Positions 1-40,463 are shown, counted from the stretch's first letter. The stretch: DNA of 40,463 bases from Candidatus Nitrosopumilus sp. (GCA_029861345.1 JAOTZM010000003.1:1-40463); one strand, 5' to 3'. The notes: generated by a model from the sequence alone, not told the origin. A program made the numbers and translations.

Positions 1-49
1 TTACTAGTTGTTCCATTTCTTCTGGAAGTAAGCGATAAAGATCTGTCAT
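1..49 (-). CDS. 5' end of a CDS running off the left edge
   Basis: Only the first 16 codons are visible; they read MTDLYRLLPEEMEQLV and stay open to the edge. A TATA-like box lies about 25 bp upstream, so the ATG at 49 looks like a true leaderless start. The N-terminus resembles the start of RlmN-type radical SAM rRNA methyltransferases (a D-L-Y-x-L-x-x-E-E-M pattern), but 16 residues cannot prove a family. It lies downstream of radA on the same strand but has its own promoter. Confidence 0.6.
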   Translation of the reverse strand, partial: MTDLYRLLPEEMEQLV

Positions 50-70
50 GATATTTTTAGACCTCAAATC

Positions 71-82
71 ATATTATAATTT
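71..82 (-). promoter_or_regulatory. TATA-like box for the left-edge CDS
   Basis: The minus strand reads AAATTATAATAT here, centred about 27 bp before the ATG at 49. This is the spacing expected for an archaeal leaderless promoter. T-rich minus-strand runs between here and 149 may end radA transcription. Confidence 0.5.
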
Positions 83-149
83 AATCAATTATTTTTGGAG
101 ATTAAACAAATTTCAAAAAGAAGTTAAAAGATAAGGGAAAAGAGAAGAA

Positions 150-1307
150 TTACTCTTCTAAGGGTTCTGAATCAGTCGATTCTGTATCTACTGTAGATTC
201 TATTTCAGGTGTTTCTACAGGAGTTTCAATCTCAGGGGTTTCAGTGATTGTTTCAACGGCAGGTGTTTCTATCGCGGGCTCTACTTTAGGCTCTGTCTTT
301 TTGGTTGTCTTTTTGGTTGTCTTTTTGGTTGTCTTTTTCTCTGCCTCTTCAGGGTCTATAACACCTGCTTCACCTAGAGCAAAGATTACTTCCTCTTCAG
401 GGTGATGAGGACTGTCCACCATTCTGGCAATTCGCTTCTTACCTGATTTCTTAAAGTATATTCTGTAGGTACTTGTATGTGCAACTACGTTTCCGCCAAT
501 TGGACGAGTTGGATCCCCAAAGAAGACATCAGGAGATGCCATAACTTGGTTGGTCGCAATTGCAGCACAGTTGTATGTTTCTGCAATTCTTGATAAGAGA
601 TGAACAAAGTGATTTAGTTTTTGTTGCCTGTTTGATAGTGTTCCTCTTCCAAGATATTCAGCACGGAATAATCCAACTGCAGAGTCTGCTACAATTAGTT
701 TGATATTATTTTCTTCAATTATTGGACCAGCCTCTTCTAGTATCAATGTTTGGTGTGCACTGTTATATGCACGAGCAACTATGATACGGTCTAGAACTTT
801 TTCTGGATCCATCTCATTAGCTTGAGCAATAGATACAATTCTTTCAGGTCTGAAAGTGTTTTCAGTGTCAATGTATAAGACATTTCCTTCAAGTCCACCT
901 TCTTCCTTGCTTTTTTGAACCATTACTGACATTGTATGTGCAAATTGTGTTTTACCACAACCAAATTCTCCATAAACTTCTGTTAGGGCTTGAGTCTCAA
1001 CACCACCATCAAATAGGGTATCAAGGCAGTTTGTACCAGTTGTAATTTTACCAATACTTTGTCGGTGTTTGTAAATTTCACTTGCACTGACAAAATCTTT
1101 GGCAATTAATCCCCCTTCAACCAAGTGTTGTCGGGCTTTGTTTACAATTTTTTCAGCAGTATCCTTTTCCATTCCAGTTATGTCTGCGATTTCCACGGGA
1201 CCTCTTACGATGAGATCCATGACGTTGTGGACACCTGCATCGGATAATTTTCTTGTAGTTACAGGACCGACACCCTCTAAACTATCTAATCTTAAGTCTT
1301 CTACCAT
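150..1307 (-). CDS. radA: DNA repair and recombination protein RadA, with K/T- and E/T/P-rich tail
   Basis: RadA is the archaeal RecA/Rad51 recombinase that forms filaments on single-stranded DNA and catalyses strand exchange. An N-terminal helix-hairpin-helix domain occupies about residues 5-65, followed by the ATPase core with Walker A GEFGCGKT at 113-120 and Walker B LIVADS at 204-209. Family core features such as ATNQV and the GGNVVAH stretch are present. The usual archaeal protein is about 320-330 aa; this one is 385. The extra 60 residues (about 324-385) consist of a KKTT repeat and then an acidic Glu/Thr/Pro stretch, probably disordered. The gene has its own TATA-like box, so it is probably transcribed apart from the upstream S30e gene. 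Confidence 0.97.
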   Translation of the reverse strand: MVEDLRLDSLEGVGPVTTRKLSDAGVHNVMDLIVRGPVEIADITGMEKDTAEKIVNKARQHLVEGGLIAKDFVSASEIYKHRQSIGKITTGTNCLDTLFDGGVETQALTEVYGEFGCGKTQFAHTMSVMVQKSKEEGGLEGNVLYIDTENTFRPERIVSIAQANEMDPEKVLDRIIVARAYNSAHQTLILEEAGPIIEENNIKLIVADSAVGLFRAEYLGRGTLSNRQQKLNHFVHLLSRIAETYNCAAIATNQVMASPDVFFGDPTRPIGGNVVAHTSTYRIYFKKSGKKRIARMVDSPHHPEEEVIFALGEAGVIDPEEAEKKTTKKTTKKTTKKTEPKVEPAIETPAVETITETPEIETPVETPEIESTVDTESTDSEPLEE

Positions 1308-1330
1308 ACTGTATAGTACGGTACCAGTAC

Positions 1331-1338
1331 TTTATAAG
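1331..1338 (-). promoter_or_regulatory. radA TATA-like box
   Basis: The minus strand reads CTTATAAA, centred about 28 bp before the radA ATG. Between the box and the start codon lies a run with three GTAC motifs (1315-1330, AGTACGGTACCAGTAC), an imperfect palindrome that overlaps the expected initiation region. Confidence 0.55.
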
Positions 1339-1391
1339 AGTATTGTTTTAGTAAAAGAAGTATAGAATGATAAAATTTTAGCAAGAACTGA

Positions 1392-1574
1392 CTATCGTCT
1401 CTTTCTTCTTTGTCCAGGTTTGTTTTGACCAGGGTACCTACCTAAGACAAATCGTTTTTTGAAGTTACTTTTATTCCTAAGACTAGAACTGGTACCAACG
1501 ATTTTTCGCCCTTCAATCTTTGGGGTCTGTCCCCTTACTTTACCTGCTTTTGTGAGCGAACCGTGAGTTGCCAT
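1392..1574 (-). CDS. rps30e: 30S ribosomal protein S30e
   Basis: This is a small, very basic ribosomal protein of about 60 aa. MATHGSLTKAGKVRGQTPK at the N-terminus and the C-terminal PGQNKPGQRRKRR tail are typical of archaeal/eukaryotic S30e (the FAU ribosomal moiety). An in-frame ATG four codons upstream would add MFSI, but the family starts at the MATHGS methionine, so I place the start at 1574. It follows the radical SAM gene on the same strand with a 40-bp gap and may be co-transcribed with it. Confidence 0.93.
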   Translation of the reverse strand: MATHGSLTKAGKVRGQTPKIEGRKIVGTSSSLRNKSNFKKRFVLGRYPGQNKPGQRRKRR

Positions 1575-1614
1575 GATACTAAACACAAATAAGTGAATTT
1601 ATGTATTTGTATGA

Positions 1615-3348
1615 CTACCAATACTTTGCTTTAACAGTCTCAATTACTTTTTCATGTTCCGTACTTTTTCTGCGGGCATATCGTTCCATGGCACCAAGTG
1701 GAACGCCGCCAAGAGATCTTGCAATTGCGTTAAAGAAGTATCTTTGTGGACCTTTTGTACCAGTCTTAGTCATGAATTTTTGAATACCATACTTGAAGTT
1801 GTGTTGCCATGTCTTGTAAAGGACACCTAGTTGTGCAGGAGTCATCTCATTTCCAATGTTAAAGAAATCAGATTTTTCTAACAAGCCAATTGGAACAAAT
1901 GTAAGTGCTGTAGCAGTAAACATTGAGTCAGGCTGTTCATGTTCTAATTCACTGAGTAAACGGATAGTCTCCCATGAATCTTCGGGGGTTTCGTCATTAT
2001 CGAGACCCATAATGAGTGTAAATGCTGGAATCCAATAGTCTTGGTTCAAAGTCTTGACACCCTCTTTTACAACCCAATGCCATTCATCTGGAGAATATGG
2101 AGCAAGTTTTCTATCAGCATATTTACCAATTAATCTTAAACTTCCAGTTTCAAATCCAGCTTGAACACCAATCATATTATCAGGACCAGCTTTGATAATT
2201 TTGGATAGATTTGGAATCAATTTTTCATCAGCGATTGCTCCTGCTAATGTTCCATGTGTTGGATTTGTATGCTCAACACCAGTAGACATAATTGCAGTAA
2301 ATAATTCTTCTAATGCTTCTCTGTTTGGTTCCATTCCTTTTGCAGTTCTTGGATCCATTCCATAAACGAAAATATCATCACTGTGAATCCATGCAGATTT
2401 AGAACCACCTTTCTTAATGTTAACCTCAATTTCTCTTTTAACTTTTTCTGGTGAATAGTATCTTAATGATCTTAACGTAACATCACAGAATTTGCATCCT
2501 CTACCACAGCCACGCATTACCTCCACCATTCCATGCATACTTGGTTCAACAATATCAGGGATTTCTTCTAGTTCTGGTCTGTCCCAGAAATTAACAAATC
2601 TTCCATGAAGTTTTTTTCCATTTCTTTCAAATTCTTTAATGTTAACTTTAAAGTCACTTCTCTTTCTAAAAGGATCCATATTTTCAAAATCACCATTAAT
2701 CAAATAGTTAAAGAATCTTCCAGCATGTCCATCAATTTCAGGTGCTATTCCACCAAGCTCACCCTCCAAAATTGCATAGATTCCAAATTCTTCAATTTTT
2801 TCTGGATCATAATTATACTGCCAAGTTCCGGATGCACCAGAAATTACTTTAGCTTTACTTCCAGTTTTTGCTTTAGCGGCTTTAATCCTATGATGTAATT
2901 CAGTATTGTAATATTCATCATAAGAGATTTGTTTTCTACCATAGGTAAATGTCATGGTGACTGGGCCCATACCAAGAGGATCCATTTCATATGTTCCAAC
3001 AACTTCTGTTTGAGGTCCAATGAATTGCTCAATATGATCAGGATGGGCAACTACAACATCTTGTCTGTTAAATCCATCTCGAAGCAATCCTGCTTCCAAT
3101 TTTCTTAATCCATAAGGTGCATAGTTTGCTACACCATTTGTGTGGGGGATATAGTTACAAATAAAATCAAATAGAACCTTCGGGGTTACTTGTTTTCCCA
3201 GAATCTTGTACCAAAAGCTGTTTTTATCTCTATTAGGGTCAATAGCTGGAGCACATCCAAAAAATGTTGCCAGAGACAATCCACGATATGGCGACATTAA
3301 AGTTCGATCAGCAGTTAAAATGATCTTTGGAGTTCCCATATCCTTCAC
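1615..3348 (-). CDS. radical SAM protein with B12-binding-like N-terminal domain (COG1032-like)
   Basis: The 577-aa protein has a central radical SAM domain starting near residue 270. The cluster-binding motif C-x3-C-x2-C is at C281, C285 and C288 (CGRGCKFC). It is followed by radical SAM elements such as WIHSDDIFVYG and the later GVQAGFETGS strand. The N-terminal 200 residues (with VVGTYEMDPLGMGP) resemble the cobalamin-binding-like domain of COG1032 enzymes, but I see no clear D-x-H-x-x-G cobalamin signature. The substrate cannot be told from sequence. It lies 42 bp downstream of pyrK on the same strand. Two close ATGs (3348 and 3339) could serve as start. Confidence 0.85.
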   Translation of the reverse strand: MKDMGTPKIILTADRTLMSPYRGLSLATFFGCAPAIDPNRDKNSFWYKILGKQVTPKVLFDFICNYIPHTNGVANYAPYGLRKLEAGLLRDGFNRQDVVVAHPDHIEQFIGPQTEVVGTYEMDPLGMGPVTMTFTYGRKQISYDEYYNTELHHRIKAAKAKTGSKAKVISGASGTWQYNYDPEKIEEFGIYAILEGELGGIAPEIDGHAGRFFNYLINGDFENMDPFRKRSDFKVNIKEFERNGKKLHGRFVNFWDRPELEEIPDIVEPSMHGMVEVMRGCGRGCKFCDVTLRSLRYYSPEKVKREIEVNIKKGGSKSAWIHSDDIFVYGMDPRTAKGMEPNREALEELFTAIMSTGVEHTNPTHGTLAGAIADEKLIPNLSKIIKAGPDNMIGVQAGFETGSLRLIGKYADRKLAPYSPDEWHWVVKEGVKTLNQDYWIPAFTLIMGLDNDETPEDSWETIRLLSELEHEQPDSMFTATALTFVPIGLLEKSDFFNIGNEMTPAQLGVLYKTWQHNFKYGIQKFMTKTGTKGPQRYFFNAIARSLGGVPLGAMERYARRKSTEHEKVIETVKAKYW

Positions 3349-3390
3349 GGGAATAATTTTGTGATGGATTTTAAACCTTGCTAGTAAAGT

Positions 3391-4203
3391 TCAATAATTT
3401 TCCAAAATTCCAGCCTTATTTCTGTGAAAATAACCAAATTCCGTGTTTTTTGAAAGATGTTTTCCGTCAAATACGGTTCCATCTCGGCAAACAAGATCCT
3501 CTCCAACACAGCAACTACCACAAATTCCAACTCCACATTTCATCATACGCTCTAGACTGGCTTGAACAAAAATACCTCTAGAATGAGCAGACTGGACAGT
3601 TTTGTACATCATAATTTCAGGTCCACACGTATACACTCCACTATATTGTGTTTTGCTGACAAGTTTTTCAACCAAATCAGTTACAAAACCTTTTTCACCA
3701 TAACTTCCATCATCAGTTGAAACAATTACTTTGTGAGGATTGTTTTCCAATAAACCATTTGCCAAGTCTTCAAAGAAGATTTCATCTTTTGTTTTTGCAC
3801 CGATTAGAATGGTAACATCATCAGAAGGTTTTACAAAAGTAAGTAATCTCATCATAGGAACAAGGCCAGTTCCACCACCAACTAGCAAAAGTTTTCCTTC
3901 TTTGAGGTCAAACGAGTTTCCATACGGACCTCTAATTCCAAGTTGTTCTCCTACTTTAACATTGAATAAACCAGTCGAAGCAGGTCCATGTTTTCTTACG
4001 GTAAATGCAGCCTTTCCAGATTCTTTAGAAGTCATCACACTCATGGGAAGTTCATTGACTCCAGGAATCCAAACCATTGCAAATTGTCCAGGAAGAACAT
4101 TTGACATTACTTCATCTGAGAAAACTAAAGTTCTAACAGTGGGAGTTTCATCAATTACTTTTTCGACTGTAACAATTGTTGGATGATTATAATTTCTTTG
4201 CAA
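3391..4203 (-). CDS. pyrK: dihydroorotate dehydrogenase B electron-transfer subunit PyrK
   Basis: PyrK carries FAD and a [2Fe-2S] cluster and passes electrons from dihydroorotate, via the PyrD flavin, to NAD+ or another acceptor in pyrimidine synthesis. The fold reads as an FAD-binding barrel (about 8-100), a nucleotide-binding domain with GGGTGLVPMM at 109-118, and a C-terminal Fe-S segment. The cluster ligands are C223, C228, C231 and C239 (C-x4-C-x2-C-x7-C), as in the family. Translation appears to start at a TTG overlapping the end of pyrD by 17 bp, indicating coupled expression of the two subunits. Confidence 0.94.
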   Translation of the reverse strand: MQRNYNHPTIVTVEKVIDETPTVRTLVFSDEVMSNVLPGQFAMVWIPGVNELPMSVMTSKESGKAAFTVRKHGPASTGLFNVKVGEQLGIRGPYGNSFDLKEGKLLLVGGGTGLVPMMRLLTFVKPSDDVTILIGAKTKDEIFFEDLANGLLENNPHKVIVSTDDGSYGEKGFVTDLVEKLVSKTQYSGVYTCGPEIMMYKTVQSAHSRGIFVQASLERMMKCGVGICGSCCVGEDLVCRDGTVFDGKHLSKNTEFGYFHRNKAGILENY

Positions 4204-5098
4204 GACCCACCATATCTTCTATTCTAGAATAATTTTTTTTCTTCATGTATTGAGTTATTCCATTGTTAATGTCATTAAAAACATCAAACCAATTATCGCC
4301 AACTGCGCTACCAAGTTGAATTGCACAAGATCCTGCCAAGAAAAATTCAACTGCATCTTCCCAGGTAGATATACCACCACATCCAATAATTGGGATATCA
4401 TATTTTGAAGAAATCTCATAAACACATCTTAATGCTATTTGTTTAATGGGAGTACCAGATAATCCACCAAATTTGTTACTAAGAATTGGTCTTTGTGTTT
4501 CAACATCAATTGCCATTGCACGAACAGTATTGATTGCAGTGATCGCATCAATTCCAGAGTCAATTGCAGTGCCAACAGTATTTAGATAATGAGTAGTACC
4601 TAAACCAACTTTAGCAATTATTGGAACATCAGTTGTCTTTTTTACAGTAGTCACAATTTTTTTTACCAGTTCAGGATCATCACCTACTTCTAAACCAACT
4701 TTAGCAACATGGGGACAGGATAGGTTTAGTTCATATGCTGTGACTTTACATTTTTCAAATTGTTTTATCATAATTTCAAAATCTTCAGGAATCGAACCTA
4801 CCAAACTCACTATTATTGGAACATCTTGGTTAGGTTCAATCATTTTGGCAAAATTTGTAGCGCCAGGGTTTGAGAGACCTACAGCATTAATCCAACCACC
4901 TCCTTTTACACTGAAGATAGTTGGGTTTGGGTAGCCTTCCCAGGGTTCTTTGCTGAGAGATTTAGTTACAACAGCGCCTGCTCCTGCACGATATAGTCGA
5001 TTAAACACATCTAATGAAATTCCCAAAATTCCTGATGCTAGCATTACAGGTCTGTCTAATTGTATTTGACCTATGGAAGTTACAAGAGTAGGTTCCAC
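4187..5098 (-). CDS. pyrD: dihydroorotate dehydrogenase catalytic subunit PyrD (class 1B)
   Basis: This FMN enzyme oxidises dihydroorotate to orotate, the fourth step of UMP synthesis. Hallmarks are the N-terminal MLASGILG, the FMN-site lysine stretch GAVVTKSLS, NAVGLSNPG, and NLSCPHV with N125 and the catalytic-base cysteine C128 (class 1 enzymes use Cys, class 2 Ser). GCGGI near the C-terminus binds the FMN phosphate. The length of 303 aa is normal. The pyrK partner overlaps downstream, which supports the B-type heteromer. The start is a GTG at 5098 with a TATA-like box about 28 bp upstream. Confidence 0.95.
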   Translation of the reverse strand: MEPTLVTSIGQIQLDRPVMLASGILGISLDVFNRLYRAGAGAVVTKSLSKEPWEGYPNPTIFSVKGGGWINAVGLSNPGATNFAKMIEPNQDVPIIVSLVGSIPEDFEIMIKQFEKCKVTAYELNLSCPHVAKVGLEVGDDPELVKKIVTTVKKTTDVPIIAKVGLGTTHYLNTVGTAIDSGIDAITAINTVRAMAIDVETQRPILSNKFGGLSGTPIKQIALRCVYEISSKYDIPIIGCGGISTWEDAVEFFLAGSCAIQLGSAVGDNWFDVFNDINNGITQYMKKKNYSRIEDMVGLAKKL

Positions 5099-5120
5099 TT
5101 TGATTAATCAACCTAGTTTC

Positions 5121-5130
5121 GAATATAATA
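5121..5130 (-). promoter_or_regulatory. pyrD TATA-like box
   Basis: The minus strand reads TATTATATTC about 28 bp before the pyrD GTG. It sits in the 85-bp divergent promoter region shared with nop5. Confidence 0.5.
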
Positions 5131-5152
5131 GTTGATTCACGGTTCTGGTACC

Positions 5153-5163
5153 TTTTTTAAAGG
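5153..5163 (+). promoter_or_regulatory. nop5 TATA-like box
   Basis: TTTTTTAAAGG is centred about 26 bp before the nop5 ATG at 5184, consistent with a leaderless transcript. Confidence 0.5.
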
Positions 5164-5183
5164 TGATTTAGATTGAACTAGTC

Positions 5184-6539
5184 ATGTATTCTGTGATTTT
5201 AACAGAATTGGGAATATCCGTTTTCAATGATGAAAAACTTGAAAAAACATTTCCTTTCTCTAATTCAGTTAAAGAGTATCTTTCAATAAAGAACAAGGAA
5301 GCAAAACTAAATGAGCTGATAAATTATCTAGTTTCAATTCAGAGAGGAGTTGCTGTTAGCGATGAATCATTACTTGCCATTCTGAAAAAAAATTCCATTG
5401 ATTGTCAAATCATGGAAACCTCAGAGTTAGAGACCACACAGGCATCAAAACCACAAATAATAGTTGATTCAGGTTTTGCTAGCAATCCCCAAGACGCACT
5501 AGGAAAACTTAGAGAGTTTGCTCTAGGGTTATCATCTTCAAAAGTTACGGAGGTATCAGAAAGTCCAGATCTTCATATTATTCAGGCAATTAATTCCCTA
5601 GATGAAATTGATAAAATAGCAAATGCGTTAAGTTCAAGACTTAGAGAATGGTACGGATTGCATTTTCCAGAATTAGATAATATAATTGACAGTATCAACG
5701 GTTATGCACAGGTAGTAATTGCGGGTAAACGTGAATCATTAACTAAACAAGTTTTTGAGGATGCAGGTTTTCCAGAATCAAAAGTCGAAATGTTATCTTT
5801 AATTTCATCAAAAAGTAGAGGAGGGGATATCTCGGATGTCAATTTAGTCATAGTACAATCAATTGCAAAACAAATTTTAGACTTTCATGATTTACGTAAA
5901 AAACTTGAAGATCATATTGAATCTGAAATGCAAGAAATTGCACCAAATCTTTCAGCAATACTTGGTACTGCAGTGGGCGCGAGAATTTTAGGAAGGGCTG
6001 GAAGTCTTAATAGATTGGCATCTCTTCCTGCGAGTACAATACAAGTTTTGGGAGCTGAAAAAGCATTGTTTAGATCATTAAAGACAGGTTCTCAGCCACC
6101 AAAACATGGATTGTTATTCCAACATGCCATGGTTCATGCGGCTCCAAGATGGCAAAGAGGAAAAATCGCAAGAGCAGTAGCTGCAAAGGCGGTTATTGCT
6201 GCAAGAGTAGATGTCTATGGAGAGGGATTAAACAAGACTCTGCTTGAAAAACTCAACATTAGAGTTGATGAAATTGGTAAGAAATATGAAAATCCAACTG
6301 AAAAAGACATCAGAACACCTCAATCCTTTAGACGTGAGGGTGAAAACTTGGGAGATAGAAGAAGAGAAGGTGGAGATAGAAGAAGAGAAGGTGGAGATAG
6401 AAGAAGAGAAGGTGGAGATAGAAGAAGAGAAGGTGGAGATAGAAGAAGAGAAGGTGGAGATAGAAGAAGAGAAGGTGGAGATAATAAAGAAAGATCAGGT
6501 TCTAAAAATAAAAAGAGAAAGAAGTTTGGAAGAAGATAA
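5184..6539 (+). CDS. nop5: C/D box sRNP core protein Nop5 (Nop56/58-like) with GDRRREG repeat tail
   Basis: Nop5 is the scaffold of the archaeal box C/D RNP: it binds L7Ae-bound guide RNA through its Nop domain and recruits the methyltransferase fibrillarin. An N-terminal fibrillarin-binding domain (about 1-120) is followed by a coiled coil (about 130-250) and the Nop domain, with GAEKALFRSLKTG at 290-302 and KHGLLFQHAMVHAAPRWQRGK. Fibrillarin is encoded directly downstream. The C-terminal tail (from about 380) is highly charged and contains six identical GDRRREG heptads, then a Lys-rich end. Basic tails are common in Nop5, but perfect tandem heptads are unusual. The ATG at 5184 has a matching TATA-like box. 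Confidence 0.96.
   Translation: MYSVILTELGISVFNDEKLEKTFPFSNSVKEYLSIKNKEAKLNELINYLVSIQRGVAVSDESLLAILKKNSIDCQIMETSELETTQASKPQIIVDSGFASNPQDALGKLREFALGLSSSKVTEVSESPDLHIIQAINSLDEIDKIANALSSRLREWYGLHFPELDNIIDSINGYAQVVIAGKRESLTKQVFEDAGFPESKVEMLSLISSKSRGGDISDVNLVIVQSIAKQILDFHDLRKKLEDHIESEMQEIAPNLSAILGTAVGARILGRAGSLNRLASLPASTIQVLGAEKALFRSLKTGSQPPKHGLLFQHAMVHAAPRWQRGKIARAVAAKAVIAARVDVYGEGLNKTLLEKLNIRVDEIGKKYENPTEKDIRTPQSFRREGENLGDRRREGGDRRREGGDRRREGGDRRREGGDRRREGGDRRREGGDNKERSGSKNKKRKKFGRR
6351..6476 (+). repeat. six perfect 21-bp tandem repeats in nop5
   Basis: The unit GGAGATAGAAGAAGAGAAGGT occurs six times without a mismatch, then a partial seventh copy (GGAGATAA). Each unit encodes GDRRREG. The length is a multiple of three, so copy-number changes keep the frame. 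Absence of synonymous changes indicates recent expansion or continuing homogenisation. Confidence 0.95.
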
Positions 6540-7200
6540 TCAATCATTTTTTTGGATTAAATCAGAAGGACAGAGAAAACTAGCGACTGAGAATTTGGTT
6601 CCGGGTAACCAAGTATACAAAGAAAAATTAATTATTAAAAAAGGAACAGAATACAGATTATGGGATCCATTTCGAAGCAAATTAGCAGCAGCAATAATGA
6701 ATGAACTTGAGAATTTTCCTTTTGAAAATAAAACCAAAATTTTGTATTTAGGAGCATCAACTGGAACTACTGTCAGTCATATTTCAGACATTGTAGGTCC
6801 AAATGGAATAGTTTTTGGTGTCGAACATGCAAGTAGAGTTGCCAGAGATTTTTTAGACAGAGTAGCATCACATAGATCAAATATTATTCCAATTCTACAA
6901 GATGCAAGGAAACCCAAAGAATATTTTTCTGTTTTTGGGAAAGTTGATGTAGTATATGTAGACATAGCACAACCTGATCAAACAAAAATTGCAATAGAGA
7001 ACTGTGAAATGTTTCTAAAAAAAGGAGGATACTTCTTTTTAGTTATCAAAACAAGAAGTATAGATGTTACAAAATCTCCAAGAAAAATTATTGAACAAGA
7101 AACAGAAAAACTAAAAACAAAATTTGATATATTACAGTCAATAGATTTACACCCATATGACAAAGATCATGCAATGGTAATTGCAAGGTATAAAAATTAA
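6526..7200 (+). CDS. flpA: fibrillarin-like rRNA/tRNA 2'-O-methyltransferase
   Basis: This is the SAM-dependent catalytic subunit of the box C/D RNP, modifying ribose 2'-OH at guide-selected sites. The family landmarks are LATENLVPGNQVY near the N-terminus, motif I LYLGASTGTTVSH, the acidic GVEHASR loop, LQDARKP, and VDVVYVDIAQPDQ. No ATG gives a sensible N-terminus. I chose the TTG at 6526, which yields a normal 224 aa and overlaps the nop5 stop by 14 bp; the much longer open frame upstream is only a read-through of the nop5 repeat in another frame. Coupling to nop5 fits their function as one complex. Confidence 0.92.
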   Translation: MEEDNQSFFWIKSEGQRKLATENLVPGNQVYKEKLIIKKGTEYRLWDPFRSKLAAAIMNELENFPFENKTKILYLGASTGTTVSHISDIVGPNGIVFGVEHASRVARDFLDRVASHRSNIIPILQDARKPKEYFSVFGKVDVVYVDIAQPDQTKIAIENCEMFLKKGGYFFLVIKTRSIDVTKSPRKIIEQETEKLKTKFDILQSIDLHPYDKDHAMVIARYKN

Positions 7201-7838
7201 TAATCTTCTACAATTTTCTGAACAGGTTTCCAACTTTTACGCACAAAACTAGGCATGACATGGTTTGTTTTATAATATTTAGTCACAAATTTCACAGTTA
7301 CTGAATCGGAGGGATATCCGCTTCCCAAATTATGATTTTTTCTTAACTTTGCTATGGCTTTATCTCGTGTTACTTTAGCAAGAATTGATGCAGCAGATAC
7401 TATAACAAATCTACTATCTGCATGATGATATGATTTGATTTTATTATTATTAGACAATAGTGAGATTTCTTTTCCAAATCTACTTGGATTAACATCACAT
7501 GAATCAACATATGATGTGTCAGGATTTAATTTTGAAACGACTTTTGCCATATATTTTGCTTCCAGCCTGTTTAGACAATGTTTCTTAACACTTGCATCTA
7601 TGGACTTTGGAGGAATCTTTGCAATGTAATAATTATCGGCAATTTCGATAATTTTTTTATAAAGATGTTCACGTAATTTTGGAGAAAGTTTTTTTGAATC
7701 TTTTACTCCCATAGCCGATAGTTTTCTTAAATTTTTTTTATCCAAAGAAAGACCAGCTATAACTAGTGGTCCCAATATAGAACCACGTCCAGCATCATCG
7801 ATTCCACAAATTTGCACAAATTTTGTCGTAAAAAACAA
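7197..7838 (-). CDS. rnhB: ribonuclease HII
   Basis: RNase HII cleaves RNA in RNA-DNA hybrids and at single embedded ribonucleotides. The N-terminal signature reads GIDDAGRGSILGP instead of GIDEAGRG, so the second catalytic carboxylate is Asp15 rather than Glu. The other acidic positions fit: D14, D112 (YVDSCD) and D141 in HADSRFVIVSAASILAKVTRD. The length of 213 aa is normal. It converges on fibrillarin with a 4-bp overlap of the two stop ends, and diverges from trm1 across a 40-bp promoter region. Confidence 0.92.
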   Translation of the reverse strand: MFFTTKFVQICGIDDAGRGSILGPLVIAGLSLDKKNLRKLSAMGVKDSKKLSPKLREHLYKKIIEIADNYYIAKIPPKSIDASVKKHCLNRLEAKYMAKVVSKLNPDTSYVDSCDVNPSRFGKEISLLSNNNKIKSYHHADSRFVIVSAASILAKVTRDKAIAKLRKNHNLGSGYPSDSVTVKFVTKYYKTNHVMPSFVRKSWKPVQKIVEDY

Positions 7839-7878
7839 GTATTAAACCGTTATACGTTTAGAAAAAATAGAAAAACAA

Positions 7879-9027
7879 TTGGAATTTTCTGATGAATCGT
7901 TTGAAGAAATCATTGAAGGTAATACAAGATTATTAGTTCCAAAAAAATCAATAACAGAAAAAGTTCCACCAAAGAAACCAGCATTTTTCAATCCAAAGGC
8001 AAAATTGAATAGGGATTTTTCAGTAATTACATACGCAGTGATTCTAAAAAATTTTAAAGGCCCAAAAATTTTCTTGGAAGGATTGTCAGGAATTGGAGCA
8101 AGGGGATTACGAGTTGCAAACGAGTTAAAAGTGGAAAGTATGATAATCAATGACTTGAATCCAACAGCCCTAAAAATGGCAGAATATTCAGCCAATCTAA
8201 ATAATCTAAATAATATTGAATTTTCTGAAAAAGAAGTTTGTAGATTTTTGAGTAATTATTCTAAAAAAGGAAAAAGAGGATCAATTGTCGATATAGATCC
8301 ATTTGGCTCGTCTGCAGCATTTTTTGATTGTGGTATTAGAGCAACCATGCATGGTGGGATTTTATCCACAGCCTGCACAGATCTTCAGGTCCTAAATGGG
8401 CTCTTTCAAGGAGCATGTAAGAGAAAATATGGTGGAATTTCAGTAAGAGCTGAATATGGAAATGAAATTGCAATTAGATTGATTCTTGGTTGTCTTAGAA
8501 CAGTGGCTGCAAGACTGGGGGTCAAAATAATTCCTTTGTTTGTGGAAAGTGATATGCACTACTATAGAACATACGTTAAAATTTTAAACAGACCAGACCA
8601 ACATGACAACATAGGATATATTTTACACTGTAAAAATTGTGGACATAGAAAAATTACATTAAATCAAGAATATGATTGTGAACTATGTAAATTAAAAATT
8701 AGTGTTGCAGGACCTTTATGGATTGGAAAAATTTTTGATAAAGAATTTATTCAAAACATGTTATTAGAAGTTCCAAATTTCAAAGTAAATAAAATTTGTG
8801 AAAAAATCCTTCAAAAATGCCTTGCAGAATCTGAAATGCCAGGAACATATTTTACACTAGATGAGATTGCATCAAAAATGAAATCATCTCCTCCCAAATT
8901 AGAAAATGCAATATCAAATTTACAAAAAAATAATTTTGTAGCTAGTGTTACGTCATTTAGTTCAACAGGATTTAGGACAGACGCAAAAATAAATGAAATA
9001 ATCAAATTATTTCAGATTAACCAATAA
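7879..9027 (+). CDS. trm1: tRNA (guanine(26)-N2)-dimethyltransferase Trm1
   Basis: Trm1 methylates G26 of tRNAs using SAM. The N-terminal region has the PAFFNPKAKLNRDFSV signature; motif I is FLEGLSGIGARGLR (about 65-78); the catalytic-site motif DIDPFGSS is at 138-145. A zinc-ribbon-like set C251, C254, C267 and C270 lies in the C-terminal domain. The start is a TTG at 7879, because no ATG lies upstream in frame. The length of 382 aa is typical. The 3' end overlaps the convergent ftsJ-type gene by 11 bp. Confidence 0.95.
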   Translation: MEFSDESFEEIIEGNTRLLVPKKSITEKVPPKKPAFFNPKAKLNRDFSVITYAVILKNFKGPKIFLEGLSGIGARGLRVANELKVESMIINDLNPTALKMAEYSANLNNLNNIEFSEKEVCRFLSNYSKKGKRGSIVDIDPFGSSAAFFDCGIRATMHGGILSTACTDLQVLNGLFQGACKRKYGGISVRAEYGNEIAIRLILGCLRTVAARLGVKIIPLFVESDMHYYRTYVKILNRPDQHDNIGYILHCKNCGHRKITLNQEYDCELCKLKISVAGPLWIGKIFDKEFIQNMLLEVPNFKVNKICEKILQKCLAESEMPGTYFTLDEIASKMKSSPPKLENAISNLQKNNFVASVTSFSSTGFRTDAKINEIIKLFQINQ

Positions 9028-9610
9028 AACCAAGACAAACATAGTATAATTCACTACTTTGTTTTCTACTGGCTTTAGGTTTTGTAAGATTTATTCTAGC
9101 AAATTTTTTCTTTAAATAATCTTTGAATTCCATAGAGTATTCACCATCAAAAACTTTGAAAACGGCATTTCCTTTGTGTGCTAAAACCTTATCCATAATT
9201 TTGGCACAATCATAATTAAGAGAAATTTGCTTAGCATGATCAACTGACCAATTTCCGCTTACCTTTGGAGAAAGATCACAAATCACAGCATTAACTTTAC
9301 GCTCAAAATATGACATAATCTCATCAATTACATGTTCATCTTCAATATTTTCCATAATAATATGAGCACCAGGAATCTCTTCAACATATGACAAATCAAT
9401 GCCCATTACTTTACCTTGGTTTCCTGCCAATTTTACAGCCATCTGAGTCCAGCCACCAGGGGCACAACCAAGATCCAGAACATAAAATCCTGGACCAATT
9501 AGACGATAAGATTGATTCAATTCTTTGAGTTTGTATGCAGCTCTACTTCGAAAACCTTGTTCATGTGCTAACTTTCGATAGTGATCTTTACGAGCATCTA
9601 AAAGTTTCAT
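9017..9610 (-). CDS. rlmE: FtsJ/RrmJ-type 23S rRNA 2'-O-methyltransferase
   Basis: This is a SAM-dependent methyltransferase of the RrmJ family, which methylates a uridine ribose in the 23S rRNA A-loop in bacteria. Motif I is VLDLGCAPGGWTQ (44-56), and the K-D-K-E tetrad is K27 (AAYK), D112 (CDLSPK), K152 (FKVFDGE) and E187 (SSELYY). The length of 197 aa matches. It starts inside the TFE-beta stop codon (ATGA overlap), so the two genes form an operon that ties an rRNA modifier to a transcription factor. Confidence 0.95.
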   Translation of the reverse strand: MKLLDARKDHYRKLAHEQGFRSRAAYKLKELNQSYRLIGPGFYVLDLGCAPGGWTQMAVKLAGNQGKVMGIDLSYVEEIPGAHIIMENIEDEHVIDEIMSYFERKVNAVICDLSPKVSGNWSVDHAKQISLNYDCAKIMDKVLAHKGNAVFKVFDGEYSMEFKDYLKKKFARINLTKPKASRKQSSELYYVCLGFIG

Positions 9611-10425
9611 TTGGACTTCGCAGGTTTCTTTATTTCATCTATCACCCAGTCTTCAATGAATTGACAGTTTCTAGGGCTAATTTCACCATCAAGTGAACAT
9701 TTCTGTTCCACCGGACAAACCAAACAAGGAGCATTTTCAATTGATTGAGTGCTAATGGGAGTTTTCTTTAAAATTAATTTATACGTCCAACGGCCCTTCT
9801 CAAGAATTTTTTCTCTAGTAATGGTTCCCATTCTTTCCAGTTTTAATGCTAGACGAGAACCATCACGACTTGTAAGTTTAAGTTTTTTCCATAATTCACT
9901 TTGAAACATTCCATCTGATTCACGCTCTGCCAGGATATCATAAACTTTGTTTGTGAGTCTTTCCATGTCAACCTTCTCAATTTGGAAATTTTCAATTTCT
10001 TCAACAGAAAGTTGTTCTTCTAATTCTTCTTCTAACGTTTTTTCAGCTTCTTTTTTAGCTTCTTCCAATTCTTTTTTAGTTAATTTTTTTTCCTTTGCTG
10101 GTTTATCTTCTGTTTTCTTTGTTGTTTTCTTTGTTGTTTTCTTTGCTGGTTTATCTTCTGTTTTCTTTGTTGTTTTCTTTGCTGGTTTATCTTCTGTTTT
10201 CTTTGTTATTTTCTTTGCTGGTTTATCTTCTGTTTTCTTTGTTATTTTCTTTGCTGGTTTATCTTCTGTTTTCTTTGTTGTTTTCTTTGCTGGTTTATCT
10301 TCTGTTTTCTTTGTTGTTTTCTTTATAGAGACTGAATCTAAAATTTTGTTCTTCTTTTTTAATTCATCTAGTTCTGCCTTAATTTTTTCTGCTTCATCAA
10401 TTAGAGTATCTTTTTTCTTTGTCAT
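9607..10425 (-). CDS. TFE-beta / RPC34(RPC39)-like transcription factor with Lys-rich repeat N-terminus
   Basis: The C-terminal half has a winged-helix domain (about 151-222: VYDILAERESDGMFQSELWKK...SRLALKLERMGTITRE). A four-cysteine segment follows: C234, C237, C243 and C254 in CLVCPVEQKC...GEISPRNC. This closely matches the end of eukaryotic Pol III subunit RPC39/RPC34 (CPV-x4-C-x3-GEISP-x2-C), which holds a [4Fe-4S] cluster. The archaeal orthologue is TFE-beta, which pairs with TFE-alpha to help open promoters. The N-terminal 135 residues are unusual: a Lys/Thr/Glu region with six 12-residue units based on KKTEDKPAKKTT, then a charged helix. It overlaps the rRNA methyltransferase gene downstream by 4 bp. 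The function is assigned by family resemblance. Confidence 0.85.
   Translation of the reverse strand: MTKKKDTLIDEAEKIKAELDELKKKNKILDSVSIKKTTKKTEDKPAKKTTKKTEDKPAKKITKKTEDKPAKKITKKTEDKPAKKTTKKTEDKPAKKTTKKTTKKTEDKPAKEKKLTKKELEEAKKEAEKTLEEELEEQLSVEEIENFQIEKVDMERLTNKVYDILAERESDGMFQSELWKKLKLTSRDGSRLALKLERMGTITREKILEKGRWTYKLILKKTPISTQSIENAPCLVCPVEQKCSLDGEISPRNCQFIEDWVIDEIKKPAKSK
10094..10321 (-). repeat. 36-bp tandem repeats inside the TFE-beta-like gene
   Basis: Six 36-bp units, each containing GCTGGTTTATCTTCTG on the plus strand, occupy this stretch. A 12-bp part-unit is inserted after the first (10130-10141), and Val/Ile-type single-base variants occur in the third and fourth. All changes keep the frame. 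Confidence 0.9.
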
Positions 10426-10480
10426 AAAATCATCTCATTTTTTATTTTCATTTTCTTGTTTATCATACACAAATCAATTC

Positions 10481-10945
10481 CTATGTAACAGTAAATGCCC
10501 CTCTTGTTGAAATATTCTTTAATTCTTTTGAAACCATCTCCACAACCACCTCATAAGAGCCTGGAGTCTCAATAACTTTAGAAAATTCATCGCCTATAGG
10601 AAGGATTTTGTTTCCATTCTCAAAGCATTGCTCAAAGAATCCACCTTGAGTAATTACATCATTTTTTGCTGAGGAATAAATTGTAACATAAAGATCTCCA
10701 CAATTAAAGGACAAATTATCAATTTTGACCTGGATTTCTATAGGTTCTGAGATGGAATATTGTTTGGATATACCAATGATCTCAATTTGCTCATTATTAG
10801 AGGAAAATCCTTCAGAGTAAGACATTGGCCACATATTCAATTCTCTATCTGGTTTTTGTAAGATATCAGTCATTACTGCAGTACCAAAAGCTAATGAAAA
10901 AATTACCGGTAACACAAATACAATAAAAATTCGTTTAGTTGCCAT
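10481..10945 (-). CDS. membrane-anchored or secreted protein of unknown function
   Basis: I do not recognise this 154-aa protein. It begins with a basic residue cluster and a hydrophobic segment (about 5-26, IFIVFVLPVIFSLAF) that could be a signal peptide or anchor. The rest alternates hydrophobic and polar residues like a single beta-sandwich domain (IEIQVKIDNLSF, DLYVTIYSSA, SYEVVVEMVS), with two cysteines (in FNCGD and EQCFE) that could form a disulfide outside the cell. It is upstream of the TFE-beta gene on the same strand with a 55-bp gap. A TATA-like box lies about 30 bp before its ATG. Confidence 0.75.
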   Translation of the reverse strand: MATKRIFIVFVLPVIFSLAFGTAVMTDILQKPDRELNMWPMSYSEGFSSNNEQIEIIGISKQYSISEPIEIQVKIDNLSFNCGDLYVTIYSSAKNDVITQGGFFEQCFENGNKILPIGDEFSKVIETPGSYEVVVEMVSKELKNISTRGAFTVT

Positions 10946-10969
10946 TTTGTTTTAAGATTTGTGGTTCCC

Positions 10970-10982
10970 TTATATTTATTTA
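10970..10982 (-). promoter_or_regulatory. TATA-like box of the 154-aa secreted protein gene
   Basis: The minus strand reads TAAATAAATATAA, about 30 bp before the ATG at 10945. Confidence 0.45.
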
Positions 10983-11049
10983 GCAAATTTTGAAAACTTC
11001 GGATCAATTTGACGAATGAGTTAAATCGTAGCCGACTAAGTATCGCTAG

Positions 11050-13143
11050 ATGCGACTTAGAAAATTTAGAGTTAGAGCATACCGTTGCATTCATGATTCT
11101 GGAGAAATTACAGTTGGGGATTTAGCAGCATTTGTTGGAAGAAATGAAAGTGGAAAAACCACAATTCTTCAAGCATTGACCTTATTGAATAGAGATGAAC
11201 AAATTTCAGAATTAGATCTTTGTGACGAAATGGATGAAGAACTCAAAGAGGAGATGAGATTGGCAGAAGGAGACTTTGACTTAAACCAACATGAAATTGA
11301 ACTAATAAAAGAAAAATTTCCTAATCTGCCAGAAATGAAAAAAATTAAATTATTTAAAACAAATCAAAATCCAAAAGTTCAATATGAGTTTGAAGATATT
11401 GAACTTAGTGAAGATGAAAATAAAGGACTTAATTCATGGGAAAATTTCTCAAATCAAATTCTTGGATTTTTAGATACTATTCCAAACCACCTTAGAATAC
11501 AGATTGACACCAATTTCTTTGAGGGGAAAGGTCCAAAGAATCAAGAAACATTTGATAGTGGAATGGCAGAATTTAGTAATCAATTTCACGTCATTGCTAT
11601 TCAAGAACCCAAAGTCATTGAAGAATGGGAAAAAATCTATGAAAGTCCAGAAAACCAATTTTCGAATCTTCTGAGCGGTGAAAGTGAAAAAACAGCCTTG
11701 CAGAATTTTATTTCATCTGAATTACATCCCAGATTTGTTTACTTTTCAGATTATAAAAAAATCTATGGCAATATCAATCTCAACGAGTATCTAAGAGAAG
11801 AGAAAGGAGAAAGGACAAATTCAATTGAATATATTGAAGAATTTGACAAGGCAGAGACAGTAAGAAATCTCTTTTATCTAGCTGAACTAGATATGAAAGA
11901 ATTAGATAAAGTAAAAGAGAGCCCCTCAAAATGTATCAAACTTCTTAATGCGGCGAGTAATAGATTGACAAGTAAATTGAATCCAGCTTGGAAGGGGGAT
12001 CCTATCCATGTGGACCTAAGATACAATCCAGGAAATATTATGAGTGTGGTAATTTCAGATGTTCACAAAGATGGAACGATTACAAACACAGGGTTGTTAA
12101 ACAGAAGAGCAGAGGGATTTAAGTGGACATTTTCTTTTATTGTAAACTTTGCAGCTGAAACACAAAGAGCCGAATTAAAAGAAGCAATATTACTTTTAGA
12201 CGAGCCTGCAAGAAATCTTCATCCAACACAGCAGATGGGAATTTCAGATTTATTGAAAAATTTAGCCGGATCTAACCAAGTTTTGTATGCCACACATTCA
12301 CCATTTATGATCTTTGATTATACTCCAGGCAATTTACTTGTTGTAGAGTTAGACAAAAGAAAACACCTTAGTAGGATCTTTTATGATTATTGGAATGCCG
12401 ATGATAAGACATTAACACCTATTTTATACGGATTATCTAGGGGTCAAGTTGAATCTATTGTAGACAGAGAAATTGGGACAAACTCCAGACCAGTGATCAT
12501 CGTAGAAACGATGTCTGATGCAATGTATCTAAATGCTTTTGATAAGTTTTTACAGGATCCAAATATCTCAATGAACCCACTCAATGTTATTGCAGCCTAT
12601 AACAAAAATTCAGTTTTACCTTTGGCGATATTTTACAGAAATCACGGTTACAAAACATTTGTTCTATTAGATAATACCGAAGAATCCAAGCAAATTTCTT
12701 CCCAATTAGTCTCAAATGAATTCTCATCAATTCAGACCATCTTCTTTGAGAGGGAAGGAAAGAAGCTAGAATCAATTGAAGATTATATTGTACTTGAGGA
12801 TTATCTGCATGCAGTAAATCAGACTTATGAAATAAAGTTAAGACATGAGGGATATTCAAATCTCACGCCACAGGATTTGACTTCCAAAGACAGTAACGGA
12901 ATCCTAGAAAAATTGAGAAAGATATGGGAAGAACATAGAGAAGACGATTGGGGAAAGTTTGACAATGAAGAGATTACCAGATACATTTGTGAAAAAATCA
13001 CACTAGAAGAGGCTAGGTTCCTTTCAGACAAAACAAAGGACCAATTCAGATCATTGTATAGACTAATCGCTGAAAGAATCAGACAGTATCAAAATGTAGT
13101 AACAAAACCGGACTTGGACAAGTTTCAAAAGGCCAAGGCTTAA
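11050..13143 (+). CDS. OLD-family-like ATPase with C-terminal TOPRIM-like region
   Basis: The 697-aa protein has an SMC/ABC-type ATPase head. Walker A GRNESGKT is at 30-37, a signature-like segment NRRAEGFKW at about 351-359, Walker B LLLDEP at 381-386, and a switch histidine in YATHSP near 413-418. A charged middle region lies between. After the ATPase, VIIVETMSDAMYL (about 482-494) and FVLLDN (about 537-542) match the layout of the TOPRIM nuclease domain of OLD-family proteins, where the usual motif is V-E-G-x-x-D; here Gly is replaced by Thr. Family members act in phage defence or DNA processing. No partner gene is adjacent, so the role is open. Confidence 0.85.
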   Translation: MRLRKFRVRAYRCIHDSGEITVGDLAAFVGRNESGKTTILQALTLLNRDEQISELDLCDEMDEELKEEMRLAEGDFDLNQHEIELIKEKFPNLPEMKKIKLFKTNQNPKVQYEFEDIELSEDENKGLNSWENFSNQILGFLDTIPNHLRIQIDTNFFEGKGPKNQETFDSGMAEFSNQFHVIAIQEPKVIEEWEKIYESPENQFSNLLSGESEKTALQNFISSELHPRFVYFSDYKKIYGNINLNEYLREEKGERTNSIEYIEEFDKAETVRNLFYLAELDMKELDKVKESPSKCIKLLNAASNRLTSKLNPAWKGDPIHVDLRYNPGNIMSVVISDVHKDGTITNTGLLNRRAEGFKWTFSFIVNFAAETQRAELKEAILLLDEPARNLHPTQQMGISDLLKNLAGSNQVLYATHSPFMIFDYTPGNLLVVELDKRKHLSRIFYDYWNADDKTLTPILYGLSRGQVESIVDREIGTNSRPVIIVETMSDAMYLNAFDKFLQDPNISMNPLNVIAAYNKNSVLPLAIFYRNHGYKTFVLLDNTEESKQISSQLVSNEFSSIQTIFFEREGKKLESIEDYIVLEDYLHAVNQTYEIKLRHEGYSNLTPQDLTSKDSNGILEKLRKIWEEHREDDWGKFDNEEITRYICEKITLEEARFLSDKTKDQFRSLYRLIAERIRQYQNVVTKPDLDKFQKAKA

Positions 13144-13216
13144 GAAGTTTTCTCATGAAAAATACTAAAATAAAAAATAGAAAAATAGGAAAAAGTCTTT
13201 AAGGTTTAAGTGAGAG

Positions 13217-15367
13217 ATGAGCAATCTGAATTACATGAATGGATCCTTGTCGAGAGGAATTTTTCTTTCAATTGCACTATTACTGTCATTAGTACTAATT
13301 GAATTTCCATCAAATGCATATGCAGAAGAGATCAACGTCAAAAGTTTTGCGTTAGAAGAAACAACAATTATTGAATTGACAAATGATTCAAATGAAGAGA
13401 TCAATACTTTTAGAATTTGGGTTGGAAGTGATTTTAGTTTTAAATCTTTTAAAACAGAAAAAGGATGGATTGGAGAGAAAACACCACAAGGAGTCATAAT
13501 TTTTACATCATCCGAAACGATCAAATCAGGCGAGTCCGTAAAATTTGGCGTTAAAACCGATAAAGCAAATGCTGGAATCAATTGGAAGGCATTAGACAAA
13601 GGAGATAAACAAATGGCTATCGGAAAAGTGTTACCTGAAGAATTACCTAATACTGTTCAAAATAGGGATTCAAGCACATCTATGAATTCGAGCATATCTG
13701 CAGAATCAACCTTCAGAATAATACCAGAAAAACCAAACGCTGATTCATCAATTAGAGTCACAGGAGATAATTTTGGAGCATCACAAGAATTCGATTTTTA
13801 TATTAATTCAGAAAAAATTGGAAGTTTTGAAACTGATAATGACGGTCACTTTATGACTACGATGAAAATTCCTGAGGATCAAAAGGCTGATAGAGTAGAT
13901 TTCAAAGTAAAAGATAAAGATGGAGAAGTAAAAAAGATCAGTCTCAGAGTAGGAGAGACTGAAAACAGAATTCCGGTATCACAAAATATTGAACTAACTA
14001 TTAAAGGAATTCCAAGTGTAATGCATAGAGGAGATCTTTTAGAGATTTTTGGAACTGCAGATCCGGGTAGCGCAGTAACGGCAGAAGTTACCAATCCAGA
14101 GGGAGAAATTATCAATTCAAGAACAGCTGAAGTAGATAGTAAAGGAAACTGGGAACTAGAAGAGCCAATATTAGTACCACTAGACACATCATTTGGAAAC
14201 TATAGTGCAACTATTACAGATGGAAGGCAAAGTGAAGTTAAACAATGGAGTATTGAATCTGATAAAACAATAGTCATAGCTCCAAGTAATTTGAAATATG
14301 AACCAGGTGAAACTATGAAATTTGAGGGAACAGCCTTACCAAACAAACCTATTGAAATGATAATAGAAGATCCACTTGGAAAAGAGATTATTTCAGACAT
14401 TATTCAAGTTGATGATTCTGGAGTGATAGAGTTTGAATTTCCAACTACTCAAAATACAGCAAAAGGAACATACACATTAATTGCAACACAGGGAAATGAT
14501 AAAGAGTTTATTTTTGCAGGAATTGGACAATTACCCACAATTCCAGTTAACTTAGAATTTGACAAGTTGAATTACAAAGCAAGTGAAACAGCCATAATTT
14601 CATTTACAGGAAAAGCATCAGATATCATAAGTTTGTTAATTATTGATCCTTCTGATAAACCAAAAGAAGATGCAATATCCATAACATTACAGGAAGATGC
14701 CAGAGCAACACATTCTCTTGATCTAAAGGGATATTCATCAGGGATATATACAGCAGTAATTAGTAAAGGAAGTGCTCAAAGTTCGGAGATCTTCACAGTG
14801 GGTCTACAGACAGGCTCAGGGGAAATTCACATCAATACTACAAAAGAAAAGTATCAATCCGGAGATTCTATTTTAATTTTAGGTGATACTGGGTCTAATG
14901 TACTTTTAACCATAACTATGACAGATTCGAACGGAAATGAAATCAAAACTAAAGAAACATTTTCAGATAAAAATGGAAAAATTTCAGAGAGTTCATTTAG
15001 AATTCCTTCAGATGCCAACCCAGGAAAATGGATAATTAATGCAAAAAGTGGTTCAAACTTTGACAATATTGAATTTGATGTACTTGCAATAGTGCAGGAA
15101 GGAATGATAGTATCAACTTCAGAAAGTCCAAAATTAGATGGAATTAATGATTTTATTAATATACATGTTTTTGGAGCAAAACATACGGTAATTATTGAGA
15201 TAATATCAGAAGATAAAGAACTAATTGAAGAATTAGAATTCCCAGCAACAAGTGCAGGAGAGATTAACCAACCATGGAAGATTCCAAAAGACTTGGAACC
15301 TGGAACTTATACAATTAAGGTTGCCGATGCATATAATTCTGCTGAAACAATATTTGAGCTTCAATAG
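13217..15367 (+). CDS. secreted surface protein with tandem Ig-like/MG2-like domains
   Basis: The 716-aa protein has a clear signal peptide (hydrophobic residues about 14-30, likely cleavage after NAYA at residue 36). After an N-terminal beta domain it carries several repeated modules of about 90 residues. Each opens with a phrase like K-x-x-Y-x-x-G-D/E-x-x-x-I-x-G (YEPGETMKFEGTA, YKASETAIISFTGKA, YQSGDSILILGD) and ends with a G-x-Y-T strand (KGTYTLIAT, SGIYTAVIS, PGTYTIKVA). This is the pattern of macroglobulin/Ig-like stalks in archaeal surface proteins. I see no C-terminal membrane anchor or sorting motif. Attachment is unclear; it may bind the S-layer or be released. Met7 is an alternative start. 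Confidence 0.8.
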   Translation: MSNLNYMNGSLSRGIFLSIALLLSLVLIEFPSNAYAEEINVKSFALEETTIIELTNDSNEEINTFRIWVGSDFSFKSFKTEKGWIGEKTPQGVIIFTSSETIKSGESVKFGVKTDKANAGINWKALDKGDKQMAIGKVLPEELPNTVQNRDSSTSMNSSISAESTFRIIPEKPNADSSIRVTGDNFGASQEFDFYINSEKIGSFETDNDGHFMTTMKIPEDQKADRVDFKVKDKDGEVKKISLRVGETENRIPVSQNIELTIKGIPSVMHRGDLLEIFGTADPGSAVTAEVTNPEGEIINSRTAEVDSKGNWELEEPILVPLDTSFGNYSATITDGRQSEVKQWSIESDKTIVIAPSNLKYEPGETMKFEGTALPNKPIEMIIEDPLGKEIISDIIQVDDSGVIEFEFPTTQNTAKGTYTLIATQGNDKEFIFAGIGQLPTIPVNLEFDKLNYKASETAIISFTGKASDIISLLIIDPSDKPKEDAISITLQEDARATHSLDLKGYSSGIYTAVISKGSAQSSEIFTVGLQTGSGEIHINTTKEKYQSGDSILILGDTGSNVLLTITMTDSNGNEIKTKETFSDKNGKISESSFRIPSDANPGKWIINAKSGSNFDNIEFDVLAIVQEGMIVSTSESPKLDGINDFINIHVFGAKHTVIIEIISEDKELIEELEFPATSAGEINQPWKIPKDLEPGTYTIKVADAYNSAETIFELQ

Positions 15368-15406
15368 TATCAAACAATTTTATTTCACTAAATAATTAAG
15401 TTCATC

Positions 15407-15919
15407 ATGAATCTAAAAGACAAGATAGCAGAATATCCAAATTTTCCCAAAAAAGGTATTTTATTTAGAGATTTTAGTCCAATTTTGAAGGATCCATCAG
15501 CATTATCTTTTGTAGCAGATGAATTTTCAAAATATTTTCATCCAAAAAATATAGATTTGTTTGCAGGAGTTGAATCAAGAGGATTTATTCTTGCTAGTGT
15601 CTTAGCATCAAGATACAGCAAGGGAATGATAATGATTAGAAAAGCTGGAAAATTACCTGGAAAAACTACAAAATTCTCATACACAATTGAATATGGTAAA
15701 GACACAATAGAAATTCAAAAAGACATTATCAAAGAGAAACAAAGAATTCTCATTTGTGATGATTTACTTGCCACCGGAGGAACAGCAAAAGCCTCTGCAA
15801 AATTAATTGAAAAAGTAGGTGGAATAATTTCAGGTTTCGCATTCCTTATAGAATTAACAGAACTAAATGGAATAAAAGGAATAAGCAAGTATGATTGTAA
15901 ATCACTGGTGAAATATTGA
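15407..15919 (+). CDS. apt: adenine phosphoribosyltransferase
   Basis: APT makes AMP from adenine and PRPP. The PRPP motif [14 protein letters not shown] is at 114-127, and the family segments [13 protein letters not shown] and [10 protein letters not shown] are present. The length of 170 aa is normal. The next gene is an MTA phosphorylase whose product adenine is the substrate of this enzyme; the two genes overlap by one base (TGATG), which strongly suggests a salvage operon. Confidence 0.96.
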
Positions 15920-16710
15920 TGGAAAAAGATGTAGAAGTTGGGATTTTTGGAGGAACAGGAATTTATGATTCAGGTTTAGTTCAAAACGCTCAAGAAATTG
16001 AAATTGATACGCCTTATGGTAAAACTTCAGACACAATAACAGTTGGAATATTTAAAGGAAGAAAAATTGCATTTCTTCCTAGACATGGAAAAAAACATAC
16101 CATTCCTCCACATATGATAAATTTCAAAGCAAACATTTGGGCATTTAAAGAATTAGGAGTCACAAGAATAATAGCACCTTCTGCCGTTGGAAGTCTAAAA
16201 GAAGAATTAGAGCCAGGACACTTTGTATTGCCCTCACAATTTTTAGATTTTACAAAATCAAGAAATGGATCATTTTCAGAAGAAGGACGAGTTGTTCATA
16301 TTTCAGTAGCTGATCCTTTTTGTCCAGAATTACAATCATCAATTCTTCAAATAACAAACGATCAAGATTTGAAAATTCATAAAGATTGTACCTATGTCTG
16401 CATTGAAGGTCCACGATTTTCAACTAAAGCAGAATCAAAATTCTACAGATCAACGGGTGCAGACATTATTGGTATGACGCTTGTTCCAGAATGTCAACTA
16501 GCTAGAGAAGCACAGATGTGCTATGCATCAATCTCAACAGTTACGGATTATGATGTTTGGGCTGAAAAACCTGTCACGGCTAAAGAAGTTTTAGAGACGC
16601 TTTCAAAAAATGTAGAGAAGACAAAAATAGTATTGACTGAATTGATTGATAAAATTCCCAATACTAGAAGGTGTAGTTGTGCAAAAGCATTAGAAGAAGC
16701 AGAGTTTTAG
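15919..16710 (+). CDS. mtnP: S-methyl-5'-thioadenosine phosphorylase
   Basis: This purine nucleoside phosphorylase-family enzyme splits methylthioadenosine, a by-product of polyamine and SAM chemistry, to adenine and methylthioribose-1-phosphate. Signatures include [50 protein letters not shown], and [14 protein letters not shown]. The cysteine pair near the C-terminus (RRCSC) resembles the CXC disulfide described for archaeal MTA phosphorylases. I place the start at the ATG at 15919, next to the apt stop, rather than the TTG three bases earlier. The product is 263 aa. Confidence 0.95.
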
Positions 16711-16900
16711 ATAAACTTTACAGTGATTTTATCTAACTTTTCTCATTATGTATTATTTTTCTTTTAGATGTGGTTTTATTTTAAATTTGATTATATCCAT
16801 TATTACTTTGATTCGTCTTTCCAATAATATTCAAAAATGCTATTTCCAGTACTGATATTCTCCATTTAACTAAAATACAAAATTGAAAAATAAAACAATA
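16711..16900. other. 190-bp non-coding gap before the CBS gene
   Basis: The region is AT-rich with no convincing ORF. A T-rich run (16747-16765, with TATTTTTCTTTTAG) lies about 40-55 bp after the mtnP stop and is a plausible archaeal terminator. The rest presumably holds the CBS gene promoter, but no single TATA box stands out. Confidence 0.4.
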
Positions 16901-17365
16901 ATGGTAATAGAAGAAAGTGCTAATCTTCCAGCAAAGGAAATAATGAATCCAAATGTAGTATCAGTAGGACCTAATGAAACATTGAGAGAGATTTCTGAAT
17001 TGATGAATAAACAGAAGATTGGTTCAGTTGTTGTAATAGATAATGACAAAGCAGTAGGGATTATTACTGAAAGGGATTTTGCAACCAAAATTATGATAAA
17101 ACCCTATTTCCCAGACACCAAGGTCTCAGATGTAATGTCATCTCCGGTAATCTATGTTTCTCCAAATCAGTCTGTATCTGATATCATTGACATTATGGCC
17201 AATAGAGAAATACGTAAAGTTCCTGTTATTGATAATGGAAAGATCGTAGGCATAGTAAGCGGAACAGAATTTCTACGTCTTTTTGTTCAAACCACTGATG
17301 CCGACATAAAAAAGATCTACCAACAATATGTAAAAAGAATATTTTCAAATTGGTTTGAGGATTAA
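16901..17365 (+). CDS. CBS-domain pair protein
   Basis: Two CBS motifs form a Bateman module: first about residues 9-63 (MNPNVVSVGPNETLREISELM...VGIITERDFA), second about 77-132 (MSSPVIYVSPNQSVSDIIDIM...IVGIVSGTEFL). Stand-alone CBS pairs usually sense adenine nucleotides or SAM and regulate a partner; adjacency to adenine/MTA salvage genes is suggestive but not proof. I chose the ATG at 16901 (154 aa) over a TTG six codons upstream. It is the last conserved gene before the recombinase and sits 18 bp from the proposed left attachment site. Confidence 0.9.
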   Translation: MVIEESANLPAKEIMNPNVVSVGPNETLREISELMNKQKIGSVVVIDNDKAVGIITERDFATKIMIKPYFPDTKVSDVMSSPVIYVSPNQSVSDIIDIMANREIRKVPVIDNGKIVGIVSGTEFLRLFVQTTDADIKKIYQQYVKRIFSNWFED

Positions 17366-17379
17366 CTGAGTCAATCTAA

Positions 17380-17394
17380 GATGATTTAATCATC
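17380..17394. repeat. palindrome GATGATT-T-AATCATC
   Basis: A 15-bp perfect inverted repeat with a one-base centre lies between the CBS stop and the recombinase start. It overlaps the left copy of the proposed attachment core, and could be a recombinase or regulator binding site. Confidence 0.6.
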
Positions 17395-17398
17395 TACA
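17384..17398. other. candidate attL core (15-bp direct repeat, left copy)
   Basis: ATTTAATCATCTACA is repeated exactly at 33736-33750 in the same orientation. This copy lies between the conserved CBS gene and the recombinase. It also sits 14-28 bp before the recombinase GTG, where a TATA box would be expected (TTTAAT). Assignment as an attachment site is inference from position. Confidence 0.55.
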
Positions 17399-17411
17399 TC
17401 TACAATAGATA

Positions 17412-18689
17412 GTGACTTTATCGCCTCGGTCTTTAAGTAATTCAGAAAAAAACATAGAACAGATGCAAATTCAGAGTACTCAAGACAAGATTACTAGATT
17501 CCTTGAGAGAAAGTTTAGGACATCTCGCAGTTTATCTACAAGAAGAGCTTACAACTCGGCATTAAAAAAATTCATGAAATTCCTAGATGTAAAGTATAAT
17601 CTTGACATAGAATCCCTGTTAAGGCAAATAGAAACAAAACAGACCGACTCAATTGAAGTGCTTGATAGTTTTTACTCATTTTTGGCAGAATACAAACGGG
17701 AAAGTTCAGAGAAAATAGGATACAGCAACCAAACAATTTGCGACTATATCTCGGTAGCAAAGGAGTTTCTAAATGGCGAGGGCTGCAAGATATACAGCGA
17801 GGACATAAAGCAGCGATTCAAGCTTCCCCGTAGAATCTATGTCTATGAGAAAGGACTAACAAAAGAAACCATAAACAGGATAATAAGACTGGCAAATCCC
17901 AAGCTTGCAGCAGTTGTTCTGATTGCCTGTTCCAGCGGAATGAGAATTGGTGAAATAGTACAGCTTCGATTCTCGGATGTTGATTTTACATTAGATCCTG
18001 TCACAATAACTGTTAGGGCAGAGACTACGAAGACCAGAGAGACTAGAATTACCCACATTTCATCTGAGGCTGCCAGTGCTTTGAAGGATTATCTTTCAAG
18101 AAAGAAAAGTTCTACAAAAAATGAAGAGTATCTGTTTTTACTACAACATGAAGACAGATTAAGGCATCTCAGGGAGAGACTGGCAAAAAATGAGTATAAC
18201 AATAGTGGTTTTCCAAAAACAGATAAGAAAAATATCAGAATTTTAGAATCTAATCTCAAAAATATAACCAGAGAGGAGAGATACGCCAAAAGCGTACTAT
18301 CTACAAATCACAATCTAGAAAAGCAGCTATCCAATCTGATCAAGAACATTCCAGAACTTGATGCAAAAAACGAGAATGGAAGAAACTCTATTCACTTTCA
18401 TGCGTTTCGCGCGTGGTTTAAGACCCAGGTAACTGATGCACACCAGTCAGATTTTGCAGAAGCCCTGATGGGTCACAAGAGTCTAAAATTGCTCTATTAT
18501 AGACAAAATGACAGAGTACGAGCTAAAACATACCATGATGTTGAATACGCAGTTACAATATCAGATACCGAAAAGATTAACAGAGGTTATTCAGATATGC
18601 AAAAGGACAATTCAGAGTTGAGGGGAATTGTAGATTCCCTATCAAGACAATTAAGAAGCCTTGAGCAAAGAATTGAGATAACATCCTAG
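17412..18689 (+). CDS. tyrosine recombinase / integrase
   Basis: The 425-aa protein has an N-terminal SAM-like DNA-binding domain (about 25-120) and a catalytic domain. The active-site set is visible: R178 (GMRIGE), K207 (ETTKTRE), H330-x-x-R333 (HAFR), H355 (LMGHKS) and Y362 or Y363 (LYYRQND). About 85 residues of charged, helical sequence (about 240-325) are inserted between the lysine and the H-x-x-R box, longer than in XerA-type enzymes. A leucine-rich C-terminal helix follows the tyrosine. Start is a GTG at 17412; an ATG at 17463 is possible. It is adjacent to a direct repeat and likely mobilised the region to its right. Confidence 0.92.
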   Translation: MTLSPRSLSNSEKNIEQMQIQSTQDKITRFLERKFRTSRSLSTRRAYNSALKKFMKFLDVKYNLDIESLLRQIETKQTDSIEVLDSFYSFLAEYKRESSEKIGYSNQTICDYISVAKEFLNGEGCKIYSEDIKQRFKLPRRIYVYEKGLTKETINRIIRLANPKLAAVVLIACSSGMRIGEIVQLRFSDVDFTLDPVTITVRAETTKTRETRITHISSEAASALKDYLSRKKSSTKNEEYLFLLQHEDRLRHLRERLAKNEYNNSGFPKTDKKNIRILESNLKNITREERYAKSVLSTNHNLEKQLSNLIKNIPELDAKNENGRNSIHFHAFRAWFKTQVTDAHQSDFAEALMGHKSLKLLYYRQNDRVRAKTYHDVEYAVTISDTEKINRGYSDMQKDNSELRGIVDSLSRQLRSLEQRIEITS

Positions 18690-18699
18690 CGGGATTATC

Positions 18700-18993
18700 A
18701 TGACAGAAACAAATCAAGATCTGTTTACGCTTCAAATGCTAGGCAATGATGCAGAGCGCAGGATTTTCCTGGAGTTGCAAAAAAATGAGATGTCAGGTTA
18801 TGATTTAGTTGATAAAACAAAACTCCCTCAAACAACAGTTTACAGAAAGCTAAAGCATCTTCAAAAGACAGATTTGGTTTTGCCGGTTAGAGTAAAAAGA
18901 ATGTCTCATGAAGTCTTCTGTGATGTCTTGCACTCAAGGATACAAATTGATGTTAGAAACGGAGAGGTAGAGATTACCTACACACCAAAATAA
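18700..18993 (+). CDS. winged-helix DNA-binding protein
   Basis: The 97-aa protein has a helix-turn-helix core (about 16-70: AERRIFLELQKNEMSGYDLVDKTKLPQTTVYRKLKHL) of ArsR/TrmB-like form, followed by a short beta wing (LVLPVRVKRMSHEVFCDV). It starts 10 bp after the recombinase stop and is probably co-transcribed, so it may regulate the element or act as a directionality factor; neither is shown by the sequence. Confidence 0.8.
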   Translation: MTETNQDLFTLQMLGNDAERRIFLELQKNEMSGYDLVDKTKLPQTTVYRKLKHLQKTDLVLPVRVKRMSHEVFCDVLHSRIQIDVRNGEVEITYTPK

Positions 18994-19077
18994 AAAAGAA
19001 AAAGAATCCCCATTTTAAACAGGAAAACATGCTGTGTTGTCATAATGCTTTTCTGCTAAGATCATAAAATAATAGAT

Positions 19078-19860
19078 GTGAGAAAAGATCTAATCACAAT
19101 AACCGGTGTTGGGGTTCCAGTACTAATTATCATGATTGCAATTGGAGGTGGAGGACATTCGCCATCAATTGATTTTGAAGAGGATACTCCCATAATTGAA
19201 GAACCAAAACAAACTGAGTCTACTTACCAAGTAACGCCTAAACCCACACCACCTCAAGATATTATTTCCTCATCACCTCAACTGTCTATTCAATCGTCAT
19301 ATTCATTGCAGGATTGTTCAGGAATTGCACGATGTATCATTGGAAAAGTAACCCAAGTCATTGATGGTGATACAATAAAGGCGGATTCCCAGTCAATAAG
19401 ATTTGCACTGGCATCAGCTCCTGAACTTGATGAATCTGGAGGGATTGAATCCAAGGAACTGATTGAAACTCTTTGCCCTATTGGTTCAACTGTCTTAGTT
19501 GATGAAGATGATGGCCAAACTCAGGGTAGTCATGGCAGAATTTTGGCTGTAATTTACTGCAATGATGTGAATCTCAATGAAGAGTTGTTAGATTCAGGTC
19601 TAGGATATTTAGCTTCTGAATTTTGCGATGATTCTGAATTTGTCTCAACTAAATGGGCAAAAAAACATGGATGTCAATACTCTGAACCACAAAGGATAGA
19701 AGTAGATTCTAATTGTGATCCTTCATACCCTGACTTTTGTATTTCTTCACCTCCTCCAGATTTGGATTGCAAAGATATTCCACAAAAAAGATTCACAGTA
19801 TTGCAACCCGATCCTCATAGATTTGATGGAGATAAAGACGGGATAGGGTGTGAAAGTTAG
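19078..19860 (+). CDS. membrane-anchored staphylococcal-nuclease-like protein with Excalibur domain
   Basis: An N-terminal hydrophobic segment (about 5-24) anchors or exports the protein. A Pro/Ser/Thr-rich linker leads to an SNase (thermonuclease) domain at about 85-200, with VIDGDTI (93-99). The catalytic positions are R108, E116 (APELDE) and R154 (HGRILAVIY), equivalent to SNase R35, E43 and R87. The calcium ligand equivalent to SNase D40 appears to be Ser113. The C-terminus (about 228-260) is an Excalibur domain with the Ca-binding D-x-D-x-D-G-x-x-C-E signature (DGDKDGIGCE). It probably degrades extracellular nucleic acid. The start is a GTG at 19078. Confidence 0.88.
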   Translation: MRKDLITITGVGVPVLIIMIAIGGGGHSPSIDFEEDTPIIEEPKQTESTYQVTPKPTPPQDIISSSPQLSIQSSYSLQDCSGIARCIIGKVTQVIDGDTIKADSQSIRFALASAPELDESGGIESKELIETLCPIGSTVLVDEDDGQTQGSHGRILAVIYCNDVNLNEELLDSGLGYLASEFCDDSEFVSTKWAKKHGCQYSEPQRIEVDSNCDPSYPDFCISSPPPDLDCKDIPQKRFTVLQPDPHRFDGDKDGIGCES

Positions 19861-19967
19861 AGGTCTTTTTGTTTTGGTAACTGTGTTTGATTGTCAAGTT
19901 CTGCATCAGGCAATTCATGAATTACAATTCCACAATAGTCGTTTTGTAATGCGGGAGCTTCACCCAT
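19857..19967 (-). CDS. possible 36-aa ORF or gene remnant
   Basis: This minus-strand ORF reads MGEAPALQNDYCGIVIHE and onward to a stop that overlaps the nuclease stop by a few bases. Its composition looks protein-like rather than random, and three residues (DSC) continue upstream before a stop. It may be a tiny protein or the C-terminal remnant of a lost gene. I do not recognise a family. Confidence 0.3.
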   Translation of the reverse strand: MGEAPALQNDYCGIVIHELPDAELDNQTQLPKQKDL

Positions 19968-20069
19968 ACACGAATCTCATCATGTGATAATCACCTCACT
20001 GAAAATTCTAATCAATATTCTTAGAGATTTGTTATATCAACTAAGAAAAGTATTTAGAAAAAAGAAAAA

Positions 20070-22043
20070 CTAGTTTACTGTTGAATCATAAATTGGGCCA
20101 TCATCAATTGGGGTTGATTTTTTGTTGTGTGGCACGCCAACTGTGACTTCACCTGAACACATTCCGCCATTTCCATCGTCAGCTGTAAATCCAATGTGGT
20201 ATACTCTGCCATTCTCATTTCCTGATCTTTCGGCTCTTACTTGTGCAGTGTCAGTTCCTATTCCCGCACCATCAGGCGATGTTTTTCCTGAGCCTTTTCC
20301 GCTGACTGCTTCGTCTTGGAATATTGAATCTATTGTAATGGCAATGTCATCTCCGTCAGAGTCTGTTACTCCTAAAATGGAAACATCTACCATCTTGTGA
20401 TTTGGTGGCCATAGCCTTTCAACACTTGGAGAAGATTCTGAACATATAGGTGATGTAATGTTACACTCGATAGGCTGATTTCCATTAATTGGATTGCCAG
20501 TTATTGTACCTGGGTTTCCAGAGGGACAGTTGTCAATGGTTCCATCGTTGTTGATGAAGCCGCCTTCGTTGTCGATGAAGCTATTGTTGTTTATGAAGCC
20601 ATTGTTGTTTATGGTGCCGCCGTCGATGAAGGTAGAGATGTTGCCGTTATCTATGGTGCCACCTTCGTTGTTGTTTATGGTGCCGGAGTTATCGATGGTG
20701 CCGTTGTTGTTGATGGTGCCGCCGTCGTTGGTGATTTCGCCGGAGTTGTTGATGGTGCCGCCTTCGTTGTTGTCAATAATGCCTTCTGCACCGAAACCGT
20801 TGTTGTTACTGATAATAGTGCCGGAGTTGTTGATGGTACCGGAGTTGTTGATGACGCCGCCGTTGTTGTTGATGGTGCCTTCGTTGGTAATATCGCCGCC
20901 TTCGTTGTTATTGATGAAACCATTGCTGTTGAGGAGGCCATGGTTGGTAATATCGCCTTTGTTGTTTATGGTACCGCCGAAGTCGTCGGTGCCGCTGTTG
21001 TCGATGGTGCCATTGTTATAGATGGTACCGCCGATGTTGTTGTTAATGGTGCCGTCAATGTTGTTGTTGGTAATAGTGCCATTCAAGTCGTTGTTTATGG
21101 TGCCGTTGTTTTCGATAGTGCCGTCATTATTGATGGTGCCTCTGAAGATGGGATTGGTACAGAAATTCCCGGTGGGGATATCACAGAAGTTGTTGATGGT
21201 GCCGTCTTCTTTGTTGTTGATGGTGCCGGAGTTGGTGTTGTTAATAATGCTGATATTGTTGTTGATGGTGCCGGAGTTGTTGATGGTGCCGGAGTTGTTG
21301 ATGTGGGTATCGTCAAAATTATCTATGGTGCCACTGTTATCGATGGAGCCAAAGTTGTTGATGGTACTAGCGACGTTGTCGATGGTGCCATTGTTTTCGA
21401 TGTGGCCGTCGTTGTCGATGGTGCCTAACCTGTTGATGATGGTGCCGGAGTTGTTGATGGTGCCGGAGTTGTTGAGGACAAATTCGATGAAGATGGTGCC
21501 ATTGTTTTCGATGTGGCCGTCGTTGATGATGGTGGCGCCGAAGGTATCTATGAGGCCGTTGTTGATGATGGTGCCGGAGTTAGTTATGAGGCTTTGACTG
21601 AAGATGTCGCCTTCGTTGTTGATGGTGCCGGAGTTGTTAATGAGACCGTCGGGGTTGCTACCTATGGAGCCACCTTCGTTGTTGTTTATGGTGCCGGCGT
21701 TGTTGATGGTGCCGGCGTTGATGAAGATGGAACCGGAGTTGTTAATGGTACCGTCTTCGTTGTTGTTAATGGTACCGTCGTTGTTGATGACGGTGCCGGA
21801 ATTGTTAATGAGACCGTTGTTGACAATCTCGCCTTCGTTGTCAATGGTGATCCCAGAATCAACTGTCAGTGTAACACCAGGATTGACAGTCCATGTCTCA
21901 CCATTTGCAATTATTTCATCAGTAGTTATTGTAGTATCTGTGGTAAATGTCATTGATGCTGCATGAGCTTGCTGATCAAAACTTGAAAAGCCAAGAACAG
22001 CAGTTATTACAATTATTAAAGTCAGTATAATTTTATTTTTCAA
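20070..22043 (-). CDS. secreted Asn-rich repeat protein (probable beta-solenoid) with C-terminal beta-sandwich domain
   Basis: The 657-aa protein starts with a signal peptide (cleavage near AHA at about 28). Residues about 60-530 are an almost uninterrupted array of short degenerate repeats built on G-T-I-N-N-x-G/S-G-x-I, with Ile at regular intervals; this resembles a parallel beta-helix whose rungs are stacked by Asn ladders. The last 120 residues form a different domain with LWPPNHKMVDVSI, VTDSDGDDIAITIDSI and HIGFTADDGNGGMCSGEVTVGVPHN, an Ig/cadherin-like module seen at the ends of secreted proteins. The repeat DNA is far richer in G+C than the rest of the window. Start is a TTG with a TATA-like box about 26 bp upstream. 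It is probably a surface or matrix protein; no enzyme motif is seen. Confidence 0.85.
   Translation of the reverse strand: MKNKIILTLIIVITAVLGFSSFDQQAHAASMTFTTDTTITTDEIIANGETWTVNPGVTLTVDSGITIDNEGEIVNNGLINNSGTVINNDGTINNNEDGTINNSGSIFINAGTINNAGTINNNEGGSIGSNPDGLINNSGTINNEGDIFSQSLITNSGTIINNGLIDTFGATIINDGHIENNGTIFIEFVLNNSGTINNSGTIINRLGTIDNDGHIENNGTIDNVASTINNFGSIDNSGTIDNFDDTHINNSGTINNSGTINNNISIINNTNSGTINNKEDGTINNFCDIPTGNFCTNPIFRGTINNDGTIENNGTINNDLNGTITNNNIDGTINNNIGGTIYNNGTIDNSGTDDFGGTINNKGDITNHGLLNSNGFINNNEGGDITNEGTINNNGGVINNSGTINNSGTIISNNNGFGAEGIIDNNEGGTINNSGEITNDGGTINNNGTIDNSGTINNNEGGTIDNGNISTFIDGGTINNNGFINNNSFIDNEGGFINNDGTIDNCPSGNPGTITGNPINGNQPIECNITSPICSESSPSVERLWPPNHKMVDVSILGVTDSDGDDIAITIDSIFQDEAVSGKGSGKTSPDGAGIGTDTAQVRAERSGNENGRVYHIGFTADDGNGGMCSGEVTVGVPHNKKSTPIDDGPIYDSTVN
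20540..21850. repeat. GC-rich degenerate short tandem repeats encoding TINN-type units
   Basis: The plus strand repeats variants of GTTGTTGATGGTGCCG at irregular multiples of three. Because the unit avoids stop codons, long spurious frames open on both strands. The array coincides with the solenoid part of the minus-strand surface protein gene. Confidence 0.85.
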
Positions 22044-22063
22044 TATATGCCAGTATGATATGA

Positions 22064-22072
22064 GACATTTAA
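22064..22072 (-). promoter_or_regulatory. TATA-like box of the Asn-repeat protein gene
   Basis: The minus strand reads CTTAAATGT about 25 bp before the TTG at 22043, which supports that start. Confidence 0.35.
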
Positions 22073-22184
22073 GACAAATAGCACATTATCATAGTTGACA
22101 CCCCTAAATACGAAAAAGAGTGGATAGTTAGAGGAGTCTCATTTTCAATACACAATATCTTGTTGTCTATTTTGACATTTGAAA

Positions 22185-22346
22185 TTAACTATGGGTATAG
22201 AAGATCTTTTTAAGTCCAACAATTACAATTGTAGGAGCTACAAAGTACATTCCTATATTGAGTAAAATCAGACTAACTCGATATATCAAAACTTCTTGAT
22301 CAGAGGACATGTCCACATAATTTAGAATTGAAAGACTAGAAATCAT
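22185..22346 (-). CDS. small membrane protein, 53 aa
   Basis: The product has a polar N-terminus and one hydrophobic segment (about 20-43, VLIYRVSLILLNIGMYFVAPTI) followed by a basic end (GLKKIF). An ATTTAA box about 25 bp upstream supports the ATG at 22346 rather than a TTG further out. No family is recognised. It lies between two secreted-protein genes. Confidence 0.45.
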   Translation of the reverse strand: MISSLSILNYVDMSSDQEVLIYRVSLILLNIGMYFVAPTIVIVGLKKIFYTHS

Positions 22347-22587
22347 TGGAGTATTAGAAGGGTTGATTAAATGTGAACTGTAGAACAATTATTTTTTGAC
22401 AAGAAATTATCCTTATCCACCTCCACATCTAAAATCAGATACATTAGAATATTCAAGACAATTAAAAAGTAACGACAAGTCTGAAGTTCTTTCTAAAGCA
22501 TTAACTGATAAAAACACATGCAGTTGTTTTAGAAAATATATAGACAAATCTCCAAATGTCACAAGAAACCATGAATTGAATTAAACG

Positions 22588-23913
22588 TTATTCTAGTGAA
22601 TGTCTTTGAAAAAATTCCCATATTTGATCATTTGAAATATCATAGGTGACATCACCCACTATTGAATTATACCTATCATAGAGTGCACCTGTCTTGAAAG
22701 GATCTATCCCGCTTGGCCAAGTATGTCCAGCATTGTTACTTGTACATAACATGACTTCAGAATTATCAGCACAATTATCAAAAGTTGTACATGTAACATC
22801 TCCCTTTTCGTAAGTTATTTGAGATTCTGTAGAACAACTGTTCCTTTTTATCCAATCATTAGTTATAGTATTAATTGATGTACATGCATATTTGCCAACA
22901 TCTGGGCCAAGACCTAAAAATTCTTGATAGCATCCTCCACATTGACCACCTTCATACAATGCACAGGGATCTTTTTTACCATGAATAATCATGGTCGGAA
23001 TAGGATTTGATGGATTACATGAGTAATCGATTCCTACAGGTGCGCCAACAGGTGCGATTGCTGCTATCTTGTTTGGCATGTCACATCCCAGTCTATGAGA
23101 CATTTGTCCCCCCATTGAGAGGCCAGTAGCATAAACTCGTTTCTCATCTATATTGAATTTATTTTTTAGTTCATCAATCATTTTTGAAAAAAACTTTACA
23201 TCATCTTTTTTGGCTGTATTTTTATCAGCATGTCCACCAACCTCACTATTCCAACCAAATAATTCTTTTCCCAAAAATATTATACCAGTACCATACGGAT
23301 AAACAACAATGTATCCGTGTTTATCAGAATGTACATCCATATTGCTACCACTACGCTGTGATTCTCCGTTACCTCCTCCTCCATGTATACTGAACACAAC
23401 TGGTGTAGATTTAATAGCGTCATAAGAAGATGGAACATGGACAAGATATTTTCTTTCCAATTCCTCACTAGTCAGAGAAAACTCATAATCACCAGGACCA
23501 AGAGTCCAATTTGGATTTAATTTATTTATAACAACGTTAGGTGATTTTACAATTTCTTCTTTGTATAGATAAGTAATACCAGTTAGAAAATCTGAATCAC
23601 TTATTTGATTAGATACCCAGAATCCTGCATTATTTTTAATCCATTCAGGGACAATTACTTGCCTATCACTTAGATCATCAGAATCTGAAGAGTCAACTAT
23701 ACTAAGTTCAGCAGCCACTATGATGCCGTTTTTAATCATCCACTCCATGGCGTTGACAAAAGTAACATCATCAATTAGATCTTCGGACCAAAATCCTGCA
23801 GTTTCTTTTATCCATGAAGGAATCAAATCTTCTGCTGCTGAAACATTTACTGAAAATGCTAAACCAATATCTATCAGAAATATAAGACTAATTATGGCAC
23901 ATACATTATTCAC
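22588..23913 (-). CDS. secreted esterase of the PHB-depolymerase/feruloyl-esterase type with two W-I-K repeats
   Basis: A signal peptide (about 1-27) precedes two copies of a 35-residue module: IPSWIKETAGFWSEDLIDD (31-49) and VPEWIKNNAGFWVSNQISD (88-106). This module is common in secreted proteins of ammonia-oxidising archaea. The catalytic alpha/beta-hydrolase domain (about 150-441) has the oxyanion motif HGGGGNGES, nucleophile S266 in GLSMGG, acid D315 in GKKDPC and histidine H397 in NAGHTWP, matching the LpqC/PHB-depolymerase family. Many cysteines suggest disulfides and action outside the cell. The substrate (polyester, feruloyl or acetyl ester) cannot be told. Start is a GTG. Confidence 0.88.
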   Translation of the reverse strand: MNNVCAIISLIFLIDIGLAFSVNVSAAEDLIPSWIKETAGFWSEDLIDDVTFVNAMEWMIKNGIIVAAELSIVDSSDSDDLSDRQVIVPEWIKNNAGFWVSNQISDSDFLTGITYLYKEEIVKSPNVVINKLNPNWTLGPGDYEFSLTSEELERKYLVHVPSSYDAIKSTPVVFSIHGGGGNGESQRSGSNMDVHSDKHGYIVVYPYGTGIIFLGKELFGWNSEVGGHADKNTAKKDDVKFFSKMIDELKNKFNIDEKRVYATGLSMGGQMSHRLGCDMPNKIAAIAPVGAPVGIDYSCNPSNPIPTMIIHGKKDPCALYEGGQCGGCYQEFLGLGPDVGKYACTSINTITNDWIKRNSCSTESQITYEKGDVTCTTFDNCADNSEVMLCTSNNAGHTWPSGIDPFKTGALYDRYNSIVGDVTYDISNDQIWEFFQRHSLE

Positions 23914-23954
23914 TAACTTCTTTAGACTTGAATGAACTTAAAATTGTCTATAAT

Positions 23955-24167
23955 TTAGAATCTCTTTTTTGCTTCTTTTAGAACTTTGTTTACTTCAAGA
24001 ACAATCTCTGCAAGATGAGTCTTCTCATGTGTACACTTGATTAGCCTGTCAATGAATGCAAGTTTCATCTCATCATTTGTTTCATTTTTTATTTTGGACT
24101 CTAATTGTCTGATAATTCTGTTCAGTCTGCGCCCGTCTTTGTCCAAATCTGTCCAGTTTTGATTCAT
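23955..24167 (-). CDS. small helical protein, 70 aa
   Basis: The sequence is charged and almost wholly helical (WTDLDKDGRRLNRIIRQLESKI...ETNDEMKLAFIDRLIKC...LAEIVLEVNKVLKEAKKRF), like a coiled-coil hairpin. No signal peptide or metal site is seen. I chose the ATG at 24167; a GTG three codons upstream is possible. Function is unknown. Confidence 0.6.
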   Translation of the reverse strand: MNQNWTDLDKDGRRLNRIIRQLESKIKNETNDEMKLAFIDRLIKCTHEKTHLAEIVLEVNKVLKEAKKRF

Positions 24168-24176
24168 TTTTGTCAC

Positions 24177-24541
24177 TTTTTTGTTCCTAATTGTACCTGA
24201 ATATTAGAATTTTCTTGATCAGAGAATAATTTGATTTGTTTAAAGTCACAGTTTAGAGGAATCATTCCATTGAATAAAAGGCCAAGTTTTGGATGCAGAA
24301 CAAGAGAGACTAGGACCATTATGCCCAATGTATTACGAGTGGGACTTTTACAATTCTTCTAGTACATAATACAAACCAGAATATTTCCAGTATGGGATCA
24401 TGACGAGAATATGTAGTGAGTTTAATGGTTATGACTCATAATTTTAGATAGGATTATGAAACTTCACGTTAAACAACTATTATTTTGTACATTGCAATGT
24501 ATTCTATTCATGTTATATATCACAAAAATTGTAGGTACACA
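24177..24541. other. 365-bp region without a supported gene
   Basis: I see only short unconvincing frames, including a 30-codon TTG frame near 24270. It must contain the promoter of the secreted protein at 24542, but no strong TATA box at the right distance stands out. Confidence 0.4.
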
Positions 24542-25060
24542 ATGAATACAAAATTCCTAGCAGGAACTTTCATAGCTGCTACATTGATGATATCCCTTTT
24601 GCCAATAACTTCTTTTGCTGAAGAACCAAAAGAAGATGTAACAATTAGGTATGGCCAAATCAAGGTGGACTATAATAGCTCCAATGGACCCCAAATAGAG
24701 TGTACCGAGTACAGATCTGATACTATATGCAGACTCTTATTTACTGTGACAAACATCGCTGATGACGAAGTCAAGATTACACAGATTGCATTACCTGAGT
24801 ATATCTGCGATGACCCAAACACCAGAATGATAGAAACATGTGAGTATGACAGAAATGTATCGTTTGCTCCAGGACAAAACAAAACCGTTACACAATATCT
24901 CCTTGATGATGATAACATTCCTTTGGATGTTCCTCCTGATCTTGAGGGTCTTGTGGTAAGTGTTGAATTTGAGGTGACTGGCGAAGACGGGGGAAATGAT
25001 CAAACTCCAACAAATACAATCACATCTACAGTACAAATTGTAAGATCTGATGTTCCATAA
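24542..25060 (+). CDS. secreted protein with one beta-sandwich domain, unknown function
   Basis: The 172-aa product has a signal peptide (MNTKFLAGTFIAATLMISLLPITSFA, cleavage about residue 26). The mature part has four cysteines (in QIECTEY, TICRLL, YICDD and ETCEYD) likely paired in two disulfides, and strands typical of an immunoglobulin-like or DUF4352-like fold (LLFTVTNIADDEVKIT). The open frame extends 19 codons upstream to a TTG, but the signal peptide only makes sense from the ATG at 24542. A hairpin terminator follows. Confidence 0.75.
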   Translation: MNTKFLAGTFIAATLMISLLPITSFAEEPKEDVTIRYGQIKVDYNSSNGPQIECTEYRSDTICRLLFTVTNIADDEVKITQIALPEYICDDPNTRMIETCEYDRNVSFAPGQNKTVTQYLLDDDNIPLDVPPDLEGLVVSVEFEVTGEDGGNDQTPTNTITSTVQIVRSDVP

Positions 25061-25082
25061 GCTGAAGCAGACATGTGAGCCA

Positions 25083-25109
25083 ACTAGTTTAGAAACTAGT
25101 AATTTTTTT
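25083..25109 (+). terminator. hairpin plus T-tract terminator
   Basis: ACTAGTTT-AG-AAACTAGT forms a perfect 8-bp stem followed by AATTTTTTTA. It begins 22 bp after the stop of the secreted protein gene, so it is a good transcription terminator by shape. Such hairpins are less usual than plain T-runs in archaea. Confidence 0.65.
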
Positions 25110-25221
25110 ATTGAATTAGAGAATTCTATGGAGTGATTCTCTTTTTTTCTTAGATTTTTGATGATCCTATACAAGATTAATCTAAACACTTCTCAATAGA
25201 TTATCCACGATAATTTACTTT

Positions 25222-25350
25222 ATGCAATACTTCTTTGTATCATTTGAGCCATTTGAAATATTCGAGGAATTTAATGGAGTTCCAGGGACATACATCAAGT
25301 CATTTCTAATTTCAGATAAAATCAATCTCAATGGCTGTCAAAAATATTGA
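25222..25350 (+). CDS. possible 42-aa ORF
   Basis: The ATG-started frame begins MQYFFVSFEPFEIFEEF and contains a plausible mixed composition. It ends one base before the stop of the convergent Zn-ribbon gene. No family or promoter is clear. Confidence 0.3.
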   Translation: MQYFFVSFEPFEIFEEFNGVPGTYIKSFLISDKINLNGCQKY

Positions 25351-25351
25351 A

Positions 25352-25549
25352 TTACTTTTTACTTCTAGGCTTGTATCTAACTGAAGACTGGCAACAAGGA
25401 CATCTTACAGCTGGAATCCTCATGAATCTCTTGCACTGTCTGCAGAATACTCGGTTATCGGAATAGTATTTTTCATTAAATGGAATCTTTACTGTAAAAT
25501 CTAAACAAATTCCTTTGCAGAAACCAGACATTACCAGATTTTTCTGCAT
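25352..25549 (-). CDS. small zinc-ribbon protein
   Basis: The 65-aa protein has an N-terminal FCKGICLDF motif (C-x3-C), then CRQC (C-x2-C) and CPCC, followed by a basic tail (VRYKPRSKK). This pattern (FCKGIC near the start, C-x2-C, C-P-C-C, basic end) is one I know as a recurrent small Zn-ribbon family in ammonia-oxidising archaea, of unknown role, perhaps nucleic-acid binding. The true start may be the ATG six codons in (MSGFCKG). Confidence 0.75.
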   Translation of the reverse strand: MQKNLVMSGFCKGICLDFTVKIPFNEKYYSDNRVFCRQCKRFMRIPAVRCPCCQSSVRYKPRSKK

Positions 25550-25637
25550 TTTCTAATTGTAATGTATTCATAGTACATGTAAAATCTAAATTTGTATTAG
25601 ATAAATACTGACACTAGCATATTATCTTGTTATTTGT

Positions 25638-27026
25638 TTACACCAATCTTTGTTTATTTAATAGATATTTCTGTTCTTCTCTTCTTACCAAAAGTACTAC
25701 AAAAATTATTTGTATGATGGTAGAAATAATGACACCTACTGGATATGACAGGTTATAGGTAAAAATTTCGGCAGTAGCTAAACTTGTGAACGAGAGAGCA
25801 TATCCTACTATCAAACATAATATAGTCAGGCGGGTACTAATTTGGAATTCCTTTGTCCTAGAAATAATCAGCGGTAGAACAAAATGTACAATAAACAACA
25901 ATGCCGCTAGACCAAATATGATTTCTTTATGCAATTGAAGATATTCTACAAACTCAATTGGAAGCCTTTCTAGTATTGCTGATGGACGATCTTGTATTGA
26001 AGGAATTACGATATTACTTAGAACAATACTTGCAATTAGAATTATTACTCCAATTAAAATAGGAATAGAAATACGCCCACGTCCATTGTACCTGATATTC
26101 TTTAATGATAATGGGATGGCAATTGCCAGGATAAATGGAAATATCGGTACGAATGTGTCTACCTTGATTCCTTCGACTTGCACGTTTGGCAACACAGCAT
26201 TGACTAGAGGTATCGAGATGAATGGTAGTCCAGACAAAAATATTTCAAACCATGCTACGGAAGTATACCTTGTCAAAATTTTTCCGACTACTAGCATGAC
26301 AACTAAACTGGCTATGCTAAAACCAAGGTTTTCGTAAAAGTCAGGCGCGTTTTTATACGCTTGAACAATATCTTCATCGGTCAGGTGTTTGGTTTTGTCT
26401 CGTTTGAACGAAGTAGTGTATGACTCTAGTAATTCAAGCTTTGAGTCTATTTCCTCAGAATCTGCATTGAAAAAAACTTTGTTGCTTATCTTCCAAATAA
26501 ACTGATTTTCAGGAATTATGGTAAAAGTTTCAGCTGCTCCGGTCATAATTCCAGAGTCAGAATTTTTCCAGGAATATTGGATCTGGTAGGCGATAAAACC
26601 ATCAATAGCCAATTTCTTGAGTTCTTCAATGGTGACTTTTTTGCATTGACCGTCTTGAATACTGAAATCCCTATAACAACTGTCCGCAACCATCTCTTCT
26701 AGAATTGAAAAATATTCATTGTCTGATGAATCCAAAGAATCTTTTGCTGCGGTTGTGGTAACTATGGCGTAATCTGGTCTTGCCCACATTGTGAAAGTAT
26801 CATCAGACTCTTCGCTATAGAAAAAAACTGCCCACGGAAAATCTTCATTTATAGGACCTTTACTTTCTTCATAAATAAAATTGTCAGGATAATCCAAAGA
26901 GAATCCAAACCGATCATTATAATATGTAGTAGCAAAGGCGTTATCAAGATCTATTAAATTCAAGGAAAAAGCGCATGATAAAATTATGATTATTGCATTC
27001 CTATGAGATTTTGTTATTTTAAACAA
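25638..27026 (-). CDS. membrane protein with extracytoplasmic PsbP-like domain and about six TM helices
   Basis: After a signal-anchor (about 10-30), residues about 33-215 look like a PsbP/MOG1-type domain (YYNDRFGFSLDYPDNF opening, then strands and a helix, ending LLESYTTSF). The remaining 210 residues contain roughly six hydrophobic helices (GFSIASLVVMLVVG; FLSGLPFISIPLV; FIPIFPF-like; IPILIGVIILIASIVL; IIFGLAALLFIVHFVLP; LTILCLIVGYAL; VIISTIIQIIFVVLLV) and a basic C-terminus. No transporter or enzyme motif is seen. Start is a TTG at 27026 with a TATA-like box (27050-27058) about 27 bp upstream. Confidence 0.75.
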   Translation of the reverse strand: MFKITKSHRNAIIIILSCAFSLNLIDLDNAFATTYYNDRFGFSLDYPDNFIYEESKGPINEDFPWAVFFYSEESDDTFTMWARPDYAIVTTTAAKDSLDSSDNEYFSILEEMVADSCYRDFSIQDGQCKKVTIEELKKLAIDGFIAYQIQYSWKNSDSGIMTGAAETFTIIPENQFIWKISNKVFFNADSEEIDSKLELLESYTTSFKRDKTKHLTDEDIVQAYKNAPDFYENLGFSIASLVVMLVVGKILTRYTSVAWFEIFLSGLPFISIPLVNAVLPNVQVEGIKVDTFVPIFPFILAIAIPLSLKNIRYNGRGRISIPILIGVIILIASIVLSNIVIPSIQDRPSAILERLPIEFVEYLQLHKEIIFGLAALLFIVHFVLPLIISRTKEFQISTRLTILCLIVGYALSFTSLATAEIFTYNLSYPVGVIISTIIQIIFVVLLVRREEQKYLLNKQRLV

Positions 27027-27127
27027 TTTACGTTATGACGTTGAAGAGTGACTATACAAACCTGTCTCTAGTAGTTATGGAGTCGTACAGTTCACAAACG
27101 ATGTCATGTAAAGATCAAAAACATGAA

Positions 27128-27685
27128 TTAATTTTCATTTCTTTTTACAATGTACTTCTTTTTGTCTTCCTCTTTGATTATCTTGAAAGGGGCAATTTTA
27201 CTGGTCAATGATTTAAGATAGTTACGAACTGACTGATGGCTACCATGTCCTGTGTTCTTTTTACATAGATATACAATGGAATCCAAAGCCTCAGAGAATA
27301 GTATACGGCCATCAACAACTATTGTTTCACGCACATATTGTTCGGTTATCTCAAAATTGGACAAGTTTATGGTAATTTCTGTAGAGGGTGAAGATGTATC
27401 CTCATACATTTTCTCTCCCACAAAATTGCGATCCTCATTTGCTCGAAGTTTATCCGTTGCCTTGGTTTGCATATCAAAATCATTTGGCTTCTTGTTATTG
27501 CATGAAAAACATGCTAGAACTAAGTTGTCTATTCGGTTGTCAGCCCTATTGTTGTTCAAATGTTCATAAATACACGTGTGAACTGTGAGAGTTACCTTAC
27601 AATACCAACAAATGAAACCTCCATCTCTTTGAATCAAAATAGGAAGGTATTCTCGTTTGCTTTTTGCAGACAGATGTCGACTCAA
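27128..27685 (-). CDS. HNH endonuclease-like protein
   Basis: The N-terminal 70 residues form an HNH module: zinc-binding C26-x2-C29 (CWYC), H42 in the position of the first catalytic histidine (IYEHLNNNRADNRIDNL), a conserved Asn near 54, and C59-x2-C62 (CFSC). The C-terminal half is a separate domain, possibly winged-helix (SEALDSIVYLCKKNTGHGSHQSVRNYLKSL). Single HNH proteins in mobile regions may be homing or defence nucleases; no partner is seen. Start is a TTG at 27685. The adjacent upstream operon is on the same strand after a 59-bp gap. Confidence 0.82.
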   Translation of the reverse strand: MSRHLSAKSKREYLPILIQRDGGFICWYCKVTLTVHTCIYEHLNNNRADNRIDNLVLACFSCNNKKPNDFDMQTKATDKLRANEDRNFVGEKMYEDTSSPSTEITINLSNFEITEQYVRETIVVDGRILFSEALDSIVYLCKKNTGHGSHQSVRNYLKSLTSKIAPFKIIKEEDKKKYIVKRNEN

Positions 27686-27744
27686 TTAAACATCCTCTAA
27701 AAATGACTCTATGTGAGAGAGAATTTTTAAATAATGAATCCCAA

Positions 27745-28005
27745 TCAATTTACGATAATCCCCCACTGCATGGCTCTGGTCACTCCGTTTAGTGCATCAA
27801 GTACTGCATTCATGTCAAAGTTAGAGGTTGCAGAGTTGTTGTGTTGTTGTCTGATGTGCCACCATAGGGCTGCAGCATTCTTGTAGATTTTGCAGTGCCT
27901 TGGTATCTTTTCCAATAGACAAAAAGGGCATCGCAATCTAATGTTATCATAGCACTGAGAGCAGTAAGCAGCTCGGTCTTTATGTAATTGTTTTTGGCAG
28001 GTCAT
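27745..28005 (-). CDS. zinc-finger-like small protein, 86 aa
   Basis: The N-terminus holds two C-x2-C pairs (CSQC and CPFC) plus further cysteines, and a helix ending WWHIRQQH that supplies an H-x4-H pair. The second half therefore resembles a C2H2 finger with a long loop. It starts in the stop of the 84-aa gene (ATGA overlap), so it is third in a tightly packed three-gene operon. Nucleic-acid binding is likely but unproven. Confidence 0.7.
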   Translation of the reverse strand: MTCQKQLHKDRAAYCSQCYDNIRLRCPFCLLEKIPRHCKIYKNAAALWWHIRQQHNNSATSNFDMNAVLDALNGVTRAMQWGIIVN

Positions 28006-28256
28006 ATGATGAATCCTCCTTTCTCTGGATTGGTGGTGTCACTCTTGGGCCGGTCTACAAGCTTTGGTCCAATGAGTGCTAACTTGTTTGAATTATCTAT
28101 TACAAGATCAAAACTAATCTCCTGTGAGGTTATCTGAAATTGTTGCAAAAGATTACGTGGGAAAATTATAAGATAGTGTTGCTCCTTTAGTTTCAGTTCA
28201 GTGACTAATTCATCTGGAATCAAATGCGATGATAATTTTGCTAAAACTTTTTTCAT
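28002..28256 (-). CDS. 84-aa protein of unknown family, middle gene of a coupled operon
   Basis: The sequence has an N-terminal helix (KKVLAKLSSHLIPDEL), a strand-rich centre (HYLIIFPRNLLQQFQI...ISFDLVIDNSNKLALIGPKL) and a polar C-terminus. The centre recalls an AbrB-type swapped-hairpin layout, but I cannot assign it. It overlaps both neighbours by 4 bp, so the three proteins are probably made together. Confidence 0.65.
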   Translation of the reverse strand: MKKVLAKLSSHLIPDELVTELKLKEQHYLIIFPRNLLQQFQITSQEISFDLVIDNSNKLALIGPKLVDRPKSDTTNPEKGGFII

Positions 28257-28375
28257 TTCTGATCCTCCAAACTGTTTAATAGACTTGCAATAACATCATC
28301 AAAGGTTGCAGCAGACTTCATCTGCTCTAATTTTTCCCAGTTTCTTTTTGAGATTCTAATTGTCTTGTAATCCAT
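28253..28375 (-). CDS. 40-aa ribbon-helix-helix (CopG/VapB-like) protein
   Basis: The minus strand encodes MDYKTIRISKRNWEKLEQM and then a helix containing TFDDVIASLLNSL. A short strand (KTIRIS) followed by two helices with a TFDDVI turn is the classic ribbon-helix-helix DNA-binding pattern of antitoxins and small repressors. The stop overlaps the next ATG (ATGA), making it the first gene of a coupled three-gene operon. No PIN or other toxin domain follows, so an antitoxin role is not supported; autoregulation of the operon is more likely. Confidence 0.75.
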   Translation of the reverse strand: MDYKTIRISKRNWEKLEQMKSAATFDDVIASLLNSLEDQK

Positions 28376-28424
28376 TGTATTTTATTACAAATGGCGATAT
28401 ACTAGCAAGTCGTACATATTTTGA

Positions 28425-28763
28425 ATGAAAAAAATGCCTCAAAAGTTCAAGTGGGATATAATATCAAAACACAATCTAACCAAAGCCCAGAAACAGATCA
28501 TAAAAGACTATTTTGAAAATGGCCCATGTACACGATATGAACTAAGAAAGAAAACCGGCAGACATAGGGGCGAGTCGTACAATCAGAATCTCTACAGGTT
28601 GGTTCATCTAAAGATCCTCAAACATGGAGAACATCTCAAGGAAGCAATGAACATCAAGCAATTTGATTCAAGCATGATAGATGATCCTAGTCTTCGAACA
28701 GCAATAAGAGAAGCCAATAGGAAAAATGATTATTCTCGTCCTGAAGGATTTACAAAGAAGTAG
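28425..28763 (+). CDS. helix-turn-helix protein, 112 aa
   Basis: The central part (LTKAQKQIIKDYFENGPCTRYELRKKTGRHRGESYNQNLYRLVHLKIL) reads as a winged-helix domain. Its basic recognition helix and C-terminus (NRKNDYSRPEGFTKK) fit DNA binding. It is divergent from the RHH operon, with a 49-bp shared promoter. A second methionine three codons in could be the start. Confidence 0.65.
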   Translation: MKKMPQKFKWDIISKHNLTKAQKQIIKDYFENGPCTRYELRKKTGRHRGESYNQNLYRLVHLKILKHGEHLKEAMNIKQFDSSMIDDPSLRTAIREANRKNDYSRPEGFTKK

Positions 28764-28790
28764 TGGGATCATGCCCAGTTACAATTTACT

Positions 28791-29561
28791 TTGGCAAATT
28801 ACAATGACCGCTTTAAGGGCAAGGTTGGTGAATCTGTCTATTCTCTTACAATTTGGGGCATAGTGGTGCATTTACGAAATGAGAAAAAGATTCCTCCTAG
28901 AAGAATTGTTTTTTTTGAAGATAAAGAAAAATCAGACAATCCTAGATCTAGTGTAAGCGACAAGGACTTGGACTTGATGATAAATCATTTTGCAAGTAAT
29001 TTTGACCTTATCTCTAGAAAATGGGATTATTTGCGTAAAAGTAATCCTGGACTAGTTTATGAGAAATTGTTTGATATGTTGCTCTTGGCAAATTACTACT
29101 TTGAAGTTATGAATGCAGAGTTTGAGTTATTTGAAAAAAGCGCACTTGATGACCTTTACTTGAATTTTTTTCTTCCAAACCAAATTCTTCCGAAATATGC
29201 AGAAAAATGGATGTCAACAATAGTGAAAGACAACGAAATTTTGGATTATCTTATTGAATGCTTTGAAGATTTGGGGGAAAACTTCAAGACAAATCAGGAA
29301 ATCATAATGGAATACAAAAAAGCATTAGATGCATCCAGAAAAGGAAGAAAGAGAAAACAGTCAAAGTTTTTTAAAAAAACTGATTTTATTGCTACAAATC
29401 CTGTTAAACATCGAGGGTTCGTAAGCAAAAGTAATTTTGTAGGAAAAGGATATTGGGGATATCCTCTAAGTTATTTTTTGAATAATCTGGATTTTGGACC
29501 AATAAATCACAGAACACAGCTAAGTGCAAATTTTCGAGGGTATCGGAAAAAACGTCGGTAA
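28791..29561 (+). CDS. 256-aa protein of unknown function
   Basis: I do not recognise a family. The N-terminal 70 residues are mixed; the middle (about 70-170) is strongly helical and acidic/aromatic (LVYEKLFDMLLLANYYFEVMNAEFELFEKSALDDLYLNFFLPNQILPKYAEKW in part). The C-terminal 70 residues are very basic (KGRKRKQSKFFKKTD, GYRKKRR) and could bind nucleic acid. The only start is a TTG at 28791, 27 bp after the helix-turn-helix gene on the same strand. Confidence 0.6.
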   Translation: MANYNDRFKGKVGESVYSLTIWGIVVHLRNEKKIPPRRIVFFEDKEKSDNPRSSVSDKDLDLMINHFASNFDLISRKWDYLRKSNPGLVYEKLFDMLLLANYYFEVMNAEFELFEKSALDDLYLNFFLPNQILPKYAEKWMSTIVKDNEILDYLIECFEDLGENFKTNQEIIMEYKKALDASRKGRKRKQSKFFKKTDFIATNPVKHRGFVSKSNFVGKGYWGYPLSYFLNNLDFGPINHRTQLSANFRGYRKKRR

Positions 29562-29727
29562 ACTGCAAAATCATAAAAAGCAAGCAAAAAAACTAGAGAA
29601 ACCACTATTGCAGAAAACTCCTGAACTAAAACAAGTTGAAGAGGTTTGGGAAAGACTGAAAGCAGATGACTGGGAATCCATACACTTTGATATAATTAAA
29701 GGAACAAATTCATTTAGGAAAAAATAA
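29524..29727 (+). CDS. possible 67-aa basic protein overlapping the previous gene
   Basis: This frame starts at a GTG inside the last codons of the 256-aa gene (38-bp overlap) and encodes a Lys-rich N-terminus and an acidic helix (LKQVEEVWERLKADDWES). The clean protein-like composition after the overlap suggests it is translated, either alone or by frameshift from the gene before. Confidence 0.4.
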   Translation: MQIFEGIGKNVGKLQNHKKQAKKLEKPLLQKTPELKQVEEVWERLKADDWESIHFDIIKGTNSFRKK

Positions 29728-29797
29728 GACCTAGATCCACTAGTAGGGATGATTTATGACAAAAAAATTTTTGTACTAGTTTTACCTATATCATACA

Positions 29798-29959
29798 ATG
29801 GAAGAAATAGCTTCCTGTGGATTTGAAAGTCTTAGTTTAATGGGCTTAATTATTGGTGGTATGATAGTTTCTATTGGTTACTCTCTTTTCAAAAATGATA
29901 AATCAAAAATTGAAAAACTAATTAAAATTTCTGAAAAATCAGATAAAAAACTAGCATAG
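29798..29959 (+). CDS. small single-TM protein, 53 aa
   Basis: The ATG frame gives MEEIASCGFESLSLMG followed by a hydrophobic Gly-rich helix (about 14-29, LMGLIIGGMIVSIGYSLF) and a Lys-rich tail (KSKIEKLIKISEKSDKK). The topology is a single membrane helix with a cytoplasmic basic tail. Its function is unknown. Confidence 0.5.
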   Translation: MEEIASCGFESLSLMGLIIGGMIVSIGYSLFKNDKSKIEKLIKISEKSDKKLA

Positions 29960-29991
29960 GGTAATAATAAAACTTAACAGAGAATGATAAT

Positions 29992-30300
29992 CTAATAATT
30001 GATTTGCTTGATTCTTACTTGACTTCCTTTTGATTCCAAATAATGACCCAAAAAATTCTTAAATTGTTCGGCTATTCGAAATCCCAAAGCGCCTTTCATC
30101 ATTCCTGATTTCTCGATTATAGAGAACATCTTGGAACTTATCTGAACATTAAAAAACGTCCAACCTGCCTTTGTAAATGGCTCACTTAACTCATAGGCAT
30201 TTTTTACTTTGCAAGTAATTTCCAATTCATCCATGGCCTTTTTCACAATCTTTATCTCCTTTTCATATTTTCTTGTGCTAAGCTGAAATATTGGATTCAT
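29992..30300 (-). CDS. 102-aa protein of unknown function
   Basis: The protein has two helical parts and central strands (CKVKNAYELSEPF, GWTFFNVQISSKMFSIIEKSG), with no signal peptide or metal site. The ATG at 30300 is clear. No family is recognised. Confidence 0.55.
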   Translation of the reverse strand: MNPIFQLSTRKYEKEIKIVKKAMDELEITCKVKNAYELSEPFTKAGWTFFNVQISSKMFSIIEKSGMMKGALGFRIAEQFKNFLGHYLESKGSQVRIKQINY

Positions 30301-30411
30301 TTAGAATTAATTTTAATTACACTTGTTATGATTTAGGTATCTTGTTTTCTAATGAGTAAAAGACATGTTTTTTATCTTTAAATCAGATAAAGTGTCACTA
30401 AAGTTAATCAA

Positions 30412-30696
30412 ATGAGTGTAACTTGGAGAGAAAGACTGAGCCAAAGGAGGCGGGAGATAGGAATAGGAGGTCCAGAATACGACTACATACAGAGATACAT
30501 CGAGTCCTATTGCTCTGAGGCGGACCGTCTATGTAAGAAAATTGACATGAACAAGACTGTGGATGAGGTAATAGACTCTATGAAAGATGAAAAGTTTGAC
30601 AAGTTTACCAAAGGAGTAATTGGTTCTATTCACAAAAAGAGGGGTTATGATCCTGATGATGACAATAAAAAAGAAACTGCACCCTTGGTTTCATAA
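30412..30696 (+). CDS. 94-aa hydrophilic protein of unknown function
   Basis: An Arg-rich start (WRERLSQRRREIG), helical middle and acidic/basic tail (YDPDDDNKKE) suggest a soluble helical protein. A TTTAAATC box lies about 33 bp before the ATG. No family is recognised. Confidence 0.55.
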   Translation: MSVTWRERLSQRRREIGIGGPEYDYIQRYIESYCSEADRLCKKIDMNKTVDEVIDSMKDEKFDKFTKGVIGSIHKKRGYDPDDDNKKETAPLVS

Positions 30697-30746
30697 TGAT
30701 TTTGTTGAAAAAATTTAGGAATATAATAAAACCATAGAAAAGACCA

Positions 30747-31085
30747 ATGGATAATCAACTGAAAAAAACTATGTCAATAAAGATAAAACGTTTAGATATG
30801 TTCCCAAATCACTTTTTTGGAATTGCTGAGATAAACAGAGAAGGATACAAGATTAACATTCAAGGACAGAGTTTGTTGAGAGAGCAATTAATCAAACTTC
30901 CAATAAAATTTAAAGATGAAAAGGCATTATTACGCTTAAGTGGCATTAATGATGCTTTTTTTGAAGATATTGTAAACTACAAAGGAGAATCAGAATGGAT
31001 AGAGATAGATTCGGATAGAATTTTGTACTATTTGGCAGATCACCAGGACAAAATTGACACCATAGATGTTTTTAGTAGATTCTAA
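30747..31085 (+). CDS. 112-aa protein of unknown function
   Basis: The protein is a mixed alpha/beta sequence (SIKIKRLDMFPNHFFGIAEI, GYKINIQGQSLLREQLIKLP) without recognisable motifs. It follows the 94-aa gene by 50 bp on the same strand and may be co-transcribed. Confidence 0.5.
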   Translation: MDNQLKKTMSIKIKRLDMFPNHFFGIAEINREGYKINIQGQSLLREQLIKLPIKFKDEKALLRLSGINDAFFEDIVNYKGESEWIEIDSDRILYYLADHQDKIDTIDVFSRF

Positions 31086-31656
31086 ACTGTTTTTGTTTTC
31101 CTAAAAGAATCTATAATTTTATCAAGTATGCAAATATGAAACAGATATCTTGGTTTCATAAGTTAAAAATTATTCGTCAAATGGCTAGTGATCAAAAGAT
31201 CATTCGATCACTAACTATGAAGTCATCCCATTATACTATTGGTTGGGATATAAAAGACCATGTAGAATAAAATCAAACAAATGTTCATAATTATCACAAT
31301 ACTTTTTTTATCTCACGGTAGCATGTTCTCTACAGATGGTAATCAACTAGTAAAAACATCAATGATACCTAAGTTGATGTTGGGACCAGAACATAGAGTT
31401 GTCACCAGATAACTACTTGGTTTTGATTACTATCTATATTCATCTAATAATAAATCACAACTCTTCATTTTCCTGTGCAATACTCAACAAGACCTACTGC
31501 ATAATATGCATCATGAGAGAGCTCATACGTATCTGTAATTTAGATTCTGGAAAAGAATTGGTTATGTAATATTCTAAAAAAGGTATAATGAAAGTTTCGT
31601 GATAGTAGCATCGACAGATTTAAAAAATACAAGATGGGTTGACAAAGAAAGAAGAA
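31086..31656. other. gene-poor stretch
   Basis: No full-length gene is visible in about 570 bp. A 44-codon ATG frame (31136-31270, starting MKQISWFHKLKIIRQM) is the only plus-strand candidate, and an inverted repeat TGATC/GATCA occurs near 31187-31208. The part near 31463-31610 looks like a decayed gene on the minus strand, listed separately. Confidence 0.5.
31463..31610 (-). pseudogene. decayed gene fragment with frameshift
   Basis: On the minus strand, one frame reads CYYHETFIIPFLEYYITNS then FPESKLQI; after a one-base shift near 31540 the protein-like reading continues ITDTYELSHDAYYAVGLVEY and CTGK before a stop near 31469. Both parts look like one small protein broken by a frameshift, with no intact start. 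I do not recognise the family. Confidence 0.4.
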
Positions 31657-31734
31657 TTATTCTTCATAAAACATCCAGGATAATCCTTGAATGTCTTCCC
31701 ATGTTGGTTTTGATTGGTTATCGTTATTTGTCAT
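31657..31734 (-). CDS. possible 25-aa microprotein
   Basis: The ATG frame starts MTNNDNQSKPTWEDIQG and ends with an aromatic/acidic C-terminus (MFYEE). It is preceded at 25 bp by CTTTTAAAG (31755-31763, minus strand), which is a good archaeal TATA box for a leaderless message. Composition and promoter argue for real expression, but length limits confidence. Confidence 0.4.
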   Translation of the reverse strand: MTNNDNQSKPTWEDIQGLSWMFYEE

Positions 31735-31754
31735 GATTTGGATATACAAAATTG

Positions 31755-31763
31755 CTTTAAAAG
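31755..31763 (-). promoter_or_regulatory. TATA-like box CTTTTAAAG before the microprotein
   Basis: The palindromic CTTTTAAAG is centred about 25 bp before the ATG at 31734, in the 140-bp gap between this ORF and the phasin-like gene. Confidence 0.45.
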
Positions 31764-31874
31764 ACTCGCGAATGATTTGTTCAGATCAATGATCTATTTT
31801 TTAGGTATTTTTTCTTGCAACAATATACAGATGGTTGATTAGATATGAAAATAAAAAAAGAAAAATCAATTACA

Positions 31875-32288
31875 CTAGTTTTTTAGTGTAAATGGGGTTA
31901 TCCACGATTGGATTATGTTTCTATTCAATTCAACAAATGCGTTTACGTTATCGCCGTAGGTCTTGATATTTTGTACGGTTGCATCAATTGTGGTTCTTAC
32001 CAATTGATTGTTTACAGTGGTTGCTTGAACAATTTGCTTGTTGGCATCAACAATTGCAGTCTTTGCAGCACTTGGAATATCAGTTGTGATTCCAGCTTTT
32101 GTTGCAAATTCTTGTTGCATAGATACTGAAGCATCGATTGTTTTCTCACATGTACTCATACATTCTTTTTGCAAGTCTGTTATGGATTGAAAATACTGTG
32201 GGGTAATTTTTGAAATATTCTCAAAGTATTTTTGAACATTTTGCTTGTATATTGAATATACATTGCTTGATTGAGTTTGAGTGCTCAT
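31875..32288 (-). CDS. phasin-like protein
   Basis: The 137-aa protein is all helical, rich in Gln, Asn and Thr, and reads like a phasin: YKQNVQKYFENISKITPQYFQSI, then an amphipathic repeat region (DASVSMQQEFATKAG, IVQATTVNNQLVRTTIDATVQNI) and a final helix. Phasins coat polyhydroxyalkanoate granules, and marine ammonia oxidisers carry PHA synthase genes. A TATATATA box 25 bp away favours the ATG at 32288 over one two codons upstream (32294). A divergent regulator and an alpha/beta hydrolase lie next door. The assignment rests on composition and pattern, not on a catalytic motif. Confidence 0.6.
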   Translation of the reverse strand: MSTQTQSSNVYSIYKQNVQKYFENISKITPQYFQSITDLQKECMSTCEKTIDASVSMQQEFATKAGITTDIPSAAKTAIVDANKQIVQATTVNNQLVRTTIDATVQNIKTYGDNVNAFVELNRNIIQSWITPFTLKN

Positions 32289-32305
32289 ACCCATTCATTG
32301 TAACA

Positions 32306-32358
32306 CCAATATATATACCATTGGTAATGAGTGGTAATAGTTGGTTAATAATACCAAT
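32306..32358. promoter_or_regulatory. divergent promoter with inverted repeats (candidate operator)
   Basis: The 100-bp space between the phasin-like gene and the regulator holds AATATATATA (32308-32317, TATA box for the leftward gene) flanked by CCAAT (32306-32310) and ATTGG (32320-32324). A second inverted pair is ATTGGTA (32320-32326) and TACCAAT (32352-32358). These could be operator half-sites for the adjacent winged-helix protein. Confidence 0.45.
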
Positions 32359-32360
32359 CT

Positions 32361-32370
32361 ATATAATATA
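32361..32370 (+). promoter_or_regulatory. TATA-like box of the winged-helix regulator gene
   Basis: ATATAATATA lies about 24 bp before the ATG at 32389. It shows that the in-frame TTG at 32341, which is upstream of the box, is unlikely to be the start. Confidence 0.5.
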
Positions 32371-32388
32371 GGATTTGATACACTTTTC

Positions 32389-32670
32389 ATGGTATTATAC
32401 AGGACAAGCACGCAGATTATAGGAGACCTTCTGACTGCCACTGAAGAGTCAGGACAAGAAGGAATCAAAACAACTGCCCTAATTTCTAAGGCCAATTTAC
32501 CACATTCTAGGCTATCAAAATTATTACCAAATTTGATTGGGACTGGTTTGATTAACAAAATTGAGTTTGATGGAAAACATACCTTTGTGATTACCCAAAA
32601 AGGGAGACAGTACTTGGAGTCATACCAGAAATTTTCTACAATTGCAGAATCCTTTGGGCTAGAGCTCTAG
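32389..32670 (+). CDS. winged-helix transcriptional regulator
   Basis: The 93-aa protein begins MVLYRTSTQIIGDLL, continues with a helix-turn-helix (IKTTALISKANLPHSRLSKLLPNLIGTGLI) and a wing (NKIEFDGKHTFVITQKGRQYL), and ends with a helix that may dimerise. This layout (Y-R-S/T-x-x-x-I-I start, TKGxxYL end) is the common small winged-helix type of ammonia-oxidising archaea. It diverges from the phasin-like gene and precedes the hydrolase by 22 bp, so it may control both. Confidence 0.8.
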   Translation: MVLYRTSTQIIGDLLTATEESGQEGIKTTALISKANLPHSRLSKLLPNLIGTGLINKIEFDGKHTFVITQKGRQYLESYQKFSTIAESFGLEL

Positions 32671-32692
32671 AATTTGTTGAATAAGAAGAACA

Positions 32693-33538
32693 ATGATTGA
32701 AAAATTTGTCCAAGTGGGTTCTCATAAAATTCGTTATATTGAATCTGGTAGTAGTTCAAAAAGAGTACTTGTATTAGTTCATGGTCTTGGTGCATCTGCA
32801 GAAAGGTGGGAATATGTAATGCCCGAATTGAGCAAGAAATATCGAGTAATAGCGCCTGATCTGCTAGGATTTGGATATAGTGATAAACCCTTGCTAGATT
32901 ATACGCCACAATTTTTTGCAAAATTCCTCTCTGATTTCCTAGAAACTATTGGTATCAGCCATAGTAGTATGATTGGCTCATCCCTAGGTGGCCAAATCGT
33001 TTCAGAATATGCTATAACATATCACAAGAAAACAGAAAATATTATCTTGGTTTCACCAGCAGGAGTTATGAAATATCCTACTCCTGCTCTAGAAGCGTAT
33101 ATTGCAGCTGCACTCTATCCTAGTCGAGATAGTGCTCACAATGCTTTTCAGATGATGTCAGGTGTTGATGAGAAAATTCCATCTCACATAATAGACGATT
33201 TTATAAAAAGAATGTCACTGCCAAACGCAAAGGCGGCCTTTTTATCAACTCTCTTGGGTTTGAAAAATTCAAGTACAATTAACCATAGACTTGCTAATAT
33301 TTCGGTACCTGCTTTGGTTATTTGGGGGGAAAACGATCCTGTTATTCCGATAAAATATGCAAATGATTTTGTCACATCCTTAAAAGATTGTCAATACATT
33401 GAGATGCAAAATTGTGGTCATACACCGTACGTTGAAGATCCGAAAAGATTTGCAGATAATATACTGGATTTCTTAGATAATAGAGTACTAGTTTTGTGTA
33501 TGAAAAAATTCATGAGAAAACATAAAATCAGATTGTAA
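32693..33538 (+). CDS. alpha/beta-hydrolase
   Basis: The 281-aa cytoplasmic protein has the oxyanion motif HGLGASAERW (30-39), nucleophile S97 in GSSLGG, acid D215 in WGENDPV and H243 in NCGHTPY, the full catalytic triad of the MhpC/haloperoxidase-like family. It is 22 bp downstream of the winged-helix gene and close to the phasin-like gene; a role in PHA or ester turnover is possible, but the family covers many substrates. The last 20 residues are basic and extend beyond the usual end. Confidence 0.88.
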   Translation: MIEKFVQVGSHKIRYIESGSSSKRVLVLVHGLGASAERWEYVMPELSKKYRVIAPDLLGFGYSDKPLLDYTPQFFAKFLSDFLETIGISHSSMIGSSLGGQIVSEYAITYHKKTENIILVSPAGVMKYPTPALEAYIAAALYPSRDSAHNAFQMMSGVDEKIPSHIIDDFIKRMSLPNAKAAFLSTLLGLKNSSTINHRLANISVPALVIWGENDPVIPIKYANDFVTSLKDCQYIEMQNCGHTPYVEDPKRFADNILDFLDNRVLVLCMKKFMRKHKIRL

Positions 33539-33712
33539 GATATTTTTAGCCATAACAAATTGTGCCTGTTTTAGGCTCAGTAGACAAATTCTTTTGCAAT
33601 TATTGTTTAAGGACATAAGGAAATAATGTATTGTTTTATCTGGCAAACAATCGAAAATTGTTTAGATCAATATTAAATTAGCATATTCTAGGATAAATTT
33701 CTCCAGGTAGAT

Positions 33713-33725
33713 GTGATAAAATCAC
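33713..33725. repeat. small palindrome near the right island edge
   Basis: GTGAT-AAA-ATCAC lies 11 bp inside the right copy of the 15-bp direct repeat. It may be a binding site for the recombinase, a terminator element, or chance. Confidence 0.35.
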
Positions 33726-33735
33726 TATAAAGTTT

Positions 33736-33750
33736 ATTTAATCATCTACA
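33736..33750. other. candidate attR core (15-bp direct repeat, right copy)
   Basis: ATTTAATCATCTACA covers the stop and the last four codons (V-D-D-stop region) of the 94-aa gene on the minus strand, and equals 17384-17398. Integration into the 3' end of a gene, leaving the gene intact, is the usual habit of tyrosine recombinases. Confidence 0.55.
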
Positions 33751-34022
33751 AAGGATTCTTTTTTGAGTCCTTCTGGAAGAGTTAAATCTCCTTGAAGCAG
33801 ATTTCTCTGAAGTAACATTATAACTTCCTCAACGTCATATCCTAAATTTTCCAATTCTTTTTTAGTAGTTTTAGAAATCTTTGCGCCAATATTTTGTCCA
33901 CCTATTCTACCAAACGCAATGGCAGTAAAACGAAAGTTATTTTTATCTAAAGTAAATTTACCAGTAATTTTTGCTGCCATCTGGCTTCCGTGAATATTAT
34001 TAATGTGAACTTTGAGATCCAT
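33738..34022 (-). CDS. conserved-looking 94-aa protein
   Basis: The protein starts with a strand pattern (MDLKVHINNIHGSQMAAKITGKFTL), a central FTAIAFGRIGGQ segment and two helices. No motif identifies it. Its last codons and stop form the right-hand repeat copy, so it would be the integration target. It lies just downstream of the 132-aa gene (8-bp gap) and is probably co-transcribed. Confidence 0.65.
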   Translation of the reverse strand: MDLKVHINNIHGSQMAAKITGKFTLDKNNFRFTAIAFGRIGGQNIGAKISKTTKKELENLGYDVEEVIMLLQRNLLQGDLTLPEGLKKESFVDD

Positions 34023-34030
34023 TTTAGAAA

Positions 34031-34429
34031 CTAAATTTCAACAGCCTTGTTAATGTTATCGTCAATTAAAAAGATCCAATGCTTTTCATCTTCAACTTTG
34101 AAACCATTCATCTTAAGTGAAATTATTTGCTCATCTAAGCATTCATGTTTTATTTCACCATTTTCCTTTAGTTTAACTAATTTCCATTTGTATTTACCTT
34201 GTTGTAATTTACATACCGTAACTCCCCATTTTGCATCAGGATCAATTTTTGGCATTCCTACTAGATCAGCTATCTCTTCAATTCCAAGTTGCTTTTCTTC
34301 ACAAAATCTTTTCTTACAAACACCGCATCTCCAAACATCGACTGAGCCAATTGTTCTCTCATCTATGTTGATGTTTACCACACCATAGTAAACAGGTTGA
34401 TGCTTGCAGGTTTCAGTGTCAATACTCAA
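34031..34429 (-). CDS. 132-aa protein with a possible zinc site
   Basis: The N-terminus has C8 and H10 (TCKHQP) and later CGVCKKRFC, so one zinc could be bound by C-x-H and C-x2-C. The C-terminal half is a mixed alpha/beta domain (YKWKLVKLKENGEIKHECLDEQIISLKMNGF). The start is a TTG at 34429. It is 22 bp downstream of the TrmB-like gene and co-directional. Confidence 0.6.
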   Translation of the reverse strand: MSIDTETCKHQPVYYGVVNINIDERTIGSVDVWRCGVCKKRFCEEKQLGIEEIADLVGMPKIDPDAKWGVTVCKLQQGKYKWKLVKLKENGEIKHECLDEQIISLKMNGFKVEDEKHWIFLIDDNINKAVEI

Positions 34430-34451
34430 CGCTGTTCAACCATAAACAGTA

Positions 34452-34808
34452 TTATTTAGTTCTTGCATCATCATATGTTTTTTCTAAAATTACCCCTATA
34501 TTATCAACGATTTTGTTTCGTTTAAATTCGATATTTTCTCGTTCACACATTCTTCTATACATATTAACTGCAGTGAATCTGGGATGCATTGCCTCAAACT
34601 CGGTTTCAGAAAAATCGATGAAAGCACCCATAGTCATAAGATCATTAGCTGTTTTTTGTGCATCATCTAAAGAAATTTTTAATTTTTCTGCAATCTTTAG
34701 GTAAGACATTTTTCCATAACAGGTTACTAGCAAAAACACTTTGGCCTGGATAGGCTCTAATTTGATTTCAGAAATCAAATTATTTTCAATTATAGATAAA
34801 TCCATCAT
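34452..34808 (-). CDS. TrmB-like helix-turn-helix protein
   Basis: The 118-aa protein has the TrmB-type HTH pattern (LEPIQAKVFLLVTCYGKMSYLKIAEKLKISLDDAQKTANDLMTMGAF), followed by a helical C-terminal region likely to dimerise. No ligand domain is present. Divergent from the Hsp20-like gene across 160-185 bp of AT-rich sequence. Confidence 0.75.
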   Translation of the reverse strand: MMDLSIIENNLISEIKLEPIQAKVFLLVTCYGKMSYLKIAEKLKISLDDAQKTANDLMTMGAFIDFSETEFEAMHPRFTAVNMYRRMCERENIEFKRNKIVDNIGVILEKTYDDARTK

Positions 34809-34960
34809 TTTTAAGATAAATTACGATAAAATAAAACATGATCTATACACTTATTTTTTGACGGTTCTTTGTAGCATAATTTCTCCCCTTGTAAGTTTTA
34901 TAGATTTTTCATAATCTAACAACAGTAAAATTTTGAAAAATAGTACTCAAAACCAAAGAT

Positions 34961-34969
34961 ACTTTATAT
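34961..34969 (+). promoter_or_regulatory. TATA-like box of the Hsp20-like gene
   Basis: ACTTTATAT is centred about 28 bp before the TTG at 34994. The TTG at 34970 lies directly against the box and is therefore an unlikely start. Confidence 0.4.
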
Positions 34970-34993
34970 TTGGTAGACTCAGATTTTTACTGT

Positions 34994-35452
34994 TTGGCAA
35001 GTTATAAGGGAGCATATTCAAATGAACAATCATTAAATTTTGTAATACCTATTGTTGTAATTCTTTTTTTAGGAGTAATCTACATTATGACACAACGAGC
35101 AGATTCAGGTTTTGTGAGTTTTATCTTAATTGGTGCAGCTGCAGTAACAATGTTTTATTGGGTTAGAGTTCTAAAGAAAATAACAAAAGACCAGAAGCCA
35201 TCATACACTCAAGTAAGAGAACAAGAGACAAAGAACTGGGTTTATGACCTGATTAAAGGGAATGAGGAGTTTGTTTTTGTAGCAGAAGTGCCAGGTCCAG
35301 AAGATAAAATAGCAGTCAGACTAATAGAAGGAATTTTGTACATTCGTGGAACTGCAGGGTTTTCAAAAGAAGTTCCAATTGAAGGAGCAAATGACATGCA
35401 AATATTTGATTTTAAATACAGAAACGGAGTTTTAACGCTTAGAATAAAATAA
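34994..35452 (+). CDS. membrane-anchored Hsp20/alpha-crystallin-like protein
   Basis: Two hydrophobic segments (about 16-35 FVIPIVVILFLGVIYIM and about 43-60 FVSFILIGAAAVTMFYW in the MASYKGAY-started protein) are followed by a linker and a C-terminal domain of about 70 residues (EEFVFVAEVPGPEDKIAVRLIEGILYIRG...NGVLTLRIK). The latter is a good alpha-crystallin-type beta-sandwich, ending with the G-V-L-T-L strand. I place the start at the TTG at 34994 (152 aa) because of the TATA-like box; a longer TTG start adds eight residues. It may protect or assemble membrane proteins; no I-x-I tail motif is seen. It ends one base before top6A, convergent. Confidence 0.72.
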   Translation: MASYKGAYSNEQSLNFVIPIVVILFLGVIYIMTQRADSGFVSFILIGAAAVTMFYWVRVLKKITKDQKPSYTQVREQETKNWVYDLIKGNEEFVFVAEVPGPEDKIAVRLIEGILYIRGTAGFSKEVPIEGANDMQIFDFKYRNGVLTLRIK

Positions 35453-36559
35453 CTAGAGGCTTTTTGCTAATTCTAATTTTTGCGGCAAGTATTTGTCAGT
35501 AATATTAGTAAGACCATATTTAGAGAAAGCCTCCAATTCTGCCTTTCTTTTAATTCTCAAAAATACATCTAGTTCCTTTTTCCATATTCCATCTTGATAT
35601 CTAGGATCTTTTTGTAGATCATAACATCTCTTAATGTCAGATTCGGTCATAGGGATCGTTGGTAGTTTATATTTTTCTATGTCAGTAGCCCAAACTCCAA
35701 CCCATTTTGCATCTGGAACAGTTAATTCTCTTAGATGAGCAGCATTTGCTGAACCAGATTTGATAACCATTGCAATGTGTTCTCCATATACATCTCCATC
35801 AGTAAGGACAATTACAGGTAATCCCATCTCATCATGAAGTCTTTTTAACAAAGTTCTAGTTGAACGAGGGGCCTGTCCACCAGTATTGATGATTATAGAT
35901 TTGAATTTTTTATCAATTTGTTCTTCTACAAATCTTGTAAAAAGACCGCCCTTTTCAATAGCAATGACAATTTCAGCGCTAGTATCAACTAGTTCTGCAG
36001 TAGTCAGACTAGGCCCTATTGAATATCCATCAGGATGGTTAGATAGATTCATCGGCTTACCTTCATATCCAGGAATAGTATACTCTATATTCAAATCGCC
36101 AAAAATAGAGCTTCTCTCTTCAGGAAATATGTGAAAATCTTCTCGAGGTTTGGATGTTACAGCCTCTAAATCCACTATAATGTTATCGGATTCTGATTGG
36201 TCTTCAAATTCAATAGCAAATGCTTGAGAGGAATAATAAACATCTCTTAAAGTGGATGATTTTTTTTCTTGAGTTAATCTATTTGCAAAAAATGCGAGCC
36301 ACATTAATTGTGTAAAAGATCTAAGTTGTGAGGAATTTTTTGCACTTCGCAAAGCAGAATTATTGCCCAGAATGTATTGTCTTAGTTTTTTATCATAAAC
36401 TATATTGCTTACTGATCTACTAGGTATGGAGAATTTTGGAAATTGCCCATTATCCAAATTATCATATATTTTTGCACCATGGGTTTTAAGCATCTCAAGA
36501 ATATTTTTTTGTTTTTCTTTGGTTTTCTTGCTTAATTCTTTTGATTTACTGATTTTCAA
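35453..36559 (-). CDS. top6A: DNA topoisomerase VI subunit A (Spo11-like)
   Basis: Top6A cuts double-stranded DNA through a tyrosine and, with Top6B, relaxes supercoils and decatenates. The N-terminal winged-helix (CAP-like) domain holds the catalytic site TLRDVYYSSQ, with Y109 (second Tyr of the pair) as the likely nucleophile. The TOPRIM domain has the glutamate in IEKGG and the D-x-D in LTDGDVYGEH. The length of 368 aa is normal. It overlaps the end of top6B by 14 bp, as commonly found in archaea. Confidence 0.97.
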   Translation of the reverse strand: MKISKSKELSKKTKEKQKNILEMLKTHGAKIYDNLDNGQFPKFSIPSRSVSNIVYDKKLRQYILGNNSALRSAKNSSQLRSFTQLMWLAFFANRLTQEKKSSTLRDVYYSSQAFAIEFEDQSESDNIIVDLEAVTSKPREDFHIFPEERSSIFGDLNIEYTIPGYEGKPMNLSNHPDGYSIGPSLTTAELVDTSAEIVIAIEKGGLFTRFVEEQIDKKFKSIIINTGGQAPRSTRTLLKRLHDEMGLPVIVLTDGDVYGEHIAMVIKSGSANAAHLRELTVPDAKWVGVWATDIEKYKLPTIPMTESDIKRCYDLQKDPRYQDGIWKKELDVFLRIKRKAELEAFSKYGLTNITDKYLPQKLELAKSL

Positions 36560-38420
36560 TTTGGTTCTCCTCCTCTATTGCTTTTTTTGAATCAATTGGG
36601 ATTTCTTCTTCTAATAGTTTCTTGTAATTTGGTTCTTTTTTCTTGCCAGCAAGCTCTGTACAAAACTGAGCAATTAATGGAATATATTTTGCATAAAGAT
36701 TAGCTCTCTTCTTTGCCATTTCAGCTTGTCCTCTTTTGGACATGTATGCTGCCAATTTTCTTGACAAGTATTGTAATGCTAATCTTAGTTCTCGTTCTAT
36801 CTCTTGTCTGTCAGCAACATTTTCTTTTCCTGCTGTTTTATACGGAATTCTAGTAGAGCAAATATGAGAAACAATAATGAATGGAGGTTCACCTTTTATC
36901 TTGTATCTACCCCAATCAGTGTCATTAACTACTTTGAGGACTACATCGCTACCTTCGTCATAAAGCAATGGAATTCTATTGGCATATCTGTAAACATGTG
37001 GTCCACCAGATTTAATTTCACCACCATAAGCGATACCCATCTCAATAATGAAGGGAAATCCAGAATAAGCAGATGCTGGACGTTGAACTACTGCAGTAAA
37101 ATCTGGTTTAAAGAATTTCTTGATTCCTTTTTCTAGAGGCTCTTCCCCTAAGGGGGCAAGACAACTTGGATCAGGGGCAAGAAAATCATCAAATTTTTGT
37201 AAAGAGTCACTAAGCTGAACTAATTCTTGGTTTGTCATAGCACCCATTCGTTTTTCAGGTTTGAATCCTGCAAATTCGGCAAATTTGGTTGCAGTAGTAG
37301 GACCAACTCGTTGAAATCTTTTAGTCAAAAATGTAGTTAGAGGTTCACCTTGAACGGTATTTGTTAATTGTTTGTAATACTTACTTTCGGGATCCATATC
37401 GACTGACTTTGATTGAGAATCGCCAAAATCCCAGTAAAACAATTTTTTATTTGGCATATCAATATCTTCAATCCTAATTTTATTTAGTTTTTCAAAGTCC
37501 ATTTTTAGAAAAGATGTCAATGAAATTACTACTCGAACTTGACGCGAAAGAGATTTCCATTTTTTCTTCGCTTTTTCCATAATTGCAATGAAGCTAAGAT
37601 TTTGCTTTGATAATCCTAAATCTTTTCTAACTTTTTCAATCATCACATCGTCGATATTTGGAATTTCAAATTGAGATTCAACTATCATTCTTCGTATTCT
37701 TTCAACATCAATACCATGTGGGTGTGGTTTAATTATGGTTGGAGGTGGAGGTATTTCTTTTACGAATCTTGGATGATGGAATTTTTGTCCTTTAGGATCA
37801 TCAAAAGTTATTGACGCATAAGGAGTAATCAAAGAAGTTTCATAAACATAATCTCTAATTTTGATACCTGCTTTTGAATAATCACCTTCTAAACAAATAC
37901 TTACAGAAAGTCCTTTTTTTGAAACTTCTTTTGTAGTATGTTTCACGATTATAGGTTTATTTTTTTGAATATCCAATAACAATTCAAATGCATCTTGTGT
38001 TTTTCCATCTGTAGAACTTTTTACTATGACTGGTTTATTGGTTGTAATTTGACCATACAAAATTGCCATGGTTGCACCTAGTCCAAACATCCCTCTAGCT
38101 TGCTTGAGTCCAAATTTTGACCCATAAAGTACAGTTCCAAATGCAAGAGGGACATGTTTAGCATCTACGCCTGGACCATTATCTTTAACAGTCAAAATAT
38201 AGGATTTAGGATCTGATTTTTCAGGGTCTACAGCCTTGATGATCAAATGAACCTCTGGAAGAACTCCTTTTTGATCACATGCGTCTAATGCATTTTCAAC
38301 AAATTCTCGGACAGCAGTATAAAGAGAGCGCGTAGGATTACTAAAACCTGCTAAATCACGATTACTGTAAAAGAACTCACTAGGAGATATTTGATTAAAT
38401 TTTTCTTTAATAGAAGACAT
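36546..38420 (-). CDS. top6B: DNA topoisomerase VI subunit B
   Basis: Top6B is the GHKL ATPase that drives Top6A. ATP-binding motifs are clear: REFVENALDACD (E42, N43), VKDNGPGV, and the lid ARGMFGLGATMAILYGQ. A helix-two-turns-helix stretch (TFLTKRFQRVGPTTATKFAEFAGFKPEKRMG) and the transducer domain with HICSTRIPYKTAGKE follow. The length of 624 aa is in the upper normal range. It overlaps both the KH gene and top6A by 14 bp. Confidence 0.97.
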   Translation of the reverse strand: MSSIKEKFNQISPSEFFYSNRDLAGFSNPTRSLYTAVREFVENALDACDQKGVLPEVHLIIKAVDPEKSDPKSYILTVKDNGPGVDAKHVPLAFGTVLYGSKFGLKQARGMFGLGATMAILYGQITTNKPVIVKSSTDGKTQDAFELLLDIQKNKPIIVKHTTKEVSKKGLSVSICLEGDYSKAGIKIRDYVYETSLITPYASITFDDPKGQKFHHPRFVKEIPPPPTIIKPHPHGIDVERIRRMIVESQFEIPNIDDVMIEKVRKDLGLSKQNLSFIAIMEKAKKKWKSLSRQVRVVISLTSFLKMDFEKLNKIRIEDIDMPNKKLFYWDFGDSQSKSVDMDPESKYYKQLTNTVQGEPLTTFLTKRFQRVGPTTATKFAEFAGFKPEKRMGAMTNQELVQLSDSLQKFDDFLAPDPSCLAPLGEEPLEKGIKKFFKPDFTAVVQRPASAYSGFPFIIEMGIAYGGEIKSGGPHVYRYANRIPLLYDEGSDVVLKVVNDTDWGRYKIKGEPPFIIVSHICSTRIPYKTAGKENVADRQEIERELRLALQYLSRKLAAYMSKRGQAEMAKKRANLYAKYIPLIAQFCTELAGKKKEPNYKKLLEEEIPIDSKKAIEEENQIENQ

Positions 38421-38979
38421 CTTGATCTTCCCACAATTTTATTTTGTCTTGTTTTTCTTTTCTATTGGCAGCTTCTAATTTACTATAAACTGCACCGTGC
38501 AAACTCCCATTTGAAATAGATGATATTGCATCAACAACTAATCGTAATTTACTTGCATCTCCAATAATTGAAACAGTTTTTCCATAAACTGAGATATGAG
38601 TGCTACTAAGACTCTCGATATTTCGTCTAGATCTACCACCTTCTCCAATAATTCTCCCTTTTATCCTTTCAACATTTGCGTTAGACTTTCCCGCAAATTC
38701 TCTAAGATCTATTACATGCAATGTATTATCGTCCTTTAACAAAGTCATAGCATTTTCAGGTGAAAAACCTCTACCAATTGCTGTAACAATTTCCATTGCT
38801 TTGAATGGCTGGATCTTTTCAACATCTCCTTTAGATTTTATCAAAACCTCTCCTGTTTCACCATCAATGTCTAAAGAGACATGACATGAATTTTCAATTT
38901 TTATTTTTACGTTACCTGATTTTCCTATCAAAACAGCTATCCTATCATTTGGAATACGAATTAGTTTTTCAAAACTCAT
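38407..38979 (-). CDS. KH-domain RNA-binding protein (Pno1/Dim2-like)
   Basis: Two KH domains are visible: the first with GKSG at 19-22 (IAVLIGKSGNVKIKIE) and the second with GEGG at 112-115 (GRIIGEGGRSRRNIE). The layout and the C-terminal tail match archaeal Dim2/Pno1 homologues, which bind the 3' end of 16S rRNA during small-subunit assembly. The gene is next to rio1, whose eukaryotic counterpart acts in the same step, and overlaps it by 4 bp. Confidence 0.92.
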   Translation of the reverse strand: MSFEKLIRIPNDRIAVLIGKSGNVKIKIENSCHVSLDIDGETGEVLIKSKGDVEKIQPFKAMEIVTAIGRGFSPENAMTLLKDDNTLHVIDLREFAGKSNANVERIKGRIIGEGGRSRRNIESLSSTHISVYGKTVSIIGDASKLRLVVDAISSISNGSLHGAVYSKLEAANRKEKQDKIKLWEDQDVFY

Positions 38980-39758
38980 TTTACAATATCCTCAAATAAG
39001 GTATTTGTATCTTCAACAGGAATTCCTCTTTTATTGAAGAATCTTGTTATGTTATTAATGTCTCTTTTAAGAAATTCCTGAGTATTAGGATGTCTCAGAT
39101 CTACGGCAGAACCCAGATCAAAAACTATTAATCCATTTTCAGTTTTAAAAATATTGTACTCTGAAAAATCCCCATGTACTAGCTTTGCTTTGTTATAGAG
39201 ATCTTTGATAAGTGAAATTGCCTGTTCATAATCATCTTCATATACCTCAGAATTTAACAATAATTTTGCGGGAGAGCCATTTTGGCCTACAAAATCCATG
39301 GCCAATATGTTGTTTTTAACATATATTGGTTTAGGAACAGGAATTCCAGCATCATAACACTGAGACAAATTGCGAAATTCCTTTTTTGCCCATAGATAAA
39401 CAAGATTTTTTGTACCTCTTTTCAGTTTTGAGAATCTGGGATCCCCAAGAATATAGGGTTTACGTTTTTTAAAATTTGAAGTACTCACCAAATAAATTTT
39501 CAGTGCAACGCTGACATCTTTTTCATCAACACCCCAAAAAAGAACAGACTCTTTTCCAGCACTTACAGATCCATTAACATAAGCAATAATATGATCTGTA
39601 ATCATTTTGTAAAGAGTCATAACAGTAGGTTTGTCTAAAACTTCATTGACAACTTTTCCTTTTTTGAAACCATCTTCCAAATGTTTTCGTTTGGATTTTG
39701 AGATTAGTTTTTTATCTATTTTAGATTCTAATTTTCTACTAATTTCATCAGACATCAA
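38976..39758 (-). CDS. rio1: RIO1-type atypical serine protein kinase
   Basis: RIO kinases act in late small-ribosomal-subunit maturation. The 260-aa protein has a modified P-loop GSVSAGKESVLF (63-74; usual form STGKEA), the ATP-binding lysine K87 (ALKIY), the catalytic loop HGDFSEYN (D197, N202), and the metal-binding DLGSAVD (D214; often D-x-G-Q-A-V). Overlaps the KH gene downstream by 4 bp. An 83-bp gap separates it from the aIF2-beta/DUF424 pair upstream, so it may have its own promoter. Confidence 0.95.
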   Translation of the reverse strand: MMSDEISRKLESKIDKKLISKSKRKHLEDGFKKGKVVNEVLDKPTVMTLYKMITDHIIAYVNGSVSAGKESVLFWGVDEKDVSVALKIYLVSTSNFKKRKPYILGDPRFSKLKRGTKNLVYLWAKKEFRNLSQCYDAGIPVPKPIYVKNNILAMDFVGQNGSPAKLLLNSEVYEDDYEQAISLIKDLYNKAKLVHGDFSEYNIFKTENGLIVFDLGSAVDLRHPNTQEFLKRDINNITRFFNKRGIPVEDTNTLFEDIVK

Positions 39759-39841
39759 AGAATTTTACCCCCACTAGATAAAATGGATTTCTTTTGACAA
39801 GAAAAACAATGTATGGATTAGAAAGGAAGCACAACAACAAT

Positions 39842-40138
39842 TTACATTTTAAAAACAATTAGAAAAGGAACCCCCGAGATGGATTTAACTCCATTTTCTG
39901 AACCAATTCCAAGTTCTACTGATAGAGAAATTGTTTCTTTTCCTACCATGTTGATGATTGAAGATTTTTTTAGTAATGTTGTTGCTTCTTCTTTTTCTAC
40001 TAATTTTTCACCATAGTAGCTTTTACTGATATTCATGTTTAACTCATCTTGAATAATATTTTTCCCCAATAATTCAGCGTCACAGATATTGAGAATTATA
40101 TTTTTTTGATAATCAGTGACTCTCACCGAGAATTGCAT
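39842..40138 (-). CDS. DUF424-family archaeal protein
   Basis: The 98-aa protein has the features of DUF424: a strand-rich N-terminus (FSVRVTDYQKNIILNICDAELLGK), a YYGEKLVEKEE segment, a helix and a C-terminal strand (VPFLIVFKM). Its function is not known, but it is often encoded beside translation genes, and here it shares one base with the aIF2-beta stop (TAATG), implying co-translation. Confidence 0.8.
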   Translation of the reverse strand: MQFSVRVTDYQKNIILNICDAELLGKNIIQDELNMNISKSYYGEKLVEKEEATTLLKKSSIINMVGKETISLSVELGIGSENGVKSISGVPFLIVFKM

Positions 40139-40463
40139 TATGCATATTTACCTTTTAGAGTAGATTTTGCACCACATGCTTCACAAATTAAAAATGAGAT
40201 ACGATTTTCTTTAAGAATTTTAGTATCTGGACTTTTACATGTAGGACATTCGAGGTAATCTTTCACATAAATTTGGAACAATCTTGTAAAATCATCTGGA
40301 GCTCGTCTTCCAATAAACATCGCCTTATCACCTAGTTTTTCAGCAGGAACTGCAAACTCTTTTGACAGATACTGAAGTACTTTATCTGGATCTCTTCGAA
40401 GAACTTTTGGGAATTCTGAAAAATTACGCAAGAATGTCTTTTGGCCTTCCCACATGACGTCTA
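40138..40463 (-). CDS. translation initiation factor aIF2 subunit beta (5' end outside window)
   Basis: aIF2-beta is part of the factor that brings initiator tRNA to the ribosome. The visible part has the core domain (KTFLRNFSEFPKVLRRDPDKVLQYLSKEF), LGDKAMFIGRRA, and a C-terminal zinc ribbon of CPTC and CEAC (C-x2-C pairs). An internal ATG at 40455 gives 105 aa, but the family is about 135-140 aa and the frame stays open to the edge with Asp-Val before that Met (…DVMWEGQK), so the true start is beyond 40463. Confidence 0.93.
   Translation of the reverse strand, partial: DVMWEGQKTFLRNFSEFPKVLRRDPDKVLQYLSKEFAVPAEKLGDKAMFIGRRAPDDFTRLFQIYVKDYLECPTCKSPDTKILKENRISFLICEACGAKSTLKGKYA

Follow-up and report, generated by a model that had tools for sequence, protein, structure and literature searches.

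A probable cryptic integrated element with a tyrosine recombinase at the junction of two convergent genes in Candidatus Nitrosopumilus

Comparison of a 40,463-nucleotide stretch of DNA from Candidatus Nitrosopumilus sp., analyzed here in its entirety and referred to as the window, with congeneric genomes leads us to conclude with high confidence that positions 17384-33735 (about 16.35 kb) constitute a site-specifically integrated element of the cryptic-integrated-element kind, inserted by a classical, that is, not self-splitting, archaeal tyrosine recombinase. In the mechanism that we propose, the integrase would recombine a short core, TTTARTCATC, on a circular form of the element with the same core on the chromosome, where the stop codons of two convergent genes overlap, and the core would be present at both ends after integration. 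These two genes encode S-methyl-5'-thioadenosine phosphorylase (MTAP) and a conserved 94-aa protein; since the core includes part of each stop codon, neither gene is left without a stop once the element has integrated.

An earlier note on this DNA had described a 15-bp direct repeat, ATTTAATCATCTACA, at 17384-17398 and, in the same orientation, at 33736-33750, with a recombinase gene beside the left copy and the stop codon of a 94-aa gene beneath the right one. All of this is borne out by exact matching in the window: the left copy ends at 17398 and the recombinase reading frame begins at 17412, while the stop codon of the gene at 33738-34022 (minus strand) lies within the right copy. The window is one whole contig of an assembly in 192 contigs (1.74 Mb), and no copies of ATTTAATCATCTACA beyond these two were found in that assembly. 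Taken alone, the repeat is at chance level, as the window contains eight exact 15-mer repeats spaced more than 3 kb apart and 20 second-order Markov simulations yielded a mean of 4.45 (range 0-11). Base composition, for which a comparison between inside and outside had been suggested, is uninformative as to the boundaries, since GC content within the element is undistinctive with the exception of one repeat-rich gene, and a tRNA target was discarded because the window contains no tRNA. With the 15-mer alone falling within chance expectation, the case is decided by comparison with relatives, and the repeat owes its weight to empty sites and conserved arms, not to its length.

The 94-aa core gene is present in 84 of 95 congeneric genomes, and its 3' side was inspected in 74 congeneric genomes. 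Sixty-six of these establish the empty site: MTAP and the 94-aa gene are directly convergent and uninterrupted, with overlapping stop codons (e.g. GAATTTTAGTCATCAACAAAGG) and, in two of the 66 (G072 and G025), a slightly longer junction. The empty attachment site (attB), TTTARTCATC, lies at this overlap, and the MTAP stop codon forms its left half. The true left flanking gene is hence MTAP (15916-16710, plus strand), which has an NCBIfam match above cut-off and is conserved at the locus in relatives. The earlier note had instead taken a gene for a paired CBS-domain protein as the last conserved gene of the left flank, and had predicted an empty site in which that gene converges with the 94-aa gene; the CBS gene occupies this locus in none of the 66 empty-site genomes, and its place there is taken by MTAP. 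Given that the CBS gene is missing from empty sites, the insertion comprises more than the stretch between the 15-mers, spanning 16711-33737 (17,027 bp in total), and the CBS gene has come in as a passenger at this site and is no part of the host backbone. We found no literature report of MTAP as an archaeal integration target.

The other eight of the 74 sites are occupied (the window genome, G013, G021, G083, G090, G092, G107 and G108). At all eight, the 94-aa gene is apart from MTAP and preceded by a common right arm, with consensus ATAAAATTACTATAAAGTTTAT, and the combined arm-plus-core pattern is found at each of them; a scan of 95 genomes with this pattern returned 13 matches, and none with the reversed control pattern. 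In the window, the attL core (17384-17398, plus strand), which contains TTTAATCATC, is followed by the left arm, ATAGTGACTTTAT (17409-17421, plus strand), which holds the GTG start codon of the integrase and is conserved in G083, G092, G090 and, partly, in G013 and G021. At the opposite end, the 22-bp right arm, ATAAAATCACTATAAAGTTTAT (33716-33737, plus strand), conserved at the eight occupied sites, leads into the attR core (33736-33750, plus strand), which overlaps the stop codon of the 94-aa gene. The two cores are identical over 15 bp, both arms are intact, and TTTARTCATC is common to all intact ends. Exact empty sites in 66 genomes, together with conserved arms and core at the eight occupied ones, refute the notion that the region is an ordinary chromosomal one that varies between strains and has a 15-mer by chance near a domesticated recombinase. 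The chance-level repeat might have spoken for that notion, to which we attach almost no credence.

The element-side arms are mutually inverted, the left one being ATAGTGACTTTAT and the right one ATAAAATCACTAT. These inverted arms flanking the crossover on the element are probably the integrase binding sites, and the layout is what would be expected of a classical archaeal tyrosine recombinase that binds inverted sites around a short crossover. A further idea was that integration splits a promoter, so that only in the circular form would TTTATTTA of the right arm stand at 31-24 bases upstream of the integrase start. It was dropped, as the weight matrix failed to converge and gave the integrated and circular forms similar scores. 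Separately, TATA-like words were seen to peak at -30 to -26 in neighboring genes.

The integrase gene (17412-18689, plus strand) has a GTG start, encodes 425 aa and matches the Pfam families PF00589 (Phage_integrase, E=2.7e-17) and PF02899 (N-terminal SAM-like domain). Residues R178, K207, H330, R333, H355 and Y362/Y363 are invariant in six homologous integrases. The gene is intact and has kept the conserved catalytic positions, and the earlier suggestion of a degraded element finds no support in a full-length open frame of this sort. A review from 2021 on the tyrosine recombinases of archaea (PMC8371274) sets out the classical and suicidal types of integrase. Like classical (type II, pNOB8-type) integrases (PMC8371274), the window integrase is encoded by a gene that is unsplit after integration, with the att site outside it on the 5' side, the core ending at 17398 and the start codon lying at 17412, and the catalytic residues are those found invariant in the six homologues. 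It differs from them in a core of 15 bp, as opposed to 40-50 bp, in a target that is not a tRNA and in having no close match in the IMG/VR, phage and plasmid collections; one scan of GTDB r220 contigs returned the G090 record as its sole close relative. Suicidal integrases of the SSV/pTN3 type are likewise archaeal tyrosine recombinases with an att site nearby, but here the att site lies outside an intact reading frame and no suicidal-integrase domain (PF16795-type, Phage_integr_3) is among the Pfam matches, which are PF00589 and PF02899 only, and this type was rejected.

Sister elements with the same ends and a related integrase corroborate the earlier claim of a tyrosine-recombinase element lying between two att copies, with its right end, which the sisters share, at the 3' end of the 94-aa gene. 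The closed, single-contig genome G083 carries a 14.6-kb sister that looks intact, arranged as MTAP, core, left arm, integrase, about 13 kb of cargo, right arm, core and 94-aa gene; its direct repeat is 15 bp long (TTTAGTCATCTACAA), its integrase is full-length and 75% identical to that of the window, and its cargo is mostly different. Another full-length integrase (79% identical) starts directly behind MTAP in G092, as does a frameshifted one in G090. Other occupied sites are reduced: G013 retains 4.35 kb with a decayed integrase, and G108 a 2.6-kb remnant with five cargo genes of the window element; in G021, both arms and a single gene are left, in a remnant of 634 bp. In G092, moreover, a tandem arrangement is split over contigs C11 (MTAP, a 7.7-kb integrase element, right arm and core, and a DNA polymerase B gene unit) and C36 (right arm and core, a 951-bp unit, again right arm and core, and the 94-aa gene). 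The MTAP/94-aa site is thus an insertion hot spot. Less closely related integrases (58-62% identity), found in G304, G086 and G256, adjoin other genes, indicating that the MTAP/94-aa site goes with the clade of the window integrase.

The cargo differs almost wholly between sister elements. In the window, the integrase is directly followed by a small winged-helix regulator (ArsR/TrmB-like; 18700-18993, plus strand; weak Pfam and NCBIfam matches) and a secreted SNase-like nuclease with an Excalibur-like C terminus (19078-19860, plus strand; weak Pfam match, PHROG endonuclease E=1.5e-9). A secreted Asn/Thr-rich protein with NNGTI repeats (20070-22043, minus strand), recognized from the ORF list and its composition and belonging to no Pfam family, accounts for the local GC peak. 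Beyond a decayed gene remnant (22185-22388) there follow a secreted esterase (22588-23913, minus strand), near extracellular PHA depolymerase type 1 (NCBIfam NF050058) with a score of 146.8 bits, below the cut-off of 150; a membrane protein without family match (25638-27026, minus strand); an HNH endonuclease-like protein (27128-27685, minus strand); and a pair of small proteins, one Cys/His-rich of 86 aa and one of 84 aa (27745-28256, minus strand), found also in the G083 sister and the G092 element, with identities of 64% and 44% in L154 and of 33% and 47% in L177. A conserved 94-aa passenger protein (30412-30696, plus strand), distinct from the flanking gene, has counterparts in G108 and G021, within remnants or mini-units at the same site, and in G036, where it adjoins a right arm. 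The right-end module (31875-33538) consists of a phasin-like protein, a winged HTH_45 protein and an alpha/beta hydrolase, 80-83% identical in the G108 remnant; the phasin-like label is our own reading of the sequence, with no library support. Most congeners carry a chromosomal hydrolase/phasin pair, of which the hydrolase and the phasin-like protein of the module are second copies that have diverged, with identities of about 55-59% (hydrolase) and 40-49% (phasin). A role of the cargo as a defense system was considered and set aside, the only matches being weak ones of HNH and TOPRIM type.

As the earlier note had stated of replication and capsid genes, profile searches of the element proteins (Pfam, NCBIfam and PHROG) recognized no replication, virion or conjugation genes. 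Many small ORFs without family, SNase- and HNH-like nucleases with PHROG matches, and the fact that cryptic integrated elements often have no recognizable replication genes (PMC6563490) would also fit a replicating plasmid or an integrated virus with structural or replication genes that have diverged beyond recognition. We deem this improbable, however, in view of an integrase without match in the phage, plasmid and IMG/VR collections, of cargo that differs almost entirely among sisters, and of searches that returned no capsid, portal, terminase, helicase or polymerase match in the element.

A fixed and immobile cargo island, in which an old element has lost its mobility and is kept for its secreted enzymes and its hydrolase/phasin module, deserves more consideration, although we hold it to be appreciably less probable than its opposite. 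The lack of any recognized replication or transfer gene, the decayed remnant at 22185-22388, the cargo-only sister remnants in G108 and G021 and the failure to find a joined attP, or circular form, in assemblies of 250 family genomes or in IMG/VR are all congruent with such an island; a full-length integrase frame with all conserved positions, and att cores and arms in the state described above, are not. On the strength of these intact parts, excision of the integrated element seems likely.

Between MTAP and the main element lies an extra insert of 673 bp (16711-17383, plus strand), present in no empty site, the cargo of which is the paired CBS-domain protein (16883-17365, plus strand; Pfam CBS E=1.5e-31). 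Abutting the MTAP stop codon, positions 16711-16732 harbor an inverted right arm (ATAAAATCACTGTAAAGTTTAT on the minus strand), identical in 21 of 22 bases to the right arm at 33716-33737 and matching the right end of the G092 element over 37 bp (89%, E=6e-7). At the far edge of the insert, positions 17381-17395 read GATGATTTAATCATC, a quasi-palindromic sequence with the appearance of two oppositely oriented cores joined together. Given the inverted arm and this junction, the insert has the look of a second mini-element, lacking an integrase and inserted in reverse; the simplest history would be that this small CBS unit integrated at attB first and that the main element arrived later and used the adjacent core. 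Alternatively, the insert may be what remains of a larger inverted element. For the CBS segment only, one may alternatively think of the end of an older element, left over from a deletion or inversion that accompanied integration of the main element, a reading with a tangible but minor share of the probability: the right-hand edge of the insert weakly matches an inverted left end, and the only close relative of the CBS gene (78% identical) lies in G107 on a contig that has a Cas1 gene and no match to other window genes. The clean inverted right arm immediately at the MTAP stop codon and the core-core junction argue against it, as do the small units at the same site in two other genomes (634 bp in G021 and 951 bp in G092).

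These 634-bp and 951-bp units also lend support to the more general idea of mini-units. It could be speculated that the MTAP/94-aa junction hosts integrase-less, single-gene mini-elements, mobilized in trans by the integrase and in either orientation, which would amount to cassette-like gene capture in Nitrosopumilus-type archaea, but we consider this rather unlikely. The candidate set comprises the CBS unit, the G021 and G092 units and further arm-bearing units elsewhere in G092 and in G036; under this proposal they would have arm and core in common with the integrase-bearing elements and pile up beside them. Single-gene units with the same arm and core, set in a row beside the integrase element of G092, resemble the cassette arrays of integrons, but the units here are few, and an integron integrase was rejected on an NCBIfam score of 34 bits against a cut-off of 265.

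The main element itself fits the thaumarchaeal cryptic class in every feature tested. Cryptic integrated elements of thaumarchaea have a median size of 17 kb and consist of an integrase and mostly unknown genes; the median att repeat over all surveyed thaumarchaeal elements is 17 bp, and the same survey lists integration at the 3' ends of protein genes and repeated use of sites (Krupovic et al. 2019, PMC6563490). Our element shares with them the host lineage, a near-median size, an integrase adjoining one att site, short direct repeats (a 15-bp core at both ends), a protein-gene 3'-end target, mostly unknown cargo and tandem re-use of the site; it is an insertion relative to the empty site, carries an intact tyrosine recombinase, and gave no capsid, Cas1, VirB or transposase match among the element proteins scanned. 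It departs from them in that the survey text (PMC6563490) does not name MTAP as a target, in a core that serves two convergent genes with overlapping stops, and in a neighboring insert with an inverted arm.

Correction of the left boundary has moved the CBS gene from the host flank to the inserted passengers, and the empty, intact, decayed, tandem and mini-unit states of a single site are all visible in natural genomes. The host is an ammonia-oxidizing marine archaeon of a lineage that ranks among the most abundant archaea of the ocean. The MTAP/94-aa junction thereby provides a precisely bounded and recurrent integration site in an abundant marine archaeal lineage, at which the att site, arm binding and excision can now be directly tested for a group of integrases without virus, phage or plasmid matches in the collections searched.

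In one congeneric genome (G092), the integration site of the element at the junction of the convergent MTAP and 94-aa genes is occupied by a tandem array, covered by loci L177 (contig C11, 5668-5760) and L157 (contig C36, 3206-4284). The array begins with the integrase element, which is followed by a unit carrying a PolB (DNA_pol_B_2) gene, and on its 94-aa side lies a 951-bp unit with only one gene (204 aa); two right ends within the array are 92% identical over 129 bp. The right arm and core seen at this site also end single-gene stretches at other loci, encoding, respectively, a TPR protein (L175, contig C23 of G092, 4557-5892) and a homologue of the 94-aa passenger encoded at 30412-30696 of the window (L178, contig C58 of G036, 9109-9819). 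A palindrome made of a G-run and a C-run lies ahead of both stretches (its sequence in L175 is GGGGGGATACCATTTTTACAGATAATCTCTAAAAAGGCAATCCCCCC), and half of this palindrome is present at the left ends in L157 and L177.

As deduced from 17409-17421 and 33716-33741, the right-arm TTTATTTA would occupy, in the circular form of the main element, positions -31 to -24 relative to the start codon of the integrase. TATA-like words in neighbouring genes peak where the circle would place TTTATTTA, and integration might split the integrase promoter, but a weight matrix gave the integrated and circular forms similar scores.

The decayed gene mentioned in the earlier note is probably a 67-aa remnant at 22185-22388 (minus strand), which is similar to the C-terminal end of a secreted protein of 860 aa from the G013 element (L093, 13614-16196) and has a further counterpart in L176 (6018-7289). 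The CBS gene (16883-17365), cargo of the extra insert beside the main element, has a sole close homologue (78%), located in L113 (contig C230 of G107, 6320-10566). The same contig encodes a Cas1-like protein (Pfam Cas_Cas1, E=3e-43), and the surroundings may represent a casposon or CRISPR neighbourhood.

Among the core genes, those for a Nop56-like and a 272-aa protein contain in-frame GGDRRRE (6244-6539) and TEDKPAKK (9947-10425) repeats, respectively; many relatives' tblastn matches end at, or jump over, these regions.

The sister elements carry cargo other than the window's: in L154 of G083 (16077-18704 and 7392-8807) it includes a caspase-TPR protein as well as an OLD-like TOPRIM protein, and in L177 of G092 (10595-12037) a SIR2-like protein. 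These are possibly defence-type genes.
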